From contig JAESUW010000141.1 in NCBI GenBank assembly GCA_016760525.1, forward strand, positions 1 to 54,426: DNA of 54,426 nucleotides, given 5' to 3'. The notes below the pieces were generated by a model. It was not told the origin of the DNA. It did no database searches and saw nothing but the letters and a program-made list of their open reading frames with translations. The stretch comes from Labilibaculum sp. GTDB taxonomy: Bacteria > Bacteroidota > Bacteroidia > Bacteroidales > Marinifilaceae. Shown piece after piece: positions 1 through 54,426 of this stretch. Made by a program: the position numbers and the translations under genes. Numbering within the stretch: the stretch's first letter is position 1; each line of letters opens with the position of its first letter.

Positions 1-1
1 T

Positions 2-1879
2 AATTCATCAACGCTTTTAACAAGTGAATCTGATATTGTTCTATCTCAGGAAACCAAGGATGCACCTATGCTGGCTTTAAGCTGGAACGAAAGTGAACTT
101 AGTATTAGTAGTACTGCGGTGAGCATACCTGATGGTATCCCATCTGTTGGAATTGAAATTTCTGCTGCTGAAGATTTTAAAACATTTCAAACAATAGAAT
201 CAGAAAGCAATATCTACTCTTTTACCGGAAGTGAATTAAATACGATGGCAAAGAATTTTGCTTATACTCCGGATGTAAGCACTCCTATGTATTTCAGAGT
301 TAATTTGGCATATGCCGGTAATACAAATTCTTATTACAGTAATGTGATTGCTGTGAATATCACCAGTTACTCTATTGATATGTCGAAAGGTTTTGTGCTT
401 GATGCAGATCAGGAGGAGACAGGTTTTGTATTATATTCTTCTGATAGCGACGGTGAATATTCTGGTTTTATCGGAACAGCTGGCTGGAGTGGCTGGTTCT
501 TTAAAGAAGGTGACGGAAGTATTTTGGGCAACGAAGGTGCTGAAGGTAAAGAATTCTTGTTGTCATCGGATGAAAGCAGCATGTGGAATTTTTGGTATCC
601 CGGCTTTGGTGGATGTTATTATACAACTGTAAGTACATCATCAAAAGAATGGACAGCAACCTATATTCCTAACCTGACCGTAAATGGTGATGTTACTGCT
701 GAAATGACTTTTGTAAAATCGGAAGTGAAATGGTTTGTGTCAGTAAGTACTGCAACAGATAACGCTGTGGTTAAAGTAAGCTGTTCCGATGCCAAACTAT
801 ATAATTTCTCAACAGGTACGGATGATGATGCCGCTATTAGCAAAGAGATTGGTTTTGTTGCAGATGCCAATGGTGGATTAGCCTTTGATATGTTGGCTGC
901 ATCTGCCGGTGATATCACTTTTGGAGTTGCAGGCGATTACACCTTAACATTTTATTTGTCTGACCCGACCAACTTGTATTACGAGATTACTTCTGGTATC
1001 ATTGAAGAGACCGAACCGATTAGTGAGTATTTGTATCTTTTAGGTGTTGATGATGGGATTTCAGGATCCTGGACATTCGATAATTCTCTTCGTTTATTGA
1101 GCGAAGAAGACTCTACATTTGCAGGGGTTGTAACTGTTAACTCGTTATATGGTTATAACATGGGACTTGAGAAAGATAACTGGACTGATGTATATAAGAT
1201 GGGAGATACCGAAGGAACATTGGAATTTAAGGGTGTCAATAATATCACTGCTCCAGATCCGGGATTGTATTTAATTCAGACCGATTTGAAAAACCTAACT
1301 TACAGTCATACCGAAGTAACCAGCTTAAGTTATGGTGGGTTTAATGATGATTGGAGTCTGGTTCAGATGACACCAGAAGTGGTTGATGGAGTTTACTCAG
1401 GTAGTGTAACTATTAATGAAGCTTCTGAATATGGAGCTAAGTTGTATTTAAATGGTGAATGGGATTACTTTTATGGTGGAGCAAGCGGAAACCTAAGTTT
1501 TGGAGCCGATGGTATTACCGATGATGCCTCTATAGCAACAGGAACTTACGACTTGATAGCCAACATCAAAAGCCAAACTTATGTATTTTTAGGCGATGAG
1601 GTTTATATCACCGGACTAAATGATGCTTGGGACTTTACCTCAGTTGTATTAACGAAAGCATCTGCCGGAGTATATTCAGGAACTGCAAGCATTAGTGCAG
1701 ATTCACCATATGGAATAGACATCCATTTAGATCAGTCATGGAATCGTTATTATGGTGGTTCTTTTGGCTCCATAAGCTATTTGGGTGCTAAAATGACAGA
1801 TGTACAAAGTCTGGCAAATGGAACATACAATATAACTGTAGATTTTATTCACAATACCTGTTCTTTTGAAGAACAGTAA
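2..1879 (+). CDS. SusE/SusF-like outer-membrane glycan-binding protein, 5'-truncated by window edge
   Basis: The reading frame is open from base 2, so the ORF-track ATG at 68 is internal and the true start lies outside the window. The first residues (NSSTLLTSES..., then LALSWNESEL) match the N-terminal Ig-like domain that follows the lipid anchor in SusE/SusF-type proteins. The C-terminal part contains repeated starch-module-like units (GLNDAW, GGFNDDW, and GEWDYFYGG / QSWNRYYGG), about 90-100 residues each, as in SusF relatives. Its role would be to hold glycan at the cell surface next to a SusCD importer. It is followed by a hairpin and a GH53 galactanase 86 bp downstream, the order seen in Bacteroides galactan loci. 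The family is clear; the ligand (galactan) is inferred only from the neighbour. Confidence 0.8.
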   Translation, partial: NSSTLLTSESDIVLSQETKDAPMLALSWNESELSISSTAVSIPDGIPSVGIEISAAEDFKTFQTIESESNIYSFTGSELNTMAKNFAYTPDVSTPMYFRVNLAYAGNTNSYYSNVIAVNITSYSIDMSKGFVLDADQEETGFVLYSSDSDGEYSGFIGTAGWSGWFFKEGDGSILGNEGAEGKEFLLSSDESSMWNFWYPGFGGCYYTTVSTSSKEWTATYIPNLTVNGDVTAEMTFVKSEVKWFVSVSTATDNAVVKVSCSDAKLYNFSTGTDDDAAISKEIGFVADANGGLAFDMLAASAGDITFGVAGDYTLTFYLSDPTNLYYEITSGIIEETEPISEYLYLLGVDDGISGSWTFDNSLRLLSEEDSTFAGVVTVNSLYGYNMGLEKDNWTDVYKMGDTEGTLEFKGVNNITAPDPGLYLIQTDLKNLTYSHTEVTSLSYGGFNDDWSLVQMTPEVVDGVYSGSVTINEASEYGAKLYLNGEWDYFYGGASGNLSFGADGITDDASIATGTYDLIANIKSQTYVFLGDEVYITGLNDAWDFTSVVLTKASAGVYSGTASISADSPYGIDIHLDQSWNRYYGGSFGSISYLGAKMTDVQSLANGTYNITVDFIHNTCSFEEQ

Positions 1880-1889
1880 TAATGAAAAT

Positions 1890-1944
1890 GAGGTATTCTG
1901 AATGTTTTTTACAATTCATACGAATTAGAATACCTCTGTTTTTT
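1890..1944 (+). terminator. Hairpin between SusE/F-like gene and GH53 gene
   Basis: Perfect 10-bp arms GAGGTATTCT / AGAATACCTC with a 27-nt loop, followed by TGTTTTTT. It may end, or attenuate, transcription before the GH53 gene. Confidence 0.55.
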
Positions 1945-1965
1945 AACTAAACGGATATTACAACA

Positions 1966-3003
1966 ATGAAAATTCAAAAAATTACAATATTACTGGTAAG
2001 CTTTGTTTTTCTTTTTGCCTCATGTGATGATAATGATGACAACAAGCCTTTGCCGGAGAAACCAGTTGTAGAGGACATGAGTGGTTTTGCCAAAGGTGCC
2101 GATGTAAGCTGGTTAACCGAAATGGAGAGTGCTGGTATTTTATTTTACAATGCTGAAGGAAACAAAATGGAATGCATGAGCTTGTTAAAAAGTTTGGGTA
2201 TGAATTCCATTCGCTTACGGGTTTGGGTTAGTCCAACCGATGGATGGTGCAATAAAACCGATATGCTGGTTAAAGCCAAGCGAGCCAATGATTTAGGAAT
2301 GCGTATTTTGGTTGACTTCCATTACAGCGATTCATGGGCCGATCCTTCCAAACAAAACAAGCCTGCTGGTTGGGCCGACCTGTCTTTCGACGATTTGTGT
2401 CTTGCCGTAAAAGATCATACCAACGAGGTATTAACTGCACTTAACAACTGGGGAATTACCCCGGAATGGGTTCAGGTTGGCAACGAAACAGGCAATGGCA
2501 TGCTTTGGAATGATGGAAAAGCTGATGAAAATATGGCACAGTATGCAAGCCTTACTAATTATGGATACGATGCTGTAAAAGCAGTTTTCCCAGAGGCAAA
2601 AGTTGTTGTACATCTGCAGGAGGGAAATAAGAATTCAATGTTCATATGGTTGTTTGACGGTTTGAAAAATAATGGTGGAAAATGGGATGTGATTGGTATG
2701 TCCTTGTATCCAGAGTCGGATACCTGGCAAAGCATGAACGACGATTTAATCAGTAATACCAATGACATGATTAGTCGTTATGCTTGTGAGGTTATGATTT
2801 GCGAGATAGGCATGAATTGGGACGATGAGGATGCATCATATAGCTTTCTTTCTGATTTGATTACAAGAACCAAAGCCATTGATAAGTGTTTAGGGGTTTT
2901 TTATTGGGAACCACAATGCTGCAATGGATGGAAAGAATATCAAAAAGGAGCTTTTGATGAAGCTGGATATCCCACAAAAGCGATGGATGCTTTTAGCGAA
3001 TAA
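1966..3003 (+). CDS. GH53 endo-beta-1,4-galactanase, surface lipoprotein
   Basis: Predicted to cleave beta-1,4-galactan (pectic arabinogalactan side chains) outside the cell. The lipoprotein signal ends at Cys20 and is followed by the acidic tract DDNDDN, which resembles the Bacteroidota surface-export signal. The rest is a single GH53 TIM barrel: the acid/base Glu174 lies in WVQVGNETGNG and the nucleophile Glu280 in MICEIGMNW. IRLRVWVSP and LVDFHYSDSW are typical GH53 blocks. The 345-residue length fits a single-domain family member. It sits directly behind a SusE/F-like binding protein, matching Bacteroides galactan loci in which GH53 produces galacto-oligosaccharides for SusCD import. Confidence 0.93.
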   Translation: MKIQKITILLVSFVFLFASCDDNDDNKPLPEKPVVEDMSGFAKGADVSWLTEMESAGILFYNAEGNKMECMSLLKSLGMNSIRLRVWVSPTDGWCNKTDMLVKAKRANDLGMRILVDFHYSDSWADPSKQNKPAGWADLSFDDLCLAVKDHTNEVLTALNNWGITPEWVQVGNETGNGMLWNDGKADENMAQYASLTNYGYDAVKAVFPEAKVVVHLQEGNKNSMFIWLFDGLKNNGGKWDVIGMSLYPESDTWQSMNDDLISNTNDMISRYACEVMICEIGMNWDDEDASYSFLSDLITRTKAIDKCLGVFYWEPQCCNGWKEYQKGAFDEAGYPTKAMDAFSE

Positions 3004-3048
3004 TATAGGATCGATACGATTCTGAAAACCGTATAGTTAGAATTTCAA

Positions 3049-3079
3049 GGGTTAGACTTTATTAAGTCTGACCCTTTTT
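3049..3079 (+). terminator. Rho-independent terminator of the galactan locus
   Basis: GGGTTAGACTT / AAGTCTGACCC stem with one G-T wobble and a short loop, followed by TTTTT, 46 bp after the GH53 stop codon. Confidence 0.8.
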
Positions 3080-3210
3080 GTAAATAAAGTTAAACCCAAT
3101 TTAGTTATTCTCACCTGAGGTTCATTGGTAAGTTAGCCTATGTTCACAAATTGTTTTCATAGATTGAATTTGTCTTCTTGTATGAATAATAATCAATTCG
3201 GTATAGTTTA

Positions 3211-3242
3211 TTGTAAAATAACTTTCTTTCTAACTACTTTCG
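3211..3242 (+). promoter_or_regulatory. Bacteroidota-type promoter for the protease/PorV unit
   Basis: TTG at 3211 and TACTTTCG at 3235-3242 with 21 bp between them, a near match to TTG-N19..21-TAnnTTTG. The expected start of transcription is about 30 bp before the protease ATG. Motif-based only. Confidence 0.5.
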
Positions 3243-3280
3243 TAAAGTATTAAAATTGGCCTAATAATATAACATTGTAT

Positions 3281-6022
3281 ATGAAGACAAACACGATTTT
3301 TCGTTTCAATTATATCATTTATTCAATTCTGTTACTAACATTTTTCTCTTGTCAACGTGATTTAATACAAGATGAAGTTAGCGAAGATGAAGCAATTGAA
3401 ATTACAGCAAACTCTGTAGAAGGAATTGTTAGAGTAAAATTAAATAAAGAAAAAACAACAAGTCTTTCTGTTTCTCTTAAATCGGCTAAATTAAGTTCTA
3501 ACATTAGTAGTTTGGACACAATTTTGAATTCCATTGGAGCCATAAATTTTAAGCGAACTTTCCCGTATTCAGGAAAATACGAGGCAAGATCAAAAGCTTT
3601 GGGCTTGCATTTATGGTATGATATTACCTATGATACCACGGCCGTTTCATTGAGTAATGCAATTGGTAAATTCGAAAACCTGAGCGTAATTGATATTACA
3701 GAACCCATAAAAAAAATAAAAAATAAATCGTTGTCGATAAAAAAACTGGGTCCCATTCCTTTTTCAACAACATTAAAAAGTACTACTGCTGTAACTTCTT
3801 ATCCATTTAATGATCCTTTTTTAAGCAACCAATGGAATTTTTACAACGACGGAACAGTAACCGATGCCATATCGGGTTGCGATATTAATTTGTTTAATGC
3901 ATGGCTAAAGCAAACAGGAAGTGAGGATGTTATTGTGGCTGTTATTGATGGTGGAATTGACATTGACCATGAAGATTTAATAAATAATATTTGGGTGAAT
4001 AGCGATGAAAACACAGGCAGCGATGATACTGATGATGATAACAACGGTTATAAAGATGACCTGAATGGTTATAATTTTGTAGAAAGCTCAGGAACCATTG
4101 TTGGGGAGGATCATGGCACCCATGTAGCCGGCGTAATTGGAGCCGAAAATGGAAATGGAATTGGCGTTTGTGGTATTGCCGGAGGTAATGCTGATCATGC
4201 AGGAGTTAGACTCATGTCGTGTCAGGTATTTGAAACAGATGAAAATGGAGATGAAATTAGTGCTGAAAATTTTGCAGAAGCAATTAAGTATGCTGCAGAT
4301 AATGGAGCTGTAATATGTCAAAACAGTTGGGGATACGATGATGCATCCTATTTACCAATCTCAATGAAAGAAGCCATTGATTATTTTATTACGTATGCAG
4401 GTATTGATGAAACAGGAGCGCAGGTAGGACCTATGAATGGAGGTGTTGTTATATTTGCTGCCGGAAATGAATCTGTATCAACTAATTCCTACCCGGCTAT
4501 GTATAGCGAGGTTGTTTCGGTGGCTTCCACTGGTGCTGATTATGCCTTTTCGTACTATTCAAATTTTGGCAGTTGGGTTGATATTACTGCTCCCGGAGGA
4601 ACAGATACAGATGATACTTATTACGACAATTGGATTGGCAGTACTATTACAGATAATGAATACGCTTATATGATTGGTACATCAATGGCTTGTCCGCATG
4701 TATCAGGTGTAGCAGCCTTAATTGTTTCGGAATTCGGAGGTGATGGTTTTACACCAGAAATGCTTAAAGCCAGATTATACAGAGGGGTAGCCGATCTTGA
4801 CGTTTACAACTCTACTTTTACAGGGGAAATGGGAAGTGGTTTAATTAATGCAGCTGCGGCACTGGCTGATTATGACAGTACACCACCCGATGCTGTAACA
4901 GACCTTACTGCAAGTGTTGTGTCAAACAAAGCAAGTCTAAAATGGACAGTTACAAAAGATGCAGATGATGTTAAGCCTACTGGTTATAAAATCTATTATT
5001 CCACTTCTCCGATCTCTGAAGATGATATCGAAAAAAAATCTGCTTCATTAAGTACAAGTACAGCACTTGTGGGGTTAGTTGGCGTTGGTGAAAGTATGAC
5101 AATAACCATTGAAAATTTGAATTATACAACGACTTATTACTTCGCTGTCGAAGGATACGATATCCTGGGATCTTACGCAGGTATTTCTAATGTGATATCC
5201 GTTATTACTGAATCCAACCACTCTCCAGTTATCACATCCAATGAAAATAGTTTTAACTTATTATCTCACGAAACAGTAACATTTATAGTTAGTATTTCTG
5301 ATCCAGACGGAGATTCTTATACCTGGAGTTATACCGATAAAAACGGAGGCTCTTCGGCAGAAGAAACCGACAGCGAAATAGAAGTAATCATCAATGCGCT
5401 ATCTGTAGATCCAGGGACTTATGAGGCCGTATTCACAGCAGAAGATCAATATGGAGCCTCTGCAGATTATACAATAAGCTATATTGTTCAGGAAAATCAT
5501 TCCCCTGAAGTTCTAGATGTTATCGAAAACATCTACATTGGTGATATCAGTACATCGTATACTTTAGATTTACAAGAGTCCTTTCGTGATGAAGATGGCG
5601 AAAATTTGGAATATAGTCTGAACTATTCTTCATCCTATTTGAATGCTTCCTTATCCGATGAAACACTGACAATAAAACCACAGTCAAACGGACTCTCTTC
5701 TTTCATCATTACGGCTTCGGATGCCAGAGGCGAAACAGCTGCAATTACATTTCAGGTGATGGTACGTAACAATGAACAAGCAATAGATATATATCCAAAT
5801 CCGGTAACCGATGTGGTTTATTTTAGAATGGGTGAAGATATCGATGGCGATCTGAAAATTGAGATATACAATGACAATGGGGTTAAAGTAAAAGATATTA
5901 CAACAACTGTTTCTACCTTTTCTCCGGCAAGCACAAACTTGTCCGATTTGGCGAGTGGACAATATCTGTTAAAAATAACTTACAACAATCAGGAATTCGA
6001 ACGAAATATAGTTAAGCTATGA
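3281..6022 (+). CDS. Subtilisin-family (S8) serine protease with Ig-like modules and T9SS sorting domain
   Basis: The ORF track starts at a TTG (3275); the ATG at 3281 is the likelier start (913 aa). A signal sequence ends in FFSC (Cys24), followed by a propeptide of about 150 residues. The S8 domain spans roughly residues 170-535: Asp223 in VIDGGID, His278 in DHGTH and Ser468 in GTSMACPH. A fibronectin-III-like module follows (about 540-650), then two cadherin/Ig-like modules beginning NHSPVI and NHSPEV. The end is a T9SS type-A sorting domain (IDIYPNPVTD to LASGQYLLKI). Such proteins cross the outer membrane by type IX secretion. The stop codon overlaps the next gene by ATGA, so a PorV-like partner is translationally coupled. 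A lipobox and a T9SS tail in one protein is odd. Substrate unknown. Confidence 0.9.
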   Translation: MKTNTIFRFNYIIYSILLLTFFSCQRDLIQDEVSEDEAIEITANSVEGIVRVKLNKEKTTSLSVSLKSAKLSSNISSLDTILNSIGAINFKRTFPYSGKYEARSKALGLHLWYDITYDTTAVSLSNAIGKFENLSVIDITEPIKKIKNKSLSIKKLGPIPFSTTLKSTTAVTSYPFNDPFLSNQWNFYNDGTVTDAISGCDINLFNAWLKQTGSEDVIVAVIDGGIDIDHEDLINNIWVNSDENTGSDDTDDDNNGYKDDLNGYNFVESSGTIVGEDHGTHVAGVIGAENGNGIGVCGIAGGNADHAGVRLMSCQVFETDENGDEISAENFAEAIKYAADNGAVICQNSWGYDDASYLPISMKEAIDYFITYAGIDETGAQVGPMNGGVVIFAAGNESVSTNSYPAMYSEVVSVASTGADYAFSYYSNFGSWVDITAPGGTDTDDTYYDNWIGSTITDNEYAYMIGTSMACPHVSGVAALIVSEFGGDGFTPEMLKARLYRGVADLDVYNSTFTGEMGSGLINAAAALADYDSTPPDAVTDLTASVVSNKASLKWTVTKDADDVKPTGYKIYYSTSPISEDDIEKKSASLSTSTALVGLVGVGESMTITIENLNYTTTYYFAVEGYDILGSYAGISNVISVITESNHSPVITSNENSFNLLSHETVTFIVSISDPDGDSYTWSYTDKNGGSSAEETDSEIEVIINALSVDPGTYEAVFTAEDQYGASADYTISYIVQENHSPEVLDVIENIYIGDISTSYTLDLQESFRDEDGENLEYSLNYSSSYLNASLSDETLTIKPQSNGLSSFIITASDARGETAAITFQVMVRNNEQAIDIYPNPVTDVVYFRMGEDIDGDLKIEIYNDNGVKVKDITTTVSTFSPASTNLSDLASGQYLLKITYNNQEFERNIVKL

Positions 6023-6978
6023 AAGGTAAGAAATTAGTAATATTCATAATGGGTTTTCTTTTATGCTCCAAGCTTTTTGCCCAGTCTGGTTCTTTTGTAA
6101 GCATTCCTCTAAATGCGCGAAGCGTGTCTATGGGGAACACCTACATAGCTCAGGAAAATAGCAATGCTGTATTTACAAATATGGCAGCAAGTAGTGTAAG
6201 CAACAAAAGTTTTGAAGTAAATTTAAATTACCGCCCCTGGCTTAACGAATTATCTAACGATTATAGTTTAGCCAGTATTTCATCTTATTTTTCAATTGGC
6301 AATAAAAATAGTATTGCAGTAGGCTTTAAGAACTATTCCATGCCCAATTATATCGTAAACGACACGGATGGGAATGATGCTGGTACATACACCCCAAACG
6401 AATTTGCATTGGCTTTGGGATATGCATATCGGATTTCGAATAAATCGGCCGTATCCCTGTCTATTCAATATCTGGGAGCGGATTTAGGAGATAATGCAAA
6501 AGCCAATACCATTTTTGTTGATTTGGGCTATAAGAGCAGTTACAGACAACTGGAATATGGTGTTACAATAAAAAATCTGGGCCCTGAACTAAAATTCGAC
6601 AACAGTTCTTCCAGCTTGCCTTTAACTATAGGAGCAGGTGTGGCATATTCCGAAAAAGTATTGCAAAAGCATACGATTATGGCAAGTATGGATTTTGCTC
6701 ATATGTCTTTAAATGACGAAGCCGGTTTTTCGTCTGGTATTGGCTTGCAGTACACTTATAACGATTTATTCTTTCTTCGTTCCGGTTATCATTTTGTGGA
6801 TGATACCATTGGTCTTAGTGCTTTTTCGTTTGGTACAGGATTACAAATAAAAAGTTTTGCTGTTGATTTTAGCTATTTGTTGTCAGACAATGTTTTGAAC
6901 AATAATTTTAATTTCACATGTTCCTTTAAGCTGAATAAAATGCCACGTAAATACGTACATTTAAGTTCAGAAAAGTAG
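6019..6978 (+). CDS. PorV/PorQ-like outer-membrane beta-barrel protein
   Basis: A cleavable signal peptide ends LFAQS. NARSVSMGNTYIA and NAVFTNMAA are the N-terminal signature of the PorV/PorQ family, whose PorV member shuttles T9SS clients to the surface sortase. The body is built of alternating beta-strands and ends SFKLNKMPRK rather than in an aromatic residue. Length 319 aa is typical. It starts inside the stop codon of the S8 protease gene (ATGA), so the two are probably made together. I infer a dedicated assembly or carrier role for that protease, since housekeeping PorV is normally encoded elsewhere. It could instead be a transporter-like FadL/UPF0164 relative. Confidence 0.75.
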   Translation: MKGKKLVIFIMGFLLCSKLFAQSGSFVSIPLNARSVSMGNTYIAQENSNAVFTNMAASSVSNKSFEVNLNYRPWLNELSNDYSLASISSYFSIGNKNSIAVGFKNYSMPNYIVNDTDGNDAGTYTPNEFALALGYAYRISNKSAVSLSIQYLGADLGDNAKANTIFVDLGYKSSYRQLEYGVTIKNLGPELKFDNSSSSLPLTIGAGVAYSEKVLQKHTIMASMDFAHMSLNDEAGFSSGIGLQYTYNDLFFLRSGYHFVDDTIGLSAFSFGTGLQIKSFAVDFSYLLSDNVLNNNFNFTCSFKLNKMPRKYVHLSSEK

Positions 6979-7012
6979 TCAAATTATAATAAAATTAGCT
7001 AATCAATAATCC

Positions 7013-7189
7013 CTATAACCATACAATCTGTCGATGCAATGATGTATTCAGAAAAATAACAGTTGCCAGAAACCATACGATGTCAATTCGTCCCGGAATA
7101 CTGGCAAAATGCAGGTGTTTTTCATTGAAACTAAGAATGCGATTGTATAATACCAGAATTAACAGTGTCAAATGCTTGTCAATACTCGT
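7013..7189 (-). pseudogene. Possible C-terminal remnant of a hydrophobic protein
   Basis: The minus strand is open for 58 codons before a TAG stop and reads like real protein (for example LHFASIPGRIDIVWFL), ending in a hydrophobic stretch. There is no start codon, and the frame is closed upstream by a TAA. It was too short for the ORF track. I do not recognise the family. It could equally be a chance open frame. Confidence 0.22.
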
Positions 7190-7386
7190 TTAGCAACCTC
7201 CATTAGTCAATCCTTTTCTAAAAGAAAAGGGTATTGAAACTCTCATGAGAAATAGAAATAGCGGAAAAATCAAATATAAATGGCAAAAACCTCCCATTTT
7301 ACATGATTTATCTGTGAATGGAGCCATTTAAGAGGTCATTCCGTAATGTGTGTTCAAGGCTAGGAACCTGGATCTGTTCACCTTCC

Positions 7387-7490
7387 AATGAATTGGGTGG
7401 GAGTATAAAAGACTGTAAATCAGTAGGTTCGCAGTCTTTCGGATTAGGATAATTCCTAAATTGCGGAGAGAGAGGATCATGAACCATCCC
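7387..7490 (-). repeat. tRNA-Ser-tail element, copy 1 (partial/decayed)
   Basis: Read on the minus strand it contains CTCTCTCTCCGC, a 22-nt AT-rich trailer, and an imperfect hairpin (arms AAAGACTG / CAGTCTTTT). About 85 bp (7387-7475) closely match 52281-52369. Before the tail it reads GGTTCATGATCC, resembling a decayed tRNA T-arm, while TCTCTCC + G looks like a tRNA-Ser acceptor strand plus discriminator base. It may be a remnant of an integration event at a serine tRNA gene or a dead copy of the small-RNA element seen at 35.2 and 52.3 kb. Confidence 0.5.
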
Positions 7491-7822
7491 ATTCTCGTAT
7501 GCTGTAATACAATATTTTAGCCTTATAAACTCATCTAATTCTGCAACTACTTAATTGCTTTGCTTTTTATCAAAATGTTCTCATTTGCGAGTGTTTCAAA
7601 GATAGTGAAATTGTTCAGAGTGCCTTCTGTTTCATTCGTTTTTATTAACATATTTTAAGTTTACAATTGGCTTCCATCTTAATTTGTAAGGATCGAATTC
7701 ATATGAAACTCTTCTGAAAAGTTTTTTAAAAAAAAGCTAAAACTCATATTCGCGTTTTTAGAAAAATTGTTTGGATGGTTAAGGTCGTTGTTTTGGTCAG
7801 AGTAATGATATAGGTTGTTTTG

Positions 7823-9148
7823 TCAGTTTAAATGCATATTTTGTACTGACATATCATTATTTGATATGTTTTGAACCTCCAATCTCATCAAATTGAAATT
7901 GATACATATTCTATCAAATTTTTGAATAAAATTTACTCCATAAACGCCTTTGCTTTGGTTGGGCTCCATCAGGTTCTTTTTTGTTAGCACCTTAATGTTT
8001 TTCATTATAAATTTACTAATTCCAATAGAGAATGATAGTTGAGGTATAGTATAAGCAGGTATGGTATTAATACCTCTAAATCCTCCAATTTGAATGGTAT
8101 CTAACTTATATTGGTTTTCAATTTTTGTTTTATTACTCTTAAAGTAAGAAAGATTCATTGTTGAGCTTACATTGCCTGAATCAAATTGTATTAATAGCAT
8201 GTTATCTTGTGATTCGACGTTCAGTAAAAGAGTATTGTTTGTTAATATCATGTTACTTTTTAAACTATCAGGAATTGACTCTTTGTATGGAAATACAATT
8301 TTTCTTTCATTTGGATAAATGATAAGTTCCTTATTTATTCTCATAAAGGGCATTCCTAAAACCGCTTGAGTATTGTATTTATTATCAGGAATTATTTCAG
8401 GAACTACTACAAAGCTTACATTTTGATATATTAGTTCTCCGATTTGTAAACTGTCTATAAATCCAAGTTTTCCATAACCGGAACCAACACCAATTATTAG
8501 AATAGAATCTTTAAGGATACGGATTTGATTATCAAGAGCAAATTTTTCAGTTACTACATTATCTCCTGCACCAGTGTCAAAAATGAAATTTGTAGTGTTA
8601 TTTCTGATGGTAACTGGAATGAACATAGTTTGACCTCTCTCACCTGTTTGAACAAATGAAATAGGTACGCTAATATCTTTATTGTGATGACTAATCTTAC
8701 TTGCTTGGAAAGATTGATAAGCCTTACAGTATACATATATGGAACTATAATATTGTTTGAGCTTAATCCGATGCTCTTGAGGGAAATTTAATAAATAGTT
8801 GTCTATTAATTCTACTGCTTCTTTATAAGCTCCTTTTGCTTTAAGGTTTTCTGCCCACAGATAGATCAAACTTGTTGCTAAGTCTGAATTTATTTTTCCT
8901 TGCTGTGATGTGAAAAAATTCTGTATGGATTTGCATGCTTCTTCAGGCTTGTTGAAATAACATGGCAGAAAGCACTCTGTTAAATCTTGCAAAAAAGGAG
9001 TAATACTATCCTTGACTAATGGATAAACCTCTTTGAGAGTAAGGTAATCCTGATTATTTAGATATTCTGCAACTTTACTATCTAAATTTTGCGCATATGT
9101 AAGAACTGAAAATACAATTGTTATTGTTGAAAGTAAGATTTTTTTCAT
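7823..9148 (-). CDS. Exported retropepsin-like aspartic protease with two DTG-type motifs
   Basis: An N-terminal signal peptide (ending TYAQ, residue 20) predicts export. Residues 20-160 are helical and TPR-like. A retropepsin-like domain follows with FIFDTGAGDNVV (Asp191) and the strand AVLGMPFM. A second, more divergent half carries LIQFDSGNVSST (Asp323). Bacteroidota encode many such single-chain aspartyl-protease-like proteins, usually in the periplasm or outer membrane; their substrates are mostly unknown. The gene stands alone on the minus strand, between the protease/PorV unit and a cluster of broken mobile elements. Two D-[TS]-G motifs in one chain would permit an intramolecular active-site pair, as in pepsins; that part is inference. 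Confidence 0.75.
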   Translation of the reverse strand: MKKILLSTITIVFSVLTYAQNLDSKVAEYLNNQDYLTLKEVYPLVKDSITPFLQDLTECFLPCYFNKPEEACKSIQNFFTSQQGKINSDLATSLIYLWAENLKAKGAYKEAVELIDNYLLNFPQEHRIKLKQYYSSIYVYCKAYQSFQASKISHHNKDISVPISFVQTGERGQTMFIPVTIRNNTTNFIFDTGAGDNVVTEKFALDNQIRILKDSILIIGVGSGYGKLGFIDSLQIGELIYQNVSFVVVPEIIPDNKYNTQAVLGMPFMRINKELIIYPNERKIVFPYKESIPDSLKSNMILTNNTLLLNVESQDNMLLIQFDSGNVSSTMNLSYFKSNKTKIENQYKLDTIQIGGFRGINTIPAYTIPQLSFSIGISKFIMKNIKVLTKKNLMEPNQSKGVYGVNFIQKFDRICINFNLMRLEVQNISNNDMSVQNMHLN

Positions 9149-9180
9149 GTTGTGAATAAAAAATTAATGCTGATTGGATT

Positions 9181-9212
9181 AAAAGGTTAACCCAAATGGA
9201 TTAACCTTTTTT
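9181..9212 (-). terminator. Terminator of the truncated minus-strand gene
   Basis: A hairpin AAAAGGTTAA / TTAACCTTTT starts 8 bp beyond the stop codon of the fragment at 9220-9380, with a T-run on the minus strand. Its presence supports the fragment being the genuine 3' end of a former gene. Confidence 0.6.
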
Positions 9213-9219
9213 AAAATTT

Positions 9220-9380
9220 TTAAAAACTGCGCCCAACAGAAATACCCGTAACACCTACTGGGTCATGCTTAACATCCACCCCTACTTGATTTGGGACACT
9301 GTCATTTTTAATAAAAGTACCACCTGATGACTTTGACATTTCATGATTTGTCAATTGGTCATGTAGGCTTCCCTCATTTT
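9220..9380 (-). pseudogene. 3' fragment of an unknown gene truncated by the outer IS element
   Basis: The minus strand is open from the end of the outer IS (9381) to a TAA at 9220-9222 and encodes about 53 residues (NEGSLHDQLTNHEMSKSS ... GVTGISVGRSF). It ends right before a good terminator. No matching 5' part is visible on the other side of the IS (beyond 11830), so the head of the gene has been lost by deletion rather than merely split. I do not recognise the family. Confidence 0.5.
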
Positions 9381-9809
9381 TGGACCATTCAAAATTAGAG
9401 TTTTAAATATACATTGTTTTCTTCATTACCTCCAAAGGAGTTTTATAATTAAGAGCCTTATGTAGTCTGTTTTCATTGTAATCAACCATCCATTGTTCTG
9501 TTTTCACACGCACTTCACTAATAGTTCGAAATACTATGCATTCAGCAATTCTCTTCTTAAACTACCATTGAAACGCTCAATAAAGGCGTTTTGTGTGGGT
9601 TTTCCTGGTTGAATAAATGCTAAATCAACCTTATTATCTTTACACCAATTATCCAATTTTTTACTGATAAATTCCGGGCCATTATCTACTCGAATTATTT
9701 TGGGTAAGCCTCTTACTTCTTTCAAGCGATCCAATATTCGTATCACTCTGGAACTACTATATTTGTTTAGACAGCAAGTTAAGCTTGTAATGATTAAATT
9801 TACAAGACT

Positions 9810-10124
9810 ATGAAAAGAGAAAGAAGACAGTTTGATAAAGAGTTTAAATTAATGGCAGTAAATCTGTGCCAAAGTGGAAAACCCATCAAGGAAGTAGCGG
9901 AAGATTTAAATATCCGCCCCGACATAGTCCGTCGCTGGAAACGTGAATTAGAACAATATGGAGCAGTGAGTTTTTCCGGACACGGCAATATCATTTTAAG
10001 CCCGGATCAGAAAGAAATTTCAGATTTAAAGAAAGCACTTCGGGAAGCACAAATAGAAAGAGATATCTTAAAAAAGGCAGTAAGCATCTTCTCCAGGAAC
10101 GACAGCAAAAATTCCGGTTCATAA
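9810..10124 (+). CDS. IS-B OrfA, IS3-family transposase N-terminal HTH protein
   Basis: The 104-aa protein has the HTH_Tnp_1 pattern: FDKEFKLMAVNLCQSGKPIK, VAEDLNIRPDIVRRWKRELE, then a leucine-zipper-like helix (ISDLKKALREAQIERDILKK). In IS3 elements OrfA binds the inverted repeats and is also made as an OrfAB fusion by -1 frameshifting. The slippery site lies at 10070-10076 and orfB continues in the -1 frame. It is intact, unlike the copy in IS-A. Confidence 0.9.
   Translation: MKRERRQFDKEFKLMAVNLCQSGKPIKEVAEDLNIRPDIVRRWKRELEQYGAVSFSGHGNIILSPDQKEISDLKKALREAQIERDILKKAVSIFSRNDSKNSGS
10070..10076 (+). promoter_or_regulatory. Probable programmed -1 frameshift site (A-AAA-AAG) in IS-B
   Basis: The run AAAAAAG lies in orfA as TTA AAA AAG. 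After a -1 slip the frame stays open through QKFRFIKN and HRKEFTVEKM into the OrfB start, as expected for OrfAB fusion transposases. Confidence 0.65.
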
Positions 10125-10156
10125 AGAATCATCGCAAAGAATTTACTGTTGAGAAG

Positions 10157-10981
10157 ATGTGTAAGGTATTTCAAATTAGTAGAGCAGGTTATTATCATTG
10201 GGTAAGTAGAAGACCATCTAATTTGACTATGCAAACAAATAGGATTAGAAAAGAAATTAATTCCATTTATCATGAAAATAAGGGCCGCTATGGGAGCCCA
10301 AAGATCACAGCGGAATTAAAATCTAAAGGCTTTAAGGTTTCTGGTGCAAGAGTAGCAAGAATTATGCGCTCTGAAGGTCTTAAAAGTATTATTAAAAAGA
10401 AGTATAAAGTATCTACCACTAATTCTAAACACAATTACCCGGTATCCCCCAATCACCTTAAACGCAATTTTAAAGCACTCAATCCGGGACAGGTTTGGGT
10501 ATCTGATATTACATATATTCATACAAAGCAAGGCTGGCTTTATCTTACCATTATAATGGATTTATATGACCGTAAGATTATTGGATGGGCTTTAAATGAT
10601 AATATGACCGCTAAAGACACCATTGTGACAGCATGGAAAATGGCAGTGATAAATCGACCAATAAGCAAGGCTTTAATTTTTCACTCTGACAGAGGAATAC
10701 AGTATGCCTCACAGGAATTCAGAATGCTTTTAGATAAAAAAACAATCACACAAAGCATGAGTAGAAAAGGGAATTGTTGGGACAATGCTGTTGCTGAGAG
10801 TTTCTTTAAAATACTTAAATCGGAACTTATATTCCATCGATATTATTTGAATTTTTGGTATGCTAAAAATGAAATATTTGAGTTTATTGAGATATGGTAT
10901 AATAGAAAAAGAAGACACTCATATCTGGGATATATGACTCCAGAAGAATTTGGACATTATCAGTTAATTAATGTGGCTTAA
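10157..10981 (+). CDS. IS-B OrfB, IS3-family DDE transposase
   Basis: The 274-aa integrase-fold catalytic subunit. It has an N-terminal HTH_21-like region (YGSPKITAELKSKGF), then the DDE core: first Asp in VWVSDITYIH, second Asp in LIFHSDRGIQYAS, Glu in NCWDNAVAESFFKILK, and the C-terminal YNRKRRHSYLGYMTPEEF block. The full product is probably the OrfA-OrfB frameshift fusion; the listed ATG marks only the separate OrfB frame, which is open further upstream. It is complete, so IS-B may be the active element that broke IS-A. Confidence 0.9.
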   Translation: MCKVFQISRAGYYHWVSRRPSNLTMQTNRIRKEINSIYHENKGRYGSPKITAELKSKGFKVSGARVARIMRSEGLKSIIKKKYKVSTTNSKHNYPVSPNHLKRNFKALNPGQVWVSDITYIHTKQGWLYLTIIMDLYDRKIIGWALNDNMTAKDTIVTAWKMAVINRPISKALIFHSDRGIQYASQEFRMLLDKKTITQSMSRKGNCWDNAVAESFFKILKSELIFHRYYLNFWYAKNEIFEFIEIWYNRKRRHSYLGYMTPEEFGHYQLINVA

Positions 10982-11477
10982 CTTTTTGTCTGGTTTTTTG
11001 TAGGAATTCCACTCTAAGTGAAGGAATAGACGAATCCGCTTCAATAGCTAATACTTGCCGATTAAAATCATCAATAATATTTAACAAACGATAAGATCGT
11101 CTACACCATAAGCTATCATGCATAAAATCTAAAGACCACACTTGATTCTTCTTATCAGGTTGAAATAATTGCTGTTTTGCCCTTGCAGGAAGTCTTTTCT
11201 TTGCTCGTCTTCTAATGTTTAATATAAACCCTGTAAACTTGTTTCTGATTCCATTTCAGTCCTCTTTGTCTGATTCTGTAATAACACATCCAAAATCCAA
11301 TTGCAGGATGTTTCTCCACTAATCCACTGAGTTGTTTTATCACTGGCTGATTATCTTTATCCTTTGCCTTGTATAGAAAGCTGGACTTAGCTGGATGAAC
11401 CAAAATACAGGTCTGACGCACACTAACTGAATAATCATTAATCATATGTTGTGCCAACTCTTTCTTCTGCTCAGACC

Positions 11478-11744
11478 TTATAGCTTTTTTTCTACAGCAT
11501 CTTTAAAAGCATGATGAAGTAAACTTAAATCAGCAAACATCTTTTTTAAACGAGCATTTTCCTCCTCTAATTCTTTTAACCTTTTTAATTGGGAAATATC
11601 CAAACCTTCATATTTTGCTTTCCAATTATAGAACGTAGCATCACTGATACCATGTTCTCTGCAAATGTCTGAAACCTTCATTCCTGTATTCTGTTGTTTC
11701 AAGATAGAAATGATTTGATTTTCTGTAAAGCGTGTTTTTCTCAT
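11478..11744 (-). CDS. IS-A OrfA, IS3-family transposase N-terminal protein
   Basis: The ORF track extends to 11822, but the family start is MRKTRFTENQIISIL at 11744 (88 aa); the upstream part runs into the IS terminal repeat. It has the HTH motif SDICREHGISDATFYNWKAK and a zipper helix LKELEEENARLKKMF. OrfA is intact but its partner orfB is broken, so it can at most bind ends in trans. Confidence 0.85.
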   Translation of the reverse strand: MRKTRFTENQIISILKQQNTGMKVSDICREHGISDATFYNWKAKYEGLDISQLKRLKELEEENARLKKMFADLSLLHHAFKDAVEKKL

Positions 11745-11955
11745 ACAAATAAGTATTAACCATTTAAATTTAATGATATTAAAGCTGACGCGCCCTATGG
11801 GCTTATCCAATTCTAATTTCAAATAGTCAACTTCCGGGGAAGCTTACAAAATTATTTTAGACTAAAGTCATGATATTTAATAATGTATTTGGAGTTAGTA
11901 AATATTTTTACAAACTTACACCCAGAAACTAAAATAAATAATAAATATAGATTCG

Positions 11956-13167
11956 ATGGAACTATTTTTAAAAGATATAAGGAATGTAAATAATGAAAAT
12001 AGGCATTATGCTCAGAAACGTAAAATTATTACATTATTAAATAAAGCGGAAAGCCCACTTACGATCCCTGGTATTTGTAAAAAGGTGAAATTAAGTGTTC
12101 CTACAGGAACTAAGCTAATAAACGAGTTAATAGAGAGCCGGATAATTGTTGAGGTAGGCAAAAAAGAAACTGATACCGGGCGACGTCCTTTAGTTTATAA
12201 AGTTGATCCCAATTATGCTTATTGTATTGGAGTTGTGATTTTACTTAAAGGGCTTTCGTTTTCGGTTTTTAACCTTGAAATGGAGGAAGTACACAAATGC
12301 GAGAATAATGATTTTGTTCTCGAAAATACCACAGAGTGTTTGGTTAATGTTGTTGCCTTTATTCAGAATGCAATTGGCAAATCGGAGATTGATCCTAACA
12401 AAATATTAGGATTGGGTATTGGTATTACAGGCCGTATAAACTCCCAAACCGGAAACTCATACAACTATTTTAATTTTCTGGAAAGTTCATTAACCAATTA
12501 TTTTTCCGGTCAACTTTCTGTTCCGGTTTATATCGACAACGATACGCATGTACTGGGATTAGCAGAGCAGGTTTTTGGGGAAGCTAAAAATATTAAAAAT
12601 GCATTTGTTGTTAATCTTAGCCGAGGATTGGGTTTAGCCATAATTGCTAATGGAGAGATTGTGTCAGGAGAACAAGGGTTTGCTGGCGAGTTTGGACATA
12701 TTCAATTTGCTGAATCCGATAAGTTGTGTTTGTGTGGTAAACGAGGATGTTTGGGAACAGAAGTTTCTGGTTATGCCCTTGAGCAAAATTTCAAGGAGCA
12801 AATACAATTAGGAGAGACCTCTTTGCTTTTGAGCAGTAAAGATATTTCGAAGATTCAGTATGGTGATATACTAAAAGCTGCTTGGGAGGGAGATGCACTT
12901 TCAATTTCATTAATACACAATATTGGGTTTAAAATTGGGAAAGCATTAGGAAATATGATAAACCTGTTAAATCCGGGAGTAATAATTATAGGAGGTAAAT
13001 TTGCTTCAGCAACAGAAGTTTTAACAGATTCTATTAAATCGGGAATGACACATACCGCTTTGTCATTGCCTTTACGATCCTGTGAACTTATTTTCTCGTC
13101 TATTGGAGCCAATGCTGATATAAAAGGGGCAGGAGCTATTGTTCTTCGGAAGATGCAATTAATTTAA
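11956..13167 (+). CDS. ROK-family transcriptional regulator (NagC/Mlc type)
   Basis: The N-terminal winged HTH (about residues 20-80: KIITLLNKAESPLTIPGICK...) is followed by a ROK sugar-kinase-like domain. That domain has GEFGHIQF and the zinc motif CLCGKRGCLGTEVSG, both conserved in ROK repressors. Typical size, 403 aa. It is oriented with, and 360 bp ahead of, the PUL1 susC gene, so it is the obvious local regulator. ROK repressors commonly sense amino sugars or other monosaccharides, which fits the N-acylglucosamine 2-epimerase in this locus. It could also act elsewhere. An operator was not identifiable by eye. Confidence 0.87.
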   Translation: MELFLKDIRNVNNENRHYAQKRKIITLLNKAESPLTIPGICKKVKLSVPTGTKLINELIESRIIVEVGKKETDTGRRPLVYKVDPNYAYCIGVVILLKGLSFSVFNLEMEEVHKCENNDFVLENTTECLVNVVAFIQNAIGKSEIDPNKILGLGIGITGRINSQTGNSYNYFNFLESSLTNYFSGQLSVPVYIDNDTHVLGLAEQVFGEAKNIKNAFVVNLSRGLGLAIIANGEIVSGEQGFAGEFGHIQFAESDKLCLCGKRGCLGTEVSGYALEQNFKEQIQLGETSLLLSSKDISKIQYGDILKAAWEGDALSISLIHNIGFKIGKALGNMINLLNPGVIIIGGKFASATEVLTDSIKSGMTHTALSLPLRSCELIFSSIGANADIKGAGAIVLRKMQLI

Positions 13168-13527
13168 GAAGTATAATCAACCATTACGAATATTAATTTA
13201 AATAATGTTGTATGAAGAGATAAAACAGAAGAAATTACCCGTAAAAAAGCCCGCCACATGGCTATAAAGCACATGGGCAGGCGAAGTAAAATGTTCTACA
13301 AAACAAATTTACTTCATATTTTGATAAGAATCTACTATCTGTATTCAATTCTTCATTCTGAAGCATTGAATCTTGTACTTGAACAAAGCAGTTTTTGCCG
13401 TATTCGATAATTGAACATGATGTTTTTTTATCGATGATTTAAGTTTAATGCTTTGTTTTCTGTAGGAATGCTATGTGCATTTCAAAAATATTTATTACAT
13501 GTAAATTATTTATAAACAGTATAATAA
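13168..13527. other. Upstream region of PUL1 susC
   Basis: This 360-bp region lies between the ROK regulator and susC. It contains a GC-rich hairpin oriented for the minus strand (13243-13284). The rest is AT-rich; I see no promoter matching the Bacteroidota consensus well and no clear inverted-repeat operator. Confidence 0.5.
13243..13284 (-). terminator. Minus-strand-oriented GC-rich hairpin upstream of PUL1 susC
   Basis: On the minus strand GCCTGCC pairs with GGCGGGC (one G-T wobble) and is followed by TTTTTT. There is no minus-strand gene for it to terminate, so it either ends an antisense or small RNA made from 13.3-13.5 kb or insulates the ROK gene. Confidence 0.4.
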
Positions 13528-16500
13528 ATGCTAATCTTTATGATGAAAAGACGAATTAGCTCAATGGGCTACGTATTGGCTGTATTCTTCCTTTTAGTAA
13601 GCCAGTTCGTATCAGCACAAGTAATGGTGGTTGGCGGCCAAGTGTCGGATAAAAACGGAGAACCATTAACTGGAGCTACCGTTTTTATAAAAGGTACAAC
13701 TACGGGAACGGTTACTAATTTGGATGGGAATTTTACAATTGGAATTCCTGGTAGTTCAGGAATATTAGTGTTCTCGTTTATTGGTTATGAAACCAAAGAA
13801 GAACGTATTGGAACCAAAAATTTTATAGATGTTATTCTTCAAGAAAAAAGGGAAGGAATTGATGAAATTGTAGTGGTGGGATATGGAACTCAGAAACGAC
13901 AATATGTAACAGGTGCGGTTTCTCAAATTTCAGGAAAAGAGCTTATGAAATCTCCTGTCGGAAATATCAGTAACATGTTGGGAGGTTTGGTCTCTGGTGT
14001 TGTTTCGTTACAGCAATCAGGACAACCGGGAGCCGATGGTGCCAGTATTATTATTCGTGGAACTGAAGCCAAGTATATCGTTGACGGGATTCCACGCAAC
14101 ATCTCTGAAATAGATCCGAACGAAATAGCATCGATATCGGTTCTTAAAGATGCTTCTTCTGCATCGGTTTATGGCTTGGATGCCAACTCAGTTGTAATTG
14201 TTACAACCAAGCGGGGAATAGTTGCTCCTTCCAAAATAACAGTTACAGGAGCTTGTGGAATAAGCTCCAATGCTTTGATGTTGGAGATGCTGGATGGCCC
14301 TGAATATGCTTACTGGTATAATAAAGCTCGTGAAATGGATGGTGATGAGCCTGTTTTTTCTTCTGCACATGTTGAGCAAATGTTGAATGGAGACGATACC
14401 GATGGTTGGGGAAATACCAATTGGTACAAAGAAACTTTTGGGATTGGAAAAACAATGAATTTCAATGTGAACGCAAGAGGAGGTACAGAGAAAATTAAAT
14501 ATTTTGTGTCGCTTGGTAATTATAATCAGGAAGGAAATGTGAAAGGCTTTGATTACGACCGTATTAACCTACGTTCAAATATTGATGCAATAATTTCTGA
14601 TAATATAAGCCTGACTTTTGATATTTCGGGACGAATTGAAGACCGAAACCGTCCTGGCTATTCTGCTTCGCCCGGCGATTGGAATAACATACCACAGCAA
14701 GCTATACGAGCACTTCCTTATGTGCCTCAGGAAATGAATGGAATACCTGTATCAACCCGAACAGCAAGTTCGTATGTGAACCCGCTTGCGGCCTCTGATT
14801 TGACAGGGTATAGAAAGGTGAAAACTCATGTTATTCAAACGAATGTAGCTTTGAACTACAAATTACCATTTGTGAAAGGCTTAAGCGTTAAGTTTATGAC
14901 TGCCTATGATATTACATATCAAACATCAAAGGCTTTTTCTACTCCATACTACACTAATGTTGCAACAGCACCTACTCCCATAACCGAAGATATTAGCTAT
15001 GTATACACTTATGATGCAAGAGGTACAAATACCAGTTTGGTAGAAGGGATGTCGCACAATACGAATTTGACAATAAACGCCAGTATTAAATATGAAAATC
15101 AATTTGGATTACATAATATTTCGGTTTTGGCTTTGATGGAAACAATTAAAAAAGAAGGCAATAAATTTGGAGCTTATGGTTATGGATTTGATATTTTAGA
15201 GTTGGATGAATTAAATTATGCTACTCTTGCCGATAAAACAGAGATTTCCGGTAGTAGTTTTGAACAGCGTCAGGCTGGAGTTTTAGGTCGTGTAAGTTAT
15301 AGTTATGCAAACAAGTATCTGACCGAATTATCATTACGTTACGATGGTAGTTATGTATTTGGAGGAATGGAAAAAGGCAAACGCTGGAGTACATTTCCTG
15401 CAGCGTCCATTGGTTGGCGGGTTTCTGAAGAAGATTGGTTCCGCAACACCTTTAGCAATTTTGACAATTTGAAGTTGAGAGGAAGTGTTGGTTTGACAGG
15501 AACAACTGAAATTGCACCATATTATTATCTGAACACTTTATCGCTTATGGAAGAAGCCGCTGTTTTTGGAGGAAAAGCTGAAAGTGGACTATTAACGTCA
15601 AGACCTGCCAATACCAATCTCACTTGGGCGAAAGCACTTCAATATGATTTAGGTTTTGATGCAAGCTTATGGAATGGGTTGCTGGCTGTTGAATTTGATG
15701 TGTTTTATAAATATATTTTTGATATGCTTAGTGTCTCTGATGCTACATATCCCGATTCGTATGGTGGTTATGTGTATGGATACGAAAACAATAACAAACA
15801 AGACCATAAAGGGTTTGAAATTGCTTTAACTCACCGTAATAAAATTGGCAATTTCTCCTACAAAATTGGTCTTAATGGAACATATACAAAACGCAGATGG
15901 TTAAAATATGGTGACTCTGAGAATACTCCTGATTGGCTGAAACTTACAGGTAAAGAAGTTGGAGCTCAAGTTGGTTTTATTGCAGAAGGCCTATTCCAAA
16001 GTCAGGAAGAAATTGATAATTCGCCACTAATTGTAGGTAAAGACGTTCGTGTGGGTGATATCAAATACAGGGATAGAAATGGCGATGGGAAAATTTCGTA
16101 CGAACAAGATCGTGGATATATTGGAAAATCAGCATACCCGAAATTTATGGGTGGATTTACATTCAATGGCGAATGGAAAGGAATTGATATTGCGATTTTA
16201 GTGCAGGGGGCAGTTGGCCGCGATGTTGCTTTAACCGGAGTATATAGCAATGGTGTTATGGATAATACATCGATGACCAAGCCATTTTATCACGGAGGAA
16301 ACTCTCCTAAATATCTATTGGAAAATTCATGGAGAGAAGATAATAGAGATGGAGAATTCCCGCGTTTGGCTGTAGTAACAGCAAGTTCTAATAATGCTTT
16401 TTCATCCAGTTTTTGGTACCGGAAAGGTGATTACCTGCGTGTAAAGAGTTTACAAATCGGCTATACCGTGCCTAAACATTTAATACAAAAAATAGGTATG

Positions 16501-16650
16501 GATAATGTGAGAATATATGCCGAAGGTCAAAACCTCCTGACATTTAGTCAATTATCGAAATACAATATCGACCCTGAACAACCGGGCGTTTCCAATGGCT
16601 ACTATCCGCAGCAACGGATTATTTCGATGGGTGTAAATTTGACATTTTAA
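13528..16650 (+). CDS. SusC/RagA-family TonB-dependent glycan importer (PUL1)
   Basis: Outer-membrane TonB-linked channel that imports oligosaccharides with its SusD lid. ATGs at 13540 and 13543 would give a more usual signal peptide (MKRRISSMGY... ending VSA, cleavage near residue 30 of the longer form). Residues 36-105 are the carboxypeptidase-regulatory-like barrel extension (VSDKNGEPLTGATVFIKGTT). The plug starts about 113 with IDEIVVVGYGTQKR, followed by a 22-strand barrel ending in ...ISMGVNLTF. The length of 1040 aa is normal. susD follows after 20 bp. The plug lacks the common LQGRAAGV string and reads LGGLVSGVVSLQQ instead, a modest divergence. Substrate unknown. Confidence 0.93.
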   Translation: MLIFMMKRRISSMGYVLAVFFLLVSQFVSAQVMVVGGQVSDKNGEPLTGATVFIKGTTTGTVTNLDGNFTIGIPGSSGILVFSFIGYETKEERIGTKNFIDVILQEKREGIDEIVVVGYGTQKRQYVTGAVSQISGKELMKSPVGNISNMLGGLVSGVVSLQQSGQPGADGASIIIRGTEAKYIVDGIPRNISEIDPNEIASISVLKDASSASVYGLDANSVVIVTTKRGIVAPSKITVTGACGISSNALMLEMLDGPEYAYWYNKAREMDGDEPVFSSAHVEQMLNGDDTDGWGNTNWYKETFGIGKTMNFNVNARGGTEKIKYFVSLGNYNQEGNVKGFDYDRINLRSNIDAIISDNISLTFDISGRIEDRNRPGYSASPGDWNNIPQQAIRALPYVPQEMNGIPVSTRTASSYVNPLAASDLTGYRKVKTHVIQTNVALNYKLPFVKGLSVKFMTAYDITYQTSKAFSTPYYTNVATAPTPITEDISYVYTYDARGTNTSLVEGMSHNTNLTINASIKYENQFGLHNISVLALMETIKKEGNKFGAYGYGFDILELDELNYATLADKTEISGSSFEQRQAGVLGRVSYSYANKYLTELSLRYDGSYVFGGMEKGKRWSTFPAASIGWRVSEEDWFRNTFSNFDNLKLRGSVGLTGTTEIAPYYYLNTLSLMEEAAVFGGKAESGLLTSRPANTNLTWAKALQYDLGFDASLWNGLLAVEFDVFYKYIFDMLSVSDATYPDSYGGYVYGYENNNKQDHKGFEIALTHRNKIGNFSYKIGLNGTYTKRRWLKYGDSENTPDWLKLTGKEVGAQVGFIAEGLFQSQEEIDNSPLIVGKDVRVGDIKYRDRNGDGKISYEQDRGYIGKSAYPKFMGGFTFNGEWKGIDIAILVQGAVGRDVALTGVYSNGVMDNTSMTKPFYHGGNSPKYLLENSWREDNRDGEFPRLAVVTASSNNAFSSSFWYRKGDYLRVKSLQIGYTVPKHLIQKIGMDNVRIYAEGQNLLTFSQLSKYNIDPEQPGVSNGYYPQQRIISMGVNLTF

Positions 16651-16670
16651 ATGAATAAACATTTCTTATT

Positions 16671-18308
16671 ATGAAGAATAAAATATTTAGAATAGCCATT
16701 TTGTTCAGTCTCGTTAGCATGTTTGGTTGCGATGAATTGCTTGACACCACTCCAACTGATCGAATCTCTGATAAAGTGGTATGGGAAAATGAAGAAAATG
16801 TAAGCCTTTATAGCAATGTTTTCTATGCGTATATTGATCGTTACGGCAGTTTTGGAAACTCACAGTTTAGCGCCAATTTAACCGAAGGCTTAACCGAAAC
16901 ATTGAAATACGGTTCTTATGTACCTGGCGGTAAGGCAGGAGATGCAAACAACTATGTGTTTACTCCTGAAACCATGTCTTCTTCAGGAAATTTACTTAAC
17001 GCCTGGGGCGTTACCTACGAACGAATTCGTCGTGTAAATGAATTTTTGGTTGGATTGAATGAATATTCAAAATTGGATGAAGAAAAGAATAAGCTTTTTG
17101 AAGGACAAGCCCGGTTTTTTCGTGCATTCTTGTATTTCCAGTTAGCGAAACGTCATGGAGGAGTAATTCTTTATACAGATATGAATCTGCAAAAAGATAA
17201 AGCCCGTTCATCAGCCGAAGAAACATGGAATTTAATAGAAGATGATTTAGATTTTGCAGCTTCTGTTTTGCCTGTTGAATGGTCTGATGCTGATAAAGGT
17301 CGGTTGACCAAAGGAGCCGCTTATGCTCTTAAATCGAGGGCTATGCTTTATGCTGAACGTTGGCAATTGTCAAAAGATGCTGCCGATGCGGTTTTTGCAT
17401 TAAACAAATATGCCTTAACGGATAATTATAAAGATGCCTGGAAGGGCGGTAATTCGGAGTCTATTTTAGAATTTAATTATTTGGTAACAGGCCCCAATCA
17501 TACCTTCGATAAAGATTACTCAACTTTTGGAGAAATAGAGAATCAGGGGGGCAGTGGAACTCCTACTCAGGAAATGGTTGAATCGTATGAGAAAATGGAC
17601 GGAACTATAGTTGATTGGAGTGCATGGCATGTATCCGGCGGAACAACTGACCGACCTCCGTATGAGGATTTAGACCCTCGTTTTGGAGCAACCGTTATTT
17701 TTAACGGATCAGACTGGATGGGTAAAACCATGGAAAACAGTGTTGACGGAACAAATGGGAAATATATGGGATATCGAGAAGATACCTATACCAAAGGAAG
17801 AACAACAACAGGTTACTATTTACGGAAATTCAGAGACGAAAGCCATACCGATTTGGTTACTTATTTAAGTACACAAACATGGGTTGAAATTCGTTTGGCT
17901 GAAGTTTATCTTAACCGTGCAGAAGCGAATTATCGTTTGGGGAAAAGTGGAAGTGCAATGACCGATTTGAATGCAGTGCGTACACGTCCGGGAGTTGGTT
18001 TACCTGGTAAAAGTGGTCTTTCAGGAGATGACCTATTTGCTGCTATTCGTCAGGAACGAAAGATTGAATTGACTTTCGAGGGGCATTTGTACTGGGATAT
18101 GAGGAGATGGAAACTGGCTCATATCGAATACAATGGATATCGTGTGCATGGAATGAAGATTTCGAAAGATCCGGCAGGATATCTGTACGAGTATGTCGAT
18201 TGTGATTTACAGGATCGTAAATTTTTGGAAAAAACCTATGTCTTTCCGGTTCCTTACAGTGAATTGGCAAACAATGCAGCCATTGAGCAATATGATGAAT
18301 GGAAATAA
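16671..18308 (+). CDS. SusD/RagB-family glycan-binding lipoprotein (PUL1)
   Basis: Lipoprotein with Cys20 (SMFGCDELLDTTPTDRIS); the DELLDTTPTDR stretch is the classic SusD N-terminus. Helical TPR core, with RFFRAFLYFQLAKRHGG and the C-terminal RAEANYRLGKSG... IRQERKIELTFEGHLYWDMRRW block typical of SusD. Length 545 aa. It forms the lid over the SusC channel encoded immediately upstream. Confidence 0.93.
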   Translation: MKNKIFRIAILFSLVSMFGCDELLDTTPTDRISDKVVWENEENVSLYSNVFYAYIDRYGSFGNSQFSANLTEGLTETLKYGSYVPGGKAGDANNYVFTPETMSSSGNLLNAWGVTYERIRRVNEFLVGLNEYSKLDEEKNKLFEGQARFFRAFLYFQLAKRHGGVILYTDMNLQKDKARSSAEETWNLIEDDLDFAASVLPVEWSDADKGRLTKGAAYALKSRAMLYAERWQLSKDAADAVFALNKYALTDNYKDAWKGGNSESILEFNYLVTGPNHTFDKDYSTFGEIENQGGSGTPTQEMVESYEKMDGTIVDWSAWHVSGGTTDRPPYEDLDPRFGATVIFNGSDWMGKTMENSVDGTNGKYMGYREDTYTKGRTTTGYYLRKFRDESHTDLVTYLSTQTWVEIRLAEVYLNRAEANYRLGKSGSAMTDLNAVRTRPGVGLPGKSGLSGDDLFAAIRQERKIELTFEGHLYWDMRRWKLAHIEYNGYRVHGMKISKDPAGYLYEYVDCDLQDRKFLEKTYVFPVPYSELANNAAIEQYDEWK

Positions 18309-18319
18309 AAAATTGAATT

Positions 18320-19996
18320 ATGAAGAATTATAAATTTATAGCAATCATGTTGGTTATACTCAGCTTTATGAGTGGCTGCCATGAACCTGACGAATTACTC
18401 CCTTCTGTTTCAAGAGACGGTATTAACAGTATTACGGCAACATTTGCAGACGGAACAGGCTTGTTTGTTGGTTATTTGACCGAAGGCAGTAATGAAATTG
18501 TCATTCCAATTTCATACTACTATCCGGAAAGCAGCAATAATCAGGTTACAGAATTGCAATTGACCAATATGCGTGTAGCTGCAAATCTGGATGATAATGT
18601 AATTGTTAGTCCTGCTCTTTTGTATTTGGACTTAACAGAGGAAAACTCAATAATAGTTACCGATCAGGTTAAAACACAAAAGGAATATATTATAAAAGGA
18701 GAAATCCGAAAAAGTGATGAGTGCTTGTTAGAGGAATTTAAATTGCCCTCATTAGATATGATTGGTGTAATTAACGAAGCAAGCAAAACAATTTCTTTGG
18801 TTGCAATCGGAAATTTGGAGCCTGCATTGGCTGAGCTTACACTTTCATATCACGCAAGTATTTCACCCGATCCTACAGCAACAGCATTGGATTATAATAG
18901 CGATATAGAACTAACAGTTACTGCTCATGATGGTACAACAAAAAATGTTTATACCGTTAAAAAAGAAGTGCCGGATAAATTACTGTATGGTATTCGTTCG
19001 GGAAGTGCCAAGTTGATGTTTGAGAAGCAGTTGAAAGTAGATTGTGGCATTACTTTGGATAATCTGACCGGAGGAATAGCCGTTACCGGAGATTATGTGA
19101 TTCTGAATACACGGACAGCAAATAGTGTTTACCTGAATGCAAAAACCGGTGAGAAAGTTGGTGAAATTGATTTAGGAGCTTTGAAAGGCTCACTTATAAA
19201 TTTCTATAATACAGCCGATGATGATGGAAATGTACTGATTTGTAATTTGGCACCTAATGCAGGTTCGTTTAAAGTTTGGAAGCTTGCTTCAGTAACTGCA
19301 ACTCCTGAATTGATGATCGAATGGGATGGTGGAGTACCAATTGGAAGGAAGCTGTCTGTTAACGGGAGTATTGATGAAAATGCAATTATTACAGCTCCAA
19401 TACTGGCCGCAGGACAACAAATTGCTCGCTGGACAGTAGTAAATGGAGTGTTGACTTCGCAAACACCGGAAATTGTTACCATGAGTGGTTTAACCAAAGG
19501 TTGGGGAACCAATGTAGATGTTGTCTCCTCATCGGATACAGATGTTACAAGTGATTATTTTGTTGCTTCGTATTCTGATAACACATTTGCATGGGTAAAT
19601 GGAACCACGAATGCGGTACGTAAAAAATTAGATGGAATTAGTGCTAATTATATTCCGAATGCAGTTGATCATATCAAGTTTAATAATGCAGAATATGTAA
19701 GCTTGAACTGGGTAAATAGTTTTACCTGGGGATCTTCTGATGCCGTATGGTTATTGGATGTAAGCAGTGATGTAAATTTTGAAGGCAACCTCGAAACAAA
19801 AACGTGTAATGCAGTTATTTGGGAATCTCTCCGAAATGTGTACGGCGGGAAATCAGTTTCTCCGGCAGTAGCAAATGGAAACGGAACAGGCGATGTTGCA
19901 TTGCGGGTTTCAGACGATGGATATTTCCTTTATCTATATTTCATGTTTACAAATGGTTATGTAGTCGGTTATCAGTTCGACTGTATCGACATGTAG
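18320..19996 (+). CDS. DUF5018-like surface lipoprotein in the SusE/F position (PUL1)
   Basis: Lipoprotein with Cys20 (SFMSGCHEPDE). Two Ig-like modules of about 90 residues (near 30-120 and 125-205, the second ending TVKKEVPDK) are followed by a domain of about 350 residues rich in short beta-strands that resembles a beta-propeller (blades such as GYFLYLYFMFTNGYVVGY). This architecture fits DUF5018-containing proteins found beside SusCD pairs. It starts 11 bp after susD, so it is the third member of the surface complex and probably a glycan-binding protein. No catalytic motif seen. The DUF assignment is by pattern and should be checked by profile search. Confidence 0.65.
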   Translation: MKNYKFIAIMLVILSFMSGCHEPDELLPSVSRDGINSITATFADGTGLFVGYLTEGSNEIVIPISYYYPESSNNQVTELQLTNMRVAANLDDNVIVSPALLYLDLTEENSIIVTDQVKTQKEYIIKGEIRKSDECLLEEFKLPSLDMIGVINEASKTISLVAIGNLEPALAELTLSYHASISPDPTATALDYNSDIELTVTAHDGTTKNVYTVKKEVPDKLLYGIRSGSAKLMFEKQLKVDCGITLDNLTGGIAVTGDYVILNTRTANSVYLNAKTGEKVGEIDLGALKGSLINFYNTADDDGNVLICNLAPNAGSFKVWKLASVTATPELMIEWDGGVPIGRKLSVNGSIDENAIITAPILAAGQQIARWTVVNGVLTSQTPEIVTMSGLTKGWGTNVDVVSSSDTDVTSDYFVASYSDNTFAWVNGTTNAVRKKLDGISANYIPNAVDHIKFNNAEYVSLNWVNSFTWGSSDAVWLLDVSSDVNFEGNLETKTCNAVIWESLRNVYGGKSVSPAVANGNGTGDVALRVSDDGYFLYLYFMFTNGYVVGYQFDCIDM

Positions 19997-20016
19997 AATA
20001 GCTTAAATAATAGAAT

Positions 20017-20052
20017 ATTGGTGTCTCTATAAAAAGAGATACCAGTATTTTC
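20017..20052 (+). terminator. Terminator after the SusCD/DUF5018 unit
   Basis: GGTGTCTCT / AGAGATACC stem with a short A-rich loop, followed by AGTATTTTC. It separates the binding/import genes from the enzyme genes. Confidence 0.55.
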
Positions 20053-20126
20053 TTACTGATGAATAATGCAACAAGCATGTATTGCGAACACAAGTAGCTC
20101 GTACAGATTAATATCGGTATTATAAC

Positions 20127-20280
20127 ACAATCGTTCGTTACTGTTTTGTAAGTGTCTGATTTTTAGTCTGATTTTCTTAAAGGACGTGTCGATATAAAGG
20201 TTTTGAAAATAAGCATCTTGTAAGTTAATCTAATATCTCATGTCTAATCCCGAAAGCTTTCGGAACTAACGATCTATTGA
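20127..20280 (+). repeat. Intergenic repeat family, degenerate copy E
   Basis: It begins ACAATCGTTCGTTA like copy C (33310) and ends CTAATCCCGAAAGCTTTCGG...CTATTGA like copy B (30152). The central hairpin block is absent or decayed. It ends 31 bp before the next gene start. Confidence 0.45.
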
Positions 20281-20311
20281 TAATAGGAAATTAAAAATAA
20301 ATTATATTCTG

Positions 20312-21697
20312 ATGAAAAATAGAATCAGTCATTTTATACATCTCTTGCTAATTAGTTTGTCAATAATTACCATTATGACTTCATGTGGCGGAAAAAGTGA
20401 TGATGACTATAAATGGGAGTGGGACGATGATAAAGAAAAACCTGTAAATTCTGAGAAACCAAGATTTATTTGGATAGATGCTGCTGCCAATTTCCCTGAT
20501 TTTGCCAATAACAAAGAGAATATTACCCGTGATTTAACACTGGCAAAAGAAGCAGGTTTTACTGATGTAGTAGTAGATGTTAGGCCAACCAATGGCGACA
20601 TATTGTTTAACTCGAAGGTAGGAACTCAAGTAAAATGGTTGGGAGCATGGTTGCCTTCCGGATATACAAAAATTGAGCGCACTGCTACTTGGGATTATCT
20701 GCAGGCTTTTATTGATGCAGGGCATGAACTGGGATTGAAAATCTATGCCGGAGTAAATACTTTTGCAGGAGGAAATACAACAAGTTTAGGTTCAGATGGA
20801 TTGCTGTTTAGAGATGCCTCAAAACAACAATGGGCAACCCAATTATTAACAACATCGGGTATTGTAAATACACTGGATCAAAATACCTCCGGATCAAAAT
20901 TTTTTAATCCTGTAAATAGTGATGTTCAAAACTATCTATGTGATTTACTCGAAGATTTAGCCGCTTACAAAAATCTGGATGGTATTATTTTGGATCGAGG
21001 ACGCTTTGATGATCTGGATAGCGATTTTTCCACTTATACAAAAAAGAAATTCGAAGAATATTTGGGATATTCCATTTCAAATTTCCCAAATGATGTAATG
21101 ACAGCAGGGACAAAAGCAGGCACACTTCCGTCACCAATGCCTGTCTATTTTAAGCAATGGCTGGAATTTAGGGCAAAAACCATTCACGATTTTATGGAAA
21201 AAGCCTGTATTCGGGTTAAAAACACAAATAAAGACATCAAGTTTGGAGTATACGTAGGAGGTTGGTATTCTACTTATTACGGCGTTGGCGTAAATTGGGC
21301 GAGCCCCAAATATAATACCGCTTCGGCTTATCCGGCATGGGCAACAGCCAGATATCAAGACTACGGTTATGCCGACCAAATGGATATTATCTTGATTGGC
21401 GCTTATGCATCACCCACCCGTGTTTATGGTACTAACGAGTGGTCCATTCAAGGCTTTTGTTCAAAAGCAGTTGACAAAATTAAAGACGATGCCATTGTTA
21501 TTGGTGGCCCGGATATTGGAAATGGCGAATGGGCAACAAGTAGCGATGCCGTAATTAATCAGGCGATTACACAATCGGTTGATGCAGCTATAAATGCTTG
21601 CGATGGTTATTTTCTTTTTGACATGATTCACCTGAAGAAAAAAAATCAATGGGAATATGTAAAAACGGGAATTAATAACGCATTAAACTCAAAATAA
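20312..21697 (+). CDS. Amylase-like TIM-barrel lipoprotein, putative glycoside hydrolase (paralogue 1)
   Basis: Lipoprotein, Cys25 (IMTSCGGKSDDDY; acidic tract favours surface display). One (beta/alpha)8 barrel: PRFIWIDAAANFPDF, AGFTDVVVDVRPTNGD, ELGLKIYAGVNTF, and LDGIILDRGRFDDL, where the Asp-Arg pair sits at the strand-end position used by the GH13 nucleophile. It resembles the families annotated 'alpha amylase family protein' or GHL10-like in Bacteroidota, for which activity is mostly undefined. The next gene is a paralogue 39 bp downstream. Preceded by repeat copy E. I can call the fold but not the substrate. Confidence 0.7.
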   Translation: MKNRISHFIHLLLISLSIITIMTSCGGKSDDDYKWEWDDDKEKPVNSEKPRFIWIDAAANFPDFANNKENITRDLTLAKEAGFTDVVVDVRPTNGDILFNSKVGTQVKWLGAWLPSGYTKIERTATWDYLQAFIDAGHELGLKIYAGVNTFAGGNTTSLGSDGLLFRDASKQQWATQLLTTSGIVNTLDQNTSGSKFFNPVNSDVQNYLCDLLEDLAAYKNLDGIILDRGRFDDLDSDFSTYTKKKFEEYLGYSISNFPNDVMTAGTKAGTLPSPMPVYFKQWLEFRAKTIHDFMEKACIRVKNTNKDIKFGVYVGGWYSTYYGVGVNWASPKYNTASAYPAWATARYQDYGYADQMDIILIGAYASPTRVYGTNEWSIQGFCSKAVDKIKDDAIVIGGPDIGNGEWATSSDAVINQAITQSVDAAINACDGYFLFDMIHLKKKNQWEYVKTGINNALNSK

Positions 21698-21736
21698 TTT
21701 AATAGAAAAAAATCCAATTAGAAAAATATTACCAAA

Positions 21737-23083
21737 ATGAAAAATCCAATTATTTATATACTCCTTTTAACGATTGTTCTGTTTTCTGCGTGCAACCAGA
21801 ATACGAAGAAATCGACAGAAATAGTAAAACCCAAATTAATGTGGTTCGATGCAGAGGCAAATTTCGAGCGTTTCAGTTATCCTGATTCCATCGATTTCTA
21901 TCTGGAAAAGATTAAAAATATTGGCTTTACCGATGCAGTAGTTGACATTCGTCCCATTACCGGAGAAGTACTATATAATAGTAAATTTGCTCCACAAATG
22001 AGAACGTGGGATGGTTTCAATAGACCCGACTTCGATTATCTGGGGCATTTTATTACCAAAGCACATGAACTTGGATTAAAAGTACACGCATTGCTGAACA
22101 CCTTCGTTGGCGGACATAACTATTTCGATCGCGGACAAACATATACGACCAATCCTGAGTGGGCGAGCATGGTTTATACACCCGATAAGGGGATTGTATC
22201 AATTATGACTCTGAAGAAAAAATATTCAGCCATGATCAATCCAATCAATCCGGATTTTCAGGCACACATGTTGAATGTACTGAAAGAAGTAACGGCTAAA
22301 TATCCGGAACTCGATGGTTTTATGCTTGACCGGGTACGTTACGATGGAATTATGGCAGACTTTTCTGATCTGTCGAAAACCAAATTTGAAGAATATATCG
22401 GTGAAAAATTAGAGTCATTTCCGGCTGATATTTACGAATGGAAAACCGATGCCAATGGAAAGAGTGATTACAAGCGTGGAAAATATTTTAACAAATGGAT
22501 TGAATGGCGGGCAAAAAACATTTATGATTTTATGGCATTAGCACGCCAAACAGTGAAGCAGATAAATCCGAATATATCTTTTGGAACCTACACAGGAGCA
22601 TGGTATCCCTCGTATTTTGAAGTAGGAGTAAACTGGGCAAGCAATCAATACGATGTATCTAAAGATTACGATTGGGCAACACCTGAATACAAGAATTTTG
22701 GTTATGCCGAGTTGCTCGATTTGTACGCCACTGGTAATTACTATACCAATGTTACAATGGAAGAATACTTAAAAAACAACAATGTCGTGATTAATGAGAC
22801 CGATAGCAAAGGAGCCAGAGGAACATGGTATTGTGTAGAAGGTTCTTGTGAAAAAATCAAAGGAATTTTAAAAGGACATCAGTTTTTGGGTGGAGTTTTG
22901 GTCGATCAGTTTTATGAAAATCGTCCACAATTGTCGCGTACTATTGCTATGAACTTGCAGGCTTCTGATGGATTGATGGTTTTCGATATTGTTCATATTA
23001 TTCGTAAAAATTTATGGAAGGAAGTTGAAGAAGGCTTCCAGATGGCTAAAGACGAAAAAACTTTCACCAAAGAAAAAAAATAA
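21737..23083 (+). CDS. Amylase-like TIM-barrel lipoprotein, putative glycoside hydrolase (paralogue 2)
   Basis: Lipoprotein, Cys19 (LFSACNQNTKK), without the acidic tract of paralogue 1, so it may face the periplasm. It shares the same landmarks with its upstream neighbour: KLMWFDAEANFERF, IGFTDAVVDIRPITGE, LGLKVHALLNTFVGG, LDGFMLDRVRYDG, and VGVNWASNQYD. A tandem duplication with divergence is the simplest origin. Length 448 aa, single domain. Different lipoprotein signals suggest sequential action on the same glycan at two locations, which is inference. Confidence 0.7.
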   Translation: MKNPIIYILLLTIVLFSACNQNTKKSTEIVKPKLMWFDAEANFERFSYPDSIDFYLEKIKNIGFTDAVVDIRPITGEVLYNSKFAPQMRTWDGFNRPDFDYLGHFITKAHELGLKVHALLNTFVGGHNYFDRGQTYTTNPEWASMVYTPDKGIVSIMTLKKKYSAMINPINPDFQAHMLNVLKEVTAKYPELDGFMLDRVRYDGIMADFSDLSKTKFEEYIGEKLESFPADIYEWKTDANGKSDYKRGKYFNKWIEWRAKNIYDFMALARQTVKQINPNISFGTYTGAWYPSYFEVGVNWASNQYDVSKDYDWATPEYKNFGYAELLDLYATGNYYTNVTMEEYLKNNNVVINETDSKGARGTWYCVEGSCEKIKGILKGHQFLGGVLVDQFYENRPQLSRTIAMNLQASDGLMVFDIVHIIRKNLWKEVEEGFQMAKDEKTFTKEKK

Positions 23084-23096
23084 TAAGAAACCATAA

Positions 23097-23436
23097 GGCT
23101 GTCTTAAAAGCCCGATTACATAAAATTAAGTTTTCAATCAGTAAGTTTTTTGTCGTTTTTCCAAAACTTTCCTAACGGAAAAGACTTTGAAGTCCCCCTT
23201 AAGGAGCTTCAGGAGTGAGGGAAACGTCATACTTCCAAATTGCAAGTTTTTAACAGGTATGTAATATTATTGTTAAATCAAGTATAAGGATTGGTTTACC
23301 TGTCAGAGTGCGAAGTTTTTGACAGCGTTAACTCCAACAGGTCTTCGCCTTTGTAGGGTTAACAAATTATCCGAAACATTATACTAGACTTGACACTAGT
23401 TACTAAAGTCTAATGGACTATTGATTTTTAAGACAG
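23097..23436 (+). mobile_element. MITE-like insertion with terminal inverted repeats
   Basis: GGCTGTCTTAAAAG at 23097-23110 and TTTTTAAGACAG at 23425-23436 are inverted repeats enclosing about 340 bp with no ORF. The inside includes a CCCCCTTAAGGAG...AGGAGTG palindromic block and the intergenic repeat copy A. The end sequence resembles termini of known IS families (GGCTGTCTnAAAA). No transposase is present, so any movement needs one in trans. Confidence 0.5.
23271..23424 (+). repeat. Intergenic repeat family, copy A
   Basis: It matches copies C (33310-33560) and B (29887-30152) through a conserved hairpin (TGTCAG, about 13-nt loop, TTGACAG), AACAAATTATCCGAAA, and CTTGACACTAGTTACTAA...GGACTATTGA. 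It ends 31 bp before the next gene start. Confidence 0.75.
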
Positions 23437-23454
23437 TTTTTAAAAAATATTACG

Positions 23455-24903
23455 ATGAAACAGAATATTGGAATACTACTTCTATTTCTTTGTTTTTCAC
23501 TTGCTTGTTTTTCAGAAAATAAGGAATCAGAAATAATTGTTCTGAAAGGAAAAGTTAGTTGTTGTGGAAAAGGAATAGAAGGAGTTGTGGTTACAGATGG
23601 AGTAACAGTTTGTTTAACGAATAAAAAAGGATTGTATTCCATTCCCGTAATTTCAACTTCCCGTTTTGTGTACATCTCTTCTCCGGCAACATACAGTGTT
23701 CCGGTAGTTGAGTCTGTACCTCAGTTTTTTCACTCGCTTACTACCAGAGAAAAATCAAGAAAAATTAATTTTGAGTTAGAGAAAATAGAAGGCAATGATG
23801 CGAAACACGGATTTATTGTGTGGGCTGATCCTCAGGTAAAAACCGAAGAAGAACTTCCGCTTTTGCAGGAGGCAGTCAATGATTTGTCAACTTTGCTTAA
23901 AAAACATCCGAATGTGCCGTTTCACGGATTAGGATGTGGCGATATTGTGGGTGACAATACTGCTTTGTTCGATACAATTAAAAGTATGTTGACACCCATT
24001 GGCATTCCTTTTTATCAGTCTTTGGGTAACCACGATATGAATTACAATGGTCGTTCAAATGAGTCGGCTTCCTCTGTTTTTGAAAATAATTTTGGACCTG
24101 CCTACTATTCGTATAACCGGGGTGAAATTCATTATGTGGTGTTGAATGATGTTTTTTACATTGGATGCGATTACTTCTATATCGGATATTTGCCCGAAAA
24201 ACAACTCTCGTGGTTAGAAAAAGATCTTTCATTTGTAAAGAAAGGACAAACCGTTGTTGTTGCGCTGCATATTCCTACCGCTTTAGATGAAAGCGATCTT
24301 AAAGCATTTTCATATTCAAATATTTCCAAATCGCTGGCAAATAAAAAAGCATTGTACGATATACTTGCACCATTTCAAGTACATATTATTTCCGGTCACA
24401 TGCATGTAAACAACAACGTGATTGTTGCTTCTAATATTTTTGAACACAATGTTTCGTCTGTTTGCGGAGCCTGGTGGCAAGGACCTTATGCAGAAGATGG
24501 AACCCCTAAAGGATACGCTGTTTTCGAGGCTGATGGGAGTGAGTTGAAATGGTATTTTAAAGGCATAGGAAAAGAGAAGGAATATCAATTCAGAGCATAT
24601 GCAGTGGGTAGTAATCCTGAGCAATTGGAATACATCACTGTCAATGTTTGGAACTGGGATCCCGAATGGAAAGTGTACTGGTACGAAAATGGGAAACGAA
24701 TTGGAGAGATGGAAGCTTATACTGGTGCCGATCCTGAAACAGCTAAAGTCTATGCTGATAAAGATAAATTGGCTTATAAATGGATACAGTCACAACCAAC
24801 AAAGCACATGTTTCGGGCAAAACCACAATCCTCTTCAGCAAAAATAAACATCGAAGTAGTCGACCGATTTGGCAATATTTATAAGAAAAGTTTTTTACAA
24901 TGA
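23455..24903 (+). CDS. Calcineurin-like metallophosphoesterase, exported lipoprotein
   Basis: A signal peptide with a probable lipobox (FSLAC, Cys18) is followed by three modules known from Bacteroidota metallophosphoesterases. These are a carboxypeptidase-regulatory-like N-domain (about 28-115), a calcineurin phosphoesterase core (about 118-335) with WADPQV, GCGDIVGDN, LGNHDMNY, VVALHIP and ISGHMHVNN, and a beta-rich C-domain (about 345-482). All metal-ligand blocks are present, so it should be active on a phosphomonoester or phosphodiester. Within a glycan locus, a role in removing phosphate or phospho-substituents from the target is plausible (inference). It overlaps the next gene by ATGA, indicating translational coupling. 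Confidence 0.87.
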   Translation: MKQNIGILLLFLCFSLACFSENKESEIIVLKGKVSCCGKGIEGVVVTDGVTVCLTNKKGLYSIPVISTSRFVYISSPATYSVPVVESVPQFFHSLTTREKSRKINFELEKIEGNDAKHGFIVWADPQVKTEEELPLLQEAVNDLSTLLKKHPNVPFHGLGCGDIVGDNTALFDTIKSMLTPIGIPFYQSLGNHDMNYNGRSNESASSVFENNFGPAYYSYNRGEIHYVVLNDVFYIGCDYFYIGYLPEKQLSWLEKDLSFVKKGQTVVVALHIPTALDESDLKAFSYSNISKSLANKKALYDILAPFQVHIISGHMHVNNNVIVASNIFEHNVSSVCGAWWQGPYAEDGTPKGYAVFEADGSELKWYFKGIGKEKEYQFRAYAVGSNPEQLEYITVNVWNWDPEWKVYWYENGKRIGEMEAYTGADPETAKVYADKDKLAYKWIQSQPTKHMFRAKPQSSSAKINIEVVDRFGNIYKKSFLQ

Positions 24904-26318
24904 AAAGAGCATTGTCATTAGACGTTTTACGAGGTCTTTCCATTTTTGGAATGGTGCTGTCAGGTACGATTCCTTTTGGAGGAGGTTTGCCTGCATGGAT
25001 GTTTCATGCGCAATGTCCGCCACCTACCTATGTTTTTAATCCTGAAGTTGCTGGAATAACCTGGGTCGATTTAGTTCTGCCTTTTTTTATTTTCTGTATG
25101 GGAGTTGCTATTCCACTTGCATTAAACCGGAAAATTATAAATGGCGACAGTTTCAAAGAAATTGGTACGTTGGTATTTACCCGCTTTTTCTCATTGGTGT
25201 TTTTTGCGATATACATTATTCACATTTTACCGGATTCAATTGGTAAGGGGTTTTGGAATATTGATTTATTTGGGCAAAAGGTGCAAGGGTATGATTTACA
25301 ATTACTGACATTAGTTGGTTTTGCCTTGATGTTTCCTATGTTCCGGATAATAAAAGACAAAAAACGAAGAATCTTTTGGCGGATAATTGGCTGGGGAGGA
25401 GCGCTTGTATTGTTGTTGCTGTTTCGTTTTGTGTATGGTCAGGTATTTTCGTTGCATCGGAGCGATATTATTATTGTGTTACTGGCAAATGTGTATTTAC
25501 TTGCTGCTTTAGGCTGGTATTTTACACGTAATAGCTGGCTGTCGCGTTTTGCCTTATTTGGTTTTTTTGCTGCAGTTCAATTGAGTTGTAAATACACAGG
25601 TTTCAATGAGGTGATAGATAGTTTCGAACCAGTTTCTTGGTTTTTCATTTTCAGGATGACACATTACATGTTGCTGATTATTCCGGCAACGGTTGTGGGA
25701 GATCTGTTGTTGAAGCGTTTGCAATCACCAACAGAAACAATTGTAAAATCGTCCGATGTAAAATGGCAGATCGTTTTTCATGTCGGTCTTGCGTTACTTG
25801 TAGTATGGCTTACAATTGCGCTTTTTCAGCAGTGGCTTATGATACTATATGTTACTGTTCCCCTTTTATTGTTGGGATTTTTTCTGATTATGAAAAAATA
25901 CTTTCCTGAATACAAACAACTGTTTTTGCTGGCAGCTTATTTAATCGTTATTGGTTTAATCATCGAACCCGTAGAAGGTGGGATAAAAAAAGATGATGTG
26001 ACGGCATCGTACATGCTGATTACATCAGGGATGGCTTTGTGTATGCTTATGTTCTTTGATTATATCTGTCAAATATTTGAACAGTCAGCTTTTGTAAAAT
26101 TATTTGCAAAGGCAGGAAGTAACCCATTACTGATTTATGTTGTTACAAGTTGGTTTATGTTTCCCTTTCTGAAAGCGAGTTTTTCAATTGGTATTTACGA
26201 CTGGTTTTACCCATCCGGATATCCGTGGGTTGGAGTTGTTCGTGCTTTAGTATTTGTTTTGGGAATGATGGTGTTGGTTTATTGGTCGGTGAAACGAAAA
26301 ATTATTTGGAGAGCTTAG
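24900..26318 (+). CDS. DUF5009 / heparan-alpha-glucosaminide N-acetyltransferase-like membrane protein
   Basis: A polytopic inner-membrane protein with about 10-12 hydrophobic segments. It begins with the family signature SLDVLRGLSIFGMVLSG, followed by WMFHAQCPPP and GITWVDLVLPFFIFCMG. This matches DUF5009/NagX-type relatives of lysosomal HGSNAT, which acetylates terminal glucosamine across a membrane. In bacteria these genes sit in N-acetylglucosamine-type loci. The start overlaps the phosphoesterase stop (ATGA). With the RnBP-type epimerase downstream, it supports an amino-sugar substrate for PUL1. Acetyltransferase activity itself is not shown by the sequence. Confidence 0.78.
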   Translation: MKRALSLDVLRGLSIFGMVLSGTIPFGGGLPAWMFHAQCPPPTYVFNPEVAGITWVDLVLPFFIFCMGVAIPLALNRKIINGDSFKEIGTLVFTRFFSLVFFAIYIIHILPDSIGKGFWNIDLFGQKVQGYDLQLLTLVGFALMFPMFRIIKDKKRRIFWRIIGWGGALVLLLLFRFVYGQVFSLHRSDIIIVLLANVYLLAALGWYFTRNSWLSRFALFGFFAAVQLSCKYTGFNEVIDSFEPVSWFFIFRMTHYMLLIIPATVVGDLLLKRLQSPTETIVKSSDVKWQIVFHVGLALLVVWLTIALFQQWLMILYVTVPLLLLGFFLIMKKYFPEYKQLFLLAAYLIVIGLIIEPVEGGIKKDDVTASYMLITSGMALCMLMFFDYICQIFEQSAFVKLFAKAGSNPLLIYVVTSWFMFPFLKASFSIGIYDWFYPSGYPWVGVVRALVFVLGMMVLVYWSVKRKIIWRA

Positions 26319-26375
26319 TTGATTCATCTTTTTTTTACAAAGCCTTCATGTTTATCTATTAAAAAAATAAAACGA

Positions 26376-28208
26376 ATGAAATTTGAATTTATTGATACTG
26401 CAATTATTATAGGATACATTATTTTGAGTATTGTTATTGGTTTATGGTTATCGAAACGAGCCAATAAAAATCTTCAAAATTATTTTTTGGGAGGGAACCA
26501 ATTGAAATGGTATTTTTTGGGACTTTCAAACGGTTCGGGTATGTTCGATATTTCGGGAACAGCATGGACGGTTACCATTTTGTTTGTATATGGAATGAAA
26601 AGTATTTGGATTCCCTGGCTCTGGCCGGTGTGGAATCAAATTTTTATCATGGTATTTATGGCGGTGTGGCTTCGTCGGTCGGGAGTAATGACCGGAGCCG
26701 AATGGATCACCACCCGCTTTGGTGACGGCAAAGGTGGAAAATTGGCACACATTATAGTGGTGGTTTTTGCCATCATTAGTGCAATTGGTTTTATAGCTTA
26801 CTTCTTTGTTGGTATCGGAAAATTTGCAGTAACCATTTTTCCATGGGACTTGACATTAACAATCGGTTCAACCCTAATAATTTCAGAGTATGTATATGCA
26901 ACAATCCTGCTTTCGCTGACCACCCTCTATGTAATTAAAGGAGGAATGTACAGCGTGGTAGCTACCGAAGTAATGCAGTTTTTTGTGATGACAATTGCCT
27001 GTGTTGCTGTTTCATGGTTTGCTATGCATGAAGTATCTGTCGAACAAATAAATGCTGCAGTACCTAATGGATGGTTTGATATTATGCCTTCGTGGAGCAC
27101 CAGCCTCGATTGGACAGGTACTTTTGATCAGGTAAACGACAAGATTTCGGAAGATGGCTTTGGTATGCTGGGAGCACTAGTGATGATGATGTTTTTTAAA
27201 GGCATTTTTTCAAGCTTGGCGGGGCCGGTACCAGGTTACGATATGCAGCGAATATTGTCAACCCAAACACCAAGAGATGCTGCTAAAATGAGTGGGTTAA
27301 CATCGATGGTACTATATCCTCCCCGCTATTTAATGATTGCAGGATTAGGAATACTTGGACTGGTATTCGTTGCTCCCATAATGAAAGCAGATGGAGGTAA
27401 TCTCGATTTTGAGAAAATTCTGCCATATGTAATTAATAATTTATTACCCGTTGGATTGAAAGGAATCATTCTTGCAGGTTTGTTGGCAGCATTTATGTCA
27501 ACCTTCTCAGCATTTGTAAATGCAGCACCTGCTTATATAGTAAACGATTTATACAAACGATACATTAATCCACATGCCTCTGATAAAAAATACATTCGTA
27601 TTAGCTATGTAGCTTCAATTGGGATTGTGGTTGTGGGAATTATCTTCGGATTATTTTCAGGATCAATTAATTCACTTACACTCTGGATCACTTCGTCCTT
27701 GTATGGAGGTTACGTGGCAGCCAATGTATTAAAATGGATTTGGTGGCGTTTTAACGGTTACGGATATTTCTGGGGAATGATTGCAGGTTTGGCCGGATCA
27801 ACCGTGAAATTTTTGTTTTTTCCGAATACCCCTGACATTTATATATTCCCGATTATATTAGTGATGGCTTCGATAGGAAGCTTCCTCGGATGCTATCTTT
27901 CAGCTCCTGTCGATGATGAAATACTGATCGAATTTTACAAAAAAGTACGTCCTTGGGGTTGGTGGAATCCAGTATATGAAAAAGCCCGGATAATTTACCC
28001 CGAAATCACAAAGAATAAGGATTTGGTGCGTGATGGTGTTAATGTCTTGGTTGGAATTGTATGGCAAATGACCTTGATTACTGCACCCATATATTTGGTA
28101 GTTCGACATTATCAAGGACTAGTTGTTTCGCTAATCTTGTGTGCAATTACTTCAGCAATATTGAAGTTTAACTGGTTAGATAAAATTAAAGATTATGAAA
28201 AGATATAG
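26376..28208 (+). CDS. Sodium:solute symporter (SSS/SLC5 family)
   Basis: The ORF track begins at a TTG (26319); MKFEFIDTAIIIGYI at 26376 is the natural start (610 aa). About 14 membrane helices. Family blocks: GLWLSKRANKNLQNYFLGG, GSGMFDISGTAWTV, GAEWITTRFG, AGPVPGYDMQRILST, and LLAAFMSTFSAFVNAAP. It imports the monosaccharide or disaccharide product across the inner membrane with Na+. SSS proteins paired with an N-acylglucosamine epimerase commonly carry sialic acid or N-acetylhexosamines, so such a substrate is likely but not proven. The last 14 bp overlap the next gene. Confidence 0.9.
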   Translation: MKFEFIDTAIIIGYIILSIVIGLWLSKRANKNLQNYFLGGNQLKWYFLGLSNGSGMFDISGTAWTVTILFVYGMKSIWIPWLWPVWNQIFIMVFMAVWLRRSGVMTGAEWITTRFGDGKGGKLAHIIVVVFAIISAIGFIAYFFVGIGKFAVTIFPWDLTLTIGSTLIISEYVYATILLSLTTLYVIKGGMYSVVATEVMQFFVMTIACVAVSWFAMHEVSVEQINAAVPNGWFDIMPSWSTSLDWTGTFDQVNDKISEDGFGMLGALVMMMFFKGIFSSLAGPVPGYDMQRILSTQTPRDAAKMSGLTSMVLYPPRYLMIAGLGILGLVFVAPIMKADGGNLDFEKILPYVINNLLPVGLKGIILAGLLAAFMSTFSAFVNAAPAYIVNDLYKRYINPHASDKKYIRISYVASIGIVVVGIIFGLFSGSINSLTLWITSSLYGGYVAANVLKWIWWRFNGYGYFWGMIAGLAGSTVKFLFFPNTPDIYIFPIILVMASIGSFLGCYLSAPVDDEILIEFYKKVRPWGWWNPVYEKARIIYPEITKNKDLVRDGVNVLVGIVWQMTLITAPIYLVVRHYQGLVVSLILCAITSAILKFNWLDKIKDYEKI

Positions 28209-28908
28209 AAGAATGATTAACTTTCTTATCTGCTTTATTGTATTGATATCTGTGGATATTAGTATGACAAAAAGTGCAGGTGCTCAAAATACATTGCCTT
28301 ACGACACAACATACACCTTTTCTCATTATAAGGTGAGACGTGCCTTTTACGAAGGACTTCCGAACAGAAAAAATGAAATTGTTTTTTTAGGCAATAGTAT
28401 TACTGAAAATGGAGACTGGAATGAGTTATTTCAAAATAAGAAGATAGTAAATCGAGGTATTGGAGGTGATGTTTGCTGGGGCTTGCATAATCGTCTCGAC
28501 GAGGTGCTGAGTTCGCAACCAAAATGTATTTTTCTGATGATTGGAATAAACGATATCGGACGGAGTGTTCCTGTTGATATTATTGCTGAAAAAATACGGG
28601 AAATACTTCAGGAAATTCAGGCACAATCGCCTTCAACAAAAGTTTATTTACAAAGTGTTTTACCTATTAACGAGGAGACTATTTGGTACGCTTACATGAA
28701 AAATAAATCAGATAAAATAGTACAGCTAAACAAGCAACTAAAAATAATTGCAGCAAATGAAAATGTCCGGTTTATAGATTTGTATTCCCGTTTTGTTGAT
28801 GACAAAGGGAATTTAAAATTGGAATACACGGCCGATGGCATTCATTTAAGTGCTGCCGGATATTTACACTGGCGTGATATTTTTAAGGAAAAAGGAATTC
28901 GTTTTTAG
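28195..28908 (+). CDS. SGNH/GDSL-family esterase, exported
   Basis: Signal peptide to about residue 30. All four SGNH blocks are present: Ser68 in FLGNSITENG, Gly in RGIGGD, Asn in IGINDIG, and Asp214/His217 in ADGIHLS. The 237-aa length suits a single-domain hydrolase of the platelet-activating-factor-acetylhydrolase-like group. In glycan loci these remove O-acetyl groups. It overlaps the symporter gene by 14 bp, so it belongs to the same message. Confidence 0.88.
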   Translation: MKRYRRMINFLICFIVLISVDISMTKSAGAQNTLPYDTTYTFSHYKVRRAFYEGLPNRKNEIVFLGNSITENGDWNELFQNKKIVNRGIGGDVCWGLHNRLDEVLSSQPKCIFLMIGINDIGRSVPVDIIAEKIREILQEIQAQSPSTKVYLQSVLPINEETIWYAYMKNKSDKIVQLNKQLKIIAANENVRFIDLYSRFVDDKGNLKLEYTADGIHLSAAGYLHWRDIFKEKGIRF

Positions 28909-28945
28909 AGAAAAGATCAAAAAGATAATAGATTAAAGTAAAAAT

Positions 28946-29884
28946 ATGATAAAGATTAAAGGTACTTTTTTAGATGAAATTAGTCATGATATTCCTCACC
29001 AAAATTGGGGGAAACTTGAATGGGAACAAGATTTTGCTCACATGAAGCTAATGGGTATCAATACAGTGATTTTAATCCGAAGTGGATATCAGAAATGGCT
29101 GACCTACCCATCGAAAATACTTACTGACCGTGAAGGAGCATATTTACCATCGGTTGATCTGGTACAGATGTTTCTGGAATTGAGTGAAAAATACAAAATG
29201 GATTTTTACTTCGGATTATATGATTCAGGGCGTTATTGGATCAATGGTGATTTTCAGAAAGAGCTGGATCTGAACAAAGTACTGATTGACGAAGTATGGA
29301 ATACTTACGGACACATGAAAGCGTTTAAAGGATGGTATATTTCGCAGGAATGTAGTCGTAAAACCGATGCAATTATTAATATGTATGCAGGTTTGGGTAA
29401 CCATTGCAAGGCAGTTTCCAATAACCTGACTACCTTAATATCACCCTATATTGATGGAATTAAAAATATCAGTCAGTATACCGCCGAAACAACACGTGGA
29501 AAAGGAGTGAGTCTTCAACGTCACGAGCAGGATTGGAGTGAAATATTCGATGGAATAAAAAATGCGGTTGATATCGTTGCCTTTCAGGATGGACATGTAA
29601 GTTTCGACGAGCTGGATGAGTTTCTGATGGTAAACAAGAAAATGGCAGACCGTTTTGGACTTCGAAGCTGGACAAATTCGGAAACGTTCGACCGCGACAT
29701 GCCGATTAAGTTTCTTCCTATAAAATGGGAAAAGCTGCTAATGAAACTGAATGCAGCCGAACGGGCAGGAATGGAGCAGGCCATCACCTTCGAGTTTTCA
29801 CATTTTATGAGCCCGCAGTCGGCATATTTACAGGCCGGACATTTGTACAATCGGTACAAGGAATATTTGGATAGATTAAAATAA
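28946..29884 (+). CDS. DUF4434 TIM-barrel protein, putative cytoplasmic glycoside hydrolase
   Basis: No signal peptide: the N-terminus is MIKIKGTFLDEISHDIPHQNW, typical of DUF4434, a glycoside-hydrolase-like TIM barrel. Strand-end motifs include MGINTVILIRSGY, MDFYFGLYDSGRYW, FKGWYISQEC (Glu in a likely acid/base position), and DIVAFQDGHVSF. Length 312 aa. Family relatives are often exported; absence of a signal suggests it works in the cytoplasm on the product imported by the SSS symporter two genes upstream. The activity of the family is not established as far as I know. Confidence 0.72.
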   Translation: MIKIKGTFLDEISHDIPHQNWGKLEWEQDFAHMKLMGINTVILIRSGYQKWLTYPSKILTDREGAYLPSVDLVQMFLELSEKYKMDFYFGLYDSGRYWINGDFQKELDLNKVLIDEVWNTYGHMKAFKGWYISQECSRKTDAIINMYAGLGNHCKAVSNNLTTLISPYIDGIKNISQYTAETTRGKGVSLQRHEQDWSEIFDGIKNAVDIVAFQDGHVSFDELDEFLMVNKKMADRFGLRSWTNSETFDRDMPIKFLPIKWEKLLMKLNAAERAGMEQAITFEFSHFMSPQSAYLQAGHLYNRYKEYLDRLK

Positions 29885-29886
29885 TA

Positions 29887-30152
29887 ATAGTTCGTTAAGT
29901 TTTCACTTTATGTTGATTATTAAATGATTACGTTAATTGTGTGATTTAATGTAAATGACTGACAGTAAGTGTAATCTAAATCCAACTAGAGTCATGTCAA
30001 GCATGATAATTGGCTTAAGCTGTCAGGGTGCTAAGCTCCTGACAGCGTAAACTCCAATAGATCTTCGATTCATCGGGCTAACAAACCACCCGAAATTTAA
30101 AGCTTGACTCAACACTAATCCCGAAGGCCTTGCGGGATTAACGGACTATTGA
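29887..30152 (+). repeat. Intergenic repeat family, copy B (long form)
   Basis: It starts TAGTTCGTTAAGTTTT and aligns with copy C over its whole length, including the CTGTCAG...CTGACAG hairpin (30025-30055) and the end CTAATCCCGAAGGCC...CGGACTATTGA. It ends 20 bp before the epimerase ATG. Confidence 0.75.
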
Positions 30153-30171
30153 AATTTAAACAGCAAGAGCA

Positions 30172-31347
30172 ATGAGAGATTTTAAAAAACTAGCAGAACA
30201 ATATCAAAGAGAATTGCTTGAAAATGTTGTTCCATTTTGGTTAAATAATTCACAGGATAAAGAATTTGGCGGGTATTTTACCAGTCTTGATCGCGAAGGA
30301 AAAGTATTTGATACAGATAAGTTTATTTGGTTACAAGGACGCGAAGTATGGCTTTTTTCAATGCTCTACAATCAGCTTGAAAAAAAACAGGAGTGGCTGG
30401 ATGCTGCAATTCATGGAGCTGAATTTCTGAAGAAATATGGTCATGATGGAAACCTTAACTGGTATTTTTCACTTACCCGCGAAGGAAAAGCATTGGTTGA
30501 ACCTTACAATATTTTTTCTTATGTATTTGCATGTATGGCTTTTGGACAGTTGAGTAAAGCAACAGGAAATCAGGAGTATGCAGATATTGCACTAAAGACC
30601 TTCGACATCATTATGTCGAAAAAGAATACCCCAAAGGGGCGTTGGGACAAAGGATTTCCGGGTACGCGAGATCTGAAAAATTTTGCATTACCAATGATCC
30701 TTTGTAATCTGGCACTTGAAATTGAACATCTGCTAGATGCTGATTTTTTGAAAGAAACCATGGAAACTTGTATCCACGAAGTGATGGATGTGTTTTACCT
30801 GCCGGATTTGGACTTGGTGGTTGAAAATCTCAATGTCGATGGTAGTCTTTCTGACACTTTCGATGGACGATTGTTGAATCCCGGTCATGCCATTGAAGCG
30901 ATGTGGTTCATCATGGATTTGGGAACACGATTGAAGCGTCCCGAATTAATTACAAAAGCTAATGATATTACTATTCGTATGCTTGAATACAGTTGGGACA
31001 AACAGTACGGAGGAATCTTCTATTTTATGGATCGCTTGGGACTTCCGCTTCAACAATTGGAATGGGATCAGAAACTGTGGTGGGTGCATATCGAAACACT
31101 CATAAGCCTGCTAAAAGGATATGAATTAACAGGTTCAGCTAAAAGTTTGGAGTGGTTTGAAAAAGTACATCAATACACTTGGGCGCATTTTAAAGACACA
31201 AAGTATCCCGAGTGGTTTGGATATCTCAATCGTCAGGGGGAAGTGTTATTGCCATTGAAAGGTGGAAAATGGAAAGGCTGTTTCCATGTGCCACGCGGAA
31301 TGTTTCAGTGCTGGCAAAGTTTGGAGGCAATTTCAAAAAAACAATAA
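30172..31347 (+). CDS. N-acylglucosamine 2-epimerase (AGE/RnBP family)
   Basis: A cytoplasmic (alpha/alpha)6-barrel enzyme of 391 aa with no signal peptide. The C-terminal stretch KGGKWKGCFHVPRGM and EWFGYLNRQGEV strongly match mammalian renin-binding protein-type N-acylglucosamine 2-epimerases (GlcNAc to ManNAc), more than cellobiose or mannobiose 2-epimerases. Catalytic-type His occurs in LNPGHAIEAMWF and WWVHIETLISLL. This is the clearest clue to the PUL1 product: an N-acylated hexosamine. Repeat copy B precedes it and the FAD oxidoreductase follows after 21 bp. Confidence 0.87.
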   Translation: MRDFKKLAEQYQRELLENVVPFWLNNSQDKEFGGYFTSLDREGKVFDTDKFIWLQGREVWLFSMLYNQLEKKQEWLDAAIHGAEFLKKYGHDGNLNWYFSLTREGKALVEPYNIFSYVFACMAFGQLSKATGNQEYADIALKTFDIIMSKKNTPKGRWDKGFPGTRDLKNFALPMILCNLALEIEHLLDADFLKETMETCIHEVMDVFYLPDLDLVVENLNVDGSLSDTFDGRLLNPGHAIEAMWFIMDLGTRLKRPELITKANDITIRMLEYSWDKQYGGIFYFMDRLGLPLQQLEWDQKLWWVHIETLISLLKGYELTGSAKSLEWFEKVHQYTWAHFKDTKYPEWFGYLNRQGEVLLPLKGGKWKGCFHVPRGMFQCWQSLEAISKKQ

Positions 31348-31368
31348 CAGAAAGAAGAACTGATACAG

Positions 31369-33276
31369 ATGAGAAAATATTTGATTATAATAGTGCTGCT
31401 TTTTTTCAGTTTGCTACATGTTCGGGCTCAGTCCCAAACCGAAATGTCTGTAATAACAACCGATGTGTTGATTATTGGCGGTGGTGCCAGCGGAACTATG
31501 GCAGGTATTCAGGCCGCACGAATGGGTGTGTCAGCTATCATTGTAGAAGAAACACCCTGGCTGGGAGGAATGCTTACAGCCGCCGGAGTAAGTGCTATCG
31601 ATGGAAATTATCGTCTGCATTCAGGTTTGTGGGAGGAATTCAGACAGTTGTTGTACCTGTATTATGGAGGAGCTAATGCTGTAAAAACAGGATGGGTAAG
31701 CAATGTGTTGTTTGAGCCGAAGGTAGGAGAGGAAATACTTTCTCAACTTACAGATGCGGAAAAAAACCTGACCGTACTAAGGGAAGCACGGTTGGAAAAC
31801 ATTCAAAAAACAAACAAAAGATGGGAGACGATCATTCTGCAATCCGGGAAAAAATATAAAATCAATGCACGTATTGTTATTGATGCTACCGAATTGGGTG
31901 ATGTAGCAAAACAAGTAGGCATAGCCTACGACATAGGTATGGATTCTAGATCCGAAACAGGCGAATCTATAGCTCCGGAACAAGCTAATAACATTATTCA
32001 AGACCTGACTTATACGGTTATTTTGAAAGATTACGGAGCTTTGGTTGATGCAACAATTCCACAACCCGACGGCTACGATCCTTCGCCTTTCTTGTGTACT
32101 TGTGCAGGAAAATGTGATGGAGACAAGCTGGGACGTAAATTATGGGAATGCGATTTTATGATGAAATACGGGAAGCTGCCCAATGGCTACTACATGATTA
32201 ACTGGCCCATTTCCGGCAACGACTTTTATCTGAATGTCATAGAAATGAGTCGTAAAGAAAGGCAGATTGCATTGCAAAAAGCAAAAGATTTTACATTGAA
32301 TTATCTATATTATCTGCAAACCGATTTAGGATTTAAACACTTGGGCATTGCCGATGATGTATATCCAACAGATGATGGTTTACCCTTTATACCTTACTAC
32401 AGAGAGTCGAGACGCATTAAAGGAATGGTACAGTTTACCATAAACGATTTGGCAAGACCTTTTGAGCAGACTACAGCATTGTATCGTACAGGCATTGCTG
32501 TTGGCGATTATCCTGTCGACCATCACCATCAGGCATATCCGGAAGCAGAATCCCTGCCCGAGTTGCATTTCTATCCGGTTCCTTCGTACTCATTGCCTTT
32601 GGGAACATTAATTCCTAAAGGAACAGATCATTTTGTGGTAGCAGAAAAATCAATTTCGGTTACCAACATTGTAAACGGAACCACACGATTGCAGCCAGTT
32701 TGTATTTTAATTGGTCAGGCTTCGGGAGTTTTGGCTGCTCTGGCAGTTCAGAATAACACTACACCAGCAAAGGTGAAGGTTCGAAAAGTACAGAATGCTT
32801 TGCTCGATGCCGGTGCCTATCTGATGCCTTACTCCGATGTAGAAAAAGGATCAGTTGCATTTCAGTCATTACAACGCATTGGAGCAACAGGGATACTGAA
32901 AGGAGAAGGGAAAAATATTGGTTGGGAGAATCATACTTATATTTATCCGGATAGTCTGATGACCAGAACGGATCTGGCAGAGGGATTGACTGGTTGGATC
33001 AACCAGGATCAACTGAAGGTAGAAAGTGAATTTGTTTCGTATCAGGAATGTCTGGAACTGATCAAAGTTTTGGGTAAACAATTCCATCAGGCATGCGGAA
33101 AAAAGAGATTGTCACGATTGGAAAAGGAAGCAGGAAAAATATTAGAAGCAAATACAATTGTAGTACCTGAATTGCATGTTCCTGTAAACCGGGCAATATT
33201 TGCAATTCTTTTAGATCAGTTATTAGATCCGTTTGAAATTCGGCAGGTCGATCATCAGGGGCAGTTCATAGATTAA
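31369..33276 (+). CDS. Exported FAD-dependent oxidoreductase with SLH-like C-terminal region
   Basis: A Sec-type signal peptide (ending VRAQS, residue 22) precedes a Rossmann FAD domain with TDVLIIGGGASGTMAGIQAA and a FAD_oxidored-type body. A Cys-rich loop (FLCTCAGKCDGDK) lies mid-protein. Residues about 488-560 (YSDVEKGSVAFQSLQRIGAT... MTRTDLAEGL) resemble one S-layer-homology repeat. Periplasmic or surface flavoproteins of this group are common in Bacteroidota glycan loci, with unknown reactions. Its presence implies an oxidation step on the sugar outside the cytoplasm, which is inference. The gene is 21 bp after the epimerase. Confidence 0.82.
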   Translation: MRKYLIIIVLLFFSLLHVRAQSQTEMSVITTDVLIIGGGASGTMAGIQAARMGVSAIIVEETPWLGGMLTAAGVSAIDGNYRLHSGLWEEFRQLLYLYYGGANAVKTGWVSNVLFEPKVGEEILSQLTDAEKNLTVLREARLENIQKTNKRWETIILQSGKKYKINARIVIDATELGDVAKQVGIAYDIGMDSRSETGESIAPEQANNIIQDLTYTVILKDYGALVDATIPQPDGYDPSPFLCTCAGKCDGDKLGRKLWECDFMMKYGKLPNGYYMINWPISGNDFYLNVIEMSRKERQIALQKAKDFTLNYLYYLQTDLGFKHLGIADDVYPTDDGLPFIPYYRESRRIKGMVQFTINDLARPFEQTTALYRTGIAVGDYPVDHHHQAYPEAESLPELHFYPVPSYSLPLGTLIPKGTDHFVVAEKSISVTNIVNGTTRLQPVCILIGQASGVLAALAVQNNTTPAKVKVRKVQNALLDAGAYLMPYSDVEKGSVAFQSLQRIGATGILKGEGKNIGWENHTYIYPDSLMTRTDLAEGLTGWINQDQLKVESEFVSYQECLELIKVLGKQFHQACGKKRLSRLEKEAGKILEANTIVVPELHVPVNRAIFAILLDQLLDPFEIRQVDHQGQFID

Positions 33277-33309
33277 TGAGAAATAGGAATATCCGGGAGG
33301 TAAGACATT

Positions 33310-33560
33310 ACAATCGTTCGTTAAGTTTTTGTTTATCAGAAGGTTATATTAATAGCGCTACTTGGCGTAAATGACTGGTCGTGAGTGAAATGAAAATAAA
33401 GCTAGTGCTAAGTTAAGCATGGGAATTGGTTTAACCTGTCAGAGTGCGAAGCTCCTGACAGCGTTAATTCCAAAAGGTTTTAGACCTTATCGGATTAGTA
33501 AATTATCCGAAATTTAAACCTTGACACTAGTTGCTAACCACTAATCTAACGGACCATTGA
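33310..33560 (+). repeat. Intergenic repeat family, copy C (long form)
   Basis: It starts ACAATCGTTCGTTAAG, carries the CTGTCAG...CTGACAG hairpin, and ends CTAATCTAACGGACCATTGA. It aligns with copies A and B throughout. Confidence 0.75.
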
Positions 33561-33791
33561 TATTATTAAAAGGCAGAAAATTCGTATGTTCTTTGTCATT
33601 ATCTTTCAACTTCCCCTAAAGAGAACTTTTAAACCTTCCCTTTAGGGGATTTTAGGAGTGTAATAATACAATTTTCATTTAGATAACTAAATTTGTTTTG
33701 AAGACAGCCTTTTTCAGGAGAGAGTTAATTTAAGAGAGAACTCAGTTTGGGTGTTTTTCCCAAAATATCAGTAACAAAAAACAAAAAAAAC
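33561..33791. other. Leader region of the CE2-type esterase gene
   Basis: It contains a CCCCTAAAG...CTTTAGGGG inverted repeat followed by AGGAGTG, similar to the block at 23190-23220, and TTTTGAAGACAGCCTTTTT, which matches the end of the MITE-like element at 23097. This is probably a mosaic of repeat debris. Confidence 0.45.
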
Positions 33792-34898
33792 ATGAAGCAG
33801 CTATTTATTTTCGCAATTGCAATGATACTTTTTGTATCTGCCAAAGGACAAGAAGAGTGGCAAAATATTCCGGCAAGCCATCCATCAATTCAGTATATGG
33901 GGCGTGTTGAACTTCAGGATAATAAAGCCATGTTTAATTGGCCGGGAGTTGTGATTTCTGCACGTTTTACTGGCTCCGAATTAGGTATTCGTATTAAAGG
34001 TGGAAGTCGTAACTATTTTAATGTGTGGGTCGATGACAGGCAGGAAAAAGTCTTACATGCAGTAAATGATACCGTATGGTGGTATCCCGAATATTTAGAG
34101 AGAGGCGAACACAAATTACGATTAGTAAAACGTACCGAAGCAGATATGGGAATGGCTGTCTTTTCAGGTATCTATATCGGAAAAAAAGAATCACTCCTGA
34201 TGCCAGTACCGCTTCCTGAACGAAAGATATTGTTTATTGGGAATTCAATTACCTGTGGTTACGGAGCAGAAGGAAAAGATAAAACAGAGTCATTTCTTCC
34301 GGAGACCGAAAACTGCGAAAAGTCGTACGCAACGATTATTGCGCGAGCTTTTGGAGCTCAATATCAACTCATATCTCATTCTGGCTTGGGAATGGTTCGC
34401 AATTACGGTGACAAGCAAAGGCTATCAGTAAAAATAAAGCCTATGCCTGCACGGCTGGAATACCTATTCGATAAAGATTCAACCAAACAATTTAATTTGA
34501 ATCTTTTTAAGCCCGATGCAGTGGTAATTAATTTGGGAACAAACGATTTTTCTACGCAGCCTTTTCCTTATGAGAACGATTTTACAGAGGCAGGAGTCAA
34601 ACTTATTCAGAAAATACGGAGCAGTTTTCCTGGAGTAAAAGTTTTTTGTATTACTGGGCCGATGATTAACGAGCCGTGTTATTCTTATACAAAGAAAATA
34701 GTTGAATCAGTTCGAACCGAGATGAATACCTCTGATATTATATTTGTGGGTGTACCAAAAGATTTGCTAAATACAGGTAGCGATTTGGGCTCAGATTGGC
34801 ACCCTTCCTATAAGGGACAAATAAAAGTTACAAAGCTCATTCTTCCGGTTATATCCACAGTGTTGGATTGGAATTATGTATCGGATGAACTAAAGTGA
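33792..34898 (+). CDS. CE2-type acetyl esterase (jelly-roll plus SGNH domain), exported
   Basis: The ORF track starts at 33747, but MKQLFIFAIAMILFVSAKGQ at 33792 gives a proper signal peptide. Residues about 25-135 form the N-terminal beta-sandwich of carbohydrate esterase family 2 (FNVWVDDRQEKV, RGEHKLRLVKRTE). Residues 140-368 are the SGNH hydrolase: Ser152 in FIGNSITCGYG, Asn in INLGTNDFS, and the C-terminal Asp-Trp-His in SDWHPSYKGQ. CE2 enzymes deacetylate sugars. This is the last gene of PUL1 and the second esterase in it. Confidence 0.85.
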   Translation: MKQLFIFAIAMILFVSAKGQEEWQNIPASHPSIQYMGRVELQDNKAMFNWPGVVISARFTGSELGIRIKGGSRNYFNVWVDDRQEKVLHAVNDTVWWYPEYLERGEHKLRLVKRTEADMGMAVFSGIYIGKKESLLMPVPLPERKILFIGNSITCGYGAEGKDKTESFLPETENCEKSYATIIARAFGAQYQLISHSGLGMVRNYGDKQRLSVKIKPMPARLEYLFDKDSTKQFNLNLFKPDAVVINLGTNDFSTQPFPYENDFTEAGVKLIQKIRSSFPGVKVFCITGPMINEPCYSYTKKIVESVRTEMNTSDIIFVGVPKDLLNTGSDLGSDWHPSYKGQIKVTKLILPVISTVLDWNYVSDELK

Positions 34899-35189
34899 GA
34901 AATTTAATAGAAGGATTATATCCAACAACCCCAAATTAATTATGGGTAAGCTAACCTATTGTAGTTGGTGATGGATTTGCTTATTTAAGCCTTGATAACA
35001 GACGCATTGGATTTGCTATATTTACTGTCCAGTTAAATATAACAACTCCAGGCTTCTTTATGTTTCGGTTAACAAAAATATTTACATAATTAGAACTAGT
35101 CTTGGATTAGACCCAATTTTTCCAATTGATCCCTAAAATATTCAGTTTGATTCACATCTGGGGTTCTCATCCCGGAAAAGTTTGGATAT
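34899..35189. other. Junction region between PUL1 and PUL2
   Basis: No gene. On the minus strand about 33 codons before the TAG at 35096-35098 read YPNFSGMRTPDVNQTEYF..., which looks like a real protein C-terminus. It is too short to identify and could be a remnant. No terminator is visible directly after the CE2 gene. Confidence 0.4.
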
Positions 35190-35352
35190 AAAAAAAGCAC
35201 CAAAGTTTTTCAACTTTGATGCTTTAAAGCGGAGAGAGAGAGTTTTTTAAGTATGTGAAAATGCTTGATTTATTATCGTTTATAGTGATGTGATTATTTG
35301 TGTTCACTTGAGAGTTCACTTTGAGCTTATCTCAAAAGAAATTGTATTATTG
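35190..35352 (-). ncRNA. Candidate small RNA / tRNA-Ser-tail element, copy 2
   Basis: On the minus strand: a possible promoter TTGAA-N16-ATCGATAAA near 35360-35390, then a block of about 43 nt (35298-35340) that is identical but for one base to 52428-52470, a variable linker, CTCTCTCTCCGC, and a hairpin AAAGCATCAAAG / CTTTGGTGCTTTTTTT that is a good terminator. The conserved block contains GTTCACTTGAG and GTTCACTTTGAG as close direct repeats (plus-strand reading). It lies downstream of gntR, so it could instead be that gene's 3' UTR. No homology to a named RNA family is claimed. Confidence 0.4.
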
Positions 35353-35458
35353 GACGTTTTTATCGATGCAAAAAATAAGACTATTCAAGACAATGATATT
35401 TGTATAGTGACAAAATACATTGTAGAGAATAAAGCAGAATAATAAATTCGTGCTAAAA

Positions 35459-36190
35459 CTATTTTCGTTCACTTTCGACAGCATATACGAAACTATCACC
35501 CCTGTAATATCCATAGTTGAATTCTATGGGTTGCTTATTCTCATCATAAACATATCTTTTTCTAAACAATACTGGATCTTCTGTAGAAATGGAGAGTTTG
35601 TCGCATATATTTTTAGGTGCTTTTATTGCACTAATTTCTTCATATGAAACTGTTGCTTTAACATTGTATTTTTGCTCTAATATTTCATAAAGAGGCTGGC
35701 TAAAATCATTGTCACTGCTTAAGCCAATGTTGGGGTTGAAATACGAAATAAAATGTACAAAAGGTAAACCTACTTTTCCACGAAGTCTTTCTAATTTAAG
35801 AAGTCGGGTGCCAGGTTTAAGTTCAAAAAAAGAAAGAACATCATGACTTGGTTCTTCCCAACTAACGTGTAATTCAAAATTTTGAACCTTTACACCAAGT
35901 GCAGCCATTTCTTGAGAAAAACTAAACCAATTTTTTGCTCGTCCTGATATTCCCTTTATTGCAATTTTAGTACCATATCCTTTTTTTCTGACTAACAGCC
36001 CCTCGTTTACAAGTTTATTGATGGCTTGTCTTAAAGTACTTCTTGAAATTTTAAGCTCTTTTGAAAGTTCAACTTCACTAGGTAAGAGTTTTCCTTTCTG
36101 ATATTCGTCTAATTCAATTAGCTCTCTAAGGAGATTTTCTGCTTGTGTATGTAGGGGAATTGTACTATTACGATCTATTTTAAATTCCAT
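35459..36190 (-). CDS. GntR-family transcriptional regulator (HutC/UTRA type), PUL2 repressor
   Basis: The ORF track runs to 36247, but MEFKIDRNSTIPLHTQAENL at 36190 is the normal family start (243 aa). The winged HTH (residues 8-75) has LLPSEVELSKELKISRSTLR and LVNEGLLVRKKGYGT. A UTRA ligand-binding domain follows (about 95-235), including RLRGKVGLPFVHFISYF and QPIEFNYGYYRGD. It is divergent from the PUL2 susC gene. A 15-nt inverted repeat over the susC promoter is the likely operator. UTRA regulators usually sense a phosphorylated sugar; mannose 6-phosphate would fit the enzymes of this locus (inference). Confidence 0.9.
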   Translation of the reverse strand: MEFKIDRNSTIPLHTQAENLLRELIELDEYQKGKLLPSEVELSKELKISRSTLRQAINKLVNEGLLVRKKGYGTKIAIKGISGRAKNWFSFSQEMAALGVKVQNFELHVSWEEPSHDVLSFFELKPGTRLLKLERLRGKVGLPFVHFISYFNPNIGLSSDNDFSQPLYEILEQKYNVKATVSYEEISAIKAPKNICDKLSISTEDPVLFRKRYVYDENKQPIEFNYGYYRGDSFVYAVESERK

Positions 36191-36483
36191 TTTTCTGTTA
36201 TTAGTGATCAGATCTAAAGGTGTAAAACTAATTAAATGAATGAACATATGCTAAAATGTTTACACATTTAATGTTTTACAGAATAGCTTTAAGAATAGGA
36301 ATTGTTGTGCTTGAGTGTAAATATCAGGATTTCAGACAATATTGTTTTCTGATTATTTATGCCAGTTTATAGTACCATAAAGGTAAGGAGCTGTTTGGGA
36401 ATCTATCCTTTATTTTTTTTTCCGATAAAAACTTCTGAGATAATGAAAAATTGGTGAATCAGTTTTTTGAGTCAAAATACATT

Positions 36484-36513
36484 TTGAATAAATAAAAAAT
36501 ATACATATGTTTG
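36484..36513 (+). promoter_or_regulatory. Consensus Bacteroidota promoter of PUL2 susC
   Basis: TTG (36484-36486), 19 bp, then TATGTTTG (36506-36513), an exact TTG-N19-TAnnTTTG match. It predicts a transcription start near 36520 and a leader of about 90 nt. Confidence 0.75.
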
Positions 36514-36542
36514 TACAAATTATTAAATGTACATACATATGT
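36503..36542. promoter_or_regulatory. Inverted-repeat operator overlapping the PUL2 promoter
   Basis: Arms ACATATGTTTGTACA (36503-36517) and TGTACATACATATGT (36528-36542) are inverted copies with one mismatch and a 10-bp spacer. The left arm contains the -7 box and the right arm covers the start of transcription. This geometry suits repression by the divergent GntR protein. Confidence 0.65.
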
Positions 36543-36611
36543 GTTTTAATTATTAATCAATCGAATCGTAATTTGATGTATTAGTTCATGGCGTAAACAA
36601 AAATCTAAATC

Positions 36612-39600
36612 ATGAAAGAAAACTTAAAGTTTAAATTTATTCTCCTGTGTATATGGATGTTTTCAACAGTTTGTACTATTACTGTTGAGGCAATCCCTAT
36701 TGTAGAGATAGGCTTGGATCAGGAGAAAGAAAATGTTGTATCTGGGAAGGTGGTTAGTATAGATGGTGAGACTTTACCAGGGGTGAATGTTGTTGTAAAA
36801 GGAACATCAAATGGCACAATTACTGATATTTATGGAATGTATTCTATTGCGATTCCAACAAAAGAATCAGTATTGGTTTTTTCCTTTATTGGAATGAAAA
36901 GCCAGGATATCTCTGTTAAAGCTGGCGGAGTGCATGATGTTGTTATGTTGCCTTCTGTTGAAATGATATCTGATGTAGTAGTTGTTGGATATGGTACAGT
37001 GAAGAAGTCTGACCTTACGGGATCAGTTTCCTCAGTAAAAGCTGAAGAATTAAGATCCACACCAGCAACAACATTCGATCAGGCTTTGCAGGGTAGAGCT
37101 GCTGGAGTTCAGGTTGTACAGACTAGTGGTGTTCCTGGTGGAGGAACAAGCATTCGCATTAGAGGAACAAGTTCGGTGAACGCGAGCAGTGAGCCTTTGT
37201 ATGTGATCGATGGTATGCTTGTTAATACTGATATGGGTGAGGTTTCTGTTGCCGGCAATGGACCCAATATTGGACCATTGGCTTCAATAAATCCAAACGA
37301 CATCGAATCTATTGAGATCTTGAAAGATGCATCGGCTTCAGCAATTTATGGTTCCAGAGGAGCTAATGGGGTTATTCTTATAACCACAAAAAGAGGAAAA
37401 GCAGGAGTCGGAAAGATTAATGTTGACTGCTATTACGGCGTGCAGGAAGTTGCCAATAAATTGGATTTATTAAATGCGAAACAATATGCAGAATTTGTTA
37501 ATGAGGCATCTGTGAATGCAGGACAAAATCCTGTTTACGTAAATCCCGCAAACCTTGGCGAAGGAACAGATTGGCAAGATGAATTGTTCCGTATAGCACC
37601 TATGGCTAATTATCAATTGTCAATTTCCGGAGGAAGTGAAAAAACAAAATACGCAGTATCCGGTTCGTATTTTACACAAGATGGAATTGTACTTGGTTCT
37701 TCTTTCGACAGATATTCGTTTCGAATAAATCTGGATCAAGATGTTAATTCTTATTTGACAATTGGAACTAGTCTTTCCTTTTCGGCTATTAAGGCAAATA
37801 GGGTTGAGACAGGGCCAGGGAGTTTTGTTGGAGGTGTTGTTGCAAATGCACTACAGATAAATCCAATATTGCCGGTATATGATGAAAATATTCCTGGAGG
37901 CTATACTTTTCAGCACGATAGAAAGGATGCTGTTGGAAATCCTATCGCAGCAGCTAAGGAATATGAATCATTAACAACAACTTATCGATTGTTGGGGAAT
38001 ACTTATTTGAAGCTTAAGCTGGCGAAAAATTTAGAGTTTAAGACTAGTTTTGGTATAGATGGTTTGTTTTCAAAATCAAAATCATTTGGGCCAAACTATT
38101 TGAAGCAAACACAAAGTAGTAAGGGAGAAGCTTCTATTTCTGATTTGCAGGCAATGACATGGCTGAATGAAAATATCCTGACATATAATTATAGCTTTAA
38201 TGAAGCACATCGGATTAATTTGTTAGCAGGTTTTACCATGCAACAGTTTAAAAACGAGTATTTAAATGGTATGGCATTCGATTTCCTTGATGACAGAACA
38301 GGATATCACAATCTTGGAGCTGCTTTAAATCCTCAAAATCCTTCCAATGGCGAATCTGAATGGAGTATGCTCTCTTATTTGGGGCGCATTAATTACAATA
38401 TAAAAGAAAAGTATTTGGTTACTCTATCCGGTCGGGTAGATGGATCTTCGAAGTTTGCAGAAGGAAAAAAATATGGATTTTTCCCTTCGGGTGCATTTGC
38501 ATGGAGAGCTTCAGAGGAAGATTTTATTAAAAATATCGAATTGATTTCAAATTTAAAGGTAAGACTTAGCTATGGTTTAATAGGTAATCAGTCTATTTCC
38601 CCTTATAATTCACTAGCCCTTGTTGGACCTGTTGGACAAGGTGTGTTTAATAGTGATTCCGGTTCAGAAGTGATTACAGGAAATGAACCATTATCCTATC
38701 CTAATGAAGACTTAAAATGGGAAACAACTAAACAGGCTAACATTGGATTTGATATAGGAATATTAAATAGCAAAATAGTTTTAACCGCCGACTTCTATAA
38801 GAAGAAAACATCTGATTTGCTTTTGGCAACACCAATCCCTTATACCAGTGGATTTAGTAGCACTTTGTTGAATGTTGGGAATGTGGAAAATAAAGGGTTT
38901 GATTTGGATTTAAGAACTGTAAATTTGGATAAAGAAATAAAATGGACTACTTCAATCAATTTCTCAATCAACAGAAATAAGATAACAAATTTGTCACGAG
39001 AAGAGGACATCCATTTAGGATTTGGTGGAAATATTTTACGCGAAGGTGAGTCATTGGGAACTTTTTATGGTTACATATTTGATGGCATTTTTCAGTCTGA
39101 TGAAGAAGCTGCCAATAGTGCTGTTCTAAAAGGGCAGGAACCTACAGGAGCAAATCCTGCATCGCATGCAAAAGCCGGTGATCGAAGGTATAAAGATCTT
39201 GATGGCAATAATGTAATTGATGAAAATGACAGAACAATAATTGGGGCGGCAGAACCTGATTTTGTTTTCGGAATAAACAATTCAATCTCCTATAAGAATT
39301 TCACTTTAAACTTTTTCTTTCAAGGATCTGTAGGTAATGAAATGGTTAATATGAATTTGAATAATTTGGAGAACTTTAATGGAGAACAAAACATGTTAGC
39401 TGAAGCAGGTTTAAACAGATGGACACTTGAAAATCCTGGTAATAAGTACCCAAGGGCATTGGCTGCAGGCAGCCTGGATAACGTATTTTCTTCAAGATTA
39501 GTTGAAGATGCATCATATTTGCGTTTGAAAAATATTACACTGGGTTATACAGTTCCTAAAAGTGTAATTAAAAGAATTGGACTAAATAATCTGCGAATAT

Positions 39601-39755
39601 ATACTACAGCAACAAATATATGGACACTGACGGATTACAGTGGTTACGATCCTGAGGGGAATGCATATGGTGCAACTACCAATATTGTTGGAGTTGATAA
39701 TGGAAATTATCCACAAGCCAAGACATACACATTTGGAGTTCAAATTGGATTATAA
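36612..39755 (+). CDS. SusC/RagA-family TonB-dependent glycan importer (PUL2)
   Basis: Outer-membrane importer of 1047 aa. N-terminal signal (about 1-27), regulatory-like extension (VVSIDGETLPGVNVVVKGTS), TonB/plug start near residue 120 (DVVVVGYGTVKKSDLTGSVS), plug motif LQGRAAGVQVVQTSG, then the barrel ending FGVQIGL. A canonical family member, more typical than the PUL1 SusC. It is preceded by a consensus promoter with an overlapping inverted repeat; susD follows after 12 bp. Confidence 0.95.
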   Translation: MKENLKFKFILLCIWMFSTVCTITVEAIPIVEIGLDQEKENVVSGKVVSIDGETLPGVNVVVKGTSNGTITDIYGMYSIAIPTKESVLVFSFIGMKSQDISVKAGGVHDVVMLPSVEMISDVVVVGYGTVKKSDLTGSVSSVKAEELRSTPATTFDQALQGRAAGVQVVQTSGVPGGGTSIRIRGTSSVNASSEPLYVIDGMLVNTDMGEVSVAGNGPNIGPLASINPNDIESIEILKDASASAIYGSRGANGVILITTKRGKAGVGKINVDCYYGVQEVANKLDLLNAKQYAEFVNEASVNAGQNPVYVNPANLGEGTDWQDELFRIAPMANYQLSISGGSEKTKYAVSGSYFTQDGIVLGSSFDRYSFRINLDQDVNSYLTIGTSLSFSAIKANRVETGPGSFVGGVVANALQINPILPVYDENIPGGYTFQHDRKDAVGNPIAAAKEYESLTTTYRLLGNTYLKLKLAKNLEFKTSFGIDGLFSKSKSFGPNYLKQTQSSKGEASISDLQAMTWLNENILTYNYSFNEAHRINLLAGFTMQQFKNEYLNGMAFDFLDDRTGYHNLGAALNPQNPSNGESEWSMLSYLGRINYNIKEKYLVTLSGRVDGSSKFAEGKKYGFFPSGAFAWRASEEDFIKNIELISNLKVRLSYGLIGNQSISPYNSLALVGPVGQGVFNSDSGSEVITGNEPLSYPNEDLKWETTKQANIGFDIGILNSKIVLTADFYKKKTSDLLLATPIPYTSGFSSTLLNVGNVENKGFDLDLRTVNLDKEIKWTTSINFSINRNKITNLSREEDIHLGFGGNILREGESLGTFYGYIFDGIFQSDEEAANSAVLKGQEPTGANPASHAKAGDRRYKDLDGNNVIDENDRTIIGAAEPDFVFGINNSISYKNFTLNFFFQGSVGNEMVNMNLNNLENFNGEQNMLAEAGLNRWTLENPGNKYPRALAAGSLDNVFSSRLVEDASYLRLKNITLGYTVPKSVIKRIGLNNLRIYTTATNIWTLTDYSGYDPEGNAYGATTNIVGVDNGNYPQAKTYTFGVQIGL

Positions 39756-39767
39756 AATCATTGAGCA

Positions 39768-41237
39768 ATGAAAAAATTGACTAAAAATATGACACGATTT
39801 ACATGGGTACTTATTGGAGTCTTCATGTTTTCATCTTGTGACGATTTTCTAGAAGAAAATCCTAAGGATAGAGTGGCAATTACAAATTATTATCAAACAG
39901 AAGAGGATGCTGTTTCTGCGGTTAACTCTATATATTCCTGGCTTGGTTCTTATGATTTAACCTATGGTAATACTGCAGGAATATATCATAGTACATTTTG
40001 GGTTACTGCAGGTTTAGCGTCTGATGAAATGAGTAACAATCAGGCAGGACAAGCTCAATTGGACCAATTGGCTACGTTTAGTTACAATTCTGAAAATGCA
40101 GCAATTCTGGAAATTTGGCAGATGCATTACAAAGCTATCAATACGGCAAATATTGCAATAGAAAGAATTTCTTCGATTGATATGGATGTTAACTTAAGAG
40201 ACAGACTTGTTAATGAAGCAAAATTTTTGAGAGGCTTACTCTATTTCAACCTTGTTCGTATGTTTGAAAAAATACCTTTACTTACTAAAGAAACAGAACC
40301 GTTGAATCCTGAATCTGTTGGACAAGAAGAGGTATACGAACAGATAGAATTAGATTTAAAAGATGCAGAGTCTTTACCTACAAGTTATCCTAAAAGTAAT
40401 GGTTTAGGGCGTGCAACTTCAGGGGCAGCAAAAGCTTTACTGGCAAAAGTTTATCTTACTCAGGAAAAATATCAGCAATGTGCAGATAAAGCCGAAGAGG
40501 TAATTTTATCCAAGCACTATCAATTATGGGACGATTTCGCTGATGTCTTTAAATTATCTGGTAGAAATGGTAAAGAAGCTATTTTCTCTGTTGGATTTGG
40601 AGATGCTGGTGGTGCCATTTCATTTTGGGAAGTAGGACAGTTTAATGTTCGTTTACTACCTGCCGAATTAGCACAAGAGATACCAGAAATATCAAATACG
40701 CAAGGATGGCAGGTAGCTACTAACCACCTGTACAATTCATATGATGTTACTGATACAAGACGAGAAACAACATTCATGCTTAGCTTTGATAAAGAAGATG
40801 GTAGTACTGTAAATCTTGATAAAATTTATTTTCAGAAATATTGGGATAAAGAAGCAGATCCAACAGCAGGAGGTTCATCTAATGATTTTCCGGTTTTACG
40901 ATATGCTGATGTATTGTTGATGTATGCAGAGGCGAGTGCACAGCTAGGTGAATTTCCTAAAGCGAATACATATTTAAATGAAGTAAGAGAAAGAGCCGGT
41001 TTATCTGAATTGGATATTACAAGTAAGGATGATTTTAAGGATGCAGTTTTAAATGAACGATTCAAAGAGTTTGCTTGTGAAGGTCAGAGGTGGTTTGACT
41101 TGGTTAGAAATAAGCAATTGGCAAGTAAAGTAACTGAAGCAAAGGGTATAACTCCCGGCGACATGTTTAATTTGTTTCCAATTCCATTAAGAGAACGTGA
41201 TTTGAATTCAAATCTCACTCAAAATAAAGGTTATTAG
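39768..41237 (+). CDS. SusD/RagB-family glycan-binding lipoprotein (PUL2)
   Basis: Lipoprotein with Cys24 (MFSSCDDFLEENPKDRV), the textbook SusD start. Helical core with KFLRGLLYFNLVRMFEKIPL and the C-terminal RYADVLLMYAEASAQLG and LNERFKEFACEGQRWFDLVR blocks. Length 489 aa. It partners the SusC protein encoded 12 bp upstream. Confidence 0.95.
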   Translation: MKKLTKNMTRFTWVLIGVFMFSSCDDFLEENPKDRVAITNYYQTEEDAVSAVNSIYSWLGSYDLTYGNTAGIYHSTFWVTAGLASDEMSNNQAGQAQLDQLATFSYNSENAAILEIWQMHYKAINTANIAIERISSIDMDVNLRDRLVNEAKFLRGLLYFNLVRMFEKIPLLTKETEPLNPESVGQEEVYEQIELDLKDAESLPTSYPKSNGLGRATSGAAKALLAKVYLTQEKYQQCADKAEEVILSKHYQLWDDFADVFKLSGRNGKEAIFSVGFGDAGGAISFWEVGQFNVRLLPAELAQEIPEISNTQGWQVATNHLYNSYDVTDTRRETTFMLSFDKEDGSTVNLDKIYFQKYWDKEADPTAGGSSNDFPVLRYADVLLMYAEASAQLGEFPKANTYLNEVRERAGLSELDITSKDDFKDAVLNERFKEFACEGQRWFDLVRNKQLASKVTEAKGITPGDMFNLFPIPLRERDLNSNLTQNKGY

Positions 41238-41262
41238 GCATAATATAAAAAAATAGAACATT

Positions 41263-42114
41263 ATGGATTCATTTATTAATAAATTCAAATATTTCTTGTT
41301 GCTGATTGTATCTGTGGTACTTTTCAGTCAGTGCGATGAAGATGATGATGTAGTAACAGATAATCCTATGATTGAGATGAATGCATCAAAATTATATGGG
41401 CATGGTCAATACCAATTAAAGACAGAATCAGGAGATAATGTTAATATTACTCTTACGATCTCTTCAACCAGTGCATTAAAAAGCATGAAGGTTAAGAAAA
41501 CAAAAAATTTGAATGTAGATAAGACATTTGGAGAAAATGGTGAAGAGCTTGTGTTCTCATCATTATCCGAATCTAGTTATATCTATAATTTTGAATACAC
41601 GCCTTCCGTTGATGATATTGATCTTCTGATTGGTTTTACTTTTACAGTAGAAAATGAAAATGGACAAGTAACAGAAAGTGACCTAAGCTTGGTTGTGACC
41701 CTTTCCCCAAGAGATAATTTACCTCGCAGAAGATGGGTTTTTAAATCGAAATTGTGGGTAACAGATCCTGACAATCCAAATTCTGAAGATCTTGCTGATT
41801 GTGAAAAAGACAACTCAATGCTATTAAGCGAAGATGGTAGCATAACAATTGATTACGGTACCGATACAGGTGCTGGTGCTTGTCTTTTTGATGGGTTCAA
41901 CGTTTATACAAATTGGAACTTATCTGATGATGAAAAAACTTTTACAAGAACATACTATGGTATTTTCTCGCCAGATGATATAGTTACCGAAGTTTTCGAG
42001 GTAAAAACCTTAACCGTTGACAAACTGGAACTGGAGCAAACATTGGATTTGACTGCATTCGGATTGGGAGCAGAAGAAAAATATCTTTTTATTTATGAGG
42101 CTATGCCCTTATAA
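41263..42114 (+). CDS. SusE-position surface lipoprotein with lipocalin-like C-domain (PUL2)
   Basis: Lipoprotein with Cys24 followed by DEDDD, a surface-export-like tract. An N-terminal Ig-like domain (about 30-150) is followed by a beta-barrel-like C-domain (RRRWVFKSKLWV to YLFIYEAMPL) that resembles lipocalin-type domains of PUL lipoproteins. It lies 25 bp after susD. A glycan-binding role is inferred from position; no catalytic motif is visible. Exact family not recognised. Confidence 0.65.
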   Translation: MDSFINKFKYFLLLIVSVVLFSQCDEDDDVVTDNPMIEMNASKLYGHGQYQLKTESGDNVNITLTISSTSALKSMKVKKTKNLNVDKTFGENGEELVFSSLSESSYIYNFEYTPSVDDIDLLIGFTFTVENENGQVTESDLSLVVTLSPRDNLPRRRWVFKSKLWVTDPDNPNSEDLADCEKDNSMLLSEDGSITIDYGTDTGAGACLFDGFNVYTNWNLSDDEKTFTRTYYGIFSPDDIVTEVFEVKTLTVDKLELEQTLDLTAFGLGAEEKYLFIYEAMPL

Positions 42115-42143
42115 AATTGAAGGAAACTAATAAGATAAAGTTG

Positions 42144-42190
42144 ATATTGCATCCCTTCTTATAGATAGGGATGCAATATTTCATATTTAA
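42144..42190 (+). terminator. Strong hairpin between the SusE-like gene and the GH92 gene
   Basis: ATATTGCATCCC / GGGATGCAATAT, 12 bp and perfect, with a 12-nt loop, then TTCATATTT. The T-run is weak, so it may act as a partial terminator or an mRNA-stabilising 3' end, giving more surface proteins than enzymes. Confidence 0.6.
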
Positions 42191-42201
42191 TTGATGCAGG
42201 T

Positions 42202-44922
42202 ATGGATATCAAACTAGCAAGTAAATCAATGAAGTTAATTTTGGGTATTGCAATGATTTTTTGTTTCGCAAAGCTTAATGCAAGTACCGTTAATATCGCG
42301 CCTAAAGCAATAATTTCGTCTTCAACTATTTTAAATAATCAATATTGTGAGTTTAACATAAGTGATGGAATTATTGGTATTAAAGATAAAGGCGAGTGGG
42401 CATGTAAAGGAGTAACAACAGATTGGGGATATATAAGGTTTCCCTGGATTAAGTTAGAGTGGAACACCCCACATCGTATTGATAAAATAGTTCTTTATGA
42501 TCGTCCCTCGAAGAACGAACACATTGCGGGCGGAAAGCTACTGTTTAGTGATGGAAGTATCGTATGGGTAAACCAAATTCCAAATGATGGTACTGCCAAA
42601 ATGGTTTCATTTAAACCTAAAACAGTTAATTGGGTCAAGTTTGTTGTAACTGATGGAACAGGAAACAACCTTGGATTATCCGAAATAGAGGTGTTTTCAG
42701 CTTATTCTAAGGATCTGGAATATACATCAAAGGTTAATCCCTTTATTGAAACAAACAGAGGTCGCTACTTCTTTTTCATCCCCGGAGCAAGACCATTTGG
42801 AATGGTTGGATCTGCCCCTTTAACACGAAATAAAAATCAGAATGGTGGAGGTTACAACTACAATGAAACCGAAATTTTGGGTTTTCCTCAGATACATACC
42901 TGGATGATTTCGGGAATTGAGATCATGCCAACTCCCATAAATATTGATCCCACATTAGGAGAACAAGCATGGAAATCCAAATTTTCTCATGATGACGAAA
43001 TAGCACAGCCTGGATATCAGCGTGTTTACCTAAAAGATCATAGTGTTTGGGTGGAATTAACAGGAACTGATCGTGTTACGTTTCACAAGTTTCGCTATAC
43101 AAAGGATATGGAAGCTCAAGTCTTGATTAATCTGGGTGGATATTTGGGCAATAGTACAATGAAGGATGCCACAGTTAAAAAGGTTTCAGAAAAAGAATTT
43201 ATAGGATCATTTAATTCAACTGATCGCTACTGGGGGGGACCAAAAGATGTTAAAATCTATTTCGTGGCACAGTTAGATAAACCATTTAAGCAACTGAATG
43301 GGTGGAAAGGAAACAAGAATTTAAATGATATTTCTGAAATATCAGGTGATCAGACAGGTGTCTCAGCCATATATGATGTGAATGCAGGTGATGAAATTCA
43401 AATGAAAATTGCCATTTCTTACACAAGTATCGAAAATGCACGTAATAATTTAAACACAGAGTGCCCTGGCTGGGATTTTGAATCAGTAAAAAACGAAACA
43501 CAAAAAATTTGGAATAAAGAACTTGGAAAGATAAAGGTTGAGGGAGGTACAGTTGAACAACAAGTTAAATTCTATACCGATCTTTGGCATGTTTTATTAG
43601 GACGTCAGAAAATTAATGATGTGAATGGTGATTATCCCGATCGCACCAAGGGAACACTTGACGGTACGTTTACCGATGCTGAATTGATTATTAGAACACT
43701 CCCAAAAGATAAAAACGGCAAGCTAAAATACAACATGTACAATACCGATGCCTTGTGGTTAACACAATGGAACCTAAATGTACTGTGGGGACTGGCTTGG
43801 CCTGAATTATTGGATGAAATGTCTGCATCAATGCTACAGTATGCCGAAAATGGTTATTTATTACCACGTGGTGCCTGTGGAGGAGGTTATTCGTATATAA
43901 TGACCAGTTGCCCTGCCACAAATATGATTGTAAGTGCTTATATGAAAGGAATATTAACCAAATATGATTCGAAAAAAGCATTCAAACTAATTAAGCAAAA
44001 TCATCTTCCCGGAGGCATGTTAGGCGATAGTACAGATATCGATTTTTACACACAAAATGGATACTGGCCTGACAATGCAGGTATTACGATTGAAGCCACA
44101 TTTCAAGATTACGCCATTGCTCAAATGGCTAAAAAGCTAAAGAAGAATAAAGATTTTGAATTCTTTATAAATCGTTCTAAAGGATGGCAAAAACTCTATA
44201 ATCCGGAACAAAAGTTACTTTTCCCAAAAGATAGAAATGGAAAATTTGCTCATAATGATCCGCTTTCTGGTGCCGGTTGGATTGAGGCCAATGCATGGCA
44301 AGGTACATGGGGAGTTTCCCACGATATTGAAGGACTTGCAAAACTTATGGGAGGTAAAGACGTTTTATGTGAAAAGTTAAATTATGCATTTAAGAAAGCT
44401 GAACCAGACGATTTTGTTTTCGCATATTACGATGGCTACGTAAGCTATGCTAATCAACCGGGTTGTTCAAATGCACATGTGTTTAACTATGCAGGAAAAC
44501 CTTGGTTATCTCAGTATTGGGTACGCAAAGTTAAGGAACAGGCCTATGGAGGTGTAACTCCTGACTTAGGATATGGTGGCCATGATGAAGATCAGGGACA
44601 AATGGGGAGTGTTAGCGCATTAATGGCAATAGGTCTGTTTAACTTACAGGGAAATGTTTCACAAGTTCCTGTATATGACATTACCAGTCCTGTTTTTGAT
44701 AAGATTACAATTGATTTGAACCCGGATTATTACAAAGGAAAATCTTTCGTAATTGAGGTCGAAAATAACTCAAAAGAAAACATGTATATCCAAAAAGCTT
44801 TCCTGAACAACAAGCCTTTAAATACTTTCTGGTTTAAACATGAAGATTTTCAAAAAGGAGGTACTTTAAAATTAATCCTTGGGGATAAACCCAATAAAAG
44901 TTGGGGCGTTTCAAAAAACTAA
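42202..44922 (+). CDS. GH92-family alpha-mannosidase, divergent, with N-terminal discoidin-like domain
   Basis: Signal peptide (ending KLNAST). Residues about 30-165 form an F5/8-type (CBM32-like) sandwich (NIAPKAIISSSTILN to LGLSEIEVFSAY). The GH92 N-sandwich and (alpha/alpha)6 barrel follow: VNPFIETNRGRYFFFIPGA, NTDALWLTQWNLNVLWGL, GITIEATFQDYAIAQ (Glu631, position of the catalytic acid), EANAWQGTWGVSHDIEGLAKLMGG. The Asp pair normally in GNDDxGQMSAW appears here as GGHDEDQGQMGSV (Asp795/Asp797). GH92 are Ca2+-dependent exo-alpha-mannosidases. The altered active-site blocks suggest an unusual linkage preference. The downstream mannose pathway supports mannose release. Confidence 0.88.
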   Translation: MDIKLASKSMKLILGIAMIFCFAKLNASTVNIAPKAIISSSTILNNQYCEFNISDGIIGIKDKGEWACKGVTTDWGYIRFPWIKLEWNTPHRIDKIVLYDRPSKNEHIAGGKLLFSDGSIVWVNQIPNDGTAKMVSFKPKTVNWVKFVVTDGTGNNLGLSEIEVFSAYSKDLEYTSKVNPFIETNRGRYFFFIPGARPFGMVGSAPLTRNKNQNGGGYNYNETEILGFPQIHTWMISGIEIMPTPINIDPTLGEQAWKSKFSHDDEIAQPGYQRVYLKDHSVWVELTGTDRVTFHKFRYTKDMEAQVLINLGGYLGNSTMKDATVKKVSEKEFIGSFNSTDRYWGGPKDVKIYFVAQLDKPFKQLNGWKGNKNLNDISEISGDQTGVSAIYDVNAGDEIQMKIAISYTSIENARNNLNTECPGWDFESVKNETQKIWNKELGKIKVEGGTVEQQVKFYTDLWHVLLGRQKINDVNGDYPDRTKGTLDGTFTDAELIIRTLPKDKNGKLKYNMYNTDALWLTQWNLNVLWGLAWPELLDEMSASMLQYAENGYLLPRGACGGGYSYIMTSCPATNMIVSAYMKGILTKYDSKKAFKLIKQNHLPGGMLGDSTDIDFYTQNGYWPDNAGITIEATFQDYAIAQMAKKLKKNKDFEFFINRSKGWQKLYNPEQKLLFPKDRNGKFAHNDPLSGAGWIEANAWQGTWGVSHDIEGLAKLMGGKDVLCEKLNYAFKKAEPDDFVFAYYDGYVSYANQPGCSNAHVFNYAGKPWLSQYWVRKVKEQAYGGVTPDLGYGGHDEDQGQMGSVSALMAIGLFNLQGNVSQVPVYDITSPVFDKITIDLNPDYYKGKSFVIEVENNSKENMYIQKAFLNNKPLNTFWFKHEDFQKGGTLKLILGDKPNKSWGVSKN

Positions 44923-44938
44923 ACCAAAAATCAGGATA

Positions 44939-46930
44939 ATGAAAGATTTAATTAAAATAATTGGGTTAATATGTTTGTCGCTTCTGGCCAATTCTATATA
45001 TGCCCAGTTACAAGTTTCACCATATTTTAAAGATCATTTGGTATTACAGAGAAATCGTGAAAATAAAGTTTGGGGTACTTCCCCAAAAGATAGAATAATA
45101 AAGCTTGAAATTGATGGTGAAAAGTTTAAAACAAAAGCTGATAATAATGGTAAATGGCAAATATTTTTTCCCGAATTTAAGGCAGGCGGACCATATACCA
45201 TCAAAATTTATTCAAAAAATGAGCAAATAACCATTCACGATGTATTATTTGGTGATGTGTGGTTATGTAGCGGACAATCGAATATGGAATATGCAGTAAA
45301 AGCCTTTCCATGGAGTAAGGATGAAATAACCAAAGCTACAAATAAGCAAATAAGATTCCTGGATGTACCGAACCGAATTGATGAGGTGCCTGTTGATGAA
45401 TTACCTCAAAATGTTGAATGGAAGATTGCTACCGGAAATAACATAGAGAATCTTTCGGCAGTAGCTTATTGGTTTGCAAAGAATGTACAACCAAAGGCAG
45501 GTATTCCTATTGGATTAATTACTTCCGATTGGAGTGGTACAGCCATTGAACCATGGATGACTGTTGAATCCTTAAAACCTTTTCCCCAGTTTAAGGAGGT
45601 TCTGGATTATTTGGAAAAAGACCCTAAATCTCATGAGCAGATTAACAAGGAGTTCAAGAACTATTTAAAAAAAGAATGGGGACCAAAGTATTACTATAAG
45701 GGAATTGGTTTAGAACAAAAATGGTATGCTGAAGATACAGATTATACTCAATGGGATACGATCAATTTGCCATGTTGGTGGGAAGATGCCGGTTTGGGAC
45801 TGGAAAATCATGATGGTTCAGTATGGTTTAAAACGACATTTGATTTGCCTAAAGGATTTCAAGAATCAGATTTTCTAATAGATCTAAACCTGATAAAAGA
45901 TTACGACATGGTTTGGGTGAATGGTGTAAAGTTGGGCGAAACATTTGGCGACCAAAATTGGCGACATTATTGGGCTAAACGTTCTATTCTTAAAGAAAAA
46001 GGCAATTCTTTGGTTGTAAGAGTATTCAATTTAAAAGGATACGGAGGAATGAATTTTTCTCCTTTATGGGCCACTCCAATTTTAAAGGGACAATGGGTTT
46101 ATAAAAAAGGAATCTGCATTAATCCAAACACTGTACCCGAGCCTCGAATTGTAAATAAAAGCCCTTTTGGTTATCCCAATGCAATCTATAACACAATGAT
46201 TCATCCATTGCTCAATATTCAACTAACAGGGGCAATTTGGTATCAGGGAGAATCAAATGCAGGCAGAGCTGAAGAATATGCAGACTTGTTTCCTGCTATG
46301 GTCGCTGGTTGGAGAAAGGTGTTTAATCAAGGAGACTTCCCATTCTATTTTGTACAGCTTGCAAACTTTGAAAAAGAGTCGCAAACCCCTAAAGATAGTG
46401 ATTGGGCTGAAATTCGTGAATCCCAGGAAGCTCTTTTGCAATTACCAAATACAGGAATGGCTGTTGCCATTGATTTAGGTGAAGAAAAAAATATTCACCC
46501 TGCAAATAAAATGGAAATAGGAAGGAGACTTGCCTTACATGCCTTACAGAAAAACTATGGGAAAGATACAGTTTCAGACTCACCGGTATTTAAGAATATG
46601 ACAGTTGTTGGCGATTCTATAATCATAGAAATTGAAACATTTGGCAGTAAATTACATTGCACAAATAAATATGCTTACGTAAATGGATTTGCCATAGCAT
46701 CAGGTAAGCAAGAATTCGTGTGGGCAAAAGCAGTATTAAAGGGCAATAAGGTTATTGTATATAACGATAAAGTACAAAAACCACAACATGTTCGTTATGC
46801 CTGGTCTAAGAATCCGGGTGAATTAAACATATATAACTCAAATGGTTTACCATTACGCCCATTCCGAACCGATGACAGAAAAGGTATAACACAAGGGCGT
46901 GTTTTTAGCTTACATAACGTGTTTTTTTAA
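44939..46930 (+). CDS. SASA-family (sialate O-acetylesterase-like) carbohydrate acetylesterase, exported
   Basis: The ORF track begins at a TTG (44879); MKDLIKIIGLICLSLLANS at 44939 gives a signal peptide ending YAQ. The SGNH hydrolase is split by an inserted GH2-like jelly-roll domain (about residues 225-370, WFKTTFDLPKGF and MVWVNGVKLGE). Nucleophile Ser114 lies in CSGQSNMEYA, and IWYQGESNAGRA is the second family block. Members remove O-acetyl groups from sialic acid or other sugars. Beside GH92 it more likely deacetylates mannose residues. It begins 16 bp after GH92. Confidence 0.9.
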   Translation: MKDLIKIIGLICLSLLANSIYAQLQVSPYFKDHLVLQRNRENKVWGTSPKDRIIKLEIDGEKFKTKADNNGKWQIFFPEFKAGGPYTIKIYSKNEQITIHDVLFGDVWLCSGQSNMEYAVKAFPWSKDEITKATNKQIRFLDVPNRIDEVPVDELPQNVEWKIATGNNIENLSAVAYWFAKNVQPKAGIPIGLITSDWSGTAIEPWMTVESLKPFPQFKEVLDYLEKDPKSHEQINKEFKNYLKKEWGPKYYYKGIGLEQKWYAEDTDYTQWDTINLPCWWEDAGLGLENHDGSVWFKTTFDLPKGFQESDFLIDLNLIKDYDMVWVNGVKLGETFGDQNWRHYWAKRSILKEKGNSLVVRVFNLKGYGGMNFSPLWATPILKGQWVYKKGICINPNTVPEPRIVNKSPFGYPNAIYNTMIHPLLNIQLTGAIWYQGESNAGRAEEYADLFPAMVAGWRKVFNQGDFPFYFVQLANFEKESQTPKDSDWAEIRESQEALLQLPNTGMAVAIDLGEEKNIHPANKMEIGRRLALHALQKNYGKDTVSDSPVFKNMTVVGDSIIIEIETFGSKLHCTNKYAYVNGFAIASGKQEFVWAKAVLKGNKVIVYNDKVQKPQHVRYAWSKNPGELNIYNSNGLPLRPFRTDDRKGITQGRVFSLHNVFF

Positions 46931-46933
46931 ATA

Positions 46934-48052
46934 ATGACGCAAATGAAATATTCAATTACATTGACAGGACTTTTATTACTTGGATTGATTTCTTGTAATA
47001 ATAAGACAAAGGACAACTCAAAATCTTTAGAAGTATATAAGGATGTCGTTTTTACTAATTTGTTTCATAAAGATTCTAATGGAGTAACCGGGGCTGATGG
47101 AACAATTTCGGTACCGTTCCCGGATGGTAGTTCTTTATTTATGATGGGTGACAGTTTTTTAGGTAAAGTTGTTAATATGCAACGCGACCCTAAAACAAAG
47201 ATGATTAACAATACCTTCATCATTGTTGATAAAGAAAGATTGAATGCCAAAGCACTTTATGGGGGGAAATATAATAATCCTGAGACATTTGTAATACCAG
47301 AAAATGATGATGATTGTTACTATTGGCCTGGACATGGCTTTGTTCATGATGGTGTTTTCCATTTTTTCATGTCAAAATTTAAACATAGCAATGACATGTG
47401 GGGATTCGAATTCGTGGGTACTGATTATTTGAGATACACAGTAGATGGAATTGAGAAAATAGCCATAGAATCTTTCCCGTTTACAGTAGAGAATAAAGTT
47501 CACTGGGGACATTGCGTACTAAAAGATGGGAATTATATCTATATCTATGGAAGCAGAGTTGAGGAAGATGGGATAGCGCGAGCTCATGTTTGCCGAACAA
47601 TTCTTAATCTGGAAAATAAACTGGATTTTGAAAAAATAGAATTTTTCGACCAAAATAGATGGAGTAATGAAGCAAGAGCAAGCACCCCGATGGAGGGAAC
47701 ATCCAGTAATATTTCCGAGCAGTTTTCTGTGTTTAAGTACCAGGATAAATACATCCTCTTATCTCAGGAAAGAGGGATAGGTGAAGGAGCAATCTATACG
47801 TATTTATCCGATTCTCCTATTGGTCCATGGAAAAGTAAAAAAATGATTTATAAGACCAAAGAAGCATCTGTTGATCCTGATATTTTCACCTATAATGCAA
47901 TGGCTCACCCTCAGTATATAGAAAATGATGAGTTACTGATATGCTATAATATAAATTCATTAAAAGTTCCAAGAGTCTATACTAATGTTGATTGTTACAG
48001 GCCTGTATTTTTGAGGGTGCCAATGGCGTTAATTTTAGGTCAGAAAAAATAG
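46934..48052 (+). CDS. DUF5005/DUF4185-like five-bladed propeller lipoprotein
   Basis: Lipoprotein, Cys21 (LLGLISCNNKTKD); the ATG at 46943 is an alternative start. The rest is a beta-propeller with GADGTISVPFPDGSSLFMMG near the start, matching the DUF5005/DUF4185 type related in fold to GH43-like enzymes, plus PGHGFVHDGVFHFFMSKF and HWGHCVLKDGNYIYIYGS. Candidate acidic residues lie in these blocks, so it may be a hydrolase, but no activity can be named. It is 3 bp after the esterase gene, so certainly cotranscribed. Confidence 0.68.
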   Translation: MTQMKYSITLTGLLLLGLISCNNKTKDNSKSLEVYKDVVFTNLFHKDSNGVTGADGTISVPFPDGSSLFMMGDSFLGKVVNMQRDPKTKMINNTFIIVDKERLNAKALYGGKYNNPETFVIPENDDDCYYWPGHGFVHDGVFHFFMSKFKHSNDMWGFEFVGTDYLRYTVDGIEKIAIESFPFTVENKVHWGHCVLKDGNYIYIYGSRVEEDGIARAHVCRTILNLENKLDFEKIEFFDQNRWSNEARASTPMEGTSSNISEQFSVFKYQDKYILLSQERGIGEGAIYTYLSDSPIGPWKSKKMIYKTKEASVDPDIFTYNAMAHPQYIENDELLICYNINSLKVPRVYTNVDCYRPVFLRVPMALILGQKK

Positions 48053-48088
48053 AATTAGATAAATAAAGTCGAAAGATATATAAGTAGT

Positions 48089-49858
48089 ATGAAGAATAAG
48101 ATGAGAAAGACGACTCAGTATTTGATGCCATTTCAAAAGAATGGAGAGGCTAAGGATAGATATAGAATTTATCCAAGTTTTAAACTTGAAGATGGTGAAA
48201 TCTGTACAGGTATTAAGTCATTAGCAAATCGAATTTGCGATGAAAAAATTATTTGTATTGATGGTTATATTGGAGTTTATTTTGAATTGTTTCGTAAGTC
48301 TTTAAATAATGCTTTACTAGAAATTGGTTGTACTGCTAATTGGGTAGATGTATCAAAAGCAATGTTATCGGAAGAACAAGTAGAGAATTTAGTTGAACCA
48401 TTTATGGGTAAACCAGATTCTATTTTTGGGACTCGAGCAACAATTGGCCTTGCTGATTTTTTTGATGTGTGCAAGTTGGCAGAATTGAAAGCTAAGCATG
48501 GAGATAATCTTACCATTTATTATGGCTGCGGAGCGTCACTAATTAAGAATGAAGGAATATTGCTTTATATTGATTTGCCAAAGAATGAGTTACAATTCAG
48601 AGTACGTGCAGAAAGTGTTAGAAACTTAGGAACGACCAAAGTTTCTGATATGAAAACTACTTATAAGCGTTACTACTTTATTGATTGGGTTGTTTTAAAC
48701 AAGCATAAAAAGGAAATTCTAAAGGATATCGATATTATACTTGACGGACAAAGAGAGGATGTCTATCCTTGGATGGAAGGAGATGCCTTTAGAAAAGGAC
48801 TAAAGCAAATGGGACAAAGCCCGTTCAGAGCAAGACCATGGTTTGAACCTGGTATTTGGGGAGGAGCATGGATAAAAGATAAGATTGATGGACTAAATAA
48901 AGAAGTTAAGAATTATGCATGGTCCTTCGAGTTAATTACACCTGAAAATGGCATCGTATTTCAAAGTTCTAAAAATCTGTTAGAAGTATCTTTTGACTTT
49001 ATCATGTACGCTGAAGGAGAGTCAGTAATGGGAGCACTGGATTACTCAAAATTTGGAGATGAATTTCCAATTCGATTCGATTTCCTTGACACTTTTGATG
49101 GAGGTAATCTCTCAGTACAATGTCATCCGAGACCAGAGTATTGTAAAGAACATTTTGGAGAAACCATAACACAAGAGGAAACTTATTATATTCTGGATCG
49201 GAAAAATGATGCAACCGTTTATCTTGGTTTCCGGGAAGATATTGAACCAAAGAGATTTGAGAAAACACTCTGGAATAGTTTTAATTCCAACACTCCTATT
49301 GATATTACAGAATTTGTTCAAACTCATCCTGCAAAAAAACACGATTTATTTTTGATTCCTCCGGGAACGATTCACGCATCAGGCATTGACAATTTAGTAT
49401 TGGAAATTAGTACAACGCCATACATTTTTACTTTTAAAATGTACGATTGGGTAAGACCTGATTTGGATGGTAATCCAAGACCTTTAAATATTGAACATGG
49501 CATGAAAAACCTTTATTTTGATAGAAAAGGAGAAAAGGTCAAGAAGGAGTTTATTTCCCAACCTGTAGAGTTGAATAAAGGAGAAGATTGGGTGCGATAT
49601 GAACTACCAACTCATGAAAAGCATTCATACCGGGTAAATCGTTATCATTTTAATTCAGAGATAGCTATTGAAACTGAAGGAAAGTGCCATGTATTAAGTC
49701 TGGTTGAAGGAACAAGCATAAAAATTGAATCGGAGAATGGAATGTGTGAGACATTTCAATACGCAGAATCATTCGTTGTTCCGGCTTCGGCAAAAAGTTA
49801 TACCATCACTAATATTTCTGATAACGAGGCAATGTTAATCGTTGCATTTATGAAATAA
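48089..49858 (+). CDS. Class I mannose-6-phosphate isomerase-like enzyme with long N-terminal domain
   Basis: Length 589 aa, about 250 more than classical ManA. Residues about 240-589 hold the cupin isomerase: FEPGIWGGAWIKDKI, LSVQCHPRPEYCKEHFGE (zinc ligands) and LIPPGTIHASGIDN. The first 230 residues contain IICIDGYIGVYFELFRKSL and IYYGCGASLIKNEG, resembling the frame of a nucleoside-kinase-like fold but without a GxxGxGKS P-loop. Expected reaction: mannose 6-phosphate to fructose 6-phosphate. It lies directly before the ROK kinase and MFS importer, completing a mannose entry route. An ATG at 48101 (MRKTTQYLMPF) may be the true start. Confidence 0.8.
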   Translation: MKNKMRKTTQYLMPFQKNGEAKDRYRIYPSFKLEDGEICTGIKSLANRICDEKIICIDGYIGVYFELFRKSLNNALLEIGCTANWVDVSKAMLSEEQVENLVEPFMGKPDSIFGTRATIGLADFFDVCKLAELKAKHGDNLTIYYGCGASLIKNEGILLYIDLPKNELQFRVRAESVRNLGTTKVSDMKTTYKRYYFIDWVVLNKHKKEILKDIDIILDGQREDVYPWMEGDAFRKGLKQMGQSPFRARPWFEPGIWGGAWIKDKIDGLNKEVKNYAWSFELITPENGIVFQSSKNLLEVSFDFIMYAEGESVMGALDYSKFGDEFPIRFDFLDTFDGGNLSVQCHPRPEYCKEHFGETITQEETYYILDRKNDATVYLGFREDIEPKRFEKTLWNSFNSNTPIDITEFVQTHPAKKHDLFLIPPGTIHASGIDNLVLEISTTPYIFTFKMYDWVRPDLDGNPRPLNIEHGMKNLYFDRKGEKVKKEFISQPVELNKGEDWVRYELPTHEKHSYRVNRYHFNSEIAIETEGKCHVLSLVEGTSIKIESENGMCETFQYAESFVVPASAKSYTITNISDNEAMLIVAFMK

Positions 49859-49877
49859 ATATCAAGATAATGAATTA

Positions 49878-49920
49878 GAGGAAGTAAGTCTGAATTTATA
49901 ATCAGACTTACCTCTGTTAT
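49878..49920 (+). terminator. Hairpin between isomerase-like gene and ROK kinase
   Basis: GTAAGTCTGA / TCAGACTTAC with flanking GAGG...CCTC, followed by TGTTATTT. It may be a partial terminator or processing site within PUL2. Confidence 0.5.
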
Positions 49921-49939
49921 TTAATTGAAAAACGGATCA

Positions 49940-50875
49940 ATGAGAAAAAAATATGCAATTGGAGTAGATATTGGCGGTAGTCATATTAGCTCAATCCTGG
50001 TTGATGTGGAAAAAGGTAGTGCTGTTAGAGATAGCTATTCAGAATACAAGGTAAATAATCAAGCTTGCGCAAACGAAATAATTCAGACATGGGGTAAAGC
50101 AATTCAGAAAACGATTGATTATGTAGGTTTTGATCAGATAGACGGAATTGGATTTGCAATGCCCGGACCATTTGATTATAAAAAAGGAATAGCCTTACTG
50201 AAGGATGTCGCAAAATATGATAGCCTATATGGTTTAAATATAGGAAATGAGTTGAAAAAAGTATTACACCTTTCTGACGCTATACCTTTTAGGTACATCA
50301 ATGATGCAATGTCGTTTGCAATTGGAGAAACATGGAGTGGTAAAGGTGCAGGTTTTGATAAAGTTGTGGCAATTACTTTAGGAACAGGATTTGGTTCTGC
50401 TTTCGTGACAAATGGAGTTCCTGTATTAGAGGGGAACAATGTTCCTTCAATGGGATATGTGTATAACTTCCCTTACGAAAATGGAATTGCTGATGATTAT
50501 TTTTCAACCAGATGGTTTGTTCAGGAATATGAAAGAAGAACAGGTGAAAAATGCCATGGAGTAAAAGAAATCGCCGATAAGGCAGAGGATGATAAGATTG
50601 CGAAAGAATTATTTATCGATTTTGGGCAAAGGCTGGGAGAGTTCCTGTCTCCGCTCCTGAAGAATTTTAATGCCAACTGTCTGGTGATTGGAGGTAACAT
50701 TTCAAAGGCATATCATTTATTTGGTCCATATTTCGAGGAGGTTTTAAAAAAACAATCTATCACTATTGATATATCTGTTTCAGAATTAATGGAAACGGCA
50801 GCCATGGTTGGGGGAGCTCGTTTAATAGATAATGATTTCTGGTTGAAAACACAGCCTTTAGTGTCAAACATTTAA
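49940..50875 (+). CDS. ROK-family sugar kinase (probable mannokinase/hexokinase)
   Basis: The ORF track begins at a TTG (49925); the ATG at 49940 starts MRKKYAIGVDIGGSH, the ATP-binding phosphate-1 motif. VVAITLGTGFGSAFV is phosphate-2; CLVIGGNISKAY is the adenosine block; IPFRYINDAMSFAIGE holds the catalytic Asp. The usual ROK zinc motif (CxCGxxGC) and the E-x-G-H block are missing; the matching place reads PSMGYVYNF. It would phosphorylate mannose (or glucose) brought in by the adjacent MFS importer. Confidence 0.85.
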   Translation: MRKKYAIGVDIGGSHISSILVDVEKGSAVRDSYSEYKVNNQACANEIIQTWGKAIQKTIDYVGFDQIDGIGFAMPGPFDYKKGIALLKDVAKYDSLYGLNIGNELKKVLHLSDAIPFRYINDAMSFAIGETWSGKGAGFDKVVAITLGTGFGSAFVTNGVPVLEGNNVPSMGYVYNFPYENGIADDYFSTRWFVQEYERRTGEKCHGVKEIADKAEDDKIAKELFIDFGQRLGEFLSPLLKNFNANCLVIGGNISKAYHLFGPYFEEVLKKQSITIDISVSELMETAAMVGGARLIDNDFWLKTQPLVSNI

Positions 50876-50886
50876 ATTGAATAATA

Positions 50887-52032
50887 ATGCATAAAGATTC
50901 AAAAAGGAATATTTTACCAGTGTTCTTTGGGTTCTTTGTAATGGGATTCGCTGATGTAGTAGGGATATCTACAAGTTACGTAAAACAGGATTTTAACCTA
51001 ACGGATTCCGCTGCAAATCTTCTGCCAATGATGGTGTTTTTGTGGTTTGCAGTATTTTCAGTACCAACAAGTATGTTGATGAATAAAATTGGACGGAAAA
51101 AGACTGTAATTATTAGTTTATGCACAACGTTTCTGGCTTTGTTAATACCATTAATTGAATATCGCTTTTCGATGGTTCTATTTGCATTCGCATTATTGGG
51201 TATCGGAAACACAATTTTACAAGTGTCCTTAAATCCTCTATTAACAAATGTGGTTAGTGGCGAAAAGTTGACAAGTAGTTTAACACTTGGACAATTTGTT
51301 AAAGCAATTGCATCTTTTTTGGGGCCTGTAATTGCAGGTGTGGCCTCAAGTTCATTTGGTAATTGGAAAATGATGTTTCCTGTTTTTGCTTTAATAACAC
51401 TTATTTCAGGCTTATGGTTATTACTTACACCTGTTAAAGAAGACGAAAAAAACACAAGTACATCTAGTTTTTATAAGAGTTTCAGTCTTTTAAAAGACCC
51501 GGTAATATTAACTTTCTTTTTAGCAATTCTGCTCTTGGTTGGAATTGATGTTGGCCTAAATACAACTTTACCTAAATTCTTAATAGAACGCACCAATATG
51601 ACTCTGGAAAAAGCTGGTTTAGGAACGAGTCTATACTTTGCGGCACGTACCGTAGGAACATTTGTCGGGGCAATTTTATTGATTAAGTTTTCTGGGAGAA
51701 AATTTTATATCGGAAGTATGATTTTAGGTGTTTTTGCAATGTTCTTAATGATTTTTGTTACGAATATTTGGAGTATTTCAATATTAATTTTTTGTTTGGG
51801 ATTAGCATTAGCCAATGTATTCTCCATAATTTTTTCAGCCGCTTTAAAACGAGTGCCACAAAGAGCTAATGAAGTTTCCGGATTACTTATTATGGGGGTA
51901 GCTGGAGGTGCTGTTGTGCCACCGATAATGGGGGTTGTTTCTGACTCTTTTGGACAAATTGGTGCTATGGTCGTTTTAATGATTGCCATGGCTTATCTTC
52001 TTGTGAACTCTATTCAGATGAAAGAAAAATAA
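50887..52032 (+). CDS. MFS sugar permease
   Basis: A 381-aa, 12-helix major-facilitator protein. The loop 2-3 motif is NKIGRKKTVI. It is similar in layout to bacterial hexose/fucose permeases (FucP/GlcP type), with EVSGLLIMGVAGGAVVPPIMG in the second half. It starts 11 bp after the ROK kinase. Likely imports mannose released by GH92 in the periplasm. Followed by a terminator, so it is the last gene of PUL2. Confidence 0.88.
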   Translation: MHKDSKRNILPVFFGFFVMGFADVVGISTSYVKQDFNLTDSAANLLPMMVFLWFAVFSVPTSMLMNKIGRKKTVIISLCTTFLALLIPLIEYRFSMVLFAFALLGIGNTILQVSLNPLLTNVVSGEKLTSSLTLGQFVKAIASFLGPVIAGVASSSFGNWKMMFPVFALITLISGLWLLLTPVKEDEKNTSTSSFYKSFSLLKDPVILTFFLAILLLVGIDVGLNTTLPKFLIERTNMTLEKAGLGTSLYFAARTVGTFVGAILLIKFSGRKFYIGSMILGVFAMFLMIFVTNIWSISILIFCLGLALANVFSIIFSAALKRVPQRANEVSGLLIMGVAGGAVVPPIMGVVSDSFGQIGAMVVLMIAMAYLLVNSIQMKEK

Positions 52033-52059
52033 ATGTACTTAAAAGATAGAATTATAATT

Positions 52060-52085
52060 AGGACATGATTTCTTGTCCTTTTTTT
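52060..52085 (+). terminator. Rho-independent terminator at the end of PUL2
   Basis: AGGACA / TGTCCT with a short loop followed by seven T residues, 28 bp after the permease stop codon. Confidence 0.8.
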
Positions 52086-52296
52086 ATATTATTTGAAATG
52101 AATAATATAGATATATAGGTAGTTTTTGATACCATGAAACGATTGGGTAATAATTCTTAATTTTTGGAAAGAAGATAACTGAAAATATGAAATTCCTTAT
52201 TGGTCACAAGAGCAATAGTATTTATTAAAAAAAGATCTTCTCTCCTTGGGTATCTGCAAAATTGACTTTATCTATAATAGAATGAATTGGGTGAAA
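52086..52296. other. Intergenic region after PUL2
   Basis: AT-rich, no gene recognised. The 74-aa minus-strand ORF that reaches into it (52225-52449) overlaps the structured element and shows no protein-like pattern. Confidence 0.5.
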
Positions 52297-52492
52297 ACAG
52301 AAAAGGCTGTAAATCAGTAGATTTACAGCCTTTTGGATTAGGATAATTCCTAAATTGCGGAGAGAGAGGGAGTTTATAGTTTTTGTAAAAAGGGTTGATT
52401 TATAATGCTTTGTTGCTGTTTGAAATGTTGTGTTCACTTGAGAGTTCACTTTGAGATTATCTCAAAAGAATTTGGTCTTATTTGATGTCTTT
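52297..52492 (-). ncRNA. Candidate small RNA / tRNA-Ser-tail element, copy 3
   Basis: On the minus strand: possible promoter TTGAA-N18-ATCGATAAA (about 52500-52530), the block of about 43 nt shared with copy 2, a linker, CTCCCTCTCTCTCCGC, a 22-nt trailer identical to copy 1, and a perfect terminator hairpin AAAAGGCTGTAAATC / GATTTACAGCCTTTT. Predicted length is about 195 nt. It lies about 250 bp downstream of the broken endonuclease gene, so a 3'-UTR origin is possible but less likely at that distance. Copy 2 lies on the other side of PUL2 in the same orientation. Confidence 0.42.
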
Positions 52493-52724
52493 TGCACATT
52501 TATCGATACAGAACTTATTTTCTTGTTCAATAGATAATCAAAGCAAACTTGAAAGAAATGTAACTTTCGTATTTAATTTATTAGATAATGTGTTGGACAA
52601 TATTCTGAAATTTCGCACCAAGCATATTATCATTCAGACATAAAAAAATCGCTACAAATTTGCCTATGCAATCAATTTAGGAGATGGTTCAAATTGAGTA
52701 CAAATTTTCTAGCAATGAGATATT

Positions 52725-53678
52725 TTATACTTTAAATTCACACCAAAGGGGAAAATGATCAGAAATTCTAAATGATAGTTTTGATAAGGAATAGTTCCTG
52801 TCAGTTAGAACATAGTCTCTAAAGTCATAGATACCACCGTTAATAAAATCTAATGAGATTTGTGATTTACCTCTACTATTTTTGTACCAGCCAATTTGAT
52901 CATATAGTTTGATTTTTCTGAAGATAGTACTCGGTAAATCACGAATTTATTCAGGAATAAAAAGCTCCTTTGAGACGAATGCATTATATGCTTTATCTCC
53001 TTTACGTTCTATATTAAAATCACCAAGAATTATTAAGCTCTGATTCCACTTTTTTAGTTGTTTAGCCCAAGTATACATCCATTCTGAAATTGCTTTTAAT
53101 TCAGGTATACGATCGGTTGAATTATCACCATATAAAATATGAAGTGTTAAAAGTACAAAGGTTTTATTTTTAGTTTTGAAGCCTACGGCATATGGTGTTC
53201 GAGCAAATTGTCTATCCAGAGCATCAGGCTTTATATCCAGGAGTTGTTCTCGTGGAATAACTATTTCACAAGCTAATCCAGATAGTTTAACCCTTTTCGT
53301 ATTAAAAATGAAAGCTAACCTTTCACCATTACCGGGACCACCTTTTGTAATATCAGTCATTATAAAACTCCAATCATCACCGAGCATACGTATAGTATCA
53401 CGTAAACATTTAATATCATTTTTTACTTCTTGTATTGCAATTACATCAAAACTTTTAATTATCTCAATTATACAGAGCAAAGAGTGTAAATCCCTGCAGG
53501 GACTATCTTTAGGTTCGGCTTCCCATTTTGCTGTTAAGCGTCCAAAAGCTCTTATGTTCCAAGTCGCAATAAGTATGTTAGCATCTGTTTTTTTTGATAT
53601 TCGAGTGTCTAGTTGTTGACGTAAATCTTTGATTTCATAAATTATATTTCGAGGTGGTATTTCAAAAATTTTGGACAT
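52725..53678 (-). pseudogene. Endonuclease/exonuclease/phosphatase-family gene interrupted by one in-frame stop
   Basis: The ORF track stops after 243 aa (ELFIPE, TAA at 52947-52949). The same frame, without any shift, continues IRDLPSTIFRKIKLYDQIGW and ...LSFRISDHFPLWCEFKV to a TAA at 52725-52727, for 317 codons in total. The N-terminal part has ATWNIRAFG, VIAIQEVKND and LIILGDFNIE; the essential Asp-His of the family (ISDHFPLW) lies beyond the early stop. So the protein as read lacks part of its active site. It is either a recent nonsense mutant (or sequencing error) or is rescued by readthrough. Substrate (nucleic acid or phospholipid) not determinable. Confidence 0.85.
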
Positions 53679-53909
53679 AGGTTTGGATTTTTTAGTTCTT
53701 TAATAAATATACAAATAATCTTAAGAGATTAATAATGAATACGGTGTGTGGAATGATCACATATAGGTAAATCACAACCTTAAGCTAGTGTTAGAAAGTA
53801 GTAACCTTCATAATTATATATCGAGTCTAAGAAACAAAAAATCTAAAGGGATATTTAGAAAGTAGTTGAAACGTAAAAAAAAGCTTCCTTTTTTTGGAGA
53901 AATAGAATG

Positions 53910-53952
53910 AAACCCCTACTATTGTATCTTAATGATACAATAGTAGGGGTTT
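53910..53952. terminator. Perfect 19-bp palindrome, probable bidirectional terminator or REP-like hairpin
   Basis: AAACCCCTACTATTGTATC and its exact inverse GATACAATAGTAGGGGTTT are separated by 5 nt. Short A/T-rich runs lie on both sides. It is about 230 bp upstream of the endonuclease gene and not adjacent to any stop codon. Confidence 0.5.
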
Positions 53953-53980
53953 ATTGTAATATGTAAAAAAATAAACCAAT

Positions 53981-54103
53981 GTTAAGTCAAGTATAAGGAT
54001 TGGTTTAACCTGTTATAACGGAAATTTTTTATTAGGGTTAATATCTGGTTTTAATCTCTGTTTGGTTAGCTGATCACTCGAAATTTAAGGTTTGATATAA
54101 CAC
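53981..54103 (+). repeat. Intergenic repeat family, copy D (divergent)
   Basis: It begins GTTAAGTCAAGTATAAGGAT like copy A and retains ATTGGTTTAACCTGT and CTCGAAATTTAAGGTTTGA, but the central hairpin has decayed. It lies outside both PULs, so the family is not tied to PUL1. Confidence 0.6.
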
Positions 54104-54374
54104 AAGTAAAGGCAAGACTCAAGTTAGCTATATCACAAATGAAAAATTGAAGACATTACTATACATGTATGCCTTGGATGCAATAAAATATGATCCATTA
54201 ATCAAACAATAATATGAGCGTAAAGTTATGGAAGGAAAAAATAAAATGAATTTACTCAATAATTAAAAATTATTTCGAAAATATTTGGATTAACCATAGA
54301 ATTTGGGATGAGATATTAAAATCAAACACTGACAAAATCCTAGCAAACTATCATCATTAAAACTAAAACTAAAA

Positions 54375-54426
54375 ATGTCGTTTATAAAACTAAAACTAAT
54401 TTGCCTGGCAATCCTGTTCTCTTTTT
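54375..54426 (+). CDS. Start of an exported protein, cut by window end
   Basis: ATG at 54375 followed by SFIKLKLICLAILFSF, a good signal-peptide start (two Lys, then a hydrophobic core). Only 17 codons are visible, so the product cannot be identified. An ACTAAAACTAAAA direct repeat lies just before the ATG. Confidence 0.55.
   Translation, partial: MSFIKLKLICLAILFSF

Follow-up and report, generated by a model that had tools for sequence, protein, structure and literature searches.

The window, by which we mean the whole 54,426-nucleotide stretch that was analysed (contig C49), belongs to a Labilibaculum genome of 3.5 Mb that is 63% complete and contains 45 SusD matches. Between positions 11956 and 34898 there are fourteen genes, all on the + strand. 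An earlier reading of the letters (the sequence-only reading) had described them as a co-directional PUL, and every gene that it named was found on that strand, at the coordinates that it had first given:

11956..13167, + strand: ROK-family regulator with an N-terminal helix-turn-helix, NagC/Mlc type (PF00480, 169 bits)
13528..16650, + strand: SusC-type TonB-dependent transporter (CarboxypepD_reg and Plug domains)
16671..18308, + strand: SusD-type lipoprotein, surface glycan-binding (PF07980, E 9e-53; PF14322)
18320..19996, + strand: DUF5018 lipoprotein in the SusE position (PF16410, 423 bits; lipobox and acidic tail)
20312..21697, + strand: GHL10a, a GHL10 barrel + DUF4985 lipoprotein with an acidic CGGKSDDDYKWEWD tail (PF02638, PF16373)
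21737..23083, + strand: GHL10b, a GHL10 barrel + DUF4985 lipoprotein without acidic tail (PF02638, PF16373)
23455..24903, + strand: dimetal metallophosphoesterase with MetallophosN and MetallophosC domains (PF16370, PF16371)
24900..26318, + strand: DUF5009 multi-pass membrane protein, HGSNAT-like putative acyltransferase (PF16401, 191.7 bits)
26319..28208, + strand: SSS sodium:solute symporter (PF00474, E 1.8e-29)
28195..28908, + strand: predicted exported GDSL/SGNH acyl-esterase (PF13472, E 3.9e-29)
28946..29884, + strand: DUF4434 TIM barrel without signal peptide, predicted cytoplasmic glycosidase (PF14488, 264 bits)
30172..31347, + strand: cytoplasmic N-acyl-D-glucosamine 2-epimerase, RnBP/AGE type (NF052547, 706 bits, cut-off 600)
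31369..33276, + strand: exported FAD-dependent oxidoreductase (PF12831, 318 bits; N-terminal signal peptide)
33747..34898, + strand: predicted CE2-type exported acyl-esterase (PF17996 CE2_N, 84.6 bits; PF13472)

The SusC/SusD pair and the glycan-active genes linked to it identify the region as a Bacteroidota PUL, which given the 45 SusD matches is as such an ordinary object in this genome. From the phosphoesterase through DUF5009 and SSS to GDSL, consecutive genes touch or overlap (−4, 0 and −14 bp), and wider gaps are found upstream of SusC (360 bp), GHL10a (315 bp), the phosphoesterase (371 bp), the epimerase (287 bp) and CE2 (470 bp). The CE2 and SSS frames are listed from TTG; an in-frame ATG slightly inside each is the likelier start (MKFEFIDTAI... 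in the case of SSS). Two IS3-like transposase frames (9810-10981) lie upstream of the locus, a separate PUL begins at 36612, Rfam and tRNA scans of the window returned nothing, and a scan for promoters and terminators gave no signal above chance level. The ROK regulator scores well under the cut-off of the NagC/Mlc equivalogs and the symporter under that of the SSS superfamily model, while the CE2 esterase, whose CE2_N and SGNH domains exceed the Pfam cut-off, reaches 132.6 bits against the AxeC2 equivalog (cut-off 500). In the PDB, DUF4434 retrieves 4h41 (E 1.4e-134), the epimerase 6f04 and 2gz6 (both E ~1e-150), and the FAD oxidoreductase weak Rossmann matches only; nothing informative came from a PDB search with the DUF5018 lipoprotein, which is likely a surface glycan-binding protein.

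Conservation of the gene set in other genomes, which the sequence-only reading had set as a check of its proposal, is borne out: with the GHL10 alignment as query, 340 relatives were found in GTDB contigs. The best 80 were fetched; they are mainly Bacteroidota (Bacteroides, Tannerella, Dysgonomonas, Muribaculaceae, Labilibaculum, Maribellus, Sunxiuqinia), with carriers from gut, mouth, marine, sediment, groundwater and sludge habitats. SusC adjoins GHL10 in 50 of these 80 loci, and among the 50 we counted DUF5018 in 46, GHL10a in 45 (which thus have both GHL10 types), the phosphoesterase in 38, DUF4434 in 31, DUF5009 in 29 and the epimerase in 19, the last figure being an undercount. Labilibaculum sp. 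K2S keeps the gene set of the window in the same order, all but DUF5009, and in several genomes the extended regions show the order DUF4434, transporter, AGE, SusC, SusD, DUF5018 upstream of the GHL10 genes. As a contrast, eight Ignavibacteria loci (L085, L088-L092, L094, L098) have GHL10b without a PUL. DUF4985 occurs in 3 of 149 genomes drawn from the order, the genome of the window included, which indicates a system that is widespread, not common.

The two tandem lipoproteins are TIM barrels, as the sequence-only reading had it, but its amylase label does not hold: they combine GHL10 (PF02638; 43.6 and 66.3 bits, Pfam cut-off 27.9) with DUF4985 (PF16373) and have a Cwp19-like fold, so that an alpha-amylase-like (GH13) barrel was rejected, GH14 beta-amylase being a general fold match only. 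With the AF2 model of GHL10b (pLDDT 93.9) Foldseek returns Cwp19 first (E ~1e-17) and the GH153 domain of PgaB next (1e-12); beta-amylase-type barrels and the GH156 sialidase (1e-9, rank 25) are among the further matches. Cwp19 is also the sole significant match of the sequence profile (E 2.7e-15), and thus shares with GHL10b both the fold and a homologous sequence; membership by sequence was rejected for GH153 (E 0.45) and for GH156 (E 0.25). Cwp19 is a peptidoglycan lytic transglycosylase of Clostridioides difficile (PDB 5oq2/5oq3; PMC6016235) and belongs to the same GHL10 Pfam family as GHL10a and GHL10b. Its identity to them is ~15%, and unlike them it carries CWB2 motifs, has a role in autolysis and is not PUL-borne. 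D198 and R201 are among the residues that are invariant in an alignment of 63 sequences of the GHL10a and GHL10b types, whereas Cwp19 lacks an Arg corresponding to R201, and the bond cut by GHL10a and GHL10b may therefore differ.

The second fold match bears on the possibility of a biofilm exopolysaccharide as target, either poly-beta-1,6-GlcNAc that is partly de-N-acetylated (dPNAG) or something similar, on which GHL10a and GHL10b would act like GH153 PgaB, with DUF5009 re-acetylating GlcN, GH20 and DUF4434 finishing the breakdown and the esterases deacylating. The C-terminal domain of PgaB (PDB 4p7n, 4p7q, 6au1) acts on a partly de-N-acetylated GlcNAc polymer in which GlcN is required (PMC5933820), and GH20 is present in 9 related loci. 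On the other hand, the sequence similarity to PgaB is not significant, and PNAG does not call for an epimerase, a phosphoesterase or a phosphodiester glycosidase; we regard this target as improbable. PgaB has a biosynthetic role. The invariant D198 of GHL10b, at the end of a barrel strand, may or may not correspond to D474, the catalytic Asp of PgaB.

A different target, sialylated glycans, is suggested by the lower-ranking match to the GH156 exosialidase (PDB 6s04; PMC6811678). The barrels would then be GH156-like sialidases, the esterases would remove O-acetyl groups from sialic acid, SSS would import it and the epimerase would be NanE. The barrel fold is common to GHL10b and GH156, as is a D-x-x-R-[FY] motif where the two align, and R201 falls on Arg202 of GH156, which binds the sialic acid carboxylate (PMC6811678). 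The profile match is non-significant, and of the active-site set considered (Asp14, His134, Arg129, Arg202, Asn346) it is Arg202 for which the profile alignment shows a counterpart. With R201 aligned to this Arg and no Arg there in Cwp19, an acidic group near the cleaved bond is plausible from the sequences: the MurNAc lactyl group, a phosphate or a sialic carboxylate. SASA proteins, present in 12 related loci, also agree with a sialylated target, which leaves the phosphoesterase, NAGPA and DUF5009 unexplained.

A phosphate theme runs through the related loci. D125, Q127, D163, N192, H193, D194, H272, H315 and H317 of the phosphoesterase are invariant in 30 of 30 aligned homologues, so that the metal ligands are intact, and its model (pLDDT 90.8) resembles in fold the dimetal phosphatase 2nxf as well as GpdQ and purple acid phosphatase; conserved ligands and a calcineurin-like fold together make it a dimetal metallophosphoesterase. 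Bacteroides pyogenes and its relatives have a copy of GHL10b fused with the phosphoesterase in one protein of ~890 residues. The commonest extra gene of the related loci, absent from the window, encodes a NAGPA phosphodiester glycosidase (22 loci); it matches the NAGPA/DUF2233 family (PDB 3ohg, which is the nearest structure, and human 6pki), of which the locus type is a divergent subset, and 9 of the 28 NAGPA copies in 20 genomes lie inside the locus. One locus (L034) has a different calcineurin-type phosphoesterase in the phosphoesterase slot, plus a GDPD, and L095 has another GDPD. At least one phospho-gene is found in 43 of the 50 SusC-containing related loci, and related loci add NAGPA, GDPD and GH20 genes. 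The phosphate and ester decoration proposed by the sequence-only reading is supported.

Human NAGPA and HGSNAT work on host glycans, and NAGPA-like genes (in related loci) and HGSNAT-like genes are both present. The target might thus be a glycan of a host or another eukaryote that contains phosphate or free glucosamine, as GlcNAc-P-mannose N-glycans, the GPI glycan or heparan-type chains do, and a GH92 in the neighbouring PUL would fit. Marine, groundwater and sludge Bacteroidota are nevertheless among the carriers, and the related loci have no recurrent mannosidase, heparin lyase or GH89; we consider a host glycan highly improbable.

The DUF5009 protein scores above the PF16401 cut-off and has the DxxR motif (DVLR) near its N terminus, which places it in the DUF5009/HGSNAT group. 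In a study of transmembrane acetyltransferases of the HGSNAT/NagX type (TmATs), DUF5009 intermixes with the HGSNAT clade and none of its proteins is yet tested (PMC12423673); against the NagX glucosamine N-acetyltransferase equivalog NF046061 our protein reaches 46.2 bits, the cut-off being 480. An HGSNAT-like role would imply that free glucosamine ends arise in the periplasm. In the 22 genomes that carry the locus, full-length DUF5009 (E below 1e-50) is inside the locus in 15 of 15 cases, against ~0.08 expected, a value that takes the genomes as independent although they are related and were chosen for carrying the locus. This association bears on the idea that the locus serves several glycans, with a fixed core of SusC, SusD, DUF5018 and GHL10 and with phospho, acetyl and epimerase genes as interchangeable add-ons. 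The accessory genes do vary: the G072 locus has the core but none of phosphoesterase, DUF5009 and epimerase, and other relatives lack one or another of the three. The confinement of full-length DUF5009 to the locus, the recurrence of the epimerase beside it and the phosphoesterase-GHL10 fusion in some species argue against free exchange, and we find this explanation quite unlikely.

The epimerase scores above the cut-off of the AGE equivalog NF052547. Strong-class AGE genes lie in the locus or within ~10 kb of it in 17 of the 22 genomes, and the other five copies (G072, G150, G151, G152, G153) all adjoin a NanA homologue away from the locus. Epimerase and DUF5009 are hence both core parts, in keeping with the N-acylated amino sugars to which the sequence-only reading had pointed. 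Away from the locus, these genomes pair AGE genes of this class with NanA. The pairing anchors the activity of the epimerase on ManNAc, and it can also be counted in favour of sialylated glycans. Bacteroidota nan clusters have this epimerase class in common with the locus, but they contain a NanA homologue and the locus does not: in the genome of the window (63% complete) there was no match to the NanA lyase and the locus is not a nan cluster, and in the relatives the NanA homologues lie away from the locus, except in B. pyogenes, where one is next to it. Five genomes keep a strong-class epimerase and NanA together in a cluster of their own, which makes sialic acid an improbable source, and the absence of NanA from the locus makes it more likely that ManNAc comes from the glycan itself; a sialylated target is in our estimate decidedly unlikely.

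The net acidity of the residues after the lipoprotein Cys is on average 2.3 for GHL10a, 3.1 for NAGPA, 2.5 for SusD and −0.8 for GHL10b, and the acidic tail of GHL10a is kept in its orthologues. Since the lipoprotein export signal of Bacteroidetes is acidic (SDDDD in B. fragilis; PMC5080379), these averages suggest that GHL10a and NAGPA are at the surface and GHL10b is periplasmic. DUF4434 has no signal peptide in the window, as had been noted from the sequence, whereas MFS-type relatives have a Tat-type signal. With a few loci entered twice, the signal is present in 18 of 21 proteins of MFS loci (of the three that lack it, two are truncated where the locus ends) and absent from 14 of 15 proteins of SSS loci, L095 having one protein of each kind. 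The membrane side of DUF4434 thus matches the importer type; the SSS loci may share a single ancestor.

These results can be read together as those of a Bacteroidota PUL for obtaining amino sugars from a glycan of microbial origin with phosphate and O-acyl groups, a proposal that in our judgement stands evenly balanced between right and wrong. A microbial surface polymer is the best inference, because the nearest relative of the barrels cleaves peptidoglycan and because of the habitats of the carriers (gut, mouth, sediment, sludge). What the analysis demonstrates is the gene content, its conservation, the fold, the intact metal ligands and the export signals. The class of substrate is moderately supported; the exact substrate and every catalytic step we infer. 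The teichoic linkage unit on Gram-positive peptidoglycan is ManNAc-GlcNAc-1-phosphate-6-MurNAc, and peptidoglycan that bears it offers ManNAc, a GlcNAc-1-phosphate linkage, O-acyl groups and free GlcN. Since all four are found together there, our preferred specific substrate is the Gram-positive wall, that is, de-N-acetylated, O-acetylated peptidoglycan with the teichoic linkage unit, a choice that we make tentatively and that is much more likely to be wrong than right.

On such a microbial glycan, GHL10a would cut the polymer at the surface, where a phosphodiester glycosidase would assist it in some relatives, and SusC/SusD with DUF5018 would bring the fragments in. In the periplasm, GHL10b would shorten the glycan, the metallophosphoesterase would remove or split the phosphate links, and the GDSL and CE2 esterases would strip the acyl groups. 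DUF5009 would use cytoplasmic acetyl-CoA to acetylate free glucosamine ends, the step that HGSNAT carries out ahead of NAGLU. In the window, the SSS symporter would take up a small saccharide to be split by the cytoplasmic DUF4434, the AGE epimerase would convert ManNAc to GlcNAc, and the ROK protein would act as the regulator. Several points count against this reading: amidases, lysozymes and muropeptide transporters did not turn up as recurrent neighbours in the related loci, the window has no NAGPA gene, some relatives are without DUF5009, the epimerase or the phosphoesterase, and the FAD enzyme is left unexplained. MurNAc may never be a product; MurQ, encoded in most genomes away from the locus, is uninformative.

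The PUL architecture is already known, and as far as open papers show the combination of genes is new. In the open literature (subscription journals were mostly outside the search) we found no description of the gene set, nothing on DUF4985 or on GHL10 together with PUL and SusD, and only unrelated matches for BT_0435; the view that this is an undescribed degradation system therefore stands for the open papers searched. The locus joins five uncharacterised or barely characterised families (DUF4985/GHL10, DUF5018, DUF5009, DUF4434 and MetallophosN/C) in one pathway of gut, oral, marine and sludge bacteria, so that a single substrate would reveal what each of them does. Should a bacterial wall or capsule be the target, this would be a system of the Bacteroidota dedicated to feeding on other bacteria. 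In its most specific form, which we put forward as an unlikely possibility, it would represent a widespread, so far undescribed class of PULs for feeding on Gram-positive wall glycan. One GHL10 enzyme at the surface and another in the periplasm would cleave the glycan strands, and the teichoic linkage would be taken apart by phosphoesterase and phosphodiester glycosidase. Ahead of hydrolysis, glucosamine ends would be acetylated again by a membrane acetyltransferase, an HGSNAT-type step in bacteria, and ManNAc would be salvaged by the epimerase. Through the DUF5009 protein, such a bacterial equivalent of the human HGSNAT step can be tested directly.

In some of the related loci retrieved from GTDB contigs (L030, L035, L037, L039, L083 and L016), GHL10b, the predicted periplasmic lipoprotein with a GHL10 barrel and DUF4985, is joined to the metallophosphoesterase in a single protein of approximately 890 residues; the GHL10b present in these fusions is a second copy. 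As an example, the fusion of one locus is located as follows:

L016:12968-15667, GHL10b-metallophosphoesterase fusion, second GHL10b copy

In B. pyogenes the usual RnBP/AGE-type epimerase is replaced by a NanE-type epimerase and a homologue of the lyase NanA, which are found a few kb off the locus (G059:C5:31554-33568). Loci L069, L070 and L086 include an ADP-ribosylglycohydrolase-family protein.

A GHL10b homologue is also retained in Ignavibacteria (L085, L088-L092, L094, L098), where nearby PUL genes are absent; because these homologues stand without adjacent PUL genes, they may have an older housekeeping role.

Next along the window after the proposed amino-sugar locus (11956-34898) there is a distinct PUL with a divergent regulator:

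35459-36247, GntR/UTRA regulator, divergent to the second PUL
36612-52032, second PUL: SusC/SusD, GH92, SASA esterase, DUF5005/DUF4185 protein, ROK, MFS

Its SusE-like position is occupied by a 283-residue protein (41263-42114), whose sole Pfam match, DUF4625, is sub-threshold; a 589-residue protein of this second PUL (48089-49858) has no Pfam matches, even at E 1.

Upstream of the proposed amino-sugar locus, a SusE/DUF5111-DUF5114 protein followed by a GH53 (68-3003) looks like the tail end of a galactan PUL. A subtilisin-like protease with a type IX secretion tail comes next, with a PorV-like protein after it (3275-6978), and then:

7823-9148, minus strand, Gag-type aspartyl protease protein

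The locus is immediately preceded by an IS3-like transposase pair (HTH_Tnp_1 and rve; 9810-10981).
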